From Phaeodactylibacter luteus (GTDB lineage Bacteria > Bacteroidota > Bacteroidia > Chitinophagales > Saprospiraceae), in contig NZ_VOOR01000011.1 in the NCBI RefSeq assembly GCF_007993045.1, positions 62,001 to 126,000 on the forward strand: a stretch of DNA of 64,000 nucleotides. The letters run 5' to 3'. A program made the translations under genes and the position numbers. This document shows, one piece after another, positions 1 to 64,000 of the stretch. Under the pieces are notes generated by a model. That model saw only the letters and a list, made by a program, of their open reading frames with translations. It did no database searches and was not told the DNA's origin. Numbering within the stretch: position 1 is the first letter of the stretch; the number at the start of each line of letters is the position of its first letter.

Positions 1-1210
1 AAATGGTAAGCCCGATGGGGGGCTCAAAAATATTGTTGTGGCTCACTTCCGCAACGTACTGCGTATTGTCTGTCTTAATGGTGCGCACCTCAATCTTTTC
101 CTGGCTTACAAATATCCACTTGAACTGATTGAAACTGCCGGTGGCGCGCGTCCATGATTTTGCATCATCCGCATCGCGCAAAGGGGCGCCCCAGCAGCCT
201 TCGCCGATAAAGACGATGCCTTTTTCATCATCCCGGATGAAGCCCTCTTCGCTGCCCAGCCCTTTGAACGGCCGTACCGGGTAGGTCGTTTTTACCATAT
301 GTGCATCCGACTCCAGCACAAGGTCTACGCCGTGCTCATAGAGCAGGCCAGCCCAAGCTGCGTACAAGTCGTCCCGTTCGGGCTTGCGCCGGGTATGTGG
401 CCGCATAGGCTGATGGTACTGCGCCATTTTCCAGCGCACATCGGGGTTCGCTTTTAGATCGCCCTCCAGCCATATTTGCTGCCGGCCGGCAGGGGCGATC
501 AGGCTGTTAAGGGTATAAAGGCGGAAAAGGCCACCGCCAAAGGTAAGGGCAAAATAGACGTCCGGGCTTGGGCTATCGAAGAGCTCTGTGATGGAAGCAT
601 TCTCCCGCTCGTGGTTGCCGCGGGCCGCCACAACGGGGAACAATCGCCCATCGCTGCCGACCGTCTCCTGCCAGTCGTCCATCCAATCCCGCCAGTTCTG
701 ATCGGTGTCCCCCCCCGTCATATCGCCATCAAAGACAACGAAGTGGGGCCGGAGCTTACTGACCAGGCGGTTGGCCTCTACACGGGCATCCCTGTTATTG
801 CGCGAATCGCCGCCAGCCACAATAGAGAGGCGCACGCCGGGGTCGTCCGGAGCCGTCTGAAAAGCGTACCTCCGGGAAGTGCCTTCATTGTCTTTGACGA
901 CAAAGTAGTATAGCGTATTGGGCGAAAGCCCGGTAAGGCGGACAAAGTGGTTTTTCATGCCCTTGGCCGTAGTGATACGGTCGGGCCGTTTGGCCATGCG
1001 GTAAGCTGTAGCCTGCTTGCCGAAGTCTACCTCATCGTAATGCAAGACAGGGTCATAGCCAGAGACTTGATCCCAGCCAATGACCATAGTGGTAGCAGGG
1101 TCGTCCCTCCACATTGCACGGAAGCGCACTGCCTCTGCCTGTACTACCGTAAATGCCCATGCCACTAGGCAACCTGTGATGATCCAATCTTGATAGCCCT
1201 TTCTCAACAT
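1..1210 (-). CDS. Metallophosphoesterase, purple acid phosphatase-like, 3' end cut by window edge
   Basis: A minus-strand frame stays open from an ATG at 1210 to the window edge (about 403 codons, no stop seen), so the C-terminus is missing. The N-terminus has a hydrophobic segment (WIITGCLVAWAFTVVQA) that looks like a signal peptide, followed by a fibronectin-like domain of the kind found in purple acid phosphatases. The dinuclear-metal motifs then appear in order: GGDSRNN, FDGDMTGGD, ARGNHE, a YHQP histidine and ESDAHMVKT in the place of the usual GHxH. It probably hydrolyses phosphoesters in the periplasm or outside the cell; the substrate is not evident. It is divergent from the downstream hydrolase gene. 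Family assignment is firm; function within the family is inferred. Confidence 0.88.
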   Translation of the reverse strand, partial: MLRKGYQDWIITGCLVAWAFTVVQAEAVRFRAMWRDDPATTMVIGWDQVSGYDPVLHYDEVDFGKQATAYRMAKRPDRITTAKGMKNHFVRLTGLSPNTLYYFVVKDNEGTSRRYAFQTAPDDPGVRLSIVAGGDSRNNRDARVEANRLVSKLRPHFVVFDGDMTGGDTDQNWRDWMDDWQETVGSDGRLFPVVAARGNHERENASITELFDSPSPDVYFALTFGGGLFRLYTLNSLIAPAGRQQIWLEGDLKANPDVRWKMAQYHQPMRPHTRRKPERDDLYAAWAGLLYEHGVDLVLESDAHMVKTTYPVRPFKGLGSEEGFIRDDEKGIVFIGEGCWGAPLRDADDAKSWTRATGSFNQFKWIFVSQEKIEVRTIKTDNTQYVAEVSHNNIFEPPIGLTI

Positions 1211-1272
1211 CAATGTGGTGGTTTTCTCCGGGGGTAAGCCGTTTCAGTGGTTTATAACGAGGCGCAGGCTGG

Positions 1273-1280
1273 CAAAGTTA
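1273..1280 (-). promoter_or_regulatory. Candidate -7 element of the metallophosphoesterase gene
   Basis: The minus strand reads TAACTTTG here, matching the Bacteroidota -7 consensus TAnnTTTG, 63 bases upstream of the ATG at 1210. No clear TTG -33 element lies 19-21 bases further up, so this is a partial match only. Confidence 0.4.
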
Positions 1281-1386
1281 TGCAGCAAGTGTTAGAAAAC
1301 GTTAATCTCTGCTTTTCAGCGCCAAATGCACAAAAATAACGAACTTCCCGCTTTTGGCCAGGCAGGCCACCCTCAACATAGACTGT

Positions 1387-2301
1387 ATGAAGACTGCCCT
1401 TCTGCTCTTTTTCGCCGCTTTCAGCCTCTGCGCCTGTGCACAGCACCGCACCTTAACCTATTACGAGAACGACTCGCTTTCGTTGCAGCTGGACCTTTTC
1501 CTTCCCGAAAAAACAACCGGCGCGGCTCCTGTGCCCCTCCTGCTTTTCGTCCACGGAGGCGGTTTTGCGACGGGCAGCCGGCAGTTCGGCCACCCGCTAT
1601 GCAGCGCCTTGGCAACAGAAGGCATTGCTGCAGCTTCCATTTCCTACAGCCTATATATGAAGGATAAAAGCTTTAGCTGTGATGGGGTGCTCACCGAAAA
1701 GATACACGCCATCCGCCTCGCCGTCAGTCAGCTTTGGCAGGCGACAGCCTATTTGCTAGAGCATGGCCCTGCCTTGGGGATCGACACCAGCAAGGTTTTT
1801 ATCGCTGGGAGCAGCGCGGGGGGGGAAACGGTCTTGCACGCCGCCTTTTGGGACCGGAGCCTGATGAGCCTTTACCCTGGCCGGCTGCCCGACGGCTTCC
1901 AATACCGGGGCCTCATCTCGGGTGCAGGCGCTATCATGGACCTCAACCTGATAAGGCCAGACAATGCCCTGCCTATGATGGTGTTTCACGGCAGCAACGA
2001 TCCCGTAGTACCCTACGGTACAGCGGCGCACCACTTCTGCTCAACCGATGCTCCGGGTTGGCTCATGCTCTTTGGCTCCCGATCCATTTACGAACATGCC
2101 ATAGCCCTTGGGCTATCGGTAGACCTGACCACCTTCTGTGGGGACGGGCACGAACGGGCAGGCGCGTTTTTCAACAGTGACCCCCAGCCCGTATTGCGTT
2201 TCCTGCAGGCTGTCCTTGCAGGAGATGTTTTCCAACACCACCGCATCGAAGGCAAGGGCGAAGGCGCAAGCTTGCCCTGTGGCAGCCCTATTCGGCCATA
2301 A
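1387..2301 (+). CDS. Alpha/beta hydrolase lipoprotein
   Basis: Esterase- or lipase-like alpha/beta hydrolase of 304 residues. The ATG at 1387 is chosen over an in-frame ATG at 1354 because it begins directly with a lipoprotein signal (MKTALLLFFAAFSLCAC). The oxyanion-hole motif HGGG is at residues 56-59, the nucleophile elbow GSSAG at 141-145 (Ser143), the acid is probably Asp205 in GSNDP and the base His255 in GDGHE, so the triad appears complete. It is likely anchored in a membrane facing the periplasm or the cell surface. The substrate cannot be read from the sequence. It stands alone upstream of glyA, which has its own promoter. Confidence 0.85.
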   Translation: MKTALLLFFAAFSLCACAQHRTLTYYENDSLSLQLDLFLPEKTTGAAPVPLLLFVHGGGFATGSRQFGHPLCSALATEGIAAASISYSLYMKDKSFSCDGVLTEKIHAIRLAVSQLWQATAYLLEHGPALGIDTSKVFIAGSSAGGETVLHAAFWDRSLMSLYPGRLPDGFQYRGLISGAGAIMDLNLIRPDNALPMMVFHGSNDPVVPYGTAAHHFCSTDAPGWLMLFGSRSIYEHAIALGLSVDLTTFCGDGHERAGAFFNSDPQPVLRFLQAVLAGDVFQHHRIEGKGEGASLPCGSPIRP

Positions 2302-2337
2302 TGCATTCAAAACCATCGCCTGCGCTCTTGACAGATT

Positions 2338-2367
2338 TCATTCTTAACCTGAAAGGGGCTAACTTTG
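2338..2367 (+). promoter_or_regulatory. Promoter of glyA
   Basis: TTG at 2338-2340 and TAACTTTG at 2360-2367 are separated by exactly 19 bases, a textbook Bacteroidota housekeeping promoter (-33 TTTG/TTG, -7 TAnnTTTG). Transcription would start about 2373, giving a leader of about 40 bases before the glyA ATG at 2412. Confidence 0.72.
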
Positions 2368-2411
2368 CGTACCGTATCCATCTATTTTCCTTCTCCAAAC
2401 GGCTTTAAACC

Positions 2412-3701
2412 ATGATGAAAGATAAGCTGGTTTTCGACCTCATCCAAAAAGAGCTAGACCGTCAGCAGCACGGCATTGAGCTCATTGCTTCAGAAAACTT
2501 TACCAGCCCGCAGGTGATGCAGGCGGCAGGCAGTGTCCTGACCAACAAATATGCTGAAGGCTACCCGGGCAAACGCTACTACGGGGGCTGTGAGGTAGTA
2601 GACCAAGTTGAGCAGCTGGCCATAGACCGGCTCAAATCGCTCTTCGGCGCCGCTTACGCTAATGTGCAGCCTCATTCCGGCGCACAGGCCAATGCTGCTG
2701 TTTTCCTAGCCGTACTGAAACCCGGTGATGCTATCCTTGGCTTTGACCTTGCCCACGGCGGCCACCTGTCACACGGCTCTCCGGTCAACTTTTCAGGCAA
2801 AGTATACCAGCCCCACTTTTACGGAGTAGAGGAAGATACTGGCCTTATCGACATGGACAAAGTGGAGGCCAAGGCTTTGGCCGTCAAGCCCAAGCTGATC
2901 ATATGTGGGGCTTCTGCCTACTCCCGCGATTGGGATTATGCCCGCTTCCGGGCCATTGCCGATCAGGTCGGTGCCCTATTGTTAGCAGATATTGCCCACC
3001 CTGCAGGGCTTATCGCTGCCGGCCACCTCAATGACCCCATGCAGCACTGCCACATCGTAACCTCCACTACGCACAAGACCCTGCGCGGGCCACGCGGCGG
3101 CATTATTATGATGGGCAACGACTTTGAGAACCCTTGGGGGCGGAAAACCAAAAAAGGGAACCCCATCAAGATGTCTGCTATACTCAACAGCGGGGTTTTC
3201 CCAGGCATGCAGGGCGGCCCGCTAGAGCACATCATCGCAGCCAAGGCTGTCGCCTTTGGGGAAGCGCTGCAGCCTGGCTTCAAGTCCTACACCGCTCAAG
3301 TGATCCAAAATGCACAAGCCATGGCCAAAGCCTTTGTTGACAAGGGCTACAAACTGATTTCTGGCGGTACAGACAACCACCTGATGCTGCTTGACCTGCG
3401 CTCAAAGGGCGTGACCGGCAAAGCCGCTGAAAAGGCCCTCGGCCTAGCCGATATAACCGTCAACAAAAATATGGTGCCTTTCGATACAGAGACGCCTTTT
3501 GTCACCTCCGGTATCCGGGTTGGCACTGCTGCCGTCACTACCCGAGGGCTGAAGGAGCACGACTGCCTGCAGATTGTAGAATGGATCGATGCCGCCCTAT
3601 CGCAGCCGGAGAACGAGGCCTTCCTGAGCGATATCCGAAAGGAGGTAAACACGCACATGGCGCAGTTCCCGCTTTACGAGGAAGCTGGAGCAGCGGTCTA
3701 G
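2412..3701 (+). CDS. glyA: Serine hydroxymethyltransferase
   Basis: GlyA (429 residues, normal length) interconverts serine plus tetrahydrofolate with glycine plus 5,10-methylene-tetrahydrofolate, the main cytoplasmic one-carbon source. The N-terminus carries the family's IELIASENF and [15 protein letters not shown] segments. The PLP-binding site is [13 protein letters not shown] with Lys222 as the Schiff-base lysine, and the C-terminal half has the conserved [14 protein letters not shown] stretch. It follows a strong promoter at 2338-2367 and is closed by a terminator hairpin at 3730, so it is a single-gene unit. The ATG at 2412 is followed by a second ATG codon; either could start the protein. 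Confidence 0.97.
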
Positions 3702-3729
3702 CCCTTCATTGCACTCGTTGTAACTTTAA

Positions 3730-3770
3730 AAGCAGCCCGGGCTTTGTCAAAGCCTGGGCTGCTTGTGTTT
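3730..3770 (+). terminator. Terminator after glyA
   Basis: Left arm AAGCAGCCCGGGC (3730-3742) pairs with GCCTGGGCTGCTT (3752-3764) with one G-T wobble; the inner bases TTTG/CAAA can extend the stem. A short T-rich tail (GTGTTTGTG) follows. It lies 28 bases after the glyA stop. Confidence 0.75.
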
Positions 3771-3870
3771 GTGCCTGTGCCACTGCCTTGACTTTTAGCC
3801 TCCAAACGAGCGTGCGCCTGGCTGCTACCCTGCCCCCTACATTGGCCTAAAGCCTTTAGCCACTCCAACT

Positions 3871-4072
3871 GGGCGTGAATCAAAATGTCGCAGGCATTTA
3901 TACTTCCCAGGCTTTAGCTTGGCGTTGGCCTAGCGCTGCGAAGGGGTGGCAAGCCCGGCAGGGCCGAGCGGACAGCGAGCCCCGTAGCATAGCGGCACCT
4001 GCCCTTTGGCAGGGGCAGGCCCCCATCCTTGCAGTAGGGGCAGGCCCAAAAAGACAATCTGGTTTGTGCCCG
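3871..4072 (+). repeat. Interspersed structured repeat, copy 1
   Basis: This 202-bp copy starts GGGCGTGAATCAAAAT and ends TGGTTTGTGCCC, whose reverse complement is GGGCACAAACCA, so the ends form an imperfect terminal inverted repeat. The core contains GGGCCGAGCGGACAGCGAGC and CCCCGTAGCATAGCGGCACC, and GC-rich hairpins such as CCTGCC/GGCAGG. Related copies lie at 9479, 15743, 31561, 38411 and 57971. Its reading frames are not protein-like. The rest of the 902-bp gap to 4603 holds a low-complexity stretch and the AT-rich susC leader. Confidence 0.85.
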
Positions 4073-4476
4073 GCTCCCCCTTGCCTTTGGCACGCTGTGA
4101 ACGAGCATAATTTGGCGGCAGCCAAAGCCGAGCGCAAAAAACAACCGCCTCCACACGCACAAAAACAACAGCACGAAACACCATATCCCCAAACACCCCT
4201 ACCGTGGCTCAGCCCCATATACAATCTTGCACATTTTGGCAATATGCAAGATTAAGCCACTTTTATTGCCCCTTTTCCACTCTTCCTCCCCAAGTGCCCA
4301 AATCGGACCTAAGTCAAGGGCATCAAAATCCACTTTTTACAAGTTATAATTCTATAAATAATATTATTTCAAAATTTAAATTCAAAAATCAGCTATTCTA
4401 GATATAAAAAACAAAGTCAAATGCCGCCCCCTTATCCCTCTTCCCTTTACAAAATCATGTATCAATCCATTTTTAT

Positions 4477-4516
4477 TTTGCAATAATTTGCAGTTTTATG
4501 TGCAAAATACTGCAAA
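4477..4516. promoter_or_regulatory. Inverted repeat upstream of susC (operator-like)
   Basis: TTTGCAATAATTTGCA (4477-4492) and TGCAAAATACTGCAAA (4501-4516) are reverse complements at 14 of 16 positions, separated by 8 bases. Each arm itself contains two TTTGCA half-sites. It sits 88 bases upstream of the susC start in an AT-rich stretch, a position that suits a regulator binding site or a hairpin in the leader. No TAnnTTTG promoter element could be assigned to susC with confidence. Confidence 0.5.
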
Positions 4517-4603
4517 TTAAATATCTTACTTCTTTAAAAAGCCACAATACCCCACTTTTCAAGTGAGCATTGTGTTCATTTTTTTCCATACAATCAAAAC
4601 AAA

Positions 4604-7600
4604 ATGAAAAGACATGCGAATTTCAGGCATTGGATACTGCCAATGCTTTTGCTTCTAGGTGTTTCGGCGGCCATAGGGCAAACCCGTATTACAGGGACGG
4701 TAACAGATTCCGAAACCGGCGCACCGCTCATCGGGGCAACAGTAGAAAACGTAGGCACCAGCAATGGCACGGTCACCGACCTTGATGGCAAGTATGCCAT
4801 CACTGCCGAATCAGGCACAGCCTTGCGGTTTTCCTATATTGGGTACTCCAGTGTGGAAAAAACCGTAGGGGCTGCGTCCGTTATAGATATCGCCCTGTCC
4901 TCGGATGGCGAGAACCTTGACGAAGTAGTCGTAACAGCTCTGGGTATCCGCAAGGAAAAGAAGGCGCTCACTTATGCCGTGCAGACCCTTCAATCTGAAT
5001 CTATTGTAGAGTCTCAGCAGCCCAATATCGTGAACAGCCTTCAGGGCAAAGTAGCGGGGGTGATGATCAACAACTCCAGTGGGGCACCTGGCGCTGCTTC
5101 TGTCATCATGATCAGAGGAGGCACTTCGCTGAGCGGCAACAATCAGCCCCTCTTCGTGGTCGATGGCATCCCAATAGACAACAGTGCCCCTATTGGCGGA
5201 GGGATAGGGCTTAGCGCTCAAAACACCAATAATAGCAACCGGGGGATAGACATTAACCCGGAAGACATAGCGTCTTTGACGGTACTGAAGGGGCCTGCTG
5301 CTGCGGTGCTGTACGGCCTGCGCGCTTCAGAAGGCGCCATCATCATCACTACAAAAAAAGGCCAGGCAGGATCCTTCCGCATCAACTACAGCAATGCGTT
5401 CTCCTATGATGTCGTCAACAAGGTCCCTGAATTCCAGACGGCCTATAAGCAAGGTATAGATGGCAACTTCAACCCCGATGCACGAGGTTCATGGGGCCCG
5501 GCCTTTGGCCCCAACGAAACCATTTACGACAACCTTGGCAATTTCTTTCAGCCAGCGGTTACGCAGCGCCACGATATTTCCGCTTCTGGCGGAAGCGAAC
5601 GCAGTACGTTCTATCTTTCTGCGAGCCGTTTTGACCAGAACGGCATTGTACCGAATACTAGCTTCGACAGGACCTCTTTCAGGCTATCTGCAGACAGCAA
5701 GATTGCCAAGAACCTCCGCGCAGGCGGTTCGGTCAACTATATCAACTCCCAAAACCAGTCTACCCTTGGCGGCTCAGGTATTGCGGAGACCAACATCATC
5801 GGTGCGACAGGCGGCGGTGGCGGTGGCACGATAAGGGGTTTGTACAACTGGCCATTAAATGACGATGCCCGCAATTACATCACTGAAGATGGCAAGCAGC
5901 GCACCCTGCTCGGCGTTGAAAATGATGCTTCTTTCGTAGACAACCCCTATTGGAGTGTATACAACAACCCTACGAACAGCAACGTCAACCGTGTCATTTC
6001 GACGGTCAGCCTGAGCTACGACCCTTTCTCCTTTCTCAACATCACTTACCGTGCAGGTACCGACTTTTACGATGAGAAGTTTACCTCTATCCGCAGTGCG
6101 GGCACTGTGATTGGAGGAGAGGAAAAAGGGGCTATCACAGAGGTAGACCGCTTCAATCAGATTACCACCTCGACGCTTGTCGTCACCGGCAAAAAATCCT
6201 TAGGCAGGCACATCAATACCAGCCTCGCTTTGGGGCACAACGTAGAATCGGCCCGCAGCACTTCTGCCAACTGGTATGGCCGGAACTTTATCGTGCCAAC
6301 TTTTGCAAGCATCAACAATGTGCTTCAAAACGAAAGGGTGATCTCAGCAGGTGGTGCGCGCCGCAGGATTGTAGGCGCTTTTGCTGATTTCAATGCAGAT
6401 TGGAAGTCCATTTTCTTCCTCAACATCCGCGCCCGCAACGACTGGTCTTCTACACTCCCTGTAGCCAACCGCTCCTTCTTTTACCCCTCTTTCAGTGGCG
6501 GGATCGTACTGACCGACCTGCTCAACGAGATAGGAGTGGCCAATGGTGAAAGCGACTTCATCCCCTATGCCAAGGTGCGCGCCTCTTGGACCCGGGTAGG
6601 CAAGGATGCGCCCCCGCACGTGCTCGGCAATACCTACTTTAACACTACCAACTCTTTTACCGCAGGCCCTAGAGGTTTTATTGCCAACGTGTACGCTTTC
6701 GGTGCACCTGCACTGCGCCCTGAGTTCACTAATGCATTCGAAGCCGGTGTCGATATCCGATTGTTCAAAGGCAAGATTGGCATCGATTTCACTTATTACA
6801 ACATGAAATCTGACGATCAGATCCTTTTCACCCGCGTACCGCCTTCCGCTAGTTCTTTCATCTCCTATCTCAATGGCGGGAGGATAGACAACGAGGGCGT
6901 TGAGCTGATGGTCAATGCCAGGCCAGTAAAGCGGAGCAACTTCACCTGGAACATAGACCTCAACTTTTCCCGCAATACGTCTACTGTAGTAGAACTGCCC
7001 GGCACATTAGACCGGGTAGAGCAATCTGATGCTTCAGTCGATGGCTTTGTCGCCCAGGGAGCCGGTTTCCTTGGGCAGTCTTTGTTTGGCATCAACGGCG
7101 ACGTATGGAAGCGCAATGAAGACGGGAAACTATTGCTCGACGATATGGGCTATCCACAGGTGAGCGCTATCAAAGAAGTGATTGGGGACAGAAACCCTGA
7201 TTTTATTGTTGGCCTGACCAACTCGCTACGGTTTGGCAATTTCAACTTCTCCTTCCTTTGGGATTTCCGCATTGGAGGGGATATTTACAATGCTACCGAA
7301 AATGCACTAGTGCGCAATGGCTTAAGCACCAAAACGCTCGAACGCGGGTCTACTACCGTATTTGATGGCATCATCGAGTCAACCGGCGAGCCCAATACCC
7401 AGCAGGTGGTATTAGATCAGAACTACTACCAGACGATCCTGCGCGGCAACGGCCAGCTCTTTGTAGAAGACGGCAGCTGGTACCGCCTTAGGTATGCGAC
7501 TTTATCTTACCGCATCCCCAAGCCATTGCTGGAGCGCATCAACGTTAAAGGGCTAGAAGTGTACGCTACCGGCAGAAACCTCATCCTCATCACCAATTAT

Positions 7601-7726
7601 TCAGGCGTAGACCCCGAGGTAAGCTCAGGCGGGGCAGGCGTGCCTGGGACAGGCGCTATGGGCATGGACAACTTAGGCACCCCCTCGACCAAAGGCGCAG
7701 ACTTTGGCCTTAGGCTGAGCTTTTAA
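4604..7726 (+). CDS. SusC/RagA-type TonB-dependent outer-membrane transporter
   Basis: SusC-like transporter (1,040 residues, usual length) that imports oligomers or peptides across the outer membrane with its SusD partner and TonB energy. Residues 1-25 form a signal peptide. A carboxypeptidase-D-like regulatory domain (TGTVTDSETGAPLIGATV onward) fills about 27-105. The SusC-specific stretch with LDEVVVTALGIRKEKK leads into the plug domain, with LQGKVAGVMI and a later IRGGTSLSGNNQPLFVVDG. The remainder is beta-barrel ending in an aromatic residue (LRLSF). susD follows 31 bases downstream. No glycoside hydrolase, peptidase or anti-sigma gene adjoins, so the substrate is unknown. Confidence 0.95.
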   Translation: MKRHANFRHWILPMLLLLGVSAAIGQTRITGTVTDSETGAPLIGATVENVGTSNGTVTDLDGKYAITAESGTALRFSYIGYSSVEKTVGAASVIDIALSSDGENLDEVVVTALGIRKEKKALTYAVQTLQSESIVESQQPNIVNSLQGKVAGVMINNSSGAPGAASVIMIRGGTSLSGNNQPLFVVDGIPIDNSAPIGGGIGLSAQNTNNSNRGIDINPEDIASLTVLKGPAAAVLYGLRASEGAIIITTKKGQAGSFRINYSNAFSYDVVNKVPEFQTAYKQGIDGNFNPDARGSWGPAFGPNETIYDNLGNFFQPAVTQRHDISASGGSERSTFYLSASRFDQNGIVPNTSFDRTSFRLSADSKIAKNLRAGGSVNYINSQNQSTLGGSGIAETNIIGATGGGGGGTIRGLYNWPLNDDARNYITEDGKQRTLLGVENDASFVDNPYWSVYNNPTNSNVNRVISTVSLSYDPFSFLNITYRAGTDFYDEKFTSIRSAGTVIGGEEKGAITEVDRFNQITTSTLVVTGKKSLGRHINTSLALGHNVESARSTSANWYGRNFIVPTFASINNVLQNERVISAGGARRRIVGAFADFNADWKSIFFLNIRARNDWSSTLPVANRSFFYPSFSGGIVLTDLLNEIGVANGESDFIPYAKVRASWTRVGKDAPPHVLGNTYFNTTNSFTAGPRGFIANVYAFGAPALRPEFTNAFEAGVDIRLFKGKIGIDFTYYNMKSDDQILFTRVPPSASSFISYLNGGRIDNEGVELMVNARPVKRSNFTWNIDLNFSRNTSTVVELPGTLDRVEQSDASVDGFVAQGAGFLGQSLFGINGDVWKRNEDGKLLLDDMGYPQVSAIKEVIGDRNPDFIVGLTNSLRFGNFNFSFLWDFRIGGDIYNATENALVRNGLSTKTLERGSTTVFDGIIESTGEPNTQQVVLDQNYYQTILRGNGQLFVEDGSWYRLRYATLSYRIPKPLLERINVKGLEVYATGRNLILITNYSGVDPEVSSGGAGVPGTGAMGMDNLGTPSTKGADFGLRLSF

Positions 7727-7757
7727 TGAATGACCAAACCAACTAAACTACTTTGAA

Positions 7758-9272
7758 ATGAAACGGCTATCTATAATTGTTCTCACAGCATTCAGCCTAC
7801 TGCTGAGTGCTTGCCAAGAATTTTTAGACATCAATGCTGACCCCAACAATCCGCAGGAAATCCCTCTGGAAAGCAGATTGATCGGGGCCATCACCATGAC
7901 CAACGGAGCAGCGATGTGGAGAGGGGCCAGAGAGGTTTCCGCGGTGTGCCAGTATACCGCTTCTGGCAGCGAAGCCAGCTCTCCAGAAACCTGGCGCTTC
8001 ACCTCCAGCTACTTTTTCTGGCAAAATGCTTACACTTGGGCCATCCCCAACTGTGTAGATATGGTTGTCATGGGCAAGGCTGAGGGATCGCCCCATTTTG
8101 CCGGGGCCGGCCGCACCCTGGAAGCACTGGTATTTGGCATGCTTTCGGATCAGCTTGGCGCAATCCCGGTAAGCGAAGCCTATGATGGCGTTACTACCGC
8201 CCGCCTGACCCCTGCTTTTGATTCTCAGGAAGAAGTATACGCACAGGTCATCGAAAAACTCGACGAAGCCATCGCGCTCTTTAATGAGCCGGATAATGCC
8301 AAAGGGCTAAACCTAGACAATGGCGACATCATGTATCAGGGGGATATCGACAAGTGGCGGCGCTTCGCTTATGCGCTAAAAGCGCGCTACCTCAACCACC
8401 TGAGCAAAAAGAGCATTTACGACCCTCAGGCTGTCTTGGAAGCTTGTAGCAATGCGTTCAATGCAGACGGCATGGATGCTGAATTCCCCTATCTGGATAA
8501 TGGCACGGCTACCGAGGCCAACCCTTGGAGCGATAAAGGGTACGGGGGGTTCACCAGCGCAACTGCACCCCGATATTTCTCTTATAGCCAGTTTTTTGTA
8601 GACCTTATGAAAACGGCACCTGTCACCAACGACAGCTTGCTGGACCCCCGCATCGGGATCATCATGAACCCGGCCCCTTCTGATGGGGAATTCAGAGGGC
8701 TGATACCAGGGCAGGGCGTCCCCGGCGGCATAGAAGCCAATGGAGACAACTATGGCAGAGTTACGGGTGGTTTTTACAGCCAGCCCACTTCGCCATTCCC
8801 TTTCATAACTTACGCAGAAGTCAAGTTCATAGAAGCGGAAGCACGGCTCCGTTCTGGAGATAGTGGCGGAGCGCTCGCAGCCTATCAGGAAGGGGTAAGG
8901 GCCAATATGCGCAAATTGGGCGTAGCTGCAGCAGATATTGATGCCTACTGGAACACATTGGCAGACAATGGGGTACAGCAGCACTTCGGGGATCTTACCT
9001 CTGGGCTGAGCCACATCATGCGCCAAAAGTACATCGCACAAGTCTTCAACCCAGAGACTTGGGTAGATTTGAGGCGAATGGATTACAGCCAAGATATCTA
9101 TGGCCCTTCCCTCAATAGGCCCACCAACCTGAACCCGCTCTTCTCTGAGGGCGAGTGGATCCGTGCCATGATCGTAGAAGGGAACGAAGAGGTGCGCAAC
9201 GGAGCAAACGTTGGCGATAACACTCCTGCCTATCGGTTGAAGACGCCACTTTGGTGGGATACCCTTGATTAA
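7758..9272 (+). CDS. SusD/RagB-family outer-membrane nutrient-binding lipoprotein
   Basis: SusD-like lipoprotein of 504 residues that caps the SusC barrel and captures substrate on the cell surface. The N-terminus is a lipoprotein signal (MKRLSIIVLTAFSLLLSAC, Cys19) followed by EFLDINADPNNP, the start typical of the SusD-like_2 subfamily. Helical TPR-like segments and the C-terminal motifs RQKYIAQVFNPETWVDLRR and YRLKTPLWWD are as expected. It follows susC by 31 bases and is closed by a terminator, making a two-gene unit. The SusD-like_2 type is often found beside small SusC transporters for non-glycan nutrients, but that use here is inference. Confidence 0.93.
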   Translation: MKRLSIIVLTAFSLLLSACQEFLDINADPNNPQEIPLESRLIGAITMTNGAAMWRGAREVSAVCQYTASGSEASSPETWRFTSSYFFWQNAYTWAIPNCVDMVVMGKAEGSPHFAGAGRTLEALVFGMLSDQLGAIPVSEAYDGVTTARLTPAFDSQEEVYAQVIEKLDEAIALFNEPDNAKGLNLDNGDIMYQGDIDKWRRFAYALKARYLNHLSKKSIYDPQAVLEACSNAFNADGMDAEFPYLDNGTATEANPWSDKGYGGFTSATAPRYFSYSQFFVDLMKTAPVTNDSLLDPRIGIIMNPAPSDGEFRGLIPGQGVPGGIEANGDNYGRVTGGFYSQPTSPFPFITYAEVKFIEAEARLRSGDSGGALAAYQEGVRANMRKLGVAAADIDAYWNTLADNGVQQHFGDLTSGLSHIMRQKYIAQVFNPETWVDLRRMDYSQDIYGPSLNRPTNLNPLFSEGEWIRAMIVEGNEEVRNGANVGDNTPAYRLKTPLWWDTLD

Positions 9273-9303
9273 GCGCAATTAGCATTTTGAGTTTTGTACA
9301 ACA

Positions 9304-9338
9304 GCCCGGCTTCGATATGTTTTCGAAGCTGGGTTTTT
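9304..9338 (+). terminator. Terminator of the susC-susD unit
   Basis: AGCCCGGCTTCGA (9304-9315 region) pairs with TCGAAGCTGGG (9323-9333), loop TATGTTT, followed by five T residues at 9334-9338. It lies about 30 bases after the susD stop. Confidence 0.85.
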
Positions 9339-9478
9339 CATCTATCATCACACAAGGCCTCAAATGGCATAAGTGAGCGGCTTGCAGTTATAGTTCTCTA
9401 GGGGCAAAAGTAGTATGGTGAACACCCCTTACCCCCATGGAAAAGTACTAAAGCCCCAATCCAATACACATCAACTTA

Positions 9479-9676
9479 GGCCCAAACCGCATTGCCTTTT
9501 TTCCAGCCTGCCCCTTCCGCAAGGGTGGGGCCTGCCCCTGCCCGATGGCAGGTGCCGCTATGCTACGGGGCTCGCTGTCCGCTCGGCCCTATCGGGCTTA
9601 CACCCCTTCGCAGCGCTAGGCCAATGCCAGGCTAAAGCCCGGAAAGCATAACCCCCTTCGGCATTATTGCCCCCCC
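9479..9676 (-). repeat. Interspersed structured repeat, copy 2 (inverted)
   Basis: The reverse complement of the family: it begins GGCCCAAACC and contains GGTGCCGCTATGCTACGGGG, GCTCGCTGTCCGCTCGG and CAGCGCTAGGCCAATGCCAG. The far end (9650-9676) is more diverged but still recognisable (GGCATTATTGCCC). It lies between the susD terminator and the CUB/PKD protein gene. The remaining gap up to 9893 is AT-rich near its end, with TAGATTTG at 9829-9836 as a possible -7 element but no matching -33. Confidence 0.82.
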
Positions 9677-9893
9677 AACCACTTTTAGCTCGAAAGCTGC
9701 CTTTCAGCCTCTACAAAGCAGCCCTGGCCCGATAAAGGAAGCCCCTCTCCCTGCCTGCCTTTTGTCTCCAATTGAGCACTTAGGTATTATTTGAAATCAG
9801 CTAGGAACCAACCTAATGCCTAGCCGTTTAGATTTGAATTCAATATGATGCTATTAGGAATTGAATTGTAAACTCTCAAAACAAACCCCTAAA

Positions 9894-12800
9894 ATGAAGT
9901 ACTTTCATCTAGCTTTTCTGCTGGCCCTGCCCTTTGTGCTGCTGGCTCAGAACAGCTACAACGCTCCTGATTCTGGCGATTTGGTCATTGAAGACTGCAA
10001 TGGCGTGCTCTACGACGCAGGTGGCCCTGACGGCCCCTACACTGAATCCAATGAAGCCTACATCACCATCAATGGCACCTCGGGCGAAGCCCTGGCGCTC
10101 ACCTTCACCACATTTGACGTGGAAGACCAGTTTGACCAATTGGTCATATTCGATGGCCCGACCACCGACAGCCCTATAGCCGGGGTATTCTCGGGGCCTC
10201 AATTGCCCAATGGCGGCGCTCCGATCCTGCTATCTGGCAACACTTGCCTGGTGTTGTTCAGCAGCGATTTCAGCATCAATGGAGAAGGGTTTGCCATGAA
10301 TTTTGATTGCATCGATTTTACAGAGCCCCCGACGGCTTCTGCTTCTGTGCCGGGGTTCACCTGCACAGGCACAGTGGCCTTCTCGGACGCCTCCTCCTTC
10401 TTCCCCACGAGCTGGGCTTGGGACTTTGGTGATGGCACAACGTCTACCGAGCAAAACCCGGTGCATACCTACACCACGCCCGGAGCTTACACCGTGCAGC
10501 TCGAAGTATGCAACGAAAACGGCTGCAATACATTCACCTCCGCTACCCCTTTGGTTTACGACCCGGAAAATATTGCCTGTGATAATGGAGTGGCTATGCC
10601 TTTCCAAGGCTCTGCTTCGACCACCCTTTGCAGCGGTGTCCTGTTCGACTCCGGCGGGATAGACGGCGACTACGCCGAAGGCAGCGCCGGGCAATTCCTG
10701 ATCGAACCTCCTGCTGCCTCACAGATCACGGTTACTTTCTCCGCATTTGACCTCGGGAACGCCCCTTTCAACCATGACCAGCTAGAATTGTACAGTGTGC
10801 AAGATGGGGTTTATACCTCCATAGGTACTTTTACAGGCAACAGCCTGCCCAATAATGGGCAGCCCCTTTCCATCAATGCCCAAGCATTGGCCGTTTTCTT
10901 TTATTCAGACCACGAGGCCAACTTCCCTGGGTTTGAGATGATCTGGGATGCCAATGGCAGTACGCTGCCCCCCGAAGCTGATTTCTCCGTAAGTACAACA
11001 ACAATCCCTTTCGGCACCGCTATCCAGTTTATGGACAATAGCACGGAAAATGCCGGTGCCTGGAATTGGGACTTTGGGGACGGGGCAACCTCCAGCCTGC
11101 AGAACCCCAGCCATACCTATACCCAGGCCGGTACTTACCAAGTCACGCTCACTGTAGCCAACTGCAGTGGCTCAGACACCAGCTTGCCTCTCGATATCAC
11201 AGTAGAAGGCCCGCCCCTGCTTACCTACAATCCGGAAAGCTTTACCATCACCCTCGACGCCGGCACGGCTACCACAGCCCCACTTGAGCTCTGCAATACC
11301 GGGCAGGGGCCCCTAATTGCCGGCTTGAGCGCCCAAAGTGTGGAAAACCAATTGGGCTACCTCATAGAATTTACCACCTCAGCTGAAGGGGGAGGGTTTT
11401 CTTGGCAGCTATTGGACGAAGCGTTCAACGTCCTTGCTGAAAACAATGGGAGCTATTCGCCCAATACCGATTACACAGAAATCATTGGCGGGCTGGAAGA
11501 AGGCGGCACCTATTACTTTTTGATACAAGGCGTGCCTGAAGGCACTGCTGTGTTCGAACAGCTGTCCCTGACAGACTTGGGCACTGGGGAAGTCCTCTTC
11601 TCCGGCTTTTTTGAGTTCATCCCTGATCAGCTTTACATCCTCCCTGAGCCTGCATCGGGAAGCGATGGCGCGCCTACCTGGCTTTCCCTGAGCGGAAGCA
11701 GCCTTTCCGTTGAACCTACAGCATGTGATCAGGTACTCTTGGACATTGATGCCACCGACCTGGTGCAGGGTACCTACGAAGGCGTTATCCTTATCAACAG
11801 CAATGACCCCAACAACCCTGCCGCAGCCATACCTGTCACTTTGATTGTCAATGGCACCCCTGAGCTGAGCATTTCTGCCACTGACCTAGATTTTGGAGAG
11901 GTGCAGCTAGGCGCTGCTGCAACGCTGAGCCTCACCCTGGAAAATACAGGCACTGCACCAACTGAGGTCAGTGGGCTGCAGTCTGGCCTCAGCAGCTTCA
12001 CTGTACAGGGTGAAGATGCCATCACGCTCGCCCCCTTTGAGGCCCGAGAAATCAATGTAGTCTTCACGCCTACCGATCTGGGGCCTGCCGCCACAACCCT
12101 CAACCTGGCCAACAACGCCGGGGGGGATGTCCAAATTGCGCTGACGGGTACCGGCATTGCCGCCCCTAGCCTCACCGTAAACCCCACTCAATTTAGCGTG
12201 GAGCTAATCGAAGGGCAGGATACTACCCTGAGCGTAACCGTAGGGAATATTGGTGAAGCCTCACTGGATTTCAACATCGCTAACACTTCAGGCGGTGCAG
12301 GGTTCCGCTTTGCCTTTACCACAGATTTCTGGGGAGAGGAGTTCTCTTGGAACTTGCTCGACGGCAACAGCAACATCGTACAAAGCTCAGCCGGAATCAC
12401 TTATGAATCAAATACGGATTATGTTGTCATGCTCTCCGGGCTATCCGTAGAAGAAAGCTATACCCTACAGCTGCTTGACACCTGGGGCGATGGAGCTCTG
12501 CCCAATTATAGCATAACGGATGCGCTGACGGGGCAAACCATCGCGCAAGGGGCATTTACGGGAGATGTCTTTGAGGAGCTTGTGCCCTTAGGGAGCCCAG
12601 CGCTGTCCTTTGCCAGTATTTCGCCTCAGAGCGGCACCGTGCTGGTCAATGAAAACGCCCTCTTGTCTATTGAAATCGACGCTACAGGGCTGGCCACCGG
12701 CAGTTATGAACTGGCTTATACCCTGAACACCAACGACCCCCTACAGCCAACCGCTGACATTCAGGTAGACCTTTTTGTGATCGCACCGGTCACCGCAGGC

Positions 12801-14765
12801 ATAACCGCGCCGGGGTTGGCCTGCGGCACCTTGCCCGTTCAGTTTACTGATGCCAGCACCAACACGCCTACGAGCTGGCTCTGGGACTTTGGAGATGGCA
12901 ACACCTCCACGGAGCAAAACCCTGTGCATACTTACACAGCAAGCGGGCAGTATACGGTTACCCTCGAAGCCTGCAATGCCTTAGGCTGCAGCACTGCTAT
13001 CCTTTCTACCCCACTAGCCGTTGACATCGACTGCTATGCGCAGAACATCCCCGAGCACGGCAACGAAGTAATCACAGTCTGCTCGGGCAACGTCTACGAC
13101 TCCGGCGGCCCTACCGCCCCTTACCTCGAAGGCAGCTTTGGCAGCCTCACCATTGCCCCGCCGGGTGCCACTTCGGTCAGCATCACCTTCAGCGAGTTCA
13201 ACTACGAAGAGCACGCCGACTTCCTGTACGTATTCGATGGGCCACCTAACTCCGGTATCCTTATCGGAACATTCACCGGCAATGAACTGCAAGGCGAAAC
13301 GCTGACAGCAGCATCAGGCATACTGACGCTACAGGAATACACGGACCACTTTACCAACCTGAGCGGTTTTGTAGCGACCTTCAGTTGTTCAGCTACCCCC
13401 CCGCTTGCGCCCAAGCCCCAGTTTTCAGTAGCCAGCACAGCGCTTTGCGCCAACGAGCCTGTAGTATTTATAGATGAAAGCCTTGAGGCTCCTACTTCAT
13501 GGTTTTGGGAATTTGGCGACGGCGGCACTTCCAATGAGCCCAGCCCCATTTACGCTTACGCGGAAAGCGGCACTTACAACGTAGCCCTTACCGTCTGCAA
13601 TGAAGTAGGCTGCAATACCACCGTGCAGGAAATCACGCTGGCCATAGATGCCGAGTGTGTACTTGAGGATATGCCCACGAATGGCCAGCAGTTCATTGCT
13701 GCCTGCTTCGGAAGCCTTTACGATTCCGGCGGTGCAGAGGGCAATTATGCAGACAACAACATAGGCATAACGACCCTGATCAGCCCAGCAGGCAGCATCA
13801 CCTTGGAGTTTGAGTCCTTCAATTTGGAAGACGGCTTTGATGGGCTGGCCATTTACGATGGCGCCACTACAGAAGCCCCTCTGCTTGGCTTCTTCACCGG
13901 CAATGAATTGCCAAGCCCCATTACCTCTACCGGCACCGCCATCACCATAGTAGAGAGTACGGATTTCACCATCAATGAGAGCGGTTTCAAGATCAACTAC
14001 AGCTGCCAGGGCAGCTCTGCCAACCTCTCCGGTGCACAGATCACCGTAGCCAATGGCAAAATGTGCGACGGCATACGCGCTTTTGGCGTAAGCTCCACTG
14101 CTGATATTGAAAGCTGGAGCTGGGATTTTGGCTCCGGGCTGACCTCTTCCGAACCCAACCCGGAGCTCGTCCTGCCCCACAGCGGCATTTACCCCATTTC
14201 CGTCACCATCTGTACCACGGATGATTGCGAGACTTTGCAGACCGCTATTTACTCCAATAAGCTGACACCAGAAATCACGGCGCCGGATACGGTGGCTATC
14301 GGACAGCAGGTGCACCTGCATGGGCTGACTCCTGAAGCAACCCACTGGTATTGGGATTTTGGCAACGGGCTAACCTCCGACAGCCACGATCCGGTTACGA
14401 GCTATCAGCAAGCCGGTTGGCACGACATTCAGGTCCACCTCATCAATATGGACGTGCATGAGTCCTGCGACGCCAGCCATACCCACACCATTTTTGTGGA
14501 CGAACAGCTGACAAGCAGCCAAGAAGCAGAGCTTCCTCAATTCACCGTGTTCCCTAACCCCACCACGGGCTTGCTCTATCTTGACGGGCTGGAGCACCTA
14601 CAGGGGCAGTACGAGGCACGCCTACGCTCAGCTACCGGGCAGGTCATACGCACGGCAGCTGGAGCAGAAAGCATTTCGCTAGAGCGGCTGCCTTCAGGCA
14701 TTTACCTACTGGAAATCATCAGCGGCCAGCAAGTATTGGCACGCAGTAAAGTGATACGGGAGTAA
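9894..14765 (+). CDS. Giant secreted CUB/PKD multidomain protein with T9SS sorting domain
   Basis: Surface or secreted adhesin-like protein of 1,623 residues. The ATG at 9894 is preferred over 9861 because it begins the signal peptide MKYFHLAFLLALPFVLLAQ. About four CUB-like domains carry the pattern C-x-G-x-(L/V)-(Y/F)-D-(S/A)-G-G, and about six PKD-type domains carry W-x-(W/F)-(D/E)-F-G-(D/S/N)-G motifs; they alternate in the N- and C-terminal thirds. The middle has two segments with a shared SFTW-like pattern and an ASH/choice-of-anchor-type region (ELSISATDLDFGEVQLG). The last 80 residues form a T9SS type A sorting domain (FTVFPNPTTGLLYLDG), so it should cross the outer membrane by T9SS. 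It is a single-gene unit ending at a strong terminator. Its ligand is unknown. Confidence 0.92.
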   Translation: MKYFHLAFLLALPFVLLAQNSYNAPDSGDLVIEDCNGVLYDAGGPDGPYTESNEAYITINGTSGEALALTFTTFDVEDQFDQLVIFDGPTTDSPIAGVFSGPQLPNGGAPILLSGNTCLVLFSSDFSINGEGFAMNFDCIDFTEPPTASASVPGFTCTGTVAFSDASSFFPTSWAWDFGDGTTSTEQNPVHTYTTPGAYTVQLEVCNENGCNTFTSATPLVYDPENIACDNGVAMPFQGSASTTLCSGVLFDSGGIDGDYAEGSAGQFLIEPPAASQITVTFSAFDLGNAPFNHDQLELYSVQDGVYTSIGTFTGNSLPNNGQPLSINAQALAVFFYSDHEANFPGFEMIWDANGSTLPPEADFSVSTTTIPFGTAIQFMDNSTENAGAWNWDFGDGATSSLQNPSHTYTQAGTYQVTLTVANCSGSDTSLPLDITVEGPPLLTYNPESFTITLDAGTATTAPLELCNTGQGPLIAGLSAQSVENQLGYLIEFTTSAEGGGFSWQLLDEAFNVLAENNGSYSPNTDYTEIIGGLEEGGTYYFLIQGVPEGTAVFEQLSLTDLGTGEVLFSGFFEFIPDQLYILPEPASGSDGAPTWLSLSGSSLSVEPTACDQVLLDIDATDLVQGTYEGVILINSNDPNNPAAAIPVTLIVNGTPELSISATDLDFGEVQLGAAATLSLTLENTGTAPTEVSGLQSGLSSFTVQGEDAITLAPFEAREINVVFTPTDLGPAATTLNLANNAGGDVQIALTGTGIAAPSLTVNPTQFSVELIEGQDTTLSVTVGNIGEASLDFNIANTSGGAGFRFAFTTDFWGEEFSWNLLDGNSNIVQSSAGITYESNTDYVVMLSGLSVEESYTLQLLDTWGDGALPNYSITDALTGQTIAQGAFTGDVFEELVPLGSPALSFASISPQSGTVLVNENALLSIEIDATGLATGSYELAYTLNTNDPLQPTADIQVDLFVIAPVTAGITAPGLACGTLPVQFTDASTNTPTSWLWDFGDGNTSTEQNPVHTYTASGQYTVTLEACNALGCSTAILSTPLAVDIDCYAQNIPEHGNEVITVCSGNVYDSGGPTAPYLEGSFGSLTIAPPGATSVSITFSEFNYEEHADFLYVFDGPPNSGILIGTFTGNELQGETLTAASGILTLQEYTDHFTNLSGFVATFSCSATPPLAPKPQFSVASTALCANEPVVFIDESLEAPTSWFWEFGDGGTSNEPSPIYAYAESGTYNVALTVCNEVGCNTTVQEITLAIDAECVLEDMPTNGQQFIAACFGSLYDSGGAEGNYADNNIGITTLISPAGSITLEFESFNLEDGFDGLAIYDGATTEAPLLGFFTGNELPSPITSTGTAITIVESTDFTINESGFKINYSCQGSSANLSGAQITVANGKMCDGIRAFGVSSTADIESWSWDFGSGLTSSEPNPELVLPHSGIYPISVTICTTDDCETLQTAIYSNKLTPEITAPDTVAIGQQVHLHGLTPEATHWYWDFGNGLTSDSHDPVTSYQQAGWHDIQVHLINMDVHESCDASHTHTIFVDEQLTSSQEAELPQFTVFPNPTTGLLYLDGLEHLQGQYEARLRSATGQVIRTAAGAESISLERLPSGIYLLEIISGQQVLARSKVIRE

Positions 14766-14787
14766 CCCCCTTATTACCTCCTTTGAC

Positions 14788-14825
14788 AAAGGCAGCACCT
14801 GCACAGAGGTGCTGCCTTTCTTTTT
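14788..14825 (+). terminator. Terminator after the CUB/PKD gene
   Basis: AAAGGCAGCACCT (14788-14800) pairs perfectly with AGGTGCTGCCTTT (14807-14819), loop GCACAG, followed by a T-rich run through 14825. It also rules out a start at 14783 for the next gene. Confidence 0.92.
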
Positions 14826-14890
14826 GCGCCCTATACCACCTATCCTCCAAGATGTGTAGCTTTGCAGCCATCAAATTAAGAAAGCAGCAA

Positions 14891-15739
14891 ATGGGGCGAC
14901 TCTGGGGCATGATGCTGATAGGAAGCTTATTGTTAAGCGCTTGCGGGCTACAGCGGCAAACCGCTGCTGCCTTAGTGCACCTCCCGCCCCCACCTTTATC
15001 TGCAAGCTTTGCGCCCGAGCCCGGCCCTACCGCCTTCGAGCCCGACTTTTGCCTGCCTGTCCTGCTCACCCCTTTGCCCATCCCCCCACCGCCCATCCCT
15101 GAGCGGCAGCCCGCTAGCGATTCCATTTATTACAACCTCCCCCTCCCTCCCCTGCCGCGCTACCCGGTAGCACAAGACACCCAATCTCTGGCCGCCTACC
15201 TCGATTTCTTGGCCGCTTTCTACGAGGAGCAGGGCATCCGTTACCGCTCTGCGCCGCTCACCGACTGCTCAGGGCTGATGCACCGCATTTTCCGCAACCT
15301 GCAAGAAGCCTGCCCAAGCTTGGACTTCCCCTCCCCTGCCACAGCCAGGAGCTCACGCGCCCTTGCCCGTTGGTATTATGACCGGGGGCAGCTCTCCATC
15401 ATACACCATGCTGCCGACAGCAGCCACCTGATCCGCCCCGGGGCTTTACTGTTTTTCGGGCGGAACGGCCGCCGCTTCCGCAGCCCAGATATCGGGCAGC
15501 TGTGCCACAGCCGGGGCATTCAGCACATTGGCCTTGTCGTAAGTGTAGACTACGATGCGGATGGCACCGTAGCTGCTTACACCTTGCTCCATGCCCCCCG
15601 CCCCGGGCAATCCATTTCAAGGGTTAACCGTTACCGCACCAACCCGAAAGCACCCCACCTGCCAGCCTACGGCAATTGGGGGCAGCAGTGGGTAGCGGTA
15701 GCCCACTTGATCTCCGAGCCGCCCCCTGACCTCCCCTGA
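14891..15739 (+). CDS. NlpC/P60-like lipoprotein (putative cell-wall peptidase)
   Basis: A 282-residue lipoprotein (signal MGRLWGMMLIGSLLLSAC, Cys18). Upstream in-frame ATGs lie in or near the preceding terminator and are rejected. Residues 30-95 are very proline-rich, probably a linker through the envelope. The C-terminal half matches the NlpC/P60 pattern: TDCSG with Cys126, HIGLVV with His212 and LLHAP with His234, as in gamma-D-glutamyl-L-diaminopimelate endopeptidases. The insert between Cys and His is longer than usual and includes LIRPGALLFFGRNG. It likely trims peptidoglycan stem peptides, but the exact bond is inferred. TAGCTTTG at 14857-14864 could be its -7 element. Confidence 0.8.
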   Translation: MGRLWGMMLIGSLLLSACGLQRQTAAALVHLPPPPLSASFAPEPGPTAFEPDFCLPVLLTPLPIPPPPIPERQPASDSIYYNLPLPPLPRYPVAQDTQSLAAYLDFLAAFYEEQGIRYRSAPLTDCSGLMHRIFRNLQEACPSLDFPSPATARSSRALARWYYDRGQLSIIHHAADSSHLIRPGALLFFGRNGRRFRSPDIGQLCHSRGIQHIGLVVSVDYDADGTVAAYTLLHAPRPGQSISRVNRYRTNPKAPHLPAYGNWGQQWVAVAHLISEPPPDLP

Positions 15740-15742
15740 CTT

Positions 15743-15803
15743 GGGCGTGAACCAAAATGTCGCAGGGGTTTATGCTTTCCGGGCTTTAGCCTGGCATTGG
15801 CCT
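15743..15803 (+). repeat. Interspersed structured repeat, truncated copy 3
   Basis: Only the left 61 bases of the family remain (GGGCGTGAACCAAAATGTCG then TTTCCGGGCTTTAGCCTGGC and ATTGGCCT). It starts 4 bases after the preceding stop codon. The rest of the element is absent, so this is a deletion derivative. Confidence 0.8.
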
Positions 15804-15914
15804 GCCAGCATACAGAAACTTGCAATTTGCCCGCGCTCAACTCTCCCCCCCTTCGCCAAAAACCTGTACCTTAGAAGCATACAGACTCCCTCCTAACGCT
15901 TCACTTTTTGATCC

Positions 15915-16505
15915 ATGCTTATGCTCCCGCGACTGCTCAACCTGGACACTGCCCTGCTCACCCCGCGCACCGTGGTGCGCCGCTTCAGAGAGGGCGACGG
16001 GGAAGCCTTGTACAACCTCATGCAGGACAATTACAGCCGGTTGAATGACCACTTCCCGAAAACACTACAAGCAGCGAACACCATGAGCAATGCCGAGCTC
16101 CTCGTGCGCCGTTGGCTTGCACAATGGCACTTACAGGAAGGCTTCTCTCTAGGCATATGGCTCAATGAGACCGCAGCGCTCATTGGCATGGTAAGGGTTT
16201 TCCACATCGATTGGGACATCCCCAAAGCAGAACTGCTGTATTGGCTAGACAAAGAACATACCCAGCTTGGGCTGATGACTGAGTGCCTCGGCGCAGTGCT
16301 CCCTTTTGCTTTTGAGCAGCTCGCTATTGAGAAGCTGTCCTTGCGCACAGCGATGGACAATGTGCCCAGCCAGCGGCTGGCACGGAAATGTGGTTTCCGA
16401 AGGGAAGGAGATCTGCGCGCTGACTTCCGGAAGATGAGCGGAGAGCTGATAGATACCATGCTGTTCGGGCTCACCCGCTCCGAATTTTTAGGCACCTCTG
16501 CCTAA
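15915..16505 (+). CDS. GNAT-family N-acetyltransferase, RimJ/RimL-like
   Basis: Cytoplasmic acetyl-CoA transferase of 196 residues in the RimJ/RimL ribosomal-protein/amine acetyltransferase group. Visible features are the N-terminal strand LTPRTVVRRFREGDGEALYN, the central IGMVRVFHIDWDIPKAELLYWL strands, and the acetyl-CoA segment where QLGLMTEC takes the place of the usual Q/R-x-x-G-x-G/A. The C-terminal NVPSQRLARKCGFRREG is typical of the family. An ATG two codons in (15921) is an alternative start. The next gene begins 31 bases downstream and may be co-transcribed. The target is unknown. Confidence 0.85.
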   Translation: MLMLPRLLNLDTALLTPRTVVRRFREGDGEALYNLMQDNYSRLNDHFPKTLQAANTMSNAELLVRRWLAQWHLQEGFSLGIWLNETAALIGMVRVFHIDWDIPKAELLYWLDKEHTQLGLMTECLGAVLPFAFEQLAIEKLSLRTAMDNVPSQRLARKCGFRREGDLRADFRKMSGELIDTMLFGLTRSEFLGTSA

Positions 16506-16536
16506 CTTTATCACTTCACCTGTACAACCTAAGCCA

Positions 16537-19500
16537 ATGCCTGTTTCTACCCCGGCTATTGCAGCCGAAGCTGCAATTTTTGCTATCCACTCCGCCATCC
16601 GGCTAAGCCGGAATATACAACGGGCTTATGCCCAAAGCCTACAAGGCCGGATGCTGGTCCTCCCGCTGCCGGCTTTTGACAACAGCATCGACCTCACCAC
16701 AATCATTGCTTTCTTTGAGTGGTCGCCCCAACTGCTGAACAGGCTGGAAGACCTACGGAGCCTGCACCAAAGGGCTATGCGAGAGCTACAGCTGCCAGAG
16801 GTAGAGCGCCAACGCTATGAGCAGTACTACCTTGGCTTCCGCCAACTGCAAGAAGGGCGCGTGCCAGAGCTGAATGCTGATGACCTGCAGCACCTCTTCC
16901 GCGTACGCCAATGGCAGGAAGGCTACCTACAACGGGATAGCGCGCTCAAACTCGTACTTGGGACCGTCGTGGAAATTGGGATCGACTATTTTGCGCAGGT
17001 GCCCGGCGCACTCAATACAGATATGCCGCTCGGGCAAGCCCTCATGCAGATCCTTTCCGCTTTTGATGATATCGACTGGACCGACGCCCCTCCCCTCCAA
17101 ACACAGTTTAGCCAAAGGCTTATCCCCCGGCTTTTTGCGGCTGCAGCCGAAACCCTGGCAGAGCTGAGCCCGCAAATCAGTGGGGACGAAAAGGTACAGC
17201 TCTTCCTTCGGCAAACGGCCCGGCGGATCGCCGAAGATCTTTACGCCAAAGCGGAGCAAGCCCGGTTTGAAGAACAAGAAGAAATGGCCCACTGGGGGCA
17301 ATTCCTGCTGAGAAGCGCCATCCGTCATGCCGGTGCGCTTGTTGCGGAGAACCCTCAGGCGGTCTTCAATACCAATTACCCGGTAGGCGAGCTCATTGGG
17401 GGCTCTCTTTCGGTCCTGCTGCAGGCTGTGCTGGGGGAGGATGGGGAGCAGGGCCCTATCCTACTGAAAGACCGCATCAGCTTACAGGCCCTGGACGAAC
17501 TGGTGGCGCACGCGCTTTCCGTAGTGGCGCAGCGCCCGGGCTTCATTGTGCAGGGGCAAGGGCTGCAGATCCTGATCGCAGGAACGGCCCGGGCCTTGCA
17601 ACAACACCCAGTCTCCCAAATTGAAACAGCTGGGCTGCTCCGCCTTGCACTGGAACAGGCAGCAGGCTACCTGGCTTATGTACAGCAAGGAGAAGAAAGC
17701 CAACTGGCCCGGCTTTGGCTCCAAGCGTTGGAAGCAGTCCTGCAGGCTCTTGCCTCAGCATCCCCCATCTCCCTTTCCAGAGCGGAAATCATGGACATCG
17801 TCCAGGGCCTCTTGGACGAAGTACTGCGCGACCCTGCCTGGATAGCCGAGCAAGCAGCCGGGAAGCCTGTGCTAAGTGCCGTTTTGGAGATTAACCTCCG
17901 CGCACTTCGGGCACTCCCTCCCAGTGAGCGGTTGCGCCCGGGCGTTTTCCGCTGGCTGCTCCACCTCAGCTTGCGAGCAGTGGCCAACAGCCCGGAAGTA
18001 CTGAGCCGGATCCGGCTGGGCAGCGACGCGCGGGAAGCTATTGTATTAGAGCAAGCCCTTCAGCTCGTTTTCGCCTCCGTTTACCGTTCACAAGCGCCCC
18101 GGCTCAACCGGGCATTGCTGCTGGAAAATCTCTTGGAGTATACGCTCGAAACCCTCATTATAGCCCACCCTGACCGGAAGGGGCTTGTGCTGCTTGAGCT
18201 GGCCCTCTTTGAAAGTGGGCTCAGCTATCAGCAGGGGTTCGACCAGAGGCTGGCCGAAGAGCTAACCGATGCAGCCTTGGCCGCTTTGGCTAACCACCCT
18301 GAGCTTGTTTCGGGCCAAGGCGGAGTACAAGCCATCATCAGCGGGCTTGCCCGGGCACTAGACCGCCGACGTTTGCGGGAGCCCGGCCTGCTTTCCTTCC
18401 TTTTGCGGCACATTCTTGAGCTGACCGGAGCCCACGCCCACCTCCTGATCGATGCGGATACAGATCAGCCAAAGCACCTTTTGGTCACCGCAACACAAGA
18501 AATTCTGGAAGCCCTCACCCAATCGTTCAACGATGAAGGGCAATGGCGGCCAGGGCTGAGCCCCGTGCAGGCAGTTGCTATCCTGGAAGCACTGCTCGAA
18601 GAGGTTGTCCTACACCCTTACTGGCTCGATGCCTACGCCTCTTCAGGGAGCCTGCTGAGGCAGGTCTTAGACAGCGTGCTGAGCACTCTCGAGGCCATCC
18701 CTACCGGGCAAAGGCTATCTGGGGAAAACCTAGAATTGGTTTTAGAACACGCGCTCTATACCACAGCCCGCAGCCCGCAACTGCTCGCCCGTATACAGTT
18801 TGCCAGCGACACCCTGGAGCGCAGTATACTGGAACACGCACTACAGCTGCTATGGGGGTACCTCTTCCCAAAAGGCACCGAGCCCTCCAGCCGGCTTGGT
18901 GAACTGGAGAAAGTAGCCGAGCTGCTTTTTGACGGGCTGCTGGAACGCTACCCCGACAAGCGAGGGCTCATCCTTGCCGATCTGATTTTGTTTGGAGAAT
19001 ACGGCGCAGGGCTGCCGGGCGCTTTGGATGAAGCAGCAGCCCTACGGCTGGCAGAAAGCGCAGCGGCTGTCCTGCATCAATACCCCGGCCTGGTTGCCCG
19101 CCATCAGGGGCTTAGGCTGTTGGTAAGAGACCTGGCCGGAGCATTGGAAGCTTATGGCTTAGCCCAGCCTGGGCTGCTGCCCGAGGCCATCCGCCTGACC
19201 CTCGAAACTACAGCCCTGCACTTGCACCTCTTCTGGCCAACGGAAGAAGAAGAGCCTGTCAACCTGCTTGTTATCGCCTTGGAACAAACCCTTCGTGCCC
19301 TTTCCGAACCGCCTTCCTCCGGAAAATGGAAACCACGCCTAAGCCAGGAGCAGCTGCTAGACCTGCTTGAGATCCTCTACCAGGAAATAGCCGCCCACCC
19401 TGCGTGGATTGCTCAGGAGCCTTGGCTGTACAAGCTGTTGCTCGCCCTCTTCCGCGCTCTGGAACACGTCCCTGCCCGGCAGCCGCTGCCGTACGAGACC

Positions 19501-19854
19501 CTGCGCGCCCTTCTGCTGTCCATACTCAATGCCGTCAACCTACAGCAACGGTTCCTCTTTAAAGTGCAGCAGCCGGGCAAGCCGGAAGCTCACCTCCTTA
19601 TCCATATCGCACTAGACGATTTTTTCATCTTGCTCTATGGCGAATACGCTGCACAGCGGTGGCATCTTTCCCAGCTCCCCATCCTTACGGCTTTGCTCGA
19701 TTATTTCCTTTCCCTGGCAGGGGCTAACCCTTCCCCGGATGGAGTGGCAGATGCACTGGCACAGCTACGTGCAGTCATCGATCAATGGCAAATGGACTTC
19801 AGGCTTACCCTGTCAGAGGTTCTAGCGGAATTGGGCAAGGGCAATTTGCGCTAA
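16537..19854 (+). CDS. Unknown 1,105-residue all-helical protein with three long internal repeats
   Basis: I do not recognise this protein. It has no signal peptide or convincing transmembrane segment, and is rich in Leu, Ala, Glu and Gln with many amphipathic helices, suggesting a cytoplasmic alpha-solenoid. Three copies of a unit of about 255-262 residues are visible: RPGFIVQGQGLQILIAG near residue 332, HPELVSGQGGVQAIISG near 586 and YPGLVARHQGLRLLVRD near 848, each followed by a helix ARAL/AGAL, a PGLL-type segment and a leucine-rich helix. Between them recur (V/I)L..PAWIAE or HPYWLDA and HPDRKGLVLLELALF or YPDKRGLILADLILF. It follows the acetyltransferase by 31 bases. A scaffold or protein-binding role is only a guess. 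Confidence 0.85.
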   Translation: MPVSTPAIAAEAAIFAIHSAIRLSRNIQRAYAQSLQGRMLVLPLPAFDNSIDLTTIIAFFEWSPQLLNRLEDLRSLHQRAMRELQLPEVERQRYEQYYLGFRQLQEGRVPELNADDLQHLFRVRQWQEGYLQRDSALKLVLGTVVEIGIDYFAQVPGALNTDMPLGQALMQILSAFDDIDWTDAPPLQTQFSQRLIPRLFAAAAETLAELSPQISGDEKVQLFLRQTARRIAEDLYAKAEQARFEEQEEMAHWGQFLLRSAIRHAGALVAENPQAVFNTNYPVGELIGGSLSVLLQAVLGEDGEQGPILLKDRISLQALDELVAHALSVVAQRPGFIVQGQGLQILIAGTARALQQHPVSQIETAGLLRLALEQAAGYLAYVQQGEESQLARLWLQALEAVLQALASASPISLSRAEIMDIVQGLLDEVLRDPAWIAEQAAGKPVLSAVLEINLRALRALPPSERLRPGVFRWLLHLSLRAVANSPEVLSRIRLGSDAREAIVLEQALQLVFASVYRSQAPRLNRALLLENLLEYTLETLIIAHPDRKGLVLLELALFESGLSYQQGFDQRLAEELTDAALAALANHPELVSGQGGVQAIISGLARALDRRRLREPGLLSFLLRHILELTGAHAHLLIDADTDQPKHLLVTATQEILEALTQSFNDEGQWRPGLSPVQAVAILEALLEEVVLHPYWLDAYASSGSLLRQVLDSVLSTLEAIPTGQRLSGENLELVLEHALYTTARSPQLLARIQFASDTLERSILEHALQLLWGYLFPKGTEPSSRLGELEKVAELLFDGLLERYPDKRGLILADLILFGEYGAGLPGALDEAAALRLAESAAAVLHQYPGLVARHQGLRLLVRDLAGALEAYGLAQPGLLPEAIRLTLETTALHLHLFWPTEEEEPVNLLVIALEQTLRALSEPPSSGKWKPRLSQEQLLDLLEILYQEIAAHPAWIAQEPWLYKLLLALFRALEHVPARQPLPYETLRALLLSILNAVNLQQRFLFKVQQPGKPEAHLLIHIALDDFFILLYGEYAAQRWHLSQLPILTALLDYFLSLAGANPSPDGVADALAQLRAVIDQWQMDFRLTLSEVLAELGKGNLR

Positions 19855-19998
19855 GCTGGAAAAAGTAGCGCCCTATTTCGGGCCAAATCCAGCTCAAAGT
19901 CTGCTTTCTGCGGCGCGCTTATTCAAAAAGTTATTAGTTTCGATTCCGCTATAAAGCCCTGAGGTGCCAAACCCGGGGCTACCCAAAAACGAAGGATT

Positions 19999-22770
19999 AT
20001 GAAAAAGCAACATATTGCTACCTGCGGTGTCCTGGCTGTGCTCATTGCAGGGCTGCTAAGCTGTGGGCAGCCCCCTCAGCCACAGGAGAGCAGGAGCCAA
20101 GGAGAAGAAGAGGCCCAGCCCAGCGACTGGTTTTTCCGGCAACGGGCTTACCCTTACGGGCAAATCAATCAGGCTGTTTACCTAGAAGCAGTGAAAGCTA
20201 AACAGCGAGCTGAACGGCAGCAGGCTACGCGCTCCAATATGCCTTCTTGGGCGTTTAAGGGCCCTATGAATGTAGGCGGCCGCATAGCGAGCCTTGCTGT
20301 CCACCCTTCCTTTCCTGATACCCTATTCATAGGCGCCGCATCCGGGGGCGTATTCCGTTCCTATGACCGAGGGCAGACCTTCGAGCCCATACTAGACGAT
20401 GCCCTTAGCCTGGCTATTGGCGACTTGGATATTGCCCCTTCCGACCCACAGACCCTCTATGTGGGCACGGGCGAGGCCAATGCGGGTGGCGGATCTATTG
20501 CCTACGATGGGGCTGGGCTGTACAAAAGCACCAACGGGGGCGATTCCTTTACCTATATCGGGCTGCCGCAGAGCGGCAGCATTGGCCGGATAGCCGTGCA
20601 CCCTTCCAACCCAGACCACGCCTATGTCGCCGCTATGGGCAAGCTCTATGCCCCTAACCCCGAGCGCGGCATCTACCGCACCACCGATGGAGGGCAGACC
20701 TGGGAGCAAGTCCTTTACCTAAACGACTCCACAGGGGGGATCGACCTGGCCATCCACCCCTACCATCCCGATACGTTATACGCTGCCCTTTGGGAGCGGG
20801 TACGCCGGCCAGATTACTACAAGTACGGGGGCGATGGCTCAGGTGTGTACCGAAGTTATGACGGGGGCGACACTTGGGAGCAACTTTCCGGAGGGCTGCC
20901 TGGGGGCGAAAATGGCCGGATAGGGCTGGCGCTTTCGCCTTCCAGCCCCAATACCTTGTACGCACAGTATATTTCCCCCTTTGGCGATGATTTTGAGGTC
21001 TACCGCTCCAATGACGGGGGCGACACCTGGTCCCCCACTGGCACCAATGGCGCGACAGGGCCTAGCTTCATGTGGTGGTTCGGCCGGATGTTCCCCCACC
21101 CTACGGATGCAGAGACCGTCTTCCTCCCCAGCCTGCCCATGTACCGCACAACCGATGGCGGCCAAAACTGGGAAGCCGTAACCCCCGGTGTGCATGTCGA
21201 TCAGCACGACCTCTACATCGACCCCAATAACCCGGATTATATGGTGCTCGGCAATGACGGAGGGCTCTACATTTCAGAGGATGGCGCACAAAGCTGGTCA
21301 CACCGCGAAAGCCTCCCCATAACTCAGTTCTACACCTGTGAAATTGACTACAGCAACCCGCTTAGGCGCTATGGCGGAACGCAAGACAACGGCACGGTAC
21401 GCACCACTTCTGGCGGCATCAGCAATTGGCAGGCCATCTGGAGTGGCGATGGCTTCTACTGCCTTGTAGACCCCGAGGACAATCAGTTCGTTTACCTCGA
21501 ATCCCAAAACGGCCGCCTCCGGCGCTCAGTGAACGGGGGCACCTCTTTTCAATCAGCCCTGGCGGGCATCTTCAGCTCCGACCGCCGCAACTGGAGCACG
21601 CCGGTGGCCATGAACCCCCAAAACCCCCGCAGCCTCTACTACGGCACCTTCCGGGTGTACAAATCTGTCAACCGGGCGGTATTTTGGCAGCCCATTAGCG
21701 AGGACCTGACCGGGGGCGAAACCGGCGACAACCTGACTTACGGGACGATCACCAGCATTGCAGTTTCTCCTGTAGATACGCAAATCATCTACACCGGCTC
21801 TGACAATGGCAGGGTATGGCGGACTTCAGATGGGGGATCAACCTGGTCCGATATCTCAGCGGGGCTGCCAAACCGATGGGTAACCCGCGTCGCTGCTGCA
21901 CCAGACGACCCTCTCACCGTATATGTGACCTTTTCCGGTTACCGCTTTGATGACTACCTCCCTCATGTATTCAAAAGTACCGATGGAGGGCAGACTTGGC
22001 AGGACATTTCAGCCGGGCTGCCAGAAGTGCCTGTCAACGAAATTGTAGTAGACCCTGACCGGCCGGAGCGCCTGTACTTGGGGAACGACCTGGGCGCCTA
22101 CGTCAGTTTCAACGGGGGCCTGTCTTGGCACGCGCTCGGGCAGGGGCTGCCTCCGGTAGTCGTAAGCGACCTTTGCCTCCACCTGCCCTCACTAGAGCTG
22201 TATGCTGGCACTTACGGCAGGTCTATGTACAGCTTAGACCTGGCCAGCCTAGAGCCCCCAGCCAGCCTAAGCGGCCAAATCCGAGCGGCTGTACAGCCCG
22301 ATGAAGGGCCTATGGGCGGGGTAGCCCTTGAGCTCTTGCCTGCCAGCACCGCCACCACAACCAACGCACAAGGGCTGTTCAGCCTTGATGTACCGCCACC
22401 TGGCAGCAGCCTTCGGCCAAGCAAAGATGGAGATGATACCAACGGGGTTTCCACCTTAGACCTTATCCTCATCAACCGGCACATCCTTGGGGTTGAGCCA
22501 CTGCCCTCTCCTTTCCACCTGCTGGCAGCTGATGTCAACCTCACAGGAAGCATCACTACACTGGACCTGATACAAATCCGGAAACTCATTTTGGGCATCA
22601 ACACGGAGTTCCCCGCACAGGAAAGCTGGCGGTTTGTAAGAGAAGCTCAAGGGGCCGAAGGGCTGATCCACTCCCCTTTCCCTATCACTGAAGAAGACCT
22701 TGCCAACGGGGCCATCACGGGCATCAAGGGCGTCAAGGTAGGCGATGTGAGCGGGGATGCGCTGTACTGA
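19999..22770 (+). CDS. Surface lipoprotein: sortilin/BNR-type beta-propeller with C-terminal dockerin-like module
   Basis: A 923-residue lipoprotein (MKKQHIATCGVLAVLIAGLLSC, lipobox Cys22). Residues about 75-740 contain repeated Asp-box motifs (STNGGDSF, TTDGGQTW, SYDGGDTW, SNDGGDTW, TSDGGSTW, STDGGQTW) and repeated HP.(N/D)PD.(L/V)Y strands, as in VPS10/sortilin and GH74-type two-propeller proteins. A short beta domain follows, then a dockerin-like pair: NGVSTLDLILINRHILG and DVNLTGSITTLDLIQIRKLI. It ends shortly after GIKGVKVGDVSGD with no T9SS sorting domain. Enzyme activity cannot be claimed; similar proteins range from glycoside hydrolases to unknown binding proteins. The dockerin-like part closely resembles those in the two giant proteins at 38.8-57.4 kb. 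Confidence 0.88.
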   Translation: MKKQHIATCGVLAVLIAGLLSCGQPPQPQESRSQGEEEAQPSDWFFRQRAYPYGQINQAVYLEAVKAKQRAERQQATRSNMPSWAFKGPMNVGGRIASLAVHPSFPDTLFIGAASGGVFRSYDRGQTFEPILDDALSLAIGDLDIAPSDPQTLYVGTGEANAGGGSIAYDGAGLYKSTNGGDSFTYIGLPQSGSIGRIAVHPSNPDHAYVAAMGKLYAPNPERGIYRTTDGGQTWEQVLYLNDSTGGIDLAIHPYHPDTLYAALWERVRRPDYYKYGGDGSGVYRSYDGGDTWEQLSGGLPGGENGRIGLALSPSSPNTLYAQYISPFGDDFEVYRSNDGGDTWSPTGTNGATGPSFMWWFGRMFPHPTDAETVFLPSLPMYRTTDGGQNWEAVTPGVHVDQHDLYIDPNNPDYMVLGNDGGLYISEDGAQSWSHRESLPITQFYTCEIDYSNPLRRYGGTQDNGTVRTTSGGISNWQAIWSGDGFYCLVDPEDNQFVYLESQNGRLRRSVNGGTSFQSALAGIFSSDRRNWSTPVAMNPQNPRSLYYGTFRVYKSVNRAVFWQPISEDLTGGETGDNLTYGTITSIAVSPVDTQIIYTGSDNGRVWRTSDGGSTWSDISAGLPNRWVTRVAAAPDDPLTVYVTFSGYRFDDYLPHVFKSTDGGQTWQDISAGLPEVPVNEIVVDPDRPERLYLGNDLGAYVSFNGGLSWHALGQGLPPVVVSDLCLHLPSLELYAGTYGRSMYSLDLASLEPPASLSGQIRAAVQPDEGPMGGVALELLPASTATTTNAQGLFSLDVPPPGSSLRPSKDGDDTNGVSTLDLILINRHILGVEPLPSPFHLLAADVNLTGSITTLDLIQIRKLILGINTEFPAQESWRFVREAQGAEGLIHSPFPITEEDLANGAITGIKGVKVGDVSGDALY

Positions 22771-22840
22771 ACCCCTACCCCTTGAAGATACCCATATTTT
22801 TGTGACACTAAGAGCGTATTGGGACTTTAGTAATCAGTCT

Positions 22841-22868
22841 GTCCCGCTAGACAGCGGGACACTTTTTC
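22841..22868 (+). terminator. Terminator hairpin between 19999 and 22918 genes
   Basis: GTCCCGCT (22841-22848) pairs with AGCGGGAC (22853-22860), loop AGAC, followed by ACTTTTT. It lies 70 bases after the upstream stop and 50 before the next start. Confidence 0.65.
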
Positions 22869-22917
22869 GCTTATACTTCGCCCCGAAAATCCCAACACAC
22901 TCTAAAAAGCCAGGCTT

Positions 22918-23760
22918 ATGAGCTACAATCCTTTTACCCTACTTTTGGCAAGCTTCCTATTCCTTTCCTCTTGTGCCATGAACCACCTGGGGCAGGCACA
23001 ACGTGCCTTCAATGCGGCGGCGGCTACAGAAAATCAGCAGCGGTTTACGCCTCAGCCAGAGGTAGCAGTTTCACCTACCCTCAGCTATGCGGAAGCGGCC
23101 TACCACGCAGGAAAAGCACTGAACCGCCGCAGCAGCCTGCGAAAGAATGGCCTACTGGGCAATGCCCTGGCGCTGCGGGCCCTCTGTTTATGGAAGCTCA
23201 ACAATTATGATGCTGCCCTTGAAGACAGCCGGGCAGCTCGCTATGCCTTTCAAGAATTGGAACAACGCACGGGCCTGCAAATGCCCCGGGACGAAGCACT
23301 GATGCAGGCCCTGCCCAGCCTGATTGCCATGGACCAAGCCCGGGCAGCGCTTTTTTCCTTCCACCAGGCCGATGCCCCCTATGAGCGCGCAAGGGATTTT
23401 TTTCAAGAACAGATATACCATCCGGAAGACGATAAGCTGGCTGCACTGGAAGGCGCACTACAAGAGCTTTCGGGCTTGCAGCTGCTTGCCGGCAGCGTAG
23501 AAGAGCTGGAGCTTTACTTGGTGATGTCTCAATTGGCAGGCCTAAAAACCTGGAGCCAGGGGATTGATTTTCTGAGGCAGAGCATTAGCCGGGATGAAAG
23601 CTTGAACGAAGCAGAACGCCAAACTGCTATTGCCTTTCTGCTCAAAGCCAAACAACAGGACTTCGAGCCTGTCAAAGGCCGGTTGCTCAACGAGCTGAGC
23701 CGTAGGGTAGCAGGTGGAACCTCCTCACCGGTTTACCAATTTTGGAACACCGTCTTATAG
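22918..23760 (+). CDS. Unknown helical lipoprotein (TPR-like)
   Basis: A 280-residue lipoprotein (MSYNPFTLLLASFLFLSSC, Cys19). After the anchor it is wholly helical, with alternating Ala/Leu-rich helices that resemble TPR units (LRALCLWKLNNYDAALEDSRAA region), in the style of envelope assembly or scaffolding lipoproteins. I recognise no defined family. It is convergent with yraN and the two stop codons are one base apart, so the mRNAs must overlap. A hairpin upstream separates it from the propeller gene. Confidence 0.75.
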   Translation: MSYNPFTLLLASFLFLSSCAMNHLGQAQRAFNAAAATENQQRFTPQPEVAVSPTLSYAEAAYHAGKALNRRSSLRKNGLLGNALALRALCLWKLNNYDAALEDSRAARYAFQELEQRTGLQMPRDEALMQALPSLIAMDQARAALFSFHQADAPYERARDFFQEQIYHPEDDKLAALEGALQELSGLQLLAGSVEELELYLVMSQLAGLKTWSQGIDFLRQSISRDESLNEAERQTAIAFLLKAKQQDFEPVKGRLLNELSRRVAGGTSSPVYQFWNTVL

Positions 23761-23761
23761 C

Positions 23762-24127
23762 TTACAGCCCAGGAAAAAAGGCATCTTCCAGATGCTTCAC
23801 ACTGTAGGATTTTTCATCGAGGTAAAGTACAGCGATGATGTCGAAGCGCACCTCCCAATCGTGGTCGATAAGGTCGATGTAGGCGTGAGCAGCTGCAGCC
23901 AGCAGGCTTTCTTTGTGGCGGGTCACAAAATCTTCAATTTCGCCGAATGCAGTGCTGCTGCGGGTCTTGACCTCGACAAAGACCAACGTTTTGCCGTGCC
24001 TGGCGATAAGATCTACCTCTGCCCTTCGGTACCGCCAGTTTTGTTCGAGGATGGCGTACCCTTTCTCCTCTAAGAAACGGCGGGCAATCTGCTCGCCAGC
24101 GGCTCCGGTATCTTGCTGCCTAGCCAT
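23762..24127 (-). CDS. yraN: UPF0102 family protein YraN (endonuclease-like fold)
   Basis: YraN-type protein of 121 residues (normal length) with a restriction-endonuclease-like core: Glu37 and Asp39 in RRAEVDLIA, and Glu52-x-Lys54 in FVEVKTR. The N-terminus GAAGEQIARRFLEEKGYAILEQNWR is typical. The family's physiological role is not settled, though it retains nuclease-like metal-binding residues. It starts 6 bases after the M20 amidohydrolase stop, so it is almost certainly co-transcribed with it. It converges on the 22918 gene. Confidence 0.93.
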   Translation of the reverse strand: MARQQDTGAAGEQIARRFLEEKGYAILEQNWRYRRAEVDLIARHGKTLVFVEVKTRSSTAFGEIEDFVTRHKESLLAAAAHAYIDLIDHDWEVRFDIIAVLYLDEKSYSVKHLEDAFFPGL

Positions 24128-24133
24128 GACGGA

Positions 24134-25330
24134 TCAGGCTTGATCTTCCAGCTGACGGATGGCCACCCAAGCCATAAGCCCCGTACTGATCGCCAGAGCA
24201 TCCTCGTCTACATTAAAGGTATTGGTATGCAAAGGCGAATTGATGCCCTTGGCGGCATTTCCGGTGCCCAGGCGGTAGAAACATGCCGGCATTTCCTGAG
24301 AATAATACGCAAAGTCTTCCGCTGTCATGCGTATAGGCAGCTCCACAACATTTTCCGGGCCGAGGTATTCGGTAGCATACGCCCTGACCCTCTCGGTAAG
24401 CGGCTCGTCATTGATCAGAGCCGGGTATCCAACCTGAATATCAAAATCACAAAAGCCGCCCATGCCTTCAGCTATGGCGGCCGCCATTTTTTTCATCCGT
24501 TGGTGTGCTTCGAACCGCCAAGCCTCATCCATAGTGCGGAAAGTGCCTTTGAGCTTGACTTCGTTGGGGATGATGTTCGTCGCGCCGCCAGTAGAAGCGA
24601 TATGGCCGAAAGTCAGTACTGAAGGGACTGCAGGGTTGGCATTCCGGCTGATGACCTGCTGCAGGGCCGTAATGATGTGGGAAGTAATGACGATGGGGTC
24701 GATGCAATCCATAGGAAGAGCACCGTGCCCGCCTTTTCCCTTCACTGTGACGTAGAGCTCGTCGGCAGAAGCCATATACTTGCCTCCACGCATCCCTACC
24801 TTCCCCACTTCGAGCGGAGGGTGGACGTGCTGCCCCACAATAGCAGCCGGGCGCGGATTTTCGAGCACCCCTTCCTTGATCATAAGGGAAGCCCCTCCCG
24901 GCAGCCGTTCTTCCGCAGGTTGGAAAATCAGTTTGACCGTACCTCTGAGCTCACTGCGCAATTCCTGCAGGATACGGGCCGCCCCGAGCAGAGAAGACGT
25001 ATGCACATCGTGCCCACAGGCATGCATCACCCCCTCATTCTTTGATTTGTAAACGACTTCATTAGCCTCCGTAATCGGCAGGGCGTCTATATCTGCACGC
25101 AGGGCAACGACCGGGCCCGGGCCTTTGCCCCCTTCAATGAGGCCGACCACGCCATTGTCCGCCACTCCTGTTTGATGAGGTATCCCCAGCTTCTCGAGCT
25201 GGCCTGCAATGAACTTGCCAGTTTCCACCTCTTCGAACGACAGTTCGGGGTGCTGATGTAAATGACGGCGCTGTGCTACCACATCTGGAAAAAACTGACG
25301 GGCAAGCTGTTGTACTTTATCCTTGAGCAT
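24134..25330 (-). CDS. M20 family metallopeptidase/amidohydrolase
   Basis: Zinc amidohydrolase of 398 residues, of the N-acyl-amino-acid/hippurate deacylase group, normally cytoplasmic. Motifs: RRHLHQHPELSFEE at the start, HACGHDVHTS with the metal-binding Cys and His residues, QPAEE with the catalytic Glu, GGHGALP in the dimerisation domain, and MTAEDFAYYSQ near the end. The ATG at 25330 fits the family's usual N-terminus (MLKDKVQQLA). An in-frame ATG at 25366 overlaps the upstream stop as TAATG and would add 12 residues; it remains possible and would imply translational coupling. It lies between the haloperoxidase-like gene and yraN in one probable operon. Confidence 0.93.
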   Translation of the reverse strand: MLKDKVQQLARQFFPDVVAQRRHLHQHPELSFEEVETGKFIAGQLEKLGIPHQTGVADNGVVGLIEGGKGPGPVVALRADIDALPITEANEVVYKSKNEGVMHACGHDVHTSSLLGAARILQELRSELRGTVKLIFQPAEERLPGGASLMIKEGVLENPRPAAIVGQHVHPPLEVGKVGMRGGKYMASADELYVTVKGKGGHGALPMDCIDPIVITSHIITALQQVISRNANPAVPSVLTFGHIASTGGATNIIPNEVKLKGTFRTMDEAWRFEAHQRMKKMAAAIAEGMGGFCDFDIQVGYPALINDEPLTERVRAYATEYLGPENVVELPIRMTAEDFAYYSQEMPACFYRLGTGNAAKGINSPLHTNTFNVDEDALAISTGLMAWVAIRQLEDQA

Positions 25331-25365
25331 TGAAAACCGAGTTGTAGGCCTTGATAAAATGAGCA

Positions 25366-26721
25366 TTACTTGCTGCTAAGCTGCTGTTTGGCCTTCAGCT
25401 TAGACACGATGAACTTGCCCACTTTCTCACCCTGCGCCACCCCATTGTCTATAGCAGGGCGGTAGTGGATGCCCCCGTACAACCGGCTCACTGCAGCCTC
25501 ATCTGAAGCGGCCAGGAAAGATGGGTAAGAACGGACGGGCAGGCCAAACTCTTCTTCTGTATTATCTACAAAAGCAAAGCCTTCCCCGAACAGGGAGGTC
25601 AGCGTTACTGCTGCTGCACGCGAGATCACACTATGCCCGCTTGTATACTCTGGGAAAGGCGGGGTTTGAAGGGCAGGGACCCAATCTTCATCAATGTATT
25701 TATTGATGACCGTTTCGGGGCGGATGAGGTTGCTCCGGTACTTTTCATCCCAGCAGCTGATAAAAGCATCGAAGAGCGAGATAGAAGTAAGGGTGTAAGC
25801 TTCCACCGATTGCATCAGGCTGGCTTGCGCCTTTTCGCAGGCAATTTTGGTAATGCCAATCCAATGCCCGCCGGGGGTGATTTTTTTGGTAGCAAACATC
25901 ACATGGCCAGTATGATGGGAAACGTAGGGGTTGCAGTCCCAAAAACTGGCAATTTCATTGCGCTCTTCCAGTTCTGCCTCATCCTCCACTTGCAAGGCAT
26001 GGTACACTTCCATGACTTCTTTCATAAACGGGCTGTCGGGGTCTGTGCTGAAGGGCGTAGGGGGCGGGGGCGTAAACTGATCGGGAGATGTTAGGACCAG
26101 CGTACGTATTTCACGCCAATGAGGCTCAATGCCATCCATATAATCTGGCGGGGTAGGCTGCCAACGGGCAGGGTCGTCCGTTATGGAAAACTTCGGATAA
26201 GTACGGGTCTGCTTGTACATATCCCCGTCAGCCCAGGCCAAGATAAAATCGCCTACTTGATTGCCGTAAGCCAGGGAGCGGTCCCATACGTCGCCAGGGA
26301 TGCCCAGAGAGTCTAGTTCTTGGAACAGCTCTTCTTGGTAAGCGAGCATTTTATCTTCCGAAAAAGTAAGTGCAGTGCCTACTTTGAGAAAAGCCTGCAA
26401 AGCCGACAACGGATAGGCATATTCCTGCCCAGCCACAGGCTGAGGCACGTTCTCCAGCCCGTTGATCTGGCCTGACAGCGTGTTGTACTCAGCGTGGCCA
26501 GGCTGCAAAGCCTCATAAGCGGCCAAGCTAGAATAAGCATAGATGCGGCTAGCCACCGGGGGCGAGAAGATATCGTAGACGATAACGTCGGTCAGCTTCT
26601 TCATAGACCGGTGAAAATAGGCTGCTTGGTCAAGGTCCTGTTGAAAATTAGGGTTGGCAGGCTGACAGGAATAGAGCAGCCCGACAAGCATAACAAGGTA
26701 AAGGCCAACTTTCCGATACAT
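25366..26721 (-). CDS. Vanadium-dependent haloperoxidase-like (PAP2 superfamily) lipoprotein
   Basis: A 451-residue lipoprotein (start MYRKVGLYLVMLVGLLYSC at 26721; longer in-frame starts run back into hemN and are rejected). The C-terminal half carries the vanadate/phosphate-binding set in order: KYRSNLIRP near residue 326, YTSGHSV near 360 (usual PSGH with Thr for Pro) and SRLYGGIHYRPAID near 415, where His and Arg complete the site. The N-terminal region is helical, as in bacterial vanadium haloperoxidase relatives (PF01569-type). It could be a haloperoxidase or an acid phosphatase; sequence alone does not decide. It precedes the M20 gene with a 1-base overlap or 35-base gap. Confidence 0.85.
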   Translation of the reverse strand: MYRKVGLYLVMLVGLLYSCQPANPNFQQDLDQAAYFHRSMKKLTDVIVYDIFSPPVASRIYAYSSLAAYEALQPGHAEYNTLSGQINGLENVPQPVAGQEYAYPLSALQAFLKVGTALTFSEDKMLAYQEELFQELDSLGIPGDVWDRSLAYGNQVGDFILAWADGDMYKQTRTYPKFSITDDPARWQPTPPDYMDGIEPHWREIRTLVLTSPDQFTPPPPTPFSTDPDSPFMKEVMEVYHALQVEDEAELEERNEIASFWDCNPYVSHHTGHVMFATKKITPGGHWIGITKIACEKAQASLMQSVEAYTLTSISLFDAFISCWDEKYRSNLIRPETVINKYIDEDWVPALQTPPFPEYTSGHSVISRAAAVTLTSLFGEGFAFVDNTEEEFGLPVRSYPSFLAASDEAAVSRLYGGIHYRPAIDNGVAQGEKVGKFIVSKLKAKQQLSSK

Positions 26722-26836
26722 AATTGTCCAGTTGAGTGATGAATCCTTACCAAATGTAACAAGTCTGCCGCACAAAAGGGCCACGCTATCCTCCTTTCTT
26801 ACCGCAAGTGCCTGTAGCCCCTCGCCCGGAGAGGCC

Positions 26837-28189
26837 CTATACCGCCTGACTGAACAAACGGCCCGAAGGCTGCCGCTGCCAATATTTGGCATCAAGGGCC
26901 ATACAGATGTTACGGATAAACGGCTTGCCCAAGGCCGTCACCTGTAGGCGGCCCGGCTCAATCCGGACCAGCCCATCGGCTTCCAGCTCTTGTAGCCTGC
27001 TCAGGCCTGCAGCCAGTGCTTCGCCCGGCGAGCCTGCCTCCCAATTGGCCTGATAACGGCACATGACATCTAGGATGTGCTGCCTCAGCTCCCGGTCTTC
27101 ACGGCTCAGCAAATGGCCTTTGATGAGCGGCAGCTCCCCGGCATTGACCCGTTCCTGATACGTTTCGATTTTCTTTTCGTTCTGTACAAATGCGCCCCAG
27201 CTATCGCTGATAGAGGAAGCGCCTAGGGCAAGGTTGAGGTGGGTCGTAAAAGGTGTGTACCCCATGAAACTGCGGTGGAGCGTGCCCGCCTGCATCGCCT
27301 CATAAAGGCTGTCGCCGGGGAGCGCAAAGTGGTCCATACCTATTTCGGCGTAGCCCGCAGATTCCAACAGCTCGCGCCCCAGCTCGTACAAGGCCCGCTT
27401 CTCTTCGCCCACCGGAAGGTCAGATTCTGCATAGGCCCGCTGACTAGGGCTGATCCATGGAACGTGGGCATAGCTGTAGAAGGCGATGCGCTCCGGGCGC
27501 AATGTTCTTACTTTCGCCATCGTATCGCGAATATGAGCAGGGGTCTGTAGCGGAAGGCCGAAAATGAGATCGTAATTGATAGAAGTATAGCCCAGCTCGC
27601 GGGCTTTTTCCGTTACCAAACGGACATCCTCGAACGTTTGCCTGCGGTTGATAATGGCCAATATCTCCGGGGCAAAATCTTGTATGCCGATACTGAGCCG
27701 GGTGAATCCCAGCTGACGGAGCACTTCCAAGTGGCGGACTGATGTAGTACCAGGGTGGGCTTCAAACCCAAACTCATAACCCGGTGCGAGATCTACGTCT
27801 TTGAGGATGGAGGAAAGCAGGTACTCCAGGTTTTCCGGGGAAAAGAAGGTTGGCGTGCCCCCTCCTAGGTGCAGCTCTCTGAGTACAGGCCTCCCGGGCA
27901 GCATCTCCCTGTACATGGCCCACTCGTTCAGCACCGCTTCGATGTAGGGGTGCTCTACCCCATGGTTTTTGGTTATCCGCTTGTTGCAGCCACAATAGGT
28001 ACAGAGGGCTTCACAAAATGGCAGATGGAGGTACAAGCTGATTTCCCGGCTTTCGCCAAAAGCGGACAGTACGCTTTTCTCCCAAGCCACTACAGTAGGG
28101 CAGCCTTCGTCCCAATAGGGCACGGTTGGGTAGGAAGTGTAACGGGGGACAGGCACGTTGTACTTGCCCAGTAGCTGATGCGTATTCAT
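26837..28189 (-). CDS. hemN: Oxygen-independent coproporphyrinogen III oxidase
   Basis: Radical SAM enzyme (450 residues, normal HemN length) that decarboxylates coproporphyrinogen III to protoporphyrinogen IX in heme synthesis without oxygen, in the cytoplasm. The 4Fe-4S motif CEALCTYCGC has Cys59, Cys63, Cys66, with the extra Cys68 seen in true HemN. The N-terminal KYNVPVPRYTSYPT, GGGTPTF and the C-terminal HemN domain (LNLALGASSISD) support HemN over the HemW paralog. It is divergent from the 28568 gene across a 378-bp gap with a -7 element at 28215. 115 bases separate it from the downstream haloperoxidase-like gene. Confidence 0.96.
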   Translation of the reverse strand: MNTHQLLGKYNVPVPRYTSYPTVPYWDEGCPTVVAWEKSVLSAFGESREISLYLHLPFCEALCTYCGCNKRITKNHGVEHPYIEAVLNEWAMYREMLPGRPVLRELHLGGGTPTFFSPENLEYLLSSILKDVDLAPGYEFGFEAHPGTTSVRHLEVLRQLGFTRLSIGIQDFAPEILAIINRRQTFEDVRLVTEKARELGYTSINYDLIFGLPLQTPAHIRDTMAKVRTLRPERIAFYSYAHVPWISPSQRAYAESDLPVGEEKRALYELGRELLESAGYAEIGMDHFALPGDSLYEAMQAGTLHRSFMGYTPFTTHLNLALGASSISDSWGAFVQNEKKIETYQERVNAGELPLIKGHLLSREDRELRQHILDVMCRYQANWEAGSPGEALAAGLSRLQELEADGLVRIEPGRLQVTALGKPFIRNICMALDAKYWQRQPSGRLFSQAV

Positions 28190-28214
28190 CGTTTATGGAG
28201 AGGTTAGTTGGGCA

Positions 28215-28222
28215 CAAAGCTA
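28215..28222 (-). promoter_or_regulatory. Candidate -7 element of hemN
   Basis: The minus strand reads TAGCTTTG 26 bases before the hemN ATG. No TTG is found at the -33 distance. No FNR-type dyad was seen. Confidence 0.45.
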
Positions 28223-28464
28223 CCGAGGGCGGCCCTGCGGCCTGCTGACCATCATCAGGCTGCCCGGGTGATCTTCATCAGCCCTGCCAAAGAAAAATAA
28301 AAAAAGTTGGCGTGCAGATGTGGAATCGGCCCTTTCCCTGCCTCTATAAACCGAAAACACCTAAAACCCATAACCTTAAGCCTTGTATAACCCCTTAAGG
28401 CTCATTATTCCAACCAATTGAAACGGCTTAAATCCCATTAACCCATTTTTCCAGTTTTCTCCAA

Positions 28465-28489
28465 CCCGGCACCCCGCCGGGTTTTTTTT
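28465..28489 (+). terminator. Orphan plus-strand terminator between hemN and the 28568 gene
   Basis: CCCGGC (28465-28470), loop ACCCC, GCCGGG (28476-28481) and eight T residues (28482-28489) make a classic intrinsic terminator on the plus strand. No annotated plus-strand gene precedes it. The stretch from 28250 to 28464 holds a possible 26-codon ORF (28318-28398) and an inverted repeat CCTTAAG/CTTAAGG near 28373-28400, so a small RNA or attenuated leader is possible. Confidence 0.8.
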
Positions 28490-28530
28490 GCACCTGAGCG
28501 ATAGAAAGAGCTGTTCAAAATGCTCAAAAG

Positions 28531-28563
28531 TTTAGCACGCCCAATCCAAAGGCCTTAAGTTTG
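28531..28563 (+). promoter_or_regulatory. Promoter of the 28568 gene, nearly leaderless
   Basis: TTTA at 28531-28534 and TAAGTTTG at 28556-28563 with 21 bases between them fit the Bacteroidota -33/-7 pattern. The ATG at 28568 is only 4 bases after the -7 element, about where transcription should begin, so the mRNA would have little or no leader. Confidence 0.6.
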
Positions 28564-28567
28564 CAGC

Positions 28568-28915
28568 ATGCCTACTTCCGATAAAGATTTAGAATTGGCC
28601 AAAGCGCTTATCTTAAAAGACTTTGGCATACAGGAGGGCAAGGAGGCCCCCAATGCGAGTGAAGAAGACCTGCTCCGCTTTCTGGCAGACCAGATTGCCG
28701 AGATGATCGCTTTCAACCTGGAAGTCCTGTTGAGCAACCTTTACCGCCTCGATGTCAGTGAACAAAAAGTGAACTTTGCCCTTTCGCCCCGCTGTCCTGA
28801 GCCTGCTAATATCGCACTGGCAAGGCTGGTCCTTGAGCGCCAGAAAGCGCGCGCCTTCACCAAAAAACATTATCAGCAGCCGGACCTTGGAGACTTAGAC
28901 GGGCTTGAGCTTTAG
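28568..28915 (+). CDS. Unknown small cytoplasmic protein
   Basis: A 115-residue acidic protein with no signal peptide or membrane segment, which I do not recognise. It begins MPTSDKDLELAKALILKDFG, then two or three predicted helices (DLLRFLADQIAEMIAFNLE) and a polar tail. The ATG at 28568 fits the promoter at 28531-28563. It converges on the coiled-coil gene with an 11-base gap. Coding potential is supported by the promoter and by codon use like the neighbours. Confidence 0.65.
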   Translation: MPTSDKDLELAKALILKDFGIQEGKEAPNASEEDLLRFLADQIAEMIAFNLEVLLSNLYRLDVSEQKVNFALSPRCPEPANIALARLVLERQKARAFTKKHYQQPDLGDLDGLEL

Positions 28916-28926
28916 CACGCCCTAGA

Positions 28927-30096
28927 CTACGCCTGCTGCTGTTGCCCTTTTAGCGCTGCCCATTCGCCCTTGACGGCAAGGGCAGCTTCCTGTGGCCACT
29001 GCTCTGGATTGAGGCTGCTCAGCTCAGGGCCAGAAGCCTTTAAGATATTTTCTAGTGTAGCCAAGCTGCTAGCGGCGAGGTCTGCCCAAGTACGAATGCC
29101 AGCAGACTGCAAGGCAGCCTCTGCCTGCGGAGTCAGCCCGGAAAAGAGGGTCAGCTCTGTTTCATCTGTTGACAAAGGCTGTGGGCGAGGTAAAAAATCA
29201 TCAGGGCTTTCCTGTTTTTGCAGCGCCAGCTGAGCCGCCTGCTCCACCCACCGGTCTTTCTCTATGCGGCCTTCAAAATAACCGATAGCCTGAGTAACCT
29301 CTTGAACGCGGGCACTGTCCCAAGTACTGATTTCCTCATAAGTGTAAATCCCCGCACCGTTGAGCTGCTGCTCCAGAAAACGGCCTACGCCCTCGATCCG
29401 CGTCAGGTCATCCCTTTCCGGCTTTTCCTCCAAGGGCAGAATCTTATCCCCGACCGGCTTTTCAGTAGCGAGGCCCAGTTCGGGCTCCTGATCAACAAGG
29501 GGAGCATCCGGAAGGCCCGGCATAGGATGTACTGCGGGGAAATCGCGTTCGCCCACAGCTGGGGCGGCTAACCCTAGCCGGTGCTGTTCACGGATGGCCT
29601 TTAGCAGGGTTTTATTTTGGGCGGAGAGCTCGTCCATACGCCTCAACAACAGGGCTTGGCTCTCGGCAGCGCCTTCTGGAGATCGGGCTTTCAGCCGTTC
29701 AATTTCTGCGTTCAGCTCCTTTACGACCTGCGCCATGGCCTCATCCGATGAGCCCCCTTCCTCAAGCTGCCGGCGCAGCATGAATACGTCCTTGTTCAAC
29801 TGCTCTTTTTCCTCTTCCAGGCGTTTGCTTTTTACCTCAGCTTCCTGGAGGGAAAAGCCAAGCTTTTTTTGGTCAGCATCTTTCAACGCCAGCTGCTCGC
29901 GCAGGGCTTCCAGCTCAGCTTTGGCTCCGCTCAGCTCTTTTTTTTTATCCTTTAGCTCCCGCTTGAGCGCAATGACCCGCCGGCTGCGCAGGAGGTAGCC
30001 CGTGAGCAGCCCCAATAGGAAAGCGGCCAACATGACAATTAAAATGAACAGGCTTTCACGCCCGGTGAGCTCACTGAATAATGTGCTGAAGTCCAT
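28927..30096 (-). CDS. Membrane-anchored coiled-coil protein with two helix-hairpin-helix domains
   Basis: A 389-residue protein with one N-terminal membrane span (about residues 15-37, LFILIVMLAAFLLGLLTGYLL) followed by basic residues, so the bulk is probably cytoplasmic. Residues about 40-175 form a charged coiled coil. A helix-hairpin-helix-type domain (DDLTRIEGVGRFLEQQLNGA, then WVEQAAQLA) lies near 225-290, of the kind annotated as DUF4332-like or Rad51-N-like. A second, weaker one (LFSGLTPQAEAALQSAGIRT) is near 315-375. It is 45 bases downstream of the OmpA-like gene and likely in the same operon. A link between membrane and a nucleic acid or protein partner is inference. Confidence 0.82.
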   Translation of the reverse strand: MDFSTLFSELTGRESLFILIVMLAAFLLGLLTGYLLRSRRVIALKRELKDKKKELSGAKAELEALREQLALKDADQKKLGFSLQEAEVKSKRLEEEKEQLNKDVFMLRRQLEEGGSSDEAMAQVVKELNAEIERLKARSPEGAAESQALLLRRMDELSAQNKTLLKAIREQHRLGLAAPAVGERDFPAVHPMPGLPDAPLVDQEPELGLATEKPVGDKILPLEEKPERDDLTRIEGVGRFLEQQLNGAGIYTYEEISTWDSARVQEVTQAIGYFEGRIEKDRWVEQAAQLALQKQESPDDFLPRPQPLSTDETELTLFSGLTPQAEAALQSAGIRTWADLAASSLATLENILKASGPELSSLNPEQWPQEAALAVKGEWAALKGQQQQA

Positions 30097-30141
30097 AGAA
30101 AGCAGTTTAAATTGGATGTTTTAGGAAGGCGCCAACTGATC

Positions 30142-31056
30142 TTACTGAACAATGGCCATCGTATCTGCAGGGGTTGCAAGCAGGCGGAAATTCACCCGCC
30201 GGTTTTTCTGCCGCCCCTCCGGATTGTCTGCACCCTGGGAAGTAGAATTGGGCGCTACGGGGCGGCTCTCCCCTTCTGAAGCAACCACAATGGGCACTTC
30301 AACATCAAGAGAATCTCTGAAGAATGCCCTTGCGCTTTCCGCCCGCCGGAGCCCTAGGTCCAAATTGTAGGCATCAGAACCGATGCTGTCGGTATGCCCA
30401 ATGATGGCCATAGAAGCATCTGGGTTGAGGCTAAAATAGGTCTGTACAGAATCGGCATACAAACGGAGCGATGCCCCAGGGCTGAACTCGGCGGAATTGT
30501 AGGCAAAGTTGGCATCAGAAAACGTCATGTTCTTGAACGTGAACAAGACCTTCTCAAAGCCTCCGGCCACAGCATTGGGGTCATAGAGGTTGAACAGGGC
30601 AGGCTCGCGGAGCCGCCGGTCTTCGCTAATGCCATAATCCAGAGAGAAGCGGTCTTGCGGGACGCCCCGCTTGATGAGCAGTTTGCGCAGCTGATCGGCC
30701 CGTGCGAGGCCGAGGTTTTCAAAAAACCCAGGAGCGATGCCCACTTCGCTTTCCCGGAAAAGGGCCGTGATCGTCAGGTTGCGGTTGGGGCGGGCCTGCA
30801 GGATGGCCGCCAAGGTATCCAAAAAAGTGATGTTGTTGGCGTTTGTACGAGGGGACAAGCTGGCCGAATCAAAAGCCAGCTGATCATACCCCCTCAACAA
30901 AACGTCTTCCCCCTCAGTGAGCTGAAGCGTCTGCAGCCGGGCATCTACCGGTGCCCCTGGCCCACAGGCCTGCCTCAATTCGCAGACAAAATACCAGCGA
31001 GCCAGCAAAGCAAAAACGAGAAAGGCTAAAAAGGTCAGGAAGGCTAGAAACCGCAT
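30142..31056 (-). CDS. OmpA-family protein with a tandem OmpA-like domain pair
   Basis: A 304-residue envelope protein. The ATG at 31056 starts a hydrophobic segment (MRFLAFLTFLAFLVFALLA), which may be an uncleaved anchor; an in-frame ATG at 31122 would add 22 polar residues. The C-terminal domain is a clear OmpA/MotB peptidoglycan-binding domain: AIIGHTDSIGSDAYNLDLGL, RRAESARAFF and GRQKNRRVNF. A degenerate earlier copy is visible near residues 45-145 (FDSASLSPRTNAN ... LARADQLRKLLIKRGVP). It probably links inner membrane to the cell wall. The coiled-coil/HhH gene follows 45 bases downstream. Confidence 0.87.
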   Translation of the reverse strand: MRFLAFLTFLAFLVFALLARWYFVCELRQACGPGAPVDARLQTLQLTEGEDVLLRGYDQLAFDSASLSPRTNANNITFLDTLAAILQARPNRNLTITALFRESEVGIAPGFFENLGLARADQLRKLLIKRGVPQDRFSLDYGISEDRRLREPALFNLYDPNAVAGGFEKVLFTFKNMTFSDANFAYNSAEFSPGASLRLYADSVQTYFSLNPDASMAIIGHTDSIGSDAYNLDLGLRRAESARAFFRDSLDVEVPIVVASEGESRPVAPNSTSQGADNPEGRQKNRRVNFRLLATPADTMAIVQ

Positions 31057-31181
31057 AAGCGAGTGATTGTTATTAATGGGCACTTGGGCTGCATACTTGG
31101 GGCCACCCTCTAAAGTAAGCAATTCGCCCCTTTATTGTATGCGTGCCCTCTTTTTTTCGCTATCCGCAAATGAACTGTACC

Positions 31182-31547
31182 ATGAAAGCAAGATTTACGG
31201 CTCAGCATATCCGGCTGCGCCTCCGCAAATCAGACATCAGCCAGCTGCAGGCTGAGCAGGCGGTCACTACCCGGCTGTCTTTTCCTGGCAAGGACCTTGT
31301 GTTCCGCTTGGAAATGGGGCGGGCTCAAGCCCCCTCGGCTAACTTTAAAGACGGGGAACTGACGGTGACCCTGCCCGATCAGCAGGCCCGCCAATGGATA
31401 GATAGCGATCAGGTAGGCATTTCTCATACGCAGCGTTCTGCGGGGCTGCCCGATCTAGAGCTGTTGATAGAGAAGGACTTCCCATGCGCGCACCGGCCTA
31501 TGGAAAACAAAGCCGATACCTTCCGGGAGCTGGCACCGGAAGAATGA
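31182..31547 (+). CDS. Small unknown protein, DUF7009-like
   Basis: A 121-residue cytoplasmic protein. The ATG at 31182 (MKARFTAQHIRLRLRKSDI) is preferred over 31143 because it gives the start seen in a conserved Bacteroidota family of the form M-K-h-R-h-x-x-x-x-h-R-h-R-L-x-x-x-(D/E)-h, annotated in my memory as DUF7009; that link is tentative. The body looks beta-rich with alternating hydrophobic residues (LVFRLEMG, ELTVTLP). Function unknown. It is divergent from the OmpA-like gene and converges on the TolC-type gene, with a repeat element between. Confidence 0.68.
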   Translation: MKARFTAQHIRLRLRKSDISQLQAEQAVTTRLSFPGKDLVFRLEMGRAQAPSANFKDGELTVTLPDQQARQWIDSDQVGISHTQRSAGLPDLELLIEKDFPCAHRPMENKADTFRELAPEE

Positions 31548-31560
31548 GGGAAGCAAAAAT

Positions 31561-31733
31561 GGGCTCAAACCAGGCTGTCGTTTTTCTAGTGGGGGCCTGC
31601 CCCTGCCAGCAGGCAGGTGCCGCTATGCTGCGGGGCTCGCTATCCGCTCGGCCCTATCGGGCTTGCCACCCCTGCGCAGCGCTAGGCCGATGCCAGGCTA
31701 GAGCCTAAACGCCTGCGATATTTTGGCTCACGG
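31561..31733 (-). repeat. Interspersed structured repeat, copy 4 (inverted, short form)
   Basis: Reverse-complement copy, 173 bp, beginning GGGCTCAAACCAGGCTGTCG and ending near TTTTGGCTCACGGC; the termini are inverted repeats of each other. It lacks one internal GGGGCAGGCC unit found in copies 1, 2 and 6. It sits between two convergent genes (31182 and the TolC-type gene). Confidence 0.83.
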
Positions 31734-31761
31734 CTGTAAAACTTCGCTTCAGGCAAAGCCG

Positions 31762-33201
31762 CTACTGACGCCCAAGCCGGCCTGCAGCCCACTCCACTTT
31801 TTGGCGGGTCAGGAAGAACTTGCCTTCGAGCTCGGTCAATTTCAGCTGTGCTTCAATGAGCTTTTGCTCCCGTGAATTGAGCAGGAAGATAGAGCTTTCG
31901 CCCATATCAAACTTCTGGTACTCCGCATCAAGCAGGGCCCTGTAGTTGGCCACAGCTCCCGAGTAAAGCTCCATCTGCTCAAGGAGGTTATCCTGCTCGT
32001 TGATGTAATTGCGGATTTTGTTGGCGATTTCTAATTGCTTGCGCTGCAAGCCGTACTCTGCATCCTGCACTTTGATGCGGGTCAGTTCCAGCTTCCCCCG
32101 CTCTTTACGGAGCAAGAGGGGAAAATCAAACCTTACGCCCCATTTAAAATTTTGTGCTACCAGCCCATTAAGGCCATCATTAGCAGCTGCACCGGGCACG
32201 AAGTTGGTCCCCTCCCCGAGCAGGTTGTACTCCAAGTCGAGCCGGGGCTTCAGCTGTTCTGCCGCCAGCCGGCGATCGATTTCCAACTGTTGAAGCTTAT
32301 AGTCGTAGGCGCGCAGCTCTGGATGCCGCTCCCGGGCTTCTCTCCAGAGCGCTTCGCTCCCTTCTGCCAGCGGCACTGCTTCCAAGCCAGAAAGCAGGGG
32401 CGGGCGCAAAGCATTGGTCACCTCCAAAGGCTCCCCCTCTTGGCTCCACAAGTAATTGGAGAGCATCAGCGTCGCATTCCGGTATACGATACGGGCGTTG
32501 TTGAGGTCAAATTGACGGTTCTGTATTTGGATCATGGTCTCCAGGGTATCGATAGCAGGCAGATCGCCTGCTTCGAAACTTGCCACAACCCCTCCAAAGC
32601 GTTGCTCCGTAATGGCCAAAGCCCGCTCAAAAACCTGCAGCTGATTGTAAGCTACGCACCAAGCCCAGAAGGCATCCGCAGCATTGAGCAGCAGATCGTT
32701 GACCATACGCTCCCGTTCTGCTTCATTGGCCTGCGCCATAATTTTGGCCTGCGCCAAATCAGCCCGGCGGTCATCAATAAAAAGCCCTCTCCCCAGAGGG
32801 ACTTTGATGCCAAGCACAGCCTGCCCTTGCTCAGGGAGGGTGCGCTCCGGGTTTTGATAAATCGCATCATAGTCTGCTACGCTATAAGCTGCTTTGAGCT
32901 CTATGCCCCACCAGGTTGGGACTTTCACGCCTGCCTCGCCAAAACCAAAATAATCTGATTCCTTGAACGACTTTTGGTCCCAGTCGCCATAAAGCTTAGG
33001 GTCGAACCCGCCCCGGGCCAAGCGCTCCATAGCTTCAGCCTGCACCCCCAGCAGCCGCCCCTGACGGGCAACGGGGTGGTACTGTGCCACCCAGCCCAAG
33101 TAGCGTTCCGCGCTTAGTACTGCGGCACTGTCCAAGAGAGGCTGCCCTTGTGCAAGCCCAGCTGCGAACAGGCCGATTGCAAGTAGTATGCCGTACTTCA
33201 C
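31762..33201 (-). CDS. TolC-family outer-membrane efflux/export channel
   Basis: Outer-membrane channel of 479 residues with a signal peptide (KYGILLAIGLFAAGLAQG). The TolC-type halves with long helices are visible, including LLNAADAFWAWCVAYNQLQVF and the later LLRKERGKLELTRIKVQDAEY and LEGKFFLTRQKVEWAAG. The start codon is GTG at 33201, overlapping the adaptor gene's TAG stop by one base (TAGTG), so translation is probably coupled. It completes a tripartite exporter with the HlyD-type adaptor and ABC protein upstream. Channel identity is firm; the exported substrate is not known. Confidence 0.93.
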   Translation of the reverse strand: MKYGILLAIGLFAAGLAQGQPLLDSAAVLSAERYLGWVAQYHPVARQGRLLGVQAEAMERLARGGFDPKLYGDWDQKSFKESDYFGFGEAGVKVPTWWGIELKAAYSVADYDAIYQNPERTLPEQGQAVLGIKVPLGRGLFIDDRRADLAQAKIMAQANEAERERMVNDLLLNAADAFWAWCVAYNQLQVFERALAITEQRFGGVVASFEAGDLPAIDTLETMIQIQNRQFDLNNARIVYRNATLMLSNYLWSQEGEPLEVTNALRPPLLSGLEAVPLAEGSEALWREARERHPELRAYDYKLQQLEIDRRLAAEQLKPRLDLEYNLLGEGTNFVPGAAANDGLNGLVAQNFKWGVRFDFPLLLRKERGKLELTRIKVQDAEYGLQRKQLEIANKIRNYINEQDNLLEQMELYSGAVANYRALLDAEYQKFDMGESSIFLLNSREQKLIEAQLKLTELEGKFFLTRQKVEWAAGRLGRQ

Positions 33202-34595
33202 TATTTGATTGATTTTGCAGGTGCCTTAAACTCGAAATTCCCTTTTTCCTTTACCTCTTCGGGCGTGGTATCTTCCCCGTAATAATCCGGTGGGAAACCA
33301 TTGAGCTGCCGCCAGATTTCATACCAGAGCGATACGTCGTTGAGCAGGGCAATGCCCTGTGCGCCTGAGCCCACCCTAAGGGCTTGCGGCCAGGGCTTTT
33401 CCGCATGCTCATGCGGGCTGACCAATACCCGGTACTCTCCATTGGCGCTGATCATGTTATCGATGGCCACCACTTCTCCGCTGTAAGTGCCAAAAGACTG
33501 GCCAGGCCAGCCAGAGAAAATGAACGCTGGCCAACCGTCAAAAATAAAGCGGACCTCCTGCCCGAGGTTGACCAGGGGCAGGTCCATCGGTTTTACGTAA
33601 AGCTCAACGGCCAGCTCATAATCTGCCGGCATGATGGTCACAATGCCCTCGCCTTCCTTGACCGTTTCCCCGATACCCGGCTTGATGGCTTTGGTGATAT
33701 AACAGTCTTGTGGGGCAACGATATAATAAAATTGGCTGCGCTGCTCGTAATTGGAAGCCTGTATCCGGAGCTTGTTGACACTGCCTTCTGCATCGAACTG
33801 CGCAGAAAGCGTACTGAACTTGTCCGATTCTGCCTTGGCGATTTTCTGATTGTAAGAGAGCCTTACGGTGTTTAGGTCGAGCCGTGCAATTTCCAGTTCC
33901 TGTCTTGCTTCCTGTACTTTATTTTGAGCCGAGATGAGCTTAGCGCTTGTCTCTTGCAATTTGGCCTGTTTGTCCTCCATCTTCGTCCGGGAATTAATGC
34001 CTGACTCGAAGAGGCTTTTTGCACGGTTGTACTGCTGGCTGGCAATAGAATCCTGCACAATGGCCTGTTGGTAGTCTGCCTCAGCAGAAGCCAGCTTGAA
34101 CTCGCTCTGCCTGATTTTGTTGGCCAGCTGCTGCTGCTTGAACTCCAGCTCTGAGCGCATGGCCTTAATTTGCTCATTCAGCGCTTGTACCTTTTGGCTA
34201 TAGGAGGCAATTGCGCCTTCTTTTGCTGCAACCTGCCGGTTGGTGCGCTGTACCAGGTCGGGGTCGAAGTACTCCGCTTTGATCTCCGAAAGGTTGACGA
34301 TGGTGTCGCCCTTTTTCACCAGCTCGCCTTCCCTGACGTACCAGCGCTCAATGCGGCCCGCGATGGTTGATTGTATCGTCTGTGGGCGCTGCCCGGGCTG
34401 CAGGGTCGTCACCTTGCCCTTGGATTGTATGTTCTGTGTCCAAGGTAAGAACATAAAGATGAAGAAAAGGGCAGCGACGGCCAGCAGCCAACGGGTAAAC
34501 ATGCGGTTAGCCGGTGAGAGCGCTGTTTTGTGGAAAGCGTTAAAGCCGTTGAAGGCGACCTCTGTATTGACCGAGTTATCTGAAATATTAAGCAT
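33201..34595 (-). CDS. HlyD-family membrane fusion protein
   Basis: Periplasmic adaptor of 464 residues bridging the ABC exporter and TolC-type channel. One N-terminal membrane span lies near residues 35-52 (WLLAVAALFFIFMFLP). The biotinyl-lipoyl-like half motifs are split by a long coiled coil: STIAGRIERWYVREGELVKKGD near 75-100 and IVAPQDCYITKAIKPGIGETVKEGE near 290-315. Helices about 120-270 form the hairpin. A beta-barrel domain follows (VELYVKPMDLPLVNLGQEVRF). It starts 19 bases after the ABC gene and overlaps the TolC-type gene by one base. Confidence 0.94.
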   Translation of the reverse strand: MLNISDNSVNTEVAFNGFNAFHKTALSPANRMFTRWLLAVAALFFIFMFLPWTQNIQSKGKVTTLQPGQRPQTIQSTIAGRIERWYVREGELVKKGDTIVNLSEIKAEYFDPDLVQRTNRQVAAKEGAIASYSQKVQALNEQIKAMRSELEFKQQQLANKIRQSEFKLASAEADYQQAIVQDSIASQQYNRAKSLFESGINSRTKMEDKQAKLQETSAKLISAQNKVQEARQELEIARLDLNTVRLSYNQKIAKAESDKFSTLSAQFDAEGSVNKLRIQASNYEQRSQFYYIVAPQDCYITKAIKPGIGETVKEGEGIVTIMPADYELAVELYVKPMDLPLVNLGQEVRFIFDGWPAFIFSGWPGQSFGTYSGEVVAIDNMISANGEYRVLVSPHEHAEKPWPQALRVGSGAQGIALLNDVSLWYEIWRQLNGFPPDYYGEDTTPEEVKEKGNFEFKAPAKSIK

Positions 34596-34614
34596 AGAGA
34601 CAGCCGTTTTTGAG

Positions 34615-36405
34615 TTAAGAACCAGATTGGGAAGCAGTGCTTTGCTTCAACTGCCCGTTTTCGGAAATCACACTATTCACACAAGTGAACACCTGCTTGA
34701 AGTGCATGCCTTGGGCTACACTCTTGAAGTCGCCCTGCTCCACAATTTTCCCGTCTTTCATGATGATGATCCGGTCACAGCGGGAAGCCAGCACGGGGTC
34801 ATCGGTCACGGTGATCATGGTCCAATTGTGCTCCTGAGAAGTCAGGAAATCAGATATCATCTCACGGTCCTGCTGCTCTATGCCGTAGAAAAAGCCTTCT
34901 ACAGCCAGCATGCGGGGCTTCGAGATGATACAACGGGCCAAAATAATACGGGTACGCACACTTTGCGGCACATTACTGCCTTCCGGCAAAAGCATGGTGC
35001 CATACCCGTCCGGCAGGCGGTCGATGTAAGGGCTAAGCCCTATTTGCTTGCTGATGCGGACCACCTCCTTCATAGGCACATCGGGGCAGCTGAAGGTAAT
35101 GTTCTCCAATATGGTGCCCCGGAAAATATCCTCTTGGGCAGAATAATCGCCAATCTGCTGCCGCAAAGTATGGATATTGAGGTTTTGCATAGGGTAGCCA
35201 TTGAATGAGATCGCGCCGCGGAAGTCGGTGTACAGACCGGCCATAATCTGTAGGAGGGTGGATTTCCCAGAGCCATTGTACCCAGCAATGCAAATCCGCT
35301 CATTTGGCTTGATGCTCAGGCTCAAGTTGTCCAGAGTGTTTTTGGTAGCATCCGCAAACCGGAACTGCAAGTTCTCTAAAGTTACCTCTATGCCCGTGCC
35401 CGTATCGATCTGCTCAAAGCGGGTACCCTCCTCCCCTTCGATAGGCAAGTCTACCACTGCGCCCAATTTTTCGAGCCCCGTCAGTACGTCATAGATGGTG
35501 TCCATGGTCAATATGAGCTTTTCCACAGAATTGAGCACGAGTATGACCACAATCTCTGCCGCCACGAACTGCCCGATATTGATTTGGTTCTGAATGACCA
35601 AGTAGGCGCCAAGGAACAGCAGCGCTGCCGTGATGACAGCTTTGAAGGCTACAATAGCACTGTATTGATTGACCAGTACTTTGAAGTGGTCTTTACGGGC
35701 ATCGAGGTAATTGCAGACCAGGCCATCCGTTTTGTTGAGGGAGAAAGAGGTCCCGCCAGAAAGCTTAAAGGTGTTCATGGCCCGAGCGACCTCCTCCAGC
35801 CAATAAGCCACTTCGTATTTATACTTTGACTCTTTGAGGCTTGTCTTCAGCCCGCCGGGGCCGGTCAGGCGGAACACCCAGAACATGATAAAGACCAAAG
35901 CCAGGCCAAAGAAAACGAAGAAAGGGTGATAAAAGGAAATAAGGATGAGCCCGAACAGAATCTGCAAGACCGCTGTGGAAGTATCGATAAGGATTTTGGG
36001 CAGCCCTTTCTGCACCGACAGGGTATCAAAAAAGCGGTTGACCAGCTCTGGCGGGTAAAACCGGACTACCTCATCCAGCTTGATACGCGGTATGCGGTAG
36101 GCAAAGTCAAAGGCTGACCGGGCAAAGATGCGCCGTTGTATGGTCTCTGTGACCGTCAGCTGCATCACCTTCAGCACCCCCGACAAGGTTGTGCCCAAAG
36201 TGACGATCGCAACAAGTACGATGAGGGAAGTAGAAATGGCTCCACCGGCAATCAGCCCGATGACCGCCTGTATGCCAAGTGGCAGGCTGAGGGTGATCAG
36301 GCCGGCGAGAATGGCGTAAATATAGATGTAGGTGATGTCTTTTTTGTCCAGCTCCAGCAGCTTGAAGAACCGCTGCAGCGGGCGGGAAGAATTGTAATCA
36401 GCCAT
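34615..36405 (-). CDS. Peptidase-less ABC exporter with degenerate ATPase motifs
   Basis: A 596-residue ABC half-transporter: six-helix membrane domain (about 30-330) fused to a nucleotide-binding domain (about 350-570). The ATG at 36405 is chosen over 36438. Walker A is intact (AGYNGSGKSTLL, about 374-385). The signature LSGGQ is replaced by NVPQSV, the Walker B region reads RMLAVEGFF so the catalytic Glu position is Gly, and the H-loop His is replaced (VTDDP). I believe related Bacteroidota proteins share some of these changes, so it may be a family trait and not decay. No C39 peptidase domain is present. With the HlyD- and TolC-type genes it forms a type I-like export operon. Confidence 0.9.
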   Translation of the reverse strand: MADYNSSRPLQRFFKLLELDKKDITYIYIYAILAGLITLSLPLGIQAVIGLIAGGAISTSLIVLVAIVTLGTTLSGVLKVMQLTVTETIQRRIFARSAFDFAYRIPRIKLDEVVRFYPPELVNRFFDTLSVQKGLPKILIDTSTAVLQILFGLILISFYHPFFVFFGLALVFIMFWVFRLTGPGGLKTSLKESKYKYEVAYWLEEVARAMNTFKLSGGTSFSLNKTDGLVCNYLDARKDHFKVLVNQYSAIVAFKAVITAALLFLGAYLVIQNQINIGQFVAAEIVVILVLNSVEKLILTMDTIYDVLTGLEKLGAVVDLPIEGEEGTRFEQIDTGTGIEVTLENLQFRFADATKNTLDNLSLSIKPNERICIAGYNGSGKSTLLQIMAGLYTDFRGAISFNGYPMQNLNIHTLRQQIGDYSAQEDIFRGTILENITFSCPDVPMKEVVRISKQIGLSPYIDRLPDGYGTMLLPEGSNVPQSVRTRIILARCIISKPRMLAVEGFFYGIEQQDREMISDFLTSQEHNWTMITVTDDPVLASRCDRIIIMKDGKIVEQGDFKSVAQGMHFKQVFTCVNSVISENGQLKQSTASQSGS

Positions 36406-36490
36406 TGTCGGTGTTGTAAGGTGACCATTGAAGGGCAATGCCCCTTGTTAATTGTCTTTCAGGCTTTTGCAAGCCCTTTTTATTCCTTAG

Positions 36491-36517
36491 TAAAAACCTG
36501 CCAGAACGCAACAGGTT
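36491..36517 (-). terminator. Possible terminator after the TetR gene
   Basis: On the minus strand AACCTG (36517-36512) pairs with CAGGTT (36500-36495) over an 11-base loop and runs into TTTTTA. It lies about 65 bases after the TetR stop and before the ABC operon start, suggesting separate transcription. The stem is short. Confidence 0.45.
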
Positions 36518-36580
36518 CGAAATACGCTTTGGATTGATTAGGTTGAGGAAAACTCTATTTATTGTAAGGCTTTTAGCCGG

Positions 36581-37270
36581 TTAAGCACTGACTCGTTCCT
36601 CTTTGAGCAGCCGCAGCGTAAAGTAGGAAAGCAGCTGCTCTACTTGACGGGGCACATCCCCCTTGCCGTCCACATCGGTGAGACGGGGCAGGTGCTCTGC
36701 AAAAAAGATATGGTTGTTCGCCATTTCCAACATATTGCTGGCCAAGGTATGCGGGTATGGGAATTCAGGGTTATTCTCTAAGATCACCCCAGCGATCCGC
36801 TTGCACAACGCCTTGTAAGCCAAGAAAAAGCCCTCCCGGTTTTGCAGGTCCACAGCTTTATTGTGGTAAGCCTTGGTGCCTTCAGCTACCACAATGCGGT
36901 GCAGCACATCTTCATCAATATAGGAAATAGAGGTATTCCGCTTTGCAGTATCTACAATACAGCTGATGACAGCCTGAAGTTTCAACAGAGGGTCCTCTAT
37001 CTCTAGCACTTTCAGCTCAATCCGGAACCGCATCCATTCCCAGTACCAATTGACCAGGTAAATCAGCAGCCGTTGTTTGTTCTCAAAGTACCGGTATATA
37101 GAAGCCTCCGTAGAGCCAATACGGACGGCCAGCTTACGGAAATTGAACCGCTCCAGCCCGCACTCGTCTATCATCAAAATACTGTGCTGCAGTATCTTGC
37201 GCCCTAAATCGGTGCGCTGCGGGTCATTCTTGTAAAGATTCTCGTTGATTGTCAATTCTACAGAAAACAT
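36581..37270 (-). CDS. TetR-family transcriptional regulator
   Basis: A 229-residue DNA-binding protein. The TetR helix-turn-helix is clear near residues 25-72: GRKILQHSILMIDECGLERF, then FRKLAVRIGSTEASIYRYFE and NKQRLLIYLV. The rest is a helical ligand or dimerisation domain with no resemblance I can assign. It lies directly upstream of, and in the same direction as, the ABC-HlyD-TolC genes, so it is the likely local regulator of export; that is inference from position. The HTH starts about 20 residues later than usual because of an N-terminal extension. Confidence 0.92.
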   Translation of the reverse strand: MFSVELTINENLYKNDPQRTDLGRKILQHSILMIDECGLERFNFRKLAVRIGSTEASIYRYFENKQRLLIYLVNWYWEWMRFRIELKVLEIEDPLLKLQAVISCIVDTAKRNTSISYIDEDVLHRIVVAEGTKAYHNKAVDLQNREGFFLAYKALCKRIAGVILENNPEFPYPHTLASNMLEMANNHIFFAEHLPRLTDVDGKGDVPRQVEQLLSYFTLRLLKEERVSA

Positions 37271-37501
37271 AGGTCAGCCAGTGTTTGCCAGGGAAAAAGA
37301 AAAAACCAAGGGAGGGCAGGAGCTAGTGGTTGGGGCCGTAAATACCTAGACATACCTTTTTATTTAAGGTGCAACCACAACGGTGAACGAGCGGAACTTG
37401 ATCAAAACCGGGCCAAATGCTGATTGACCGCCCAGCCTATAGCAGGCCGAGCCAGCTGCCAACCAAGGCCGCAAACGCCCACCTGAGCTAAAGCAGGCGA
37501 G

Positions 37502-38044
37502 CTAGTTCCGGGCTGCCATCATCTCCTTGATGTTCTTAACAGGGTATAGTTTCTCCAAGCCTTCTTGCAGCTTTCGGCGGGCAAAAAAGATGCGGCTCTT
37601 GACTGTCCCCAACGGGATTTCCAGCTCCTGAGCAATCTCTTCGTACTTGAACCCCTGATAGTGCATAAGGAAAGGGACTTTGAGCCAGTCGTCCAAGCGC
37701 TCTACCATGCCCATCAGCTCCTTCATCGTCACTTCTGATTCTCCGGTATTGTACGCCTGCCCGTTGCCCGCATTGATCCAGTACTGATTGGCGGTACTGT
37801 CCTGCAAAGTGCGGCGGCGCTTACGCTGACGGTAGTTGTTGATGAAGGTATTCCGCATAATTGTCATCAGCCAAGCCCTTAGGTTGGTGTGGGGCTTATA
37901 CATATTGCGGTACTTGAAAGCCTTGTAAGCCGTATCCTGCATCAGGTCATTCGCTTCCTCCTCGTCCTTGGTCAGGTGCACCGCAAATGACATCAAGGTG
38001 GGGCGGTACTGATAGAAAGACTGTGTGAACTCCAAGTTTGACAT
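37502..38044 (-). CDS. ECF-type RNA polymerase sigma factor
   Basis: Sigma-70 family protein of 180 residues, ECF size. Region 2 is visible (LTKDEEEANDLMQDTAYKAF, then LRAWLMTIMRNTFINNYR) and region 4 follows (YQGFKYEEIAQELEIPLGTV, KSRIFFARRKL). It should direct RNA polymerase to a dedicated promoter set. No anti-sigma factor gene adjoins it, and no SusC with an N-terminal signalling extension is in the window, so its trigger is unknown. A TATCTTTG -7 element lies at 38137-38144. A 231-bp gap separates it from the TetR gene. Confidence 0.95.
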   Translation of the reverse strand: MSNLEFTQSFYQYRPTLMSFAVHLTKDEEEANDLMQDTAYKAFKYRNMYKPHTNLRAWLMTIMRNTFINNYRQRKRRRTLQDSTANQYWINAGNGQAYNTGESEVTMKELMGMVERLDDWLKVPFLMHYQGFKYEEIAQELEIPLGTVKSRIFFARRKLQEGLEKLYPVKNIKEMMAARN

Positions 38045-38136
38045 AAGCCACTTCTGTTTGTGCAGGCCTCTGCCTGCTGATTTAAACTTTCACTTACTTA
38101 AGCCTCGCTTTAAGTATTAATAGCTTTACTATTATA

Positions 38137-38159
38137 CAAAGATAGAACACAATCGTGTT
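38137..38159 (-). promoter_or_regulatory. Candidate sigma-gene promoter with adjacent dyad
   Basis: The minus strand reads TATCTTTG (38144-38137), matching TAnnTTTG, about 93 bases before the sigma-factor ATG. Immediately upstream is a small dyad, AACAC (38146-38150) and GTGTT (38155-38159), placed where a repressor could block the promoter. No good -33 TTG was found. Confidence 0.45.
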
Positions 38160-38264
38160 TATCTGGTTTAAAAGCGGCACCCTTTTTTAGAAAAAATTTA
38201 AATAGTGCCTAATACCCGCTATTTACATGGCTTTTGAAGGTACCGGACTGTACTATCTCTAATA

Positions 38265-38300
38265 ATAGCATACCTAACATATAAATAGTATACCTGACAT
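38265..38300. repeat. Two 16-bp direct repeats spaced 20 bp apart
   Basis: ATAGCATACCTAACAT (38265-38280) and ATAGTATACCTGACAT (38285-38300) match at 14 of 16 positions with a start-to-start distance of 20 bases, about two helix turns. They lie in the long gap (38045-38793) upstream of the sigma gene. That gap otherwise holds the promoter, repeat copy 5 and no gene I can support. Confidence 0.5.
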
Positions 38301-38410
38301 CGGTACACTTTCAGCTAGGACAGGCCAGGTGAGCGGACCGCCCACTGTGCCTCCGCTAAACAAAGGCAGCCTCAGCATAAGGAAGGGAAAAGATGGCGAG
38401 CCGAACTATT

Positions 38411-38626
38411 GGGCGTGTGCCAAAATGCCACAGGCGTTTAGGCTCTAGCCTGGCATTGGCCTAGCGCTGCGGAGGGGTATTAGCCCGATAGGGCCGAGCG
38501 GATAGCGAGCCCCGCAGCATAGCGCCCCCTGCCGCTAGGCAGGGGGAGGCCCCATCACATTGTGCAGGGGCAGGCCCCTATCCTTGCGGAGGGGGCAGGC
38601 AAAAAATGACAATCTGGTTTGCGCCC
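38411..38626 (+). repeat. Interspersed structured repeat, copy 5 (long form)
   Basis: This 216-bp copy starts GGGCGTGTGCCAAAATG and ends TCTGGTTTGCGCCC; the ends are imperfect inverted repeats. It carries an extra internal GGGGCAGGCCCC unit compared with copies 1 and 6. CTATT occurs directly before the left end (38405-38410 region) and CTATT again just after the right end (38629 region), a possible target duplication. Confidence 0.85.
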
Positions 38627-38793
38627 GTCTATTGTGTGGTGTGCCAGCTGCCTCGGCTTCCATTTGTGCAGTAGTCGCTTAAGACCGGAAAACGTGGCAA
38701 GAACGCATCAGGGAGATGTGCTGGCTGATTTACAGTAATTCACTGGCTATGGCCAAGGAGATGAAATGTTTTTCCGCCCCCCTCCTTTGTCCG

Positions 38794-41700
38794 CTACCGA
38801 ACGACAGCAACCCGTACGGCTTTCACAGCGCCTGCACTTTGCAGCTTCAGCGTATAGACTCCCCCAGGCACCTGACGGAGGTCGATGACGGTCTGCCCAG
38901 AGCCCGCCTGTAGCTCAGTGGAGGACAGCTGTTGCCCAGAGGTGTTAAACAAAGCGAGGCGCCCCGCTTGGGGTATGTCATATCTGACCTGTAGGGCACC
39001 ATTGGCGGGGTTCGGAAATGCGGTGAGCACTGGCAGCGCGGGCTGCTTCCCTAGTGCGCTGAGCATAAGGTCATACTTTTGGCCCGCACCATAAGCTTCT
39101 GGATAGAGGCTCGGATGTTGCCCTAAGGAGAGCGCTTGGCTCAGCACGATATCCTTGCGAGCGCGCAGGCGCAGGCTCAGCAGCACTTGCTCACCCTCCT
39201 GCCCGGAAGGCGGGCCCGCCCAGCTCACCGCAAGCCGGCCAGCTCCTGGCAGCCCTGTGTTATAGCTATGCCCGCCAATGACGCCAGGCTCGACAGCAAG
39301 CAGCTCGGCCATAGCGGGGTCTACAGCAAGCAGCGCCTGTAGGCCTTGGATGCCAGAGAGGTCTGCCCAAACCGGTACTTCCACCTCTTCTCCTGCAGCA
39401 AGGCGGAGGTCTTCAAAAGCCAGGGCGAGCTCCCCGGCCACATTGCGCTCATCGATCTGCAGCAAAGGGTTGACAATAGCGCTCAGATCAATATCCCCAA
39501 CTTTGATGCCGATAAAATCTTGCTGGAATGCACCGGCGGCTGGGAGGTCATTCAGGGTAATTGCGGCAGGCACAGGGTGCAGCCATGGGTTGGCGGGGTC
39601 CTCGAAATGAAAATCTCTGGGCACAAACCGCCAACTGTCTTGGTTCGGGAATTCGAGCAGTATGCTCAGGATGACCTGCCGGAGGCGGATCATGTCCAAG
39701 GTGCTTACAGAGCCGGAGTTGTTCACATCCGCCGCCAGCAGCTGATAGGGGGAAGTCAGTGGCTGAATGCCCAAGATATGCTGCCCGATGAGGACAACAT
39801 CGTAGGTGGTCAGCCCATTGTGTACATTGGCAGACAAGGATGGCGTGAGGGTATAATCATAACCAGGCTCCAAGCTCTCAAATTGGTAGGTGCCAGCCTC
39901 TTCAGTTTGGGCGGACTGGCTGATCAAGCCGCTTAGGCTCACTTCTACACCAGGTACGGGTATGCCATCTATGCGTTCTATCGCACCGGCAATCGTAGGC
40001 AGGGGCATATCACAATCCGCCAGGTTGTTGGTCACTAGAGCAAAGGTTTCACAATAATCATAATTGGGCCCTCCCGTTGTGCCGTCCGGCTGCACACGGA
40101 AGGGGTTGTCGGCGCTGTCCCAGGCATAAATTTCTACCAAGAGTATGCCCAAGTCATCGCAGGTAATCGTTAAGGAAGTCTGGTCCCGGGAGGGCTGCTC
40201 CCCTACCCGGTTGATGCTGTAAGTAACCGGCATGCTGCAGTCGGTATAAGGGCTGGCGATGAACTCCGTAGCAAATAGCGTCATCGCGCCTCTGTCAAAA
40301 TCGCCGTCCCCATCCACATCAGTCTGCGGCTCTACCGGCATGAGCGGCACAGAAAGCCCACTGATGCAAGCTGGCGCAGGCGCTTTGCAGTCTACGATTT
40401 CAAATGGCATATCGGCTGCAGCCTGATTGCCACAGCCATCTTCTACCCTTATCTCAAAAACATGCTCCCCTATCGGCCAGTCGCCTGCCAGTTTCCACTT
40501 GGGGTAAGTCCCAAAGATGTCTGTAATGACGGAGTCGATCGTACCGTCGGAATATTCATCGTACAAGACGGTGATGGTCAGATCGTTGGGCGTACAATTG
40601 TCTGTTATGGCAAACAGGTATTCAGCATATGCCCGGCAGGTTTCATTATTATTGCTGCACACTGGCAGGGGCGGCACAAAAGCGATGACCGGCGGGACAT
40701 CATCGTATACCTTAATAATTTGCCGGTACTGCCAAAAGCCATTGGAGGCAACAGTGCGCCAATAGCCCTCGGGGTTGGTTTGCCCATCGCAGACCGTCCC
40801 TTTCTCCCCCGCTTGGGGATTAGCGTTGGCCGGCATGCTGTCGCGGTCTATATAGGCCTGTGACGGCTGACGGACCACCCAAACGGCTTCGTCCCCGGGC
40901 TGCTCATCGCAGTCTTCATCGCGGCCGACCACTCTTGGGGGAGCTTCCCCATCGTACTCGCACCAGTTGATGACCCGGTAGGTCCGGAATATTTTATAGC
41001 ATTCATCGCCGGAAGCAGAGAAGACGGTATCTGCCACACTTACAGCCAAAAGGTCGCAGGCTTGGGCAAAGACTTCTATCGTATCGGGGTTGGGCACACC
41101 GCACAGGGCTTCCGAATCCATTGGGAAGCGGATTTGATAATCGTGGCGTGGCTCTAGCCTCACCTCCTGCGTACAAGGGTTTTCCGATACATTACCAGCG
41201 CCATCGATTGCACGGAAGTGGCGCACTATCCGCCCCACCCCGCAGTCGTCCAATTGAGGCACAGGGGGCAGCTCTTCCCAATCGGCTCCGCAGTTGTCGG
41301 TAGCTTCAGGCAAAAGGAACAAAGCCTGCAGCTGGGGGATGCTGTCTGGGCGGAAATTGCCAGGCACTTCATCACAGAAGAGCGTAACCGGATCGGGCGG
41401 CACACAAACGGGATCAATTTTATCTTCAACGAACACCTCCGACCAGCAGCGGTTTTCGTTGCCTGCCAAGTCACGGACGAGCAGCTCTATAGCTACAACC
41501 TGCCCTGCATCACAGCAGGTAAAGGCCGCTTCGTTTGCCCAGGGGGTCATATAGGGTTCCGATGGGGCGCAGGCACCGTCTACAGCTACTTCGCGGCGGA
41601 TTGCAAAGCCCTCCAGCCCACAGTTGTCCCAGCTCCCCTCGTCTACGCTTTCGGCCAGCAGGAGCAGCCCCCCTTCTTGATTAAGGGACACATTGAGCTG

Positions 41701-44256
41701 TTCGTTGCAGTCAGCAACGGGCTCTGTGAGGTCATCGACCCGGAACGGGCTTTCAAAAAGCGCTACATTGCCACAGTCATCAGTTACTTTGTACCGGAAG
41801 AAATGCTCCCCTGCCGGGATACCCCAAACGAAACGGTCTGCAGCGGTTTCCGGTATATTAGCCCGGACCAAGGTGTTCACTACGGTATCGACAGGCATAC
41901 CCGCAGCATTAAACACTATGCTGTCGGCGTAAGTAACCACTTGCGTGAAAACAGTCCAGCCTGTGCAATTATCGGAAACTACCGGCCAGGGGGCTACAAA
42001 GGCAGCCGTACAGTCAAATGGCTGTGTACTATAGACCAGTATGCTATCTATTTGCCCATTGGCATCAAGGTCGAGCTCAGGGGCGGATACAGCCGGGGGC
42101 ACGAAATCCCCAATCTTTATGGTCTGCCCATAATTGAAAATGCTCTCTTCCGGAGCGCACCAATCGATGACACGCCAGGTGCGGAGAAACTTGAAAGAAC
42201 CTTCGCATACCTCAATGAGCGGGCTGTCTTCGTAGGTAGCGCCCAAGTTGCAGTATACCTCATCGAGCCGGGCTGCGCCCTGTATCGTCTGCACAAAAGG
42301 ATAGCCCGTATAAGCGGGCGAAGGGTTCCCGTTGTCATCAACAGGGTAGGTTTCTTCGCAGCTGATCGGAAAACTAAATGGGGGGAAAACGACATCGCCT
42401 ACTTCAGGGCGCCCAAAATTGATTTCCTGCACACAGGTATCGGACAAGCCTGCGCCATCTGTCGCACTGAATGTACGGACAATCCGGAGGCTGCTGCAGG
42501 CATCCGCTTCGATCACTTCATCTTCGTACGACCAGCTGACCGGCCCGCAATTATCGTCAACTGTAGGCTCGCCGGTCCAAGAGAGGCTGTCTGCCTGCAA
42601 AGCCCAGCTAATGTCCTCGCAATAAAGCCGCTCGGTGAAAGGTGCCCAACCATCTGCCCAACCGTCTACTGTGCCGCCTGCATCACTGCGCACCCGGAAG
42701 GAGAAGCTGCCCGATGCGCCCGGTGAAACCGTAGTGGCCAATAGATAGTACGTATGCCCAGGGCGCAATGGCAGCGCAATACGGCTGCTCCCCTCGGAGG
42801 TTATCTGCTGACGCGCAATCAGCCCAGGGCAGGGGCTGAGCGGGCTGAAGCCATCCTGCAGCACAGCGGCATAACCTTCGCCATTATCCAGCGCTGCTTC
42901 CACTTGAAAGGTGTACAGATCTTCTTCGCTAACGGTAAAAGGAAGCACTTCATATCGGCGGATGCCCATGCCGGGCAGCGCAGTGGACAAGCACCCAAAT
43001 GTGCCTGTCTGCCAAACCGGGCTCCCCTCCGACAGCAGCAGCTCAGCGGTCTGAACTTCAAAAGACCGGGTAGCCTCTGAGGCAGTGGGCGGGCAAGCCA
43101 AGCTTGGAGGCGTAAGATCTTCCGCGACAATAACCCCCCAACAGCCCTCAATACCCTCTGCCCCGTTTATACTAAAGGAGGCCTCGAGCCCGGTAACAAA
43201 GGCTGTTCCACCGGTAGCACCTCCATGGAACCATACCCGGAGCACTTGCCCGGGCATTGCGCTCCAGGCCATTGTAGCACTGCCTGCATCAGACTGGCTG
43301 AAGGTTTCCAATACCCCACCTGACGCATCGAGCAGGGCTACCTCCAATTCGCCCTCGCCTTCTGATAGGCCTGCCTCAAAGGTTATCGTTGCCGGGTGCC
43401 GGAAAGCATACGCGGCAACAGCCCAGTCTGACTGCCCAGCGAGCACAAGACTGTCAGCGGAAAAAGCCAGCTCGCTCCCAGGCTGTGACCTGCGCGGCCA
43501 AAAAGAAGAAAAGAACGAGCCTGTGAACCCCGTATACACCGCCTGCTCCTGAGGCAACAATTCATAGGAGTATACTCCTGGACCATCCAGTACCCGGCCA
43601 TTGGAAGGGTCAGCATCTGCTATTTCGATTTGAAAATAAGAAACCGGCAGGCAGCCCAAGCTGCCTTCTGCCAGCATATCTGGCGTCAGCACCCGCTGAC
43701 AGTTTTCATCTAGCGGGACGCGGACGGTATCGTTGCATGCAAATGCGATATCCGCCCCTGCCAATCCTCCTACAGTTACCCCAACAGGTATTTCGGCTTG
43801 TACCGCGTTGCCGGCTTCATCTGAGGCCTCAGCAATAAGGGCGTAGCTGCCAGGAGGCCCCCAGGCCATGTAACTGCCAGGAGAAAGCTCCGCTACCGTA
43901 AAACCTTCGCTGCCAGCTGCGGGGGATACAACGACAGCGGGGGCGGGGTCACAGGCATCACTAGCTGATACGGAAAAGAAGAAAACGGCAGAAGAAGCCG
44001 CTTCGCAGGCAGACAGCTCTTGCTGCAAGCCAGCAGCCGGGAAGGTCAATATGGGAGGCAGAGTGTCTGTCCCACAGAAAGGGGCAGCCAAAGGAGAGGC
44101 AGCATTCAGCCCGGCAGGCCATACAGCTGACAAAATGAACAAGAAGGTACAGAGCACGCTGCCCAGTGGTAGAGCACCACTTGAGTCAGCCACAGCCGGG
44201 AGGATATACCCTGCCTGTAGCCGGATGCGGTTGCGGTTGGCATTCGGTGTGGTCAT
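38794..44256 (-). CDS. Giant cysteine-rich surface protein with dockerin-like, cohesin-like and T9SS domains
   Basis: A 1,820-residue secreted protein. The N-terminus has a hydrophobic export segment (LCTFLFILSAVWPAGLNA) after an unusually long polar lead. Residues about 60-1,400 are a cysteine-rich beta array with HYR/Ig-like phrases (DNCG, VTDDCGN, DKIDPVC). From about 1,440 come a Cna-B-like domain, a dockerin-like pair (NGLTTYDVVLIGQHILG and DVNNSGSVSTLDMIRLRQVI, about 1,475-1,540), a cohesin-like beta domain (VEVPVWADLSGIQGLQALLA), and a T9SS type A sorting domain (LTAFPNPANGALQVRYDI). Most of it is paralogous to the C-terminal half of the 44910 protein. It is probably displayed on the cell surface; the ligand is unknown. 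Confidence 0.92.
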   Translation of the reverse strand: MTTPNANRNRIRLQAGYILPAVADSSGALPLGSVLCTFLFILSAVWPAGLNAASPLAAPFCGTDTLPPILTFPAAGLQQELSACEAASSAVFFFSVSASDACDPAPAVVVSPAAGSEGFTVAELSPGSYMAWGPPGSYALIAEASDEAGNAVQAEIPVGVTVGGLAGADIAFACNDTVRVPLDENCQRVLTPDMLAEGSLGCLPVSYFQIEIADADPSNGRVLDGPGVYSYELLPQEQAVYTGFTGSFFSSFWPRRSQPGSELAFSADSLVLAGQSDWAVAAYAFRHPATITFEAGLSEGEGELEVALLDASGGVLETFSQSDAGSATMAWSAMPGQVLRVWFHGGATGGTAFVTGLEASFSINGAEGIEGCWGVIVAEDLTPPSLACPPTASEATRSFEVQTAELLLSEGSPVWQTGTFGCLSTALPGMGIRRYEVLPFTVSEEDLYTFQVEAALDNGEGYAAVLQDGFSPLSPCPGLIARQQITSEGSSRIALPLRPGHTYYLLATTVSPGASGSFSFRVRSDAGGTVDGWADGWAPFTERLYCEDISWALQADSLSWTGEPTVDDNCGPVSWSYEDEVIEADACSSLRIVRTFSATDGAGLSDTCVQEINFGRPEVGDVVFPPFSFPISCEETYPVDDNGNPSPAYTGYPFVQTIQGAARLDEVYCNLGATYEDSPLIEVCEGSFKFLRTWRVIDWCAPEESIFNYGQTIKIGDFVPPAVSAPELDLDANGQIDSILVYSTQPFDCTAAFVAPWPVVSDNCTGWTVFTQVVTYADSIVFNAAGMPVDTVVNTLVRANIPETAADRFVWGIPAGEHFFRYKVTDDCGNVALFESPFRVDDLTEPVADCNEQLNVSLNQEGGLLLLAESVDEGSWDNCGLEGFAIRREVAVDGACAPSEPYMTPWANEAAFTCCDAGQVVAIELLVRDLAGNENRCWSEVFVEDKIDPVCVPPDPVTLFCDEVPGNFRPDSIPQLQALFLLPEATDNCGADWEELPPVPQLDDCGVGRIVRHFRAIDGAGNVSENPCTQEVRLEPRHDYQIRFPMDSEALCGVPNPDTIEVFAQACDLLAVSVADTVFSASGDECYKIFRTYRVINWCEYDGEAPPRVVGRDEDCDEQPGDEAVWVVRQPSQAYIDRDSMPANANPQAGEKGTVCDGQTNPEGYWRTVASNGFWQYRQIIKVYDDVPPVIAFVPPLPVCSNNNETCRAYAEYLFAITDNCTPNDLTITVLYDEYSDGTIDSVITDIFGTYPKWKLAGDWPIGEHVFEIRVEDGCGNQAAADMPFEIVDCKAPAPACISGLSVPLMPVEPQTDVDGDGDFDRGAMTLFATEFIASPYTDCSMPVTYSINRVGEQPSRDQTSLTITCDDLGILLVEIYAWDSADNPFRVQPDGTTGGPNYDYCETFALVTNNLADCDMPLPTIAGAIERIDGIPVPGVEVSLSGLISQSAQTEEAGTYQFESLEPGYDYTLTPSLSANVHNGLTTYDVVLIGQHILGIQPLTSPYQLLAADVNNSGSVSTLDMIRLRQVILSILLEFPNQDSWRFVPRDFHFEDPANPWLHPVPAAITLNDLPAAGAFQQDFIGIKVGDIDLSAIVNPLLQIDERNVAGELALAFEDLRLAAGEEVEVPVWADLSGIQGLQALLAVDPAMAELLAVEPGVIGGHSYNTGLPGAGRLAVSWAGPPSGQEGEQVLLSLRLRARKDIVLSQALSLGQHPSLYPEAYGAGQKYDLMLSALGKQPALPVLTAFPNPANGALQVRYDIPQAGRLALFNTSGQQLSSTELQAGSGQTVIDLRQVPGGVYTLKLQSAGAVKAVRVAVVR

Positions 44257-44291
44257 AACTCATGAGATAAAACGAAGGAGCGCCTCACGCC

Positions 44292-44320
44292 TGACAAATA
44301 CATGGCCAATGCATTTGTCA
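44292..44320. promoter_or_regulatory. Palindrome in the leader of the 1,820-residue protein gene
   Basis: TGACAAATACA (44292-44302) and TGCATTTGTCA (44310-44320) are inverted at 10 of 11 positions around TGGCCAA. It ends 36 bases upstream of the start codon at 44256. It could bind a dimeric regulator or form a hairpin in the mRNA leader. A TAGATTTG -7-like element lies further up at 44474-44467 on the minus strand. The rest of the 653-bp gap to 44909 holds only the terminator at 44870. Confidence 0.55.
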
Positions 44321-44869
44321 AATAATCGGTCTGGGCAGTCTCCTCAGTTAAGTTGCTATTAGCTTCTTTCTAAGGGTCAGCTAGGGCGGAGCCCGTTGCC
44401 TGATTTTATCGTTGCCAGGCAGAAGGGAGCGCCCTTTTACCTTCAATCGACAATTATCATATACGACAAATCTACAAGCTTAAATACAAATAGAAGCGCG
44501 TAGTTTGTTAGATAGACTCCATTAATTCGAAATTCGGCTACTCAGCTGCCTTTTTTTGATCAAAAACCAGCAGCGGGCGCAGCAGGCTATAAAGAATTAG
44601 GGAGCTGTTGCCAAATTAAGTGTTTGTTTGCTTTACGTACGCTTCGAAGGGAAGAAGGGGCTTTTGGCAGCACATTGCCAGCCACGGAGCATTTATGGTG
44701 TGCCTATAGCATGGAGCGGTGTGCCCACAGGAACACCATATTGTAAAAATGCTAAAATACTCTGAATTATTCAACTTCCGCCCCCCTCCATTGAGCAGGC
44801 TTGATATACAGGGGGTATTGCAGGGCTGAAACAGTTCCTTTGCCACACTCCCCCTGGCCATTCCAATGA

Positions 44870-44901
44870 AAGCCTGCCAGCGAAGTATCGCTGGCAGGCT
44901 T
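44870..44901 (-). terminator. Terminator of the 4,173-residue protein gene
   Basis: AAGCCTGCCAGCGA (44870-44883) pairs perfectly with TCGCTGGCAGGCTT (44888-44901) over a four-base loop. On the minus strand it is followed by TTTCATT. It lies 9 bases after the stop codon at 44910. Confidence 0.82.
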
Positions 44902-44909
44902 CACTTTGC

Positions 44910-47900
44910 TTATTTCAATAATACCATTTTCCGGGTAGCGGTCTGCCCTGCAGCCTGCAGCTGATAGTAAAGGACTCCTGTGGTGCCCAAGTCTTCCCTA
45001 CGGAGGGCGACCTCATGATAACCTGCTGCGTAGTGCCCGGCTACCCGCTTCAACAAGCGGCCCTGAAGGTCGTATACCTGAAGTTGGGCAGTGCCCGCTT
45101 CCGGCAATTCAAAACCAATGACTGTGCTTTCGCCAAACGGGTTAGGCCGGTTTTGATGGAGGCGGAAAGGCATCGCTGTTGCACTGGCCGTACCGGTAGG
45201 CAGTGCTTGCCCGAAATCGAGCGCTACCCCTAGCCGGGCCCCATCCCTACGGTAAGCTTCCGCAGTCGTCACCGCTGAGCTGAGCAGAAGCTCACTGCTC
45301 AGGGCGCCTCCACCTGTGCTCAGCACCTCAAAGGTAAGGGCGAACAGCTCCAATTGGCCGTCCTCTGGCCACTCAAAGGCATGCTGATCGTACCAGCTCG
45401 CAGTAATGCGGCCTTGGGCAGCATCGTACAAGCCCAGGCTGTTCTCGTCGGCAATACCGTAACTGACATCCGCCAGCTGAAGTACAGCGGGGTCAAACTC
45501 CAAGGTAAACTGATAGCCCTCAAGTTGGTCAGCTGCCGCTACCGCAAATGGGACAATGACTTGGCTGTCTGCCTGTAGGTGATGATCTTCGAGGCGTAAT
45601 GCAACGGTCTCGCTGCTCCGCTCTTCCAAGCCGCTAAATTGGGTCGTAGTGGCGGAGTTGTTCACATCACCGATTTTGATCGCTACAAAATCATTGGACA
45701 TGACATCGCTATCGAGGTCGTTCACAGAAATAGATTCTGGGAAAACAGAGAACCAGGGGTTTGAGGGGACCGGGAAGCTGAACTCCCGGTCGACGAAACG
45801 CCAGCTCGTGTTATTGGTAAACTCAGTGATCTCGCCGAGGATCAGCTTCTGAATTTCTATCATATCCAGCGTCGTAATGGCATTAGACCGGTTGGCATCC
45901 GCAGCAATGCGCTTGTAGGGGCTGTCCAACAGGGAAATCCCTAGCAAATGCTGCTGAATCGTGATGAGGTCTAGAGTAGAGATGCCGTTTCTGTGGTCAT
46001 TATTGCGCGAAGGGGTCAGGGTATAATCGTACCCCATCGGCAGCTCGGCAAACTCGTAGGTGCCGTTGCTCGAGGTCATAGCCATAGAGCTCATAGCACC
46101 GCTGAGGGCCACTTCTACATCCTGCACAGCATCATCGTTCTCCCGTGAGATCAGCCCCGCCATCATCGGTGCGGCTTCAGGGTTGTCACAAACGCTATTG
46201 TTGTCGGTCAGCTCAATAAACGTAGTACAGAAGTCCCAGTTAGGCCCTCCAATACTGCCATCAGGCTGCACGGCCTCCGGATTGTAAGCGCTGTCGAAGA
46301 AGTACACTTCTACATCGATTGTGCCTACGTCCTCGCAGGTAAAGTACAGGCTCGTCTGTGAAAAGTCTGGCGTTTCACCGGGCAGGTTGATAGCGAACCC
46401 GATGGTATCATCGCTGCAATCCGACTCGTTGATATGGAAGTCCGAAGCCCAGATGCCCGCACCTGCAATATCAATCTGTCCATCGCCATCAATATCGGTG
46501 TCCGGTGGCAACGCCTGCAGGTTGAAGGTAAGCCCGTTCAGGCAGGTAAGCGTAGGCGCTGCACAGTCCACCACTTCAAATGGGAGTGTCGCTACAGCGG
46601 TGTTGCCGCCACAGCCATCCTCCACCGTGACCACAAATGCATGGCTGCCGATCGGGTACTCGCCTCCTATGCTGTAGTTGGGGTAAGTACCGGACAGCTC
46701 GCTGCTCACGTTGAAATCGATACTGCCGTTGGCACCTGCATCCAAGCTCACGCTGATGGAGAGGTTCTCCGGGTCACAATTTTCTGCTACCACAAACGGG
46801 AAGTCCACATTTGCATTACAGGTCACCTGATTGATACTGCAGAACTGCCCGGGGTCTGTGAAGCTGATCTGAGGAGCCTCGGTGTCCCGCACTTCGATTA
46901 TCTGGGTGTACTGCCAGTAGCCTACAGACTGTACTGTGCGCCAATAACCGGCAGGGTTGGTATTGCCATCGCAAGATGTCCCTTTGGTGCCAAAGGCAGG
47001 CACACTGTTGTTGGGGTTGCCGTCACGATCGATGAACGTACTGCCGGGTGTACGGACCACCCAAACATCCTCGTCTCCAGGAGCCCCGTCACAATCTTCA
47101 TTCCTGCCTACAATGAGCGGGCCAGATATGCCGTCCCATTCGCACATATTCTGCACACGGTAGCGGCGGAATATCTTATAACAGGCCGGGTCTGAGCTGC
47201 TCCCGTTAGGGGTAAAAATCTCGTCCTCTACATTTACGGAGAGCATATCGCAGCCCATGCCGTTCAGCAGGATCGTATCCGGAGAGGGCACTCCACAATT
47301 GGACACCTCATCTTTAGGGAACTTGATGGTATAGTTGAACTCCTGCTCCACCGTGATCACCTGTGAACAGGTATTTGTAGAGAGGTTGCCAGCCGCATCT
47401 GCAGCCTGGAACGTCCGTACAATAGTGCCAAACCCACAATCATCGAGGTTGACATCGGCCGCAAACTCCTGAACGGAAACCGGGCCGCAATCGTCGTCTC
47501 CTTCTGCAAAGCCGAACAAGGCTTCCAAAGCCTGCGTGTCCTCAGGCACGAAGCTGCCGGGTAGGTCAGCACAGCTGATGGACGTGCTCGGAGGAGCAAT
47601 ACAGAACGGGTTGATCTTATCTTCTACCAGCACTTCCAGCCAGCAGATGTTCTGATTGCCGTAAATATCGGTCACCCGCAATTCGATGGTCACCATACGG
47701 CCTGCATCACAACAGGTAAAATCTACGAACGGGCCCCAATCAGTATAATAGTCTGTCACATCACTGCAATCGCCCGGGTCAAGCTCCACTAGGCGGCGCA
47801 CTTCCAGCGTAGCAATTTCACAATTGTCGTTGCTGCCCTCATCCACATCTGAAGCGAATACACGAGCTGCACCATCTCCGCCAAGCGAGATGTTCAAATC

Positions 47901-50900
47901 ATCGTTGCACACCGCAGCAGGCTCAATTTGGTCTTCAATACAAAAGGGCGCCTCGGTGACTGTGAAGTTGTTGCAATCGTCTGTCACTTTATAACGGATA
48001 GTGTGGCAGCCGATCGGGATGCCCGTCACAAAACGGGATTCACCGGGCTGAATCGTCTGGAATACAGTCGGTATTGTATCGTAGCCGATCAACAGCCCAA
48101 ACTGATTGACCAGGGGCACGACCTCATCAATTACGATGGAGGTTTGTACCTCCCAGCCAGAGCAGTTGTCTGTCACTCCCGGCATAGGCACCACAATAGC
48201 TGCGGTACAATCGAAGGTGCCCGTCGAGTAGACGAGCGGCTCGGGGATGCCGTCATTGTTCGTATCCGGGTTCGGAATGGTAACAGTAGGCCCTTCTACG
48301 TCCCCTACCCGTATGATCTGCAGTTGTGTCTCTACATTTTGCCCATTGGGCGCACAAAAGTCGATGAGGGTCCACTCCCGCACAATCCGGAAAGTGCCTT
48401 CACACTCGAACAGAGGTGCGCTGTCCTCGTAGGTCACCCCGATATTGCAGAGGCTCTGCCCAATATTGTAAGTACCGTAGAAGCCATCAAGCTGCGGAGC
48501 TGTAGAAGGGTCGGGCAGAGGGTTACCTGCCACATCGGTCTCATAGCTTTCTGTACAAGAGTAGAATACCGACTCAGGGAAGGGCATGATGTCAGACAAG
48601 CTTGCCGGGCGGAAGGTGATCTGCTGTGTACATTGCGTAGCATTGCCCGCAGGGTCGGTCACCGTGAAGGTCCGGTTGATGATCTGATCCTCACAGCTTT
48701 CTTGCCCCATCACCATCACGTCCTCGAAAGTAACGGTATTGAAATCGCCACAGTTGTCTAAAATCTGAGGCTGCCCAAGATCGGCCAGGCTGCCTACGTT
48801 GTCCATCACCAGGTCTAGCTCATTGCAAAGGAGATCGGCTTCTTGTGTGGGGCAGACAATCGTGGGCGAGGTCTGATCGGTTACTGAAATACGGCTTTCG
48901 CAGAAATTGCCACAGAAGGGGTCTACTACAAACGCGAACAACAGCTGCCCTACCTCTGCGCCAGTAATCGTATTGCCAATGCTCTGCCCAGCCTCGTTGA
49001 ACAGCTCGACCTGCAGGGAGTTCATACAGTCGTCTTCTCCTTCTAGGAGCATATCTGGAGAAACCACTATCTCACAGCTTGTGCCAAAGGTCACGTTGAT
49101 CTGATCGTTGCACGCAAACGCGGAAATGTCTTCCTTGTTCACTGTAACTGTTGCAGACTGCTGTGGGCAGCCGCCCATGCCACCTACCGTGTACACAAAA
49201 GTGTAAACCCCCATAGGCACATTGGTAAAGTCTACAGCTGCCGGGTTGACCAAGCTGACGCCGGAGGCCGTAGACTCCGTCCAGAAACCGCCCGGGCTTG
49301 GGTTTCCGCCTAGCCCATCAAACAGGTTCAGGATGACTTCATCCGGGGTGCAGGTCAGGCAGACCTCTAAAGTACCGTTGATCCCCGCATTGAGCCCATC
49401 GCAGTTGTCCAAGACAATCATGGCCGGGTCGTGGTCGTCCTCGTCCAAAATGGCCACGTTGCTGCCGGGGGCACCTGTACCGTTGCCATTGATGGCGTTG
49501 TCGGCAGCTGTGCCCGGAGCGCCGCCGGCATCATTGGCAGGGTTGGTATCATAAGGAGAATCGATATCTACAGGAGGCGTATTGCCAGCCACCTGATCGT
49601 CATCAGCTGCGCTGATCTCGGCAAAATTCGTAATGACAGAGCCCGTGTATGCCGGGTCTATCTGAAAGCGGATAGAAACAGTAGCAGTGCCACCGCCCGG
49701 AGCCACAGGGCCAGGGATTACCCGTGATGCCATACCTGAACCCAGCGCCCAGTTGGCATCATCCAAGATGAGGCCGGCAGGGATATAATCTGTCACCGTG
49801 ATGTTGTATGCCGGGAAATCACCTTGATTGGTGATGGTGATGTTGTATACCACATCATCGCCCAACGCATAAGGAGCCGGCGTCTGACCGGTATTCACCC
49901 GCTTTGTCAGTGCCAGGTCGAACACCGCCTCTGGTACTTGGGTGACAATGACTGTAGCGCTGTCGTAATCGTCTTCATTGGGCGCAGCCGCACCATTGCC
50001 AGGCGTGGAATCCAAATCCCCGGCCCCGATAGGGTTGCCTGCAGCCAGTATCTCAGCAGTATTGATGATGGACTCACCGCTATAATCCGCATCAATGATA
50101 AAAGTAATCGGAACCGTCACAATCTGCCCTGCGCTAATGCTCTCGATAGGTTGATTGAGAGTAGCTACGCCGCCAAGCAGGGTCCAGTCTGAGTCGTTCA
50201 GTATAAGCCCCTGGGGGACAAAGTCCGACAGCTCTACATTTTGGGCAACCAGCCCACCTTGATTATTGACGTGCAGGTTGAAGGTCACCTCATCTCCCGG
50301 CTCAAATGGCCCGACAGTAGCGACGGTCTTGACCAGCGCCAAGTCGAAGTTGCTCAAGAATACCGGGAAGGTAACGCTGCTGAAATCATCTTCCTGTGGC
50401 CCGCCGAAACCATTGTTTGGCGTAGAATCTATATCGGGAAGCCCCGCCGGGTTCGTTGCCGCACTGATTTCGCCAAAGTTAGTGATGGAGCTGCCTTGGA
50501 AGGCAATGCCGATGGCCAGATCCAGTGTGACTGTAGTGGATGCCCCCGGCGCCAAGGACGCAATTGGGTTGTTCAGGACAACTGTACTCCCATTTGAGGA
50601 CCAATTCAGGTCTGCTGGCAGCATGCCCTGCGGCACAAAGTCGCGCAAACGGATATTCTGCGCAGTGACATTGCCTTCGTTCGTTACCGTAAAGACGAAG
50701 GTCACTAGATCGCCGGGCAGGAATGGCCCTTGTGATTGCAGCCCTTTAGCGAGTGAGAGGTCGAACACCTGCTCTGTCTCTGGGCTGACCGTGATGGCAG
50801 CACTATCAAAGTCGTCCTCACCCTGCCCAGCCAGGCCATTGCCCGGGGTGGAGTCTTCGTCACTCAGGCTGAGGGGGTTGCTGAAGGAGAAGATTTCTGC

Positions 50901-53900
50901 AAAGTTATTGATGGACTGCCCGGCAAAATTGCCGTTGATCGTAAAGGTGATGTCCCGGGATACCGTACCGCCCACCGGAATATTAGCAATAGGCGTCTGC
51001 AGGCGGGCTGTAGCCCCTTGCATCTGCCAGTTGTTGTCGTCTAAGGTAAGCCCAAGGGGCACATAGTCTGCAAGCTGCACTTGCTGTGCACTGGTTGTCC
51101 CCTGATTTTCTACCGTAATGGTAAAGGTCACCGTACTGCCTGGGACAAATGGGCCAGGGGTTGCGGCTGTGTTCAGGCTCTTTTCCAAGGCCAGGTCAAA
51201 AGTTTGCTGTGGATAGGTAATGGTAATGGCAGCGCCATCGAAGTCGTCTTCATTTTGCCCGTTCAAGCCGTTGCCGGGGACAGAGTCCTCATCATTTAGG
51301 CCCAAGCCGTTGGTGGCTGACAATATCTCGGCAAAGTTGCTGATGGACGGGGCGGTGAAATCATCTGCGATCAGGAAAGATATGTTCACTGATTGGCTGT
51401 TGCCAGGCTGCAGATTGGTGATGGCCCCGTTGTAAACGGCATTGCCCCCGCTTATGGACCAGGCCGGGTCATTGAGCACGAGCCCTTCCGGGATAAAATC
51501 GCGCAAACTGACCGTCTGCGCCGTCAGGTCGCCCTGATTGGACACCGTGAGGCGGAAGGTCACTGCACTGCCCGGAGAGAATGGGCCAGGCGTCAGTGTA
51601 GTATTCAATGATTTCACCAAGGCCAGGTCAAACTGATTCTGGATCACAGCGATAGTGGCCCCGTCGTAGTCATCTTCGTTCGCACCCTGAACACCGTTGC
51701 CCGGCGTAGAGTCTACATCGGCCAGGCTGAACCCATTGCTTGCGGCTGAGATTTCTGCAAAGTTGGTCAATGAAGTTTGGGCGAAAGCCCCGCTGATGAC
51801 AAAACGGATGTCCCGGCTGAGGGTCGCGCCAGGGGCTAGGCTGCCTAGCCCGCCATCGAGCTGGGCAAAGCTGCCGTTCTGCATCCAGTTCGGATCGTTC
51901 AGGATAAGGCCGTTGGGGATGTAATCGCGCACTTGAACATTCTGCGCCTGCACATTTCCCTGGTTGGTGACACTGATGCGGAAGACCACTTCATCTCCAG
52001 GCAGGAACGGGCCGGGGGTTTCGCTCGTTTTCAGCGATTTGCTGAGCGCCAGGTCGAAGGTACGGGTTTCCATATTGATGGTCGCCCCGTCAAAATCGTC
52101 CTCCCCAGCTTCTACTGCACCGTTGCCCGGGGTAGAATCCACATCAGGCGATCCAGCTGCGTTCGAAGCACTAAGGATTTCAGCGAAGTTGGTCAGTGTT
52201 GTGCCCGAATAGCCGCTACCGATGAACAGCGAAATATTGCGGGTGACCGATTGCCCAGGGGCCAGGTTGACAATAGGCTGAAGCAGGCGGACCTGGTTAT
52301 TGCCTATGCTTTCCCAGTTGTTGTCGACGAGGAAAGTGCCATTTGGCAGGTAGTCCACCACTTGTACTGCTGTTGCGGTAGCTTCACCTTCGTTAGTGAC
52401 TGTAATGCCAAAGGTAACAGACTGCCCTGGGCTGAAAGCCGCGCCCTCTGTAACCACGGTTTTTTCCAAAGACAGATCAAACTCCTGCTGACAGGAAATA
52501 GTGATATCAATGGCATCGTCATCGTCTTCATCGTGGCTGCCATTCGCAGGCGTGGAATCCACATCGGGCTGAGCATTGCCTGCTCCGCGGATCTCCGCGC
52601 AGTTAGTAGCCACTGCACCACAGGCTATATCACTCCGCACTTGGAAAGTGATGGGCACGGAAACGGTCTGCCCTGGCGCGATAGACGGTATAGGATTGAT
52701 GAGCCGGAGGGTATTGCCACCTGCAGCCTGCCAATCTGCATCTGCCGGCAGCAGCTGTTGGAAAGGGTAGTAATCGTTCAGCCCTACGTTGACTGCTGTG
52801 ATATTCCCTTGGTTGACCACATTGAGGCTGTAGGTAACGAGCTGGCCCGGGGCATACGGCCCTTGAGTAAGCACCGTCTTGCTCAAAGCCAAATCAAATT
52901 GCTGCGCAATGGCAATCAGGCTGTTATCGAAGTCGTCTTCGTTGGGGTCCCCATTATCGGGGGTGGAATCATCATCAGGCAAGCCCAGAGGATTGCTGAA
53001 GCTACGGATCTCTGCTGTATTATTGATGGATGTGCCTGTGTAGCCACTATCGATATTGAAAGTAATGTCTACGTTTTGAGCGGCACCGCCAGGGATGACA
53101 GCTATAGGATTATTCAGGGTAGCGATGCCGTTGGCCGCAGTCCAGTCTGCGTCAGCAAGGGTCAACCCTTGGGGGATATAGTCGGACAATTGTACCTGTG
53201 TAGCCTGTAGCGTACCCTCATTTTTGACTTGAAGGGTAAAGGTCACGGTACTGCCCGGTGCGAACGGGCCGCTGCTGCTGACCGATTTGTTAAGGGAAAG
53301 GTCAAAGTTCTCAACCGCTTCTGTCACCTGAATGGTTGCACTGCCGTTATCGTCTTCGGCATTGTCTACTCCATTAAAAGGGACAGAGTCGATATCCGGC
53401 AAGCCCAAATTATTGGAACCTGAGATGATTTCCGCGCGGTTGGTGATGCCGAGCCCGCTCATGCCGTTCTCTACCTGACAGGTAATAGACACGGTGGCGG
53501 AAGCTCCCGGGGCAATAACAGGGATGGGCACCATCAGGAGCGCCGTGCTCAGGTTGGGCATCCAATCGGGGTCAGCCAGCGAGAGCCCGTCCGGCAGGTA
53601 GTCGATCACACCGACATCAAAAGCAGTCAGGTTGCCTTCGTTGGTGACAATAATGTTGAAAGTCACCAGCTGTCCTGGAGCAAATGGGCCGGGGCTGCTC
53701 ACTTCTTTGGCCAGCGAAAGGTCAAAGACATTTTGTGGCTGCTCCAAAATGATGGTAGCTGTTGCATCGTCATCTTCGCTATTGCTGAAGTTGCCTGGGG
53801 TGGAGTCTGTATCGGGCTCATTGGCCGGGTTGTTGAAGCTCTTGATCTCACCGGCATTGGCCAGGCTAGTAGCTTCTACCCCTTCGCCAATGCGGAAAGT

Positions 53901-56900
53901 GATCGGCACGTTGACACTTGCGCCAGGCAGAACAGCCAAGATGGGCGTATTGAGGTTTGCCTGCCCTCCGGACATAAACCAGTTGTTATCTTCCAAAGTC
54001 AGGCCTTCCGGCACGTAATCAGCAAGCTGTATGTTTGTCGCCAGCAGGGAGCCTTCATTGTGGACGCGGAAAGTAAAAGTCACGAGCTCGCCCGGGGCGA
54101 ACGGGCCGCCCAGCGGGGCCAGCTTTTCCAAGGCCAGGTCAGCCGTTGGCTGAATGACAATCAGCTCACTGTCCTGATCATCTTCTTCAGGTATATTATT
54201 GCCAGGGGTAGAGTCTTCGTCAGCCGCGCCGCCTTCCGCGGAAAGGATTTCAGCCCTGTTGACAATATTAGGCTGTGCAAAAAAGGCATTGATCGAGAAG
54301 GTGATATCCCGCGCCACCGTCTCGCCTGGCGCAATACTAGCGATTGGAGACAACAGCGTGGCTTCCCCATCTGCTACCGCCCAGTTGTTATCGTTGACTG
54401 TCAGGCCATTGGGGATAAAATCTCGCAATTGGACATTAGCTGCCTCCAAGTCGCCTTCGTTAGTGACGGCCAGGGTGAAGGTCACTTCCTGCCCAGGCTC
54501 AAAAGGGCCTGCCCCATTCACTGTCTTTTCCAGTGAAAGGTCAAAGACGGCCGTAGCTTCTACCGGGATTTCGACGAAGCCATAGTCATCTTCCCCTTGG
54601 GCATCATTGCCGTTGATAAAGTCAGGCTGAGAATCCAGATCGGCATAGTTCACAGCATTGTTAGCTTGCCCAATTTCTGCAGCATTGATTATTGAAGCCC
54701 CATCAAAATCCGGGCTGATGCGGTACGTCGGGGTGAGCACCAGGGAATCGCCAGGTGCAATAGCCGGCAAAGTAAAAATATTACCGCTCTGATGGTAAGG
54801 GCCGGCATCGACCAGGCTGAGCCCAGCAGGGAGGTAGTCGATCACCCTTGCAAAGGTGCTGCTCAGCACGCCCTCGTTCTTGACCGTAATATTGAAGCTG
54901 ACCAGGCTGCCCGGCTGAAATGGGGGCGGGGTCAATGTGGTATCTATTGTTTTGGACAGTGCAAGGTCGAAGTAGACTTCCTGGAAGCCGGCATCCAGCG
55001 AATGGTTTGCCAGGCCAGCCTGCCCTGCAGTATAAACAATCAGAGGCAAGCCTGAGGGGACATCGCCAGGCAGGGATTCAGCAGGCAGGCCAGGGTCAAC
55101 GGATGAATCGTTGAAAGCGGGTACAGCGCCCTCGCCCTGCAACTTAGCCGTTGGCTGAAATATCCGGTTGTTCAAGCGGATGTACTGATTAGAAGGGTTC
55201 TGATCATCCCGCCCGAATACGATATAGTAGGTTTCGCCAGGCAGTATACGGCCTTCGCTGGCCCACTGCTCCTGCAGGTTGTTCGAATGGGTAAAGGTAT
55301 ACCGGCCTTCCGCGTTGGTGGCCGTACGGGCCAGGTACTGCCCGTTGGCATCATAAAGACTTACCCGAAGCCCAGGCATAGGCGGCTCACAAGGATTTTG
55401 CACCCCATTGCCGTCCTCGTCTTCCCATACATAATCGCCCAGCTGAATAGCAGGTGGCTGGCAGATACAGAAGTGCAGGTCGCTGATGCCAATCATTTGG
55501 GAGGCTGGGTCAGTTCCTCCTGTAGCGCCCGCCTCGAGGCGCACTACTACGGAGTCTATCTTTTCAGGTATCTGCACCCGCACATTGCCTGCCGTGTTGA
55601 CCGGATTGAGGCTTAGGGTACCGCCCAGGTAAGTATTGGCATTGAGCACCGTCGTGGCCGGGCCCGTATAGCTGCCATCGGCGCTGATGTTGCCTAAGGC
55701 AAGCGGGACCTCCACCCCTTCCAGGAAAGCCCGGACCGTGACGTGGTCCTGATAGCTGCCTGGCAGGGCATCGATGCCCAGCACAGCAAACTCAACTTGT
55801 TCTACTGGCAGGTTGAAGCTAAAACCGCTTTCTACATACTGCCCTGCCGCCGAAGCGTTCATAGCTAAAGGCCAAAAGCCTCGGGTACCGCCCAGCGGTG
55901 TCTGATCGTTGTCCACTTTAAACCCGCTGCTTGCGGCAATGCCGGAGGGGTCGCTGTTGTGCACAGAAACAGTTGCCGTGCCGACCATGAGCGGCAGCGC
56001 ATCTGCTGCGTTGTCCGCTTGCAGGATCCAATCGAGGCGCCGGGTACATTGAGGGGCGACCGGGACAGGGCTTTCGCACCAGGCGATATCGCCAAGGCCA
56101 ATGGCCTGCAAGCCAGGGTTGACTGCCCCCGAAGCCGTTGCAGTATAAGTGATGGACACTTGGTCCACCGTTTCCCTAAACTCCACTATAACGTTGCCCC
56201 GGGTAGAGGCATCATTAACGGCTGTGGTGCCTTCAAAAACCCCATCGCCGAGGTAGTTGACATCCAGCCCGATGATGGTCTCATCCAGATCTAGTGCTAC
56301 CGGGCGGCCGCCAAGGTAAGCCTTCACCACAACGCGGTCTACGGCATCCCCATTGACATCGATATCCAAAATGGGCACAATGAGCCGCTGCACAGGCCGG
56401 TTGAGGGAAAAGACGACCCCTACGTCCTGCGGGCGGGCGGGGTTGCTGTTGTCGCCTTCCATTTCCAGCAGGTAGTACTCCTGTTCGCCCCCCAGCATAT
56501 TGTGGTATACACGATGGGTGTAAGGCGTGCCCCCATCTGTGCTCCGTGCCCAAGCGATTTCATCTCCACCGATTTCGCGGGTAAAGGGAGGGAAAGGGAA
56601 AGGGATCGCTCCATTGGCGACCTGGCCCCAATCCAGGGTGTTAAAGTTTTCTATGCAGTTGTTCACCGGGTTGTCCGGGTTGAAACAATCCTCCTCCGTA
56701 TTGACCGGTGCGAAGCCTACAAGCAGCGTACAATTGCCCGCATCCGTGAATTGCACATTCGACTTGTGCTGTGTGCCCAGGAAAGTGGAAAACAAGTTGC
56801 TGCCAGAAGGCGGGCGGAACTCCACGCGGTAAGCAGCCCCGGGCTCAAGCCCGGTAATCCGCCACTGCCCATCGGCATTGGTAAAAGCACTGCCCGCCAG

Positions 56901-57431
56901 CTGGCCTTCACAATCATAAGCTTCCACCAAGACGTTGGGCAAGGCAGGCTCTGCGCCCATTTGGCCATCCAAATTGAAGTCTTGCCAGGCAAGGCCACCG
57001 ATTTCATCGCTATCCCCTTCGCAAGGGGGCGTACAGGCTATTGCATCCACGAAGGTGTCCGCACTGCAACCGGCTGAACCGGGCACGCTAATCTCTACGG
57101 GGAAGCCGCTGCCAGGGCCAGGCAGGGGCAGGGAGAGGGTAGCATTCCCGTTATCCAAAGCGATGGGGAAAGCCTGGGTACTGCCTGCCACTGATATATT
57201 GAGCGCCTCTGCATCTACACCGGACCAGGAAAAAGCGATTTCCAATTCAAATGCGCTGTTCCCATCGGCAAAATTGCAGGACACCTCTGCATGATCCAGG
57301 CTAACCGCACAGGATGCTTGTGCCCGGAGCAGGGCGGGTGCCAATAGCAGTACTAGCCCTGAGAGGAAGGTAGCCGCATGGCGGCGAGCTTGGGTTTCCA
57401 GGCTGTTCAGTAAGGTGTAGCAATGTCTCAT
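44910..57431 (-). CDS. Giant 4,173-residue surface protein with a DUF11 array, cysteine-rich module and T9SS domain
   Basis: The ATG at 57431 is chosen because it leads into the export signal (FLSGLVLLLAPALLRAQA); in-frame ATGs at 57452 and 57521 are less likely. In order: SdrD/Cna-B-like domains (GLAWQDFNLDGQ, LGDYVWEDEDGNGVQNPCEP) and choice-of-anchor-type domains; about 13 DUF11-type repeats between residues 820 and 2,660, each opening FDL(A/S)L.K and containing (D/N)(F/Y)(I/V/L)P.G; a cysteine-rich module (about 2,767-3,780) paralogous to the 38794 protein; a dockerin-like pair (NGISTLDLITIQQHLLG and DANRSNAITTLDMIEIQKLI); a cohesin-like domain (LEGYQFTLEFDPAVLQ); and a T9SS sorting domain (HQNRPNPFGESTVIGFEL). 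It is likely a long fibre or adhesin outside the cell. Confidence 0.93.
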   Translation of the reverse strand: MRHCYTLLNSLETQARRHAATFLSGLVLLLAPALLRAQASCAVSLDHAEVSCNFADGNSAFELEIAFSWSGVDAEALNISVAGSTQAFPIALDNGNATLSLPLPGPGSGFPVEISVPGSAGCSADTFVDAIACTPPCEGDSDEIGGLAWQDFNLDGQMGAEPALPNVLVEAYDCEGQLAGSAFTNADGQWRITGLEPGAAYRVEFRPPSGSNLFSTFLGTQHKSNVQFTDAGNCTLLVGFAPVNTEEDCFNPDNPVNNCIENFNTLDWGQVANGAIPFPFPPFTREIGGDEIAWARSTDGGTPYTHRVYHNMLGGEQEYYLLEMEGDNSNPARPQDVGVVFSLNRPVQRLIVPILDIDVNGDAVDRVVVKAYLGGRPVALDLDETIIGLDVNYLGDGVFEGTTAVNDASTRGNVIVEFRETVDQVSITYTATASGAVNPGLQAIGLGDIAWCESPVPVAPQCTRRLDWILQADNAADALPLMVGTATVSVHNSDPSGIAASSGFKVDNDQTPLGGTRGFWPLAMNASAAGQYVESGFSFNLPVEQVEFAVLGIDALPGSYQDHVTVRAFLEGVEVPLALGNISADGSYTGPATTVLNANTYLGGTLSLNPVNTAGNVRVQIPEKIDSVVVRLEAGATGGTDPASQMIGISDLHFCICQPPAIQLGDYVWEDEDGNGVQNPCEPPMPGLRVSLYDANGQYLARTATNAEGRYTFTHSNNLQEQWASEGRILPGETYYIVFGRDDQNPSNQYIRLNNRIFQPTAKLQGEGAVPAFNDSSVDPGLPAESLPGDVPSGLPLIVYTAGQAGLANHSLDAGFQEVYFDLALSKTIDTTLTPPPFQPGSLVSFNITVKNEGVLSSTFARVIDYLPAGLSLVDAGPYHQSGNIFTLPAIAPGDSLVLTPTYRISPDFDGASIINAAEIGQANNAVNYADLDSQPDFINGNDAQGEDDYGFVEIPVEATAVFDLSLEKTVNGAGPFEPGQEVTFTLAVTNEGDLEAANVQLRDFIPNGLTVNDNNWAVADGEATLLSPIASIAPGETVARDITFSINAFFAQPNIVNRAEILSAEGGAADEDSTPGNNIPEEDDQDSELIVIQPTADLALEKLAPLGGPFAPGELVTFTFRVHNEGSLLATNIQLADYVPEGLTLEDNNWFMSGGQANLNTPILAVLPGASVNVPITFRIGEGVEATSLANAGEIKSFNNPANEPDTDSTPGNFSNSEDDDATATIILEQPQNVFDLSLAKEVSSPGPFAPGQLVTFNIIVTNEGNLTAFDVGVIDYLPDGLSLADPDWMPNLSTALLMVPIPVIAPGASATVSITCQVENGMSGLGITNRAEIISGSNNLGLPDIDSVPFNGVDNAEDDNGSATIQVTEAVENFDLSLNKSVSSSGPFAPGSTVTFTLQVKNEGTLQATQVQLSDYIPQGLTLADADWTAANGIATLNNPIAVIPGGAAQNVDITFNIDSGYTGTSINNTAEIRSFSNPLGLPDDDSTPDNGDPNEDDFDNSLIAIAQQFDLALSKTVLTQGPYAPGQLVTYSLNVVNQGNITAVNVGLNDYYPFQQLLPADADWQAAGGNTLRLINPIPSIAPGQTVSVPITFQVRSDIACGAVATNCAEIRGAGNAQPDVDSTPANGSHDEDDDDAIDITISCQQEFDLSLEKTVVTEGAAFSPGQSVTFGITVTNEGEATATAVQVVDYLPNGTFLVDNNWESIGNNQVRLLQPIVNLAPGQSVTRNISLFIGSGYSGTTLTNFAEILSASNAAGSPDVDSTPGNGAVEAGEDDFDGATINMETRTFDLALSKSLKTSETPGPFLPGDEVVFRISVTNQGNVQAQNVQVRDYIPNGLILNDPNWMQNGSFAQLDGGLGSLAPGATLSRDIRFVISGAFAQTSLTNFAEISAASNGFSLADVDSTPGNGVQGANEDDYDGATIAVIQNQFDLALVKSLNTTLTPGPFSPGSAVTFRLTVSNQGDLTAQTVSLRDFIPEGLVLNDPAWSISGGNAVYNGAITNLQPGNSQSVNISFLIADDFTAPSISNFAEILSATNGLGLNDEDSVPGNGLNGQNEDDFDGAAITITYPQQTFDLALEKSLNTAATPGPFVPGSTVTFTITVENQGTTSAQQVQLADYVPLGLTLDDNNWQMQGATARLQTPIANIPVGGTVSRDITFTINGNFAGQSINNFAEIFSFSNPLSLSDEDSTPGNGLAGQGEDDFDSAAITVSPETEQVFDLSLAKGLQSQGPFLPGDLVTFVFTVTNEGNVTAQNIRLRDFVPQGMLPADLNWSSNGSTVVLNNPIASLAPGASTTVTLDLAIGIAFQGSSITNFGEISAATNPAGLPDIDSTPNNGFGGPQEDDFSSVTFPVFLSNFDLALVKTVATVGPFEPGDEVTFNLHVNNQGGLVAQNVELSDFVPQGLILNDSDWTLLGGVATLNQPIESISAGQIVTVPITFIIDADYSGESIINTAEILAAGNPIGAGDLDSTPGNGAAAPNEDDYDSATVIVTQVPEAVFDLALTKRVNTGQTPAPYALGDDVVYNITITNQGDFPAYNITVTDYIPAGLILDDANWALGSGMASRVIPGPVAPGGGTATVSIRFQIDPAYTGSVITNFAEISAADDDQVAGNTPPVDIDSPYDTNPANDAGGAPGTAADNAINGNGTGAPGSNVAILDEDDHDPAMIVLDNCDGLNAGINGTLEVCLTCTPDEVILNLFDGLGGNPSPGGFWTESTASGVSLVNPAAVDFTNVPMGVYTFVYTVGGMGGCPQQSATVTVNKEDISAFACNDQINVTFGTSCEIVVSPDMLLEGEDDCMNSLQVELFNEAGQSIGNTITGAEVGQLLFAFVVDPFCGNFCESRISVTDQTSPTIVCPTQEADLLCNELDLVMDNVGSLADLGQPQILDNCGDFNTVTFEDVMVMGQESCEDQIINRTFTVTDPAGNATQCTQQITFRPASLSDIMPFPESVFYSCTESYETDVAGNPLPDPSTAPQLDGFYGTYNIGQSLCNIGVTYEDSAPLFECEGTFRIVREWTLIDFCAPNGQNVETQLQIIRVGDVEGPTVTIPNPDTNNDGIPEPLVYSTGTFDCTAAIVVPMPGVTDNCSGWEVQTSIVIDEVVPLVNQFGLLIGYDTIPTVFQTIQPGESRFVTGIPIGCHTIRYKVTDDCNNFTVTEAPFCIEDQIEPAAVCNDDLNISLGGDGAARVFASDVDEGSNDNCEIATLEVRRLVELDPGDCSDVTDYYTDWGPFVDFTCCDAGRMVTIELRVTDIYGNQNICWLEVLVEDKINPFCIAPPSTSISCADLPGSFVPEDTQALEALFGFAEGDDDCGPVSVQEFAADVNLDDCGFGTIVRTFQAADAAGNLSTNTCSQVITVEQEFNYTIKFPKDEVSNCGVPSPDTILLNGMGCDMLSVNVEDEIFTPNGSSSDPACYKIFRRYRVQNMCEWDGISGPLIVGRNEDCDGAPGDEDVWVVRTPGSTFIDRDGNPNNSVPAFGTKGTSCDGNTNPAGYWRTVQSVGYWQYTQIIEVRDTEAPQISFTDPGQFCSINQVTCNANVDFPFVVAENCDPENLSISVSLDAGANGSIDFNVSSELSGTYPNYSIGGEYPIGSHAFVVTVEDGCGGNTAVATLPFEVVDCAAPTLTCLNGLTFNLQALPPDTDIDGDGQIDIAGAGIWASDFHINESDCSDDTIGFAINLPGETPDFSQTSLYFTCEDVGTIDVEVYFFDSAYNPEAVQPDGSIGGPNWDFCTTFIELTDNNSVCDNPEAAPMMAGLISRENDDAVQDVEVALSGAMSSMAMTSSNGTYEFAELPMGYDYTLTPSRNNDHRNGISTLDLITIQQHLLGISLLDSPYKRIAADANRSNAITTLDMIEIQKLILGEITEFTNNTSWRFVDREFSFPVPSNPWFSVFPESISVNDLDSDVMSNDFVAIKIGDVNNSATTTQFSGLEERSSETVALRLEDHHLQADSQVIVPFAVAAADQLEGYQFTLEFDPAVLQLADVSYGIADENSLGLYDAAQGRITASWYDQHAFEWPEDGQLELFALTFEVLSTGGGALSSELLLSSAVTTAEAYRRDGARLGVALDFGQALPTGTASATAMPFRLHQNRPNPFGESTVIGFELPEAGTAQLQVYDLQGRLLKRVAGHYAAGYHEVALRREDLGTTGVLYYQLQAAGQTATRKMVLLK

Positions 57432-57676
57432 GTGACTAAAATTTGTAAGCATAATGAAGCTGGCGGGGTGCGGGCACCCCAATAGTTTAAGGGTATATGT
57501 TTGGGATTCAACCGTCAGCATCCTTGTGGGAGCTGCCGCTACACAGTACCGTGTGCAAATTCCGCGCCAATTTTTTTTTATAGACGCATCTTTTGCCGAA
57601 CGAGTACATGTTTTTTTTGCGCAGACAGCATTTCACTGTCCCACAAATTTTCTGGAATACTTAAACAATTGAAAGG

Positions 57677-57698
57677 TTTGTAAAGGGCTCTTTACAAA
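57677..57698. promoter_or_regulatory. Perfect inverted repeat upstream of the 4,173-residue protein gene
   Basis: TTTGTAAAG (57677-57685) and CTTTACAAA (57690-57698) are perfect inverted repeats with a four-base spacer, about 250 bases upstream of the start at 57431. The same 840-bp gap (57432-58271) also holds a small hairpin GGGGTG/CACCCC at 57465-57480, an orphan terminator and repeat copy 6. Confidence 0.5.
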
Positions 57699-57885
57699 TA
57701 GTGCAGATGTCAATACCGAGCGCATGCCAGAAGGGCGGCATACGGTTTGTCCAAGTTTGAATATCGTGCAAAGTGTAGGTTGTAAAGCGAGGGCATCCGT
57801 TCCCGTTTGCCTTCGCTCAGCAAAAGTAAGGAAAACTTCCCACTTTATTGATTTTTAGCCCCGCTCTCTTGTGGATGCCTACCAT

Positions 57886-57946
57886 AAAAAAACCGGGCAT
57901 CTCTGGAGTATCCCAGACTGCCCGGCACAGGTGAAGTTTATTCACC
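57886..57946 (-). terminator. Orphan minus-strand terminator with a second hairpin
   Basis: Reading the minus strand, GGTGAA/TTCACC (57946-57930) forms a small hairpin. Then CCGGGCAGTCTGG (57925-57913) pairs with CCAGAGATGCCCGG (57906-57893, one bulge) and runs into seven T residues (57892-57886). No minus-strand gene lies between this and the minus genes beyond 59156, so it may end a small RNA or block antisense reading into the giant gene's leader. Confidence 0.6.
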
Positions 57947-57970
57947 AAAAACCGTATTCTTAGTGCAACC

Positions 57971-58170
57971 GGGCGTGAACCGAAATGCCGCAGTCGTTGA
58001 TGCTTTTCGGGCTTTAGCCTGGCATTGGCCTAGCGCTGCGAAGGGGTGTAAGCCCGATAGGGCCGAGCGGACAGCGAGCCCCGTAGCATAGCGGCACCTG
58101 CCCGCTGGCAGGGGCAGGCCCCCTCTTTACGGCAGGGGCAGTCCAAAAAACGACATGATGGTTTGCGCCC
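57971..58170 (+). repeat. Interspersed structured repeat, copy 6
   Basis: The best-preserved 200-bp copy: GGGCGTGAACCGAAATGCCG at the left, GGTTTGCGCCC at the right (reverse complement GGGCGCAAACC). GTGCAA occurs at 57963-57968, two bases before the left end, and again at 58171-58176 immediately after the right end, a possible target-site duplication. The core matches copies 1 and 5 closely. Confidence 0.87.
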
Positions 58171-58271
58171 GTGCAATGAGCGCTTGCACTATCCTGAAGA
58201 CCCCTGCAAGAGGGTTTTCGCTTCCCGGGGCTGAAAAAAGTTTGTATTTTCCTGCCAAAACGAGCCCGGCT

Positions 58272-59036
58272 ATGCGAATTCTCCTGATTGAAGACGAGCC
58301 CCCTGCAGCCAAACGGCTTGGGATGCTCATCCGCAGCCTGCGGCCCGAGGCCATCATAGAACCTGCGCTAGACACCATCAGCGCTGCGGTAGGGCGCTTA
58401 GCTTCAGCGCCAGCACCTCAGTTGGCTTTCTTGGATATACAGCTGGCCGATGGGCTGAGCTTCGAGATTTTCCAGCAGTGCGAAGTGCCCTGCCCTGTGA
58501 TCTTCACAACAGCTTATGACCAGTACACCCTCAGGGCGTTCAAGCAAAACAGTATCGACTACCTGCTCAAACCGGTAGACTCCGATGAGCTGAAGGCCGC
58601 CATCAAAAAATTCGAGCGCCTGTATCCGGGTTTTGCCCCTCCTAGCCCCGATATCTTCAATGATATCATGGCCAAGCTCGTGGCCCCTGCCTACAAAACC
58701 CGTTTCCTGGTCAGATCGGGCAACAGTCTGATCAGCCTGCCAACAAGCGATTTTTTTTATTTTTTTGCCGAGGACGGCGTCGTATTCGCACAAACTGCGG
58801 ACAAACGCTACACCATTGACTATACCCTCGATCAGCTGCAGGAGCTGCTCTCCCCCGTCGACTTTTTCCGGCTGAACCGGAAGGTCATAGCGCGCGTAGA
58901 AGCCGTACGCAAGGCGGCTCCTTATTTCAATGGCCGTTTGCTGCTCGACTTAAATCCAGCCCCAAGCTTTGAAGTAGCGGTGAGCAGAGACCGTGCTCCC
59001 GCTTTTAAAAGATGGATGGACGGGCAAGGCAACTAA
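58272..59036 (+). CDS. LytTR-family response regulator
   Basis: A two-domain regulator of 254 residues. The ATG at 58272 (MRILLIEDEPPAAKRL) is used; longer in-frame starts reach into repeat copy 6 and are rejected. The receiver domain has the acidic pair Glu7-Asp8, the phosphoacceptor Asp55 in AFLDIQLADG, FTTAYDQYTLRAF and the Lys in LLKPVD. The C-terminal LytTR DNA-binding domain (about 150-250) shows RFLVRSGNSLISLPTSDFFY and FFRLNRKVIARVEAV. LytTR regulators in Bacteroidota usually pair with a LytS-type histidine kinase, but none is within this window. It converges on the M56 gene. Confidence 0.94.
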   Translation: MRILLIEDEPPAAKRLGMLIRSLRPEAIIEPALDTISAAVGRLASAPAPQLAFLDIQLADGLSFEIFQQCEVPCPVIFTTAYDQYTLRAFKQNSIDYLLKPVDSDELKAAIKKFERLYPGFAPPSPDIFNDIMAKLVAPAYKTRFLVRSGNSLISLPTSDFFYFFAEDGVVFAQTADKRYTIDYTLDQLQELLSPVDFFRLNRKVIARVEAVRKAAPYFNGRLLLDLNPAPSFEVAVSRDRAPAFKRWMDGQGN

Positions 59037-59155
59037 GCGGTACGCAGCCCGCTCCTATGGCAACAGGGCAGCACAATCCTGTACTGCCCTGCCAAAGGTT
59101 TCAGTTTATGAAGCGTATGATTGTCTTGAAGCAGGCCATCTCTGCCCCTCCTTTC

Positions 59156-61204
59156 CTAATCCTTCTTTTTGTTGATCTGAATCTCGTCCCCACGGCTGAG
59201 GGCGGCCCCGCTGCTGCGCTCGTACAGTTTCTTGTAGCGTTCGTATACCCCATCAGGCATTTTCTTGCCATTGATGCGCAGCGTGCCTTTCCCATTAAGG
59301 GAAAACCGATAATCATCGGCGCTTTCAATAAACCCATCCTCAAGCATAGCGCTTTCCAGGGCAGATTGAGAGCTGCCCGCACGGGGGAAAAACAAAGCCC
59401 GCTCCATGGCAGGCGCATCTGCACGCAGTACCATCCTGCGCTCTATCTCCCTAGCTTTGCGTTCTGCATCCCGCATAGCCCGCTCAGTAATCCGGGCCTG
59501 ATGCTCTTCCATATGCTCCAGCTCTCGCTCTTGCTGCCGCATAGCCCGCTCCACATCACGCTCAGCCCGCTCAATGATCACTTCGATTTCTCTTTCCGAA
59601 ACCGGCGTTTCCCCTTTCCAGATAAAAGGGCCTTCCCCACCAAAATGGAATACTTCTACGTCTTTTTCCAGCAGGAGGCTATCCCCTAATAAAATTTCAT
59701 TCCCATCGATCCAGATTACTTGCTCCCCATCTTCGCTGCGCTCCACAATGACCTCCATTTCCATAGGGCTGCCCTCTTCCACGGATTCTATCATGACCTT
59801 CACCTGCCCATTCTCCTCTTCGGTAGTGATGACTTTCATCTTTTTCTCCTTTTTCATCCGGATCTTGCCCGGCGCAGGAGGCGCGGGTGGAGCAGGTGGA
59901 GCAGGAGGCGCGGGTGGAGCAGGTGGAGCAGGTGGAGGCGGGGGCATTTCACTCATTATCCGCTTCAGCTGAGGCTCATATTCCGCGTATGCCGACTCTG
60001 GCACAGCCTTGCCATTGACTTTCAGCTCAGCAATAACACCATCCTTAATCGTCGCAGAGAGGGTCTCCCCGTTCTCGTCTGTTTCAATTTGAAACTCACC
60101 CTGTGGGAAGGTGTCGTGCAGTACCTCGTGCCTAATTGGCGCTTCAGGCATCCCTTCGAAGGGCCGGTGATAGCTGGCGTAAGCAAAGGATGCGAGGAAC
60201 AAAGCGGCCAATAAAAGCCCTGTTGCTAGTGTTTTCTCCATCATAAAACGTTTTTGTTGTGGTTGGTTGAGAATGCGCCGTACGCGGGCGAGCAGTTGAG
60301 GCTGCCCATGCCCTGACATAGCCATCGCCATGCGAAGGCTTTGCTGCCCTGCCGTTTCTATGCACAGTAGGGCTTTGGCATAGGCCAAAGGGGCTGAGCA
60401 TAGCCTTAGCGCGATATCATCGCAGCAATGCTCCCGCTCCATCCGCGCGCAGGCAGACATCCACCAAACAGCCGGGTTAAAATAATACAGCGCTTCGATC
60501 AGCGCTTGTAGCACATTGATCAGGTAATCGTGGCGGGCAATATGGGCCAGCTCGTGGGCCAGCACCGCCTCAGCTTGCTCAGGGGTAAGTGCATTGAGGG
60601 TGCCCACCGGCAGCAAGATCACTGGCTTCAGCCAGCCGATAGCGACTGGCACTCGCACCAGCGCAGACTCCCAAAGGGCAACAGGCCGGTGGTAGGCCAG
60701 TTTTCCGGCAAGCCTGTCCAACTCTTGCTTCCAAGTATCTGCAACCGCAAACAGCCCGCGGTACCTCAGCCGCTGAATATAGGCTAGCCCGCCAAGCATA
60801 CGGAGCATGAAGAAAAGGGCTCCAGCCAGCCAAGCCAGCACGAGAAACGGGAGCCAAGGCTCAAAAAAAACAGCCCAGCTTTCCCATAATAGGGGCTCAG
60901 GGGGAGCGATAGGGCCGCCCTGGCCCAGAACAAGACGCTCTTGCCCTGCCATGCCGGGCTGCAAAGCCATGGCATCAGCCTTTTTGGGCAGCACCCTGAG
61001 GAATGTCAACACTGAAATCGCGGGCAGGGAAAACAACGCAGCCAGGCTCAGCCGGTAGCGGAGCAAAGCAGACCGGCGCTGCAACAACAATAGGCAGGCA
61101 GCCAGCAGCAATGCCATGACGCCCCCCTGCCAGAGCGCATGTAGCACCGTCCAGCCCAAGGCATAAACCCAGTCTTCTGACAAAAAGCTCGATACGTAAT
61201 TCAT
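59156..61204 (-). CDS. BlaR1/MecR1-like M56 membrane metallopeptidase with proline-rich linker
   Basis: A 682-residue regulatory peptidase. Membrane spans lie near residues 15-40, 50-70, 100-125 and 315-335. The M56 zinc site is HELAH at 217-221 with EREHCCDD further on. Unlike BlaR1 it has no penicillin-binding sensor domain: after the last span comes a linker of repeated Pro-Pro-Ala triplets (about 420-445), a beta-rich part and a charged coiled coil. Two copies of a short motif are visible, VNGKAVPESAYAEY and INGKKMPDGVYERY. It follows the BlaI-type gene by 18 bases. By family logic it should respond to an envelope signal by cleaving or inactivating BlaI; the signal is unknown. Confidence 0.9.
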   Translation of the reverse strand: MNYVSSFLSEDWVYALGWTVLHALWQGGVMALLLAACLLLLQRRSALLRYRLSLAALFSLPAISVLTFLRVLPKKADAMALQPGMAGQERLVLGQGGPIAPPEPLLWESWAVFFEPWLPFLVLAWLAGALFFMLRMLGGLAYIQRLRYRGLFAVADTWKQELDRLAGKLAYHRPVALWESALVRVPVAIGWLKPVILLPVGTLNALTPEQAEAVLAHELAHIARHDYLINVLQALIEALYYFNPAVWWMSACARMEREHCCDDIALRLCSAPLAYAKALLCIETAGQQSLRMAMAMSGHGQPQLLARVRRILNQPQQKRFMMEKTLATGLLLAALFLASFAYASYHRPFEGMPEAPIRHEVLHDTFPQGEFQIETDENGETLSATIKDGVIAELKVNGKAVPESAYAEYEPQLKRIMSEMPPPPPAPPAPPAPPAPPAPPAPPAPGKIRMKKEKKMKVITTEEENGQVKVMIESVEEGSPMEMEVIVERSEDGEQVIWIDGNEILLGDSLLLEKDVEVFHFGGEGPFIWKGETPVSEREIEVIIERAERDVERAMRQQERELEHMEEHQARITERAMRDAERKAREIERRMVLRADAPAMERALFFPRAGSSQSALESAMLEDGFIESADDYRFSLNGKGTLRINGKKMPDGVYERYKKLYERSSGAALSRGDEIQINKKKD
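59879..59942. repeat. Minisatellite encoding the Pro-Ala linker
   Basis: Near-perfect 9-bp units (GGTGGAGCA and GGAGGCGCG variants) repeat about seven times inside the M56 gene, encoding Pro-Pro-Ala triplets on the minus strand. Copy number of such units can change by slippage without breaking the frame. Confidence 0.8.
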
Positions 61205-61222
61205 AACAATCGGGTGATTTGA

Positions 61223-61636
61223 TCAGGCTTCAGTGCCAGAGCCGCCGCTCTGCTGCCCGGATTCCAGTTGCTCAATCAATGCTTTGATCTCGTCCAGCTC
61301 GGACTCGGAGGCTTGATGGTTGCCCAACGCCTGCATGACCATCTTCATCGCAGCGCCCCGAAAAGTGGTGTCAACGAATTTATCCAAAAGCTGACGCTGG
61401 GTGTCCTGCTCTGTCACTGCAGCAGTGTAAACATGGGTACGGGTAGAGGTATCCCGGGCGGCCAGCCCTTTCTCTACCATAATCTGCATCAGCTTCAGGG
61501 TAGTCGTATAGCCCACTTCCCGGTTGGCATTCAGCACTTCGTTCACCTCACGCACCGTGCTCGCCCCTCTGGCCCATAAGACCTGCAGGATTTCCAGCTC
61601 AGCTTCCGTAGGCCGCGGCCATGGCTTTTTCTCCAT
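61223..61636 (-). CDS. BlaI/MecI-family transcriptional repressor
   Basis: A 137-residue winged-helix repressor. The ATG at 61636 (MEKKPWPRPTEAELEILQVL) gives the usual family N-terminus; the longer in-frame ORF would run through the operators and is rejected. The DNA-binding helices (STVREVNEVLNANREVGYTT and TLKLMQIMVEKGL) and C-terminal dimerisation helices fit BlaI. Three dyads TACGA-N6-TCGTA lie just upstream at 61640-61709, so it should repress itself and the M56 gene 18 bases downstream. No beta-lactamase gene is present in the window. Confidence 0.95.
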   Translation of the reverse strand: MEKKPWPRPTEAELEILQVLWARGASTVREVNEVLNANREVGYTTTLKLMQIMVEKGLAARDTSTRTHVYTAAVTEQDTQRQLLDKFVDTTFRGAAMKMVMQALGNHQASESELDEIKALIEQLESGQQSGGSGTEA

Positions 61637-61639
61637 ATC

Positions 61640-61709
61640 TACGATTCTTTTCGTAGCAAAGATATACGAAGTAGTTCGTAGATAAAAATTAAATACGAAA
61701 CTTTTCGTA
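61640..61709 (-). promoter_or_regulatory. BlaI-type operators and promoter
   Basis: Three perfect dyads of the form TACGA-N6-TCGTA: TACGATTCTTTTCGTA (61640-61655), TACGAAGTAGTTCGTA (61665-61680) and TACGAAACTTTTCGTA (61694-61709), centres 25 and 29 bases apart. Between the first two the minus strand carries TATCTTTG (61664-61657), a perfect -7 element, so repressor binding would cover the promoter. The leader would be about 20 bases. Confidence 0.88.
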
Positions 61710-61839
61710 AAAAATTGCCTGCGCCCCAGAGCAATAATGGCAACTAATACCTGCCAAGGGGAGTTGTAATAAAGACAGGGTGCCAAAGGGCATGCCGCAT
61801 TTCCAGCCTGCCAAGTTCTAAGGACCCTTCAGCGGCCCA

Positions 61840-61855
61840 CAGGGTTGCAACCCTG
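61840..61855. repeat. 16-bp perfect palindrome
   Basis: CAGGGTTGCAACCCTG is perfectly self-complementary, about 58 bases upstream of the 61913 gene. It could be a regulator site or a remnant of a short dispersed palindrome; no T run follows it. Confidence 0.45.
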
Positions 61856-61912
61856 AGGTGGTGCGAGCAGCAGGTATTTTAGAGTTCATCTTTAACGCTA
61901 CAACCCTCGCCT

Positions 61913-62866
61913 ATGCGCCTCTTCTCCACCTATTGGCTGTTTTTCGTGTCTTCCCTCTTGCTAACGCTCAACAGCTGTACGGATGAAGGCCCAGCCTCCT
62001 CTTCAGCAGCAGCCGCCGACACCACAGCAGTGCTGCAGCCTGCCACAGCTATGCCCTCCGCCCTCCCCTGCCCTGTGCCTGGCACAGAGGTGCTCGGGAG
62101 CCATTACCTCAGCCCGGAGCAGGGCGTGCTCGTCATGATCACAGCAGACAGCAGCACCTATAATGAGCGCCTAGGCAAAAGCTTCCGGGTGCTTTCCGTA
62201 TACGAGCCTGCGGCCTGCGAACTGCTGCAGCGGGAAGTGCTCCCTGTAGATCAGAGCCCAGACTTTGCCTATACCCTGGCAGCCATTAATTACAATCGGC
62301 AAAACCAGCTGCTCGCCATTCAAGGCGCGACCCATTTCTTTTTGTACGACCTGGCTACCAAGAGCCTCTCTGCACCTATTTCTCCTGTTTTCCCCAAGCC
62401 ACGGCCTGGCGTGGATGCCCAATCGGGGCATATCATGCAGCTGGAGCTTTGGGAAAACTGCCTCATCGGTTATGCACAAGACTGTGGGGCTTTTGCATTC
62501 CAATTGGAAGAGGGGCTGCGAGCAGTGCCCATCAACCCGCTTTCTGACTACCAAGTCCCGGAGGGCCCCCATTACCATCAAGCCTTCCTGCTGCACTCTG
62601 ATACCGGGCAACAGATCATTGTGCCCGCTTACGACCGTGCGGGGGGAGGATTTTCCATCAACCCTATCCTTCCCAAGCCCGAACCTATTGACACCTCAGC
62701 CTTGGCGATTGCACAAGACGGCCGCTTTGTCCTCCTGCGGCAACAAACCCGGCGGAAGCGCCCTATCGTGGTTGACCTGCTCCGCCAAGAGCAAGCCAGC
62801 CTGCCCAGTGACATTGAATGGAAAAGCAATGCTGATATACTAGACTGGATGAAAGTGATGCAGTAG
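61913..62866 (+). CDS. Unknown lipoprotein, probably beta-propeller-like
   Basis: A 317-residue lipoprotein (MRLFSTYWLFFVSSLLLTLNSC, Cys22) followed by a low-complexity Ser/Ala/Thr linker. The rest is beta-rich with repeated strand pairs such as QNQLLAIQGATHFFLYDLAT, GHIMQLELWENCLIGYAQ and DGRFVLLRQQTRRKRPIVVD, reminiscent of a WD-like or TolB-like propeller. I recognise no family. The next gene follows after 21 bases, so the two are probably co-transcribed. Confidence 0.75.
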   Translation: MRLFSTYWLFFVSSLLLTLNSCTDEGPASSSAAAADTTAVLQPATAMPSALPCPVPGTEVLGSHYLSPEQGVLVMITADSSTYNERLGKSFRVLSVYEPAACELLQREVLPVDQSPDFAYTLAAINYNRQNQLLAIQGATHFFLYDLATKSLSAPISPVFPKPRPGVDAQSGHIMQLELWENCLIGYAQDCGAFAFQLEEGLRAVPINPLSDYQVPEGPHYHQAFLLHSDTGQQIIVPAYDRAGGGFSINPILPKPEPIDTSALAIAQDGRFVLLRQQTRRKRPIVVDLLRQEQASLPSDIEWKSNADILDWMKVMQ

Positions 62867-62887
62867 CTGAGATCAACCACAAAGCCT

Positions 62888-63388
62888 ATGACTTCCCGGC
62901 GTATCTTCCCTTTACTCGTACTATGCTGCCTTGCACTGCCTCAAAGCCTGGCCCAAGGCAGCATGACCACCAAGAAAGTGCAACGAGCCTTGGACAAAGC
63001 CGGCTATCACTACGAAGGGGAGCCGGGGGCTTGGCTGCTGTATGAATCCAAATACATCTTACTGCTCTTTTCTGATGAAACAGAAAACCGGCTCCGCATC
63101 TTCACCCCTGTCATCGAAAGCAATGAAATTGGGCCTCAGCAGCTTGAGCAGATGCTGACAGCCAATTTCCTGGACGCCCAAGATGCGAGATATAGCCTGC
63201 ACGAAGGCTTTGTTGTCAGCCTGTTCACACATCCCCTCCGCTCAATGACCCGCGAACAGCTCTACGATGGTATACAGCAGGTTATCAACTTGTCCAGGTC
63301 TTTTGGCTCATCGTACTCTGGCTCATCCGCCGGGCCAGACCCCCCTCTGGAAAAAGAGGAGGACGAAGCCCTCAAAAAACGGACCTGA
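62888..63388 (+). CDS. Unknown exported protein, YbjN-like fold possible
   Basis: A 166-residue protein with a cleavable signal peptide (RRIFPLLVLCCLALPQSLAQ). The mature part begins with a helix (TTKKVQRALDKAGY), then strands (WLLYESKYILLLF, RLRIFTPVI), a helix (QLEQMLTANFLDA) and RYSLHEGFVVSLFTH, an order like YbjN or type III chaperone-like domains; this is a tentative fold guess. The tail is Gly/Ser-rich then acidic. It is co-directional with the 61913 gene and converges on the oxygenase gene with 4 bases between. Confidence 0.72.
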   Translation: MTSRRIFPLLVLCCLALPQSLAQGSMTTKKVQRALDKAGYHYEGEPGAWLLYESKYILLLFSDETENRLRIFTPVIESNEIGPQQLEQMLTANFLDAQDARYSLHEGFVVSLFTHPLRSMTREQLYDGIQQVINLSRSFGSSYSGSSAGPDPPLEKEEDEALKKRT

Positions 63389-63392
63389 GGGC

Positions 63393-64000
63393 TCAGGCAT
63401 TCATAAAATCGGCAACCAACCGATGAAAGTGGTGCACACAACGCTCCATTTGGGGCGAAAAACGGCCAGCTCCATACAGCCGGGCCTGTATCCCCTGCTG
63501 TACCGACTCTACCACCGCTTCGTCCTCCAGCTCGGTCTGATCAATGCTATTGTCTTCCCGCCGGTATGGTGTGCCCCGAAAGCGGTAAGCCCGGAACCTC
63601 ACCTTTGTGCGGCCGGACGCTTGGGGCTCAACTAGGTTAAGGGAAAGCCCCCAAGGGTAAAAATTGAACATCAAGTTGGGGAAGAGGAAGAAGTAGTAGG
63701 CATAAACCGCCCGGCCGGCATCGGGATGGCCTTCTGGCAAATCAAACACCGGCTCCCCTTCCCGGGCAATCCCAATCTGTAGGCTACAGTAGCCAAAAGT
63801 CTCATAATCGTATGCGCCAAAGTCCAAGGCCTCATTCAGAGCCGGGTGGACAAAAGGCACGTGAAACCCCTCGAGGTAATTATCGCAGTACAATGCCCAG
63901 TGTGCCTCCACCTGATAATCTACCACCCCATCTTCCATCAGTTCCAGCTCTTGGAGCGGGAGGAAGCCCACCCGCTCGGCTATCGGAGCTGTAATTTCGG
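63393..64000 (-). CDS. Rieske-type aromatic ring-hydroxylating oxygenase alpha subunit, 5' part cut by window edge
   Basis: The frame is open to the window edge (EITAPIAERV precedes the first possible GTG), so the N-terminal Rieske domain lies outside. The visible C-terminal catalytic domain has the mononuclear iron motif DNYLEGFHVPFVHPAL with both His ligands, and LFPNLMFNFYPWGLSLN. It belongs to the Rieske non-heme iron oxygenase family, closest in feel to choline/carnitine monooxygenase-like or ring-hydroxylating members. The substrate cannot be told from this part. Confidence 0.87.
   Translation of the reverse strand, partial: EITAPIAERVGFLPLQELELMEDGVVDYQVEAHWALYCDNYLEGFHVPFVHPALNEALDFGAYDYETFGYCSLQIGIAREGEPVFDLPEGHPDAGRAVYAYYFFLFPNLMFNFYPWGLSLNLVEPQASGRTKVRFRAYRFRGTPYRREDNSIDQTELEDEAVVESVQQGIQARLYGAGRFSPQMERCVHHFHRLVADFMNA

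Follow-up and report, generated by a model that had tools for sequence, protein, structure and literature searches.

The window, i.e., the whole 64,000-nt stretch of Phaeodactylibacter luteus DNA analysed here, carries six copies of an intergenic repeat in both orientations, all at the positions given in a preliminary description of this sequence and all between genes. Open reading frames drawn across some of the copies are mechanical calls. The features are listed below, with bit scores of the covariance model R1 for the putative RNA cores.

3871..4071, + strand: MITE copy 1; both ends found, flanks match at 2/8 positions, duplication unrecognisable
3927..4022, + strand: putative structured RNA core of copy 1 (R1, 89.5 bits)
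9479..9680, - strand: MITE copy 2; degenerate ends, flank duplication not scorable
9528..9622, - strand: putative structured RNA core of copy 2 (R1, 88.0 bits)
15743..15803, + strand: copy 3, left-end fragment with inverted end and left hairpin; stops at GGCCT, no R1 match
31561..31735, - strand: MITE copy 4; flanks match at 6/8 positions
31593..31688, - strand: putative structured RNA core of copy 4 (R1, 87.1 bits)
38411..38626, + strand: MITE copy 5; flanks match at 2/8 positions
38458..38552, + strand: putative structured RNA core of copy 5 (R1, 91.4 bits)
57971..58170, + strand: MITE copy 6; flanks GTGCAACC / GTGCAATG, matching at 6/8 positions
58027..58121, + strand: putative structured RNA core of copy 6 (R1, 87.1 bits)

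The model recognises the core in 5/6 copies; copy 3, taken for a left-end fragment from the start, is indeed one and lacks the core. A LytTR response-regulator gene (likely start 58272) begins about 100 bp past the end of copy 6. Flank duplications are worn in the window, i.e., none is exact and the best match at 6/8 positions.

In the whole P. luteus genome (6.0 Mb) the core pattern has 723 matches with at most 3 mismatches, while the reversed pattern has none. Copies are thus not confined to the window, and their ends align when genome copies are compared, which are the two points on which the preliminary description had staked its proposal of a non-autonomous, MITE-like repeat that has multiplied genome-wide. 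That proposal holds: the repeat is a MITE of 158-234 bp with imperfect inverted ends (GGGCGYRAACCARAWTGTCG) and an 8-bp target duplication. The inverted ends described before are real and, at about 20 bp, longer than first given. Both ends (at most 6 mismatches) are present in 42 of the 101 core matches examined, and these 42 span 158-234 bp. The 8-bp duplication is exact in 15/42 of these complete copies (0.35 expected by shuffling) and agrees in at least 7/8 bases in 23/42 (0.65 by shuffling). Its length is sharp, since only k=8 stands out, with 1/42 at 7 and 1/42 at 9. The covariance model gives 147 copies in 1.264 Mb, of which 42 show a 7-8-base duplication and 85 both ends, a somewhat lenient tally as it takes the best of several candidate ends. 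Judged from these flanks, P. luteus copies inserted singly, with 8-bp target duplications and inverted ends of about 20 bp. In many copies the ends are lost or replaced while the core is retained.

Copy number varies widely within the family Saprospiraceae, from 0 to more than 700. Two genomes of the same genus have 1 and 0 recognised copies (only 14 candidates scored in each), such that the element appears dispensable there. P. luteus and related bacteria carry hundreds to probably more than 1,000 intergenic copies. Exact core matches were absent from viral contigs; three plasmid records bear the core, all from Saprospira. We found no description of the repeat in the openly licensed papers searched.

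The repeat had also been called structured, and the comparison across genera makes this stronger than guessed. The core corresponds to a 95-120-nt three-way-junction fold with seven helices and 118 positions in the model. For 31 copies and 34 pairs, 89.1% of the cells are paired compared to 73.5% after shuffling, and a two-sided base change is found in 22/34 pairs (15.7 expected by shuffling). Slid versions of the fold alignment pair in at most 45% of the cells. Helix P1 is fully paired in 115/213 parsed copies but only in 47.8 when partners are taken from other genomes, and a single P2 pair is seen as C-G, U-A and A-U. The covariation is strong, and at the sequence level compensating changes preserve a single three-way-junction fold in the different genera. 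G.U cells outnumber A.C cells (27 vs 7), which points to the modelled strand. The interior is a conserved fold specific to one strand and is most likely RNA; we read it as RNA because of the covariation and the G.U bias, although single-stranded DNA that folds could produce both signals as well.

None of the 4227 Rfam families matches the window at its gathering score. Sub-threshold matches are mir-761 on one variable hairpin (25 bits, cut-off 82), group-II-D1D4-4 over copy 6 (16.5 bits, cut-off 49, E 0.099), Xoo1 and TCV_Pr. HEARO, i.e., IscB-associated, RNAs are mobile structured RNAs with many genomic copies, often without an ORF. The repeat resembles them in being a structured, often ORF-less RNA in many copies, but differs by the target duplication in P. 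luteus, and the Rfam scans gave no hit to HEARO.

Strand orientation tends to alternate from one copy to the next. Opposite strands are seen for 104/137 neighbour pairs in P. luteus (69/92 and 35/45 in separate stretches), for 101/122 and 107/128 pairs in the Saprospira grandis strains Lewin and DSM 2844, for 33/40 (MAG-63) and 22/25 (G013) in two further genera, and for 19/20 and 18/19 on Saprospira plasmids. Lowering the threshold in Lewin adds two copies, each of which falls between same-strand neighbours and has the opposite orientation to them, which raises the count to 105/124. A plain sequence pattern, which misses most Saprospira copies, gives a weaker alternation (94/136 in P. luteus, 59/101 in Saprospira). 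The alternation is incomplete, as 17-25% of neighbours in the larger sets are still on the same strand. Regarding controls, another P. luteus MITE family changes strand in 6/12 pairs, and most k-mers from Saprospira repeats stay on one strand. One Saprospira repeat yields two overlapping k-mers that do alternate (28/35, 29/32); this repeat forms an inverted doublet whose arms are mostly separated by about 147 bp, so the strand change occurs inside a single unit.

Copy orientation is not predicted by gene strand (Lewin: ++33, --33, -+22, +-26), and the alternation persists even within operons, as in the pur and paa rows of co-directional genes. The downstream gene lies on the strand of the copy for 42/85 copies in P. 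luteus and 55/114 in Lewin, so we rejected a cis-regulatory leader or riboswitch. Across the genomes compared, neighbours tend to opposite strands in all four genera tested, regardless of gene strand.

The alternation has a limited reach in P. luteus, roughly 10 kb on the present counts: adjacent pairs are opposite in 84/101 cases below 10 kb, 14/22 at 10-15 kb and 6/14 beyond. This reach would fit a process in which direct neighbours are unstable, i.e., homologous recombination or a resolvase deletes the DNA between direct copies such that inverted neighbours survive, and both P. luteus and Saprospira genomes hold a serine resolvase gene. We consider this decidedly unlikely, given that no resolvase was found in G013 and G036, which both alternate, and that the exact runs shared by Saprospira copies have a median of only 15 bases. 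Shared exact runs of at least 25 bases occur in 67/400 random Saprospira pairs and in 40% of P. luteus pairs (median 23). In Saprospira, directly repeated second neighbours 4-8 kb apart are frequent, and P. luteus pairs at 8-10 kb are opposite in 19/21 cases if adjacent but only in 7/18 if non-adjacent. Inversion between inverted copies within an operon would be harmful, too.

Could the alternation be a by-product of insertion, with the fold serving transposition only and no host role? The inverted ends with their 8-bp duplication, the related ends in G013 described below and the wide range of copy numbers within the family all suit such an ordinary MITE. Random insertion, on the other hand, tends to 50% opposite pairs because a single copy landing between a + and a - neighbour inevitably shares its strand with one of them, while 76-84% are observed. 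The core moreover outlasts the ends, and Saprospira strains keep the places of their copies. An ordinary MITE is therefore an unlikely full account. P. luteus copies bearing the target duplication are opposite to other copies in 42/55 neighbour pairs; compared among themselves, with the others removed, 19/34 are opposite, and true neighbours that are both young are opposite in 9/12 cases (p 0.07). Neighbouring copies are no more alike than random ones, which gives no sign of neighbour-specific pairing.

The search for a mobilising enzyme suggested by the preliminary description gave no transposase gene with matching ends in the parts of the genome searched. Paired ends 250-6000 bp apart yielded no autonomous partner in 864 kb of P. 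luteus; the hits were either unrelated pairs or copies that contain other small MITEs. The families PF12762, PF01609 and PF00872 have no match in the P. luteus genome. PF01610 (ISL3 transposase) is represented by one gene and a fragment, rejected as the source since their flanks hold no fitting ends.

Y1_Tnp genes are present in 5/6 genomes tested, and the P. luteus gene is flanked by a + copy and a - copy at distances of about 300 and 400 bp. This brings in a giant REP/BIME/REPIN-like element, i.e., folded single-stranded DNA moved now or formerly by a Y1 (RAYT-type) transposase, with compact inverted pairs as the mobile units. REPs are palindromic hairpins of 20-40 nt, and RAYT/IS200-type movement makes neither such a target duplication nor DDE-style ends. 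Both are seen in P. luteus copies, and the core, a 118-position three-way junction of up to 120 nt, exceeds the size of a REP palindrome. The likeness is that of high-copy, extragenic, folding elements, and REPs within BIMEs are described as alternating in orientation (PMC2817692). The closest divergent Saprospira pairs, only 48 bp apart, would also fit. In contrast to short REP hairpins, single copies of the repeat alternate kilobases apart, across genes and inside operons. The RAYT link is weak: G013 alternates although no Y1_Tnp was found there (6 candidates scored), and among the Y1_Tnp loci of Saprospira and G036, 4/6 have one copy within 1.5 kb, about the density expectation, and 2/6 have none. 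We thus rate a REP-like origin as rather improbable, slightly below the ordinary MITE.

Saprospira grandis carries the copies densely, with 123 (Lewin) and 129 (DSM 2844) copies per 400 kb, i.e., perhaps about 1,300 per genome. Within 142 kb of Lewin, 47/49 copies are matched by a DSM 2844 copy that occupies the aligned position in the same orientation; as these alignments show, the dense Saprospira copies hold place and strand between the two strains. The G013-type MITE end is found in 0/252 Saprospira copies, and no target duplication was seen in samples from Saprospira (64 copies), G036 (25) and G119 (8). In G013, related MITE ends flank 6/38 copies on both sides (at most 5/20 mismatches each), and exact 9-bp duplications border two of these copies; a restriction of the MITE to P. 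luteus was rejected on this ground. The earlier reading as mobile and structured stands but was incomplete, as it missed the fold common to several genera, the Saprospira copies, which have neither recognised MITE ends nor a target duplication and stay in place between two strains, and the strand alternation.

Gaps between Saprospira copies are short when divergent (median 1.2-1.3 kb) and long when convergent (3.5-4.0 kb). Together with the independence of orientation from genes, this would suit a polar site that acts at the DNA level and is bound by a chromosome-organising protein, where divergent copies form boundaries and convergent copies face small domains. Yet P. luteus has no such asymmetry (6.4 and 6.4 kb, set 1), and a double-stranded site needs no compensating changes in seven helices, leaving this as quite a remote explanation, below all those above. 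Divergent blocks as mobile cargo cassettes were rejected. One Lewin block of 1394 bp corresponds to 58 bp in DSM 2844, but other strain differences fall in convergent blocks. Among ten proteins taken from divergent blocks are aspartate-semialdehyde dehydrogenase and MeaB family members, and none is a transposase. That indels distinguishing the two strains are seen in blocks of either kind also weighs against the boundary reading given below.

The repeat is, by its sequence features, of a known kind, a MITE: short, non-coding and intergenic, with inverted ends, a target duplication of constant length and high copy number. What sets it apart from known MITEs is the conserved fold, common to several genera and occurring without these ends too, and the kilobase-scale alternation of neighbours; no autonomous partner was found in the parts searched. 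The reading we prefer, although we put it at slightly less than an even chance, is a non-autonomous MITE with a conserved strand-specific fold that spread in trans and whose core is kept as a polar gene-block boundary in alternating order. The alternation is established at the sequence level; selection and function are inferred. A DDE-type transposase, since lost or unseen, would have spread the element in trans. The core would then have been retained because, as a folded transcript segment, it may delimit small gene blocks in a polar manner. Any block between two alternating copies would meet exactly one sense copy, whichever strand is transcribed, i.e., at the entry in + ... - blocks and at the exit in - ... 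+ blocks, and wrongly oriented copies would be lost. Candidate boundary roles are transcript processing, stopping of read-through, or chromosome organisation.

High-copy bacterial repeats are usually taken as junk or regarded as sites for passive binding. In the present case a structured element with covariation occupies a few percent of some genomes. It provides a case of a MITE spreading a conserved fold and a large RNA family that Rfam lacks. The ordering of neighbours goes beyond what insertion alone should give and would be a genome-scale selectable property measurable from sequence, with the core as a candidate for a novel kind of boundary element in bacteria, whether RNA or DNA. More speculatively, with a chance we see as real but clearly below that of the boundary reading itself, Saprospiraceae may use an orientation code, in which up to more than 1,000 folded polar RNA copies partition the genome into small gene blocks, each meeting a single sense copy on either strand, the MITE writes the marks and selection keeps neighbours opposite.

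The preliminary description of the window had listed six copies of an intergenic repeat, and all six positions were borne out. Neighboring features are:

2412-3701, serine hydroxymethyltransferase gene
4604-9272, TonB-dependent receptor and SusD-like pair
44910-57521, ORF of 4203 aa with repeats
58272-59036, LytTR response regulator gene

The window repeat is a real MITE. Within 864 kb of the Phaeodactylibacter luteus genome, we found 101 core matches (at most 5 mismatches), 42 of which carry both ends (at most 6/20 mismatches per end). Exact 8-base direct repeats flank 15 of these two-ended copies compared to 0.35 in shuffled pairings, and duplications with at least 7/8 identical bases flank 23 (shuffled: 0.65), while lengths of 7 and 9 are observed for one copy each. 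The remaining 59 matches keep the core (a few are chance matches) and either lack one or both ends or hold nested small MITEs. For the whole genome, the core pattern with at most 3 mismatches yields 723 matches (358 and 365 per strand) and its reversed control none. No transposon sharing the MITE's ends was found in the searched genome parts. One intact-looking ISL3 transposase and one fragment are present (locus L365; contig C35:86306-87010), and the families DDE_Tnp_1, IS1595 and Transposase_mut have no match in this genome, although about 700 MITE copies are present.

The window MITE itself hosts other small MITEs: at least two families, with ends AGTGCCTCAAGCC and AGTGGTCTGT, sit at CTAG within its left hairpin, and a third, with ends AGAGCTAGTT, lies in its core loop. 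Their interiors apparently have a CTCTTCGTT...CGCCTTGAT motif in common and may hold another conserved fold. Loci with nested small MITEs are:

L042:7702-8231
L033:15188-15577
L042:14177-14565
L057 and L058 region (contig C236:149742-150100)

The core of the window repeat is a conserved fold. Using an alignment of 31 copies (23 from other genera, 8 own) and a structure of 34 pairs, 89.1% of the cells are paired vs. 73.5% when shuffled, 22/34 pairs show two-sided changes (shuffled: 15.7), and covariation is 0.382 vs. 0.129 (0/500), where the shuffling does not correct for relatedness. Slid versions of the structure, which correct partly for relatedness, reach at most 45% paired. RNAalifold alone, applied to a previous alignment, found 14 pairs within helices P2, P3, H1 and H3, of which 6 have two-sided changes; it missed P1 and P4, which were misaligned there. 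We also collected 286 copies, of which 262 could be parsed and 24 failed. Among the parsed copies, the variable pair of P2 is C-G, U-A or A-U, and P2 shows a coupled two-pair switch, i.e., (C.U, U-A) or (A-U, U.G) with mixtures almost absent:

Alignment A2, columns 10-11 with 102-103, coupled switch of P2 (main classes of 130, 47, 21 and 17 copies)

P4 was scorable for 213 of the parsed copies, and 115 of these have P1 paired throughout vs. 47.8 with partners taken from other genomes. The given strand is favored, since G.U outnumbers A.C in paired columns (27 vs. 7). Rfam provides no match at gathering score; sub-threshold matches are weak.

The core pattern (at most 2 mismatches) is present in 11/148 other family genomes tested, e.g., with 135 and 150 matches in the Saprospiraceae MAGs G013 and G036 and 138 in Saprospira grandis Lewin (G057). 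A covariance model built on the core, whose E-values are rough, finds the element in at least 40/248 family genomes (best 14 candidates per genome scored; same-genus relatives: 1 and 0 copies) and in at least 4/296 genomes of a phylum sample (best 11 scored), namely P. luteus, two further family members and one genome from outside the family. The model did not confirm the exact 20-base core matches seen in Lysobacterales-, Chloroflexi- and Bacteroidetes-labelled MAGs (loci L193, L217, L225, L268); it did confirm the one in a Flavobacteriales MAG (L161). We read contiguous stretches covering about 21% of the P. luteus genome and 9% of each Saprospira chromosome. Model counts are 98 copies in 864 kb and 49 in a further 400 kb for P. 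luteus and, per 400 kb, 123 for Lewin and 129 for S. grandis DSM 2844, i.e., roughly 1,300-1,400 per S. grandis genome if the density holds. Copies occupy about 55% of intergenic gaps of at least 40 bp (Lewin 100/180, DSM 2844 102/188). Two Saprospira plasmids (L363, L364; 53-55 kb) hold 21 and 20 copies in 50 kb; the genes for purine biosynthesis (guaA, guaB, purH, purB, purD, purN and purF) are located on them, and they thus look like chromids. S. grandis also has a second small repeat (L283-L322) with inverted arms CCTAGGGACAAGCCCC, mostly spaced by about 147 bp; the arm matches 34 times in 400 kb read from Lewin and 8 times in DSM 2844.

Neither target duplications nor strongly conserved flanks were seen in samples from Saprospira (64 copies), G036 (25) and G119 (8), nor in a first test of 20 G013 copies. 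A closer look at G013 revealed a related end (GGGTGCATTTCAAAATGTCG) at the left of 12/40 copies (17-base test), both related ends in 6/38, and flank duplications (two exact of 9 bases, one 7-of-8). MITE packaging is therefore not unique to P. luteus. The G013-type end was found in 0/252 Saprospira copies.

Neighboring copies mostly lie on opposite strands, i.e., in 101/122 pairs for Lewin (binomial p about 5e-14) and 107/128 for DSM 2844 (p about 2e-15), two figures that are not independent. The same holds for P. luteus (69/92; separate stretches 35/45), G013 (22/25; earlier 8-locus set 2/3), MAG-63 (33/40, loci picked for holding a copy) and the plasmids (19/20 and 18/19). A lower threshold adds two Lewin copies, each opposite-strand within a same-strand gap (105/124). 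With the plain pattern instead of the model, alternation is weaker (P. luteus 94/136, Saprospira 59/101).

Gene strand as the cause is ruled out by the flanking genes (upstream/downstream relative to the RNA, from a simple in-house gene caller: Lewin ++33, --33, -+22, +-26; DSM 2844 ++31, --36, -+25, +-25) and by alternation along the pur and paa gene rows (co-directional) of the annotated Saprospira plasmid. A restriction to old copies is likewise ruled out: P. luteus copies with 7-8 base duplications are opposite to other neighbors in 42/55 pairs and to each other in 9/12. Taken alone, with the rest removed, they are opposite in 19/34 pairs (rest alone: 61/95). Alternation in P. luteus fades beyond 10 kb (below 10 kb 84/101, 10-15 kb 14/22, beyond 6/14), and neighbors are no more alike than random copies.

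Direct-repeat instability is quite an improbable source of alternation, given that shared exact runs are short (median 15 bases in Saprospira) and that P. luteus copies 8-10 kb apart are opposite in 19/21 adjacent vs. 7/18 non-adjacent pairs, albeit small numbers. A REP/RAYT-like single-strand DNA element is a less likely but possible identity of the repeat. In P. luteus, a + and a - copy, about 300 and 400 bp off, do flank the gene

C236:102761-103985 (L374:1115-2339), Y1_Tnp (RAYT-type)

but outside this genome the link between Y1_Tnp and copies is at background level.

Any single copy that inserts between a + and a - neighbor necessarily forms one same-strand pair, so that random single insertions drift to 50%. 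Alternation reflects either strand-targeted insertion or loss of mis-oriented copies. Over 142 kb between the two Saprospira strains (about 94% identical), 47/49 copies kept site and strand, which fits retention. Geometrically, alternation means that each block between two copies, whichever strand is read, meets one sense copy. Judging from sequence, we propose that the element may be a folded transcript segment serving as a polar block boundary, and that the MITE would be the vehicle spreading this folded boundary element.
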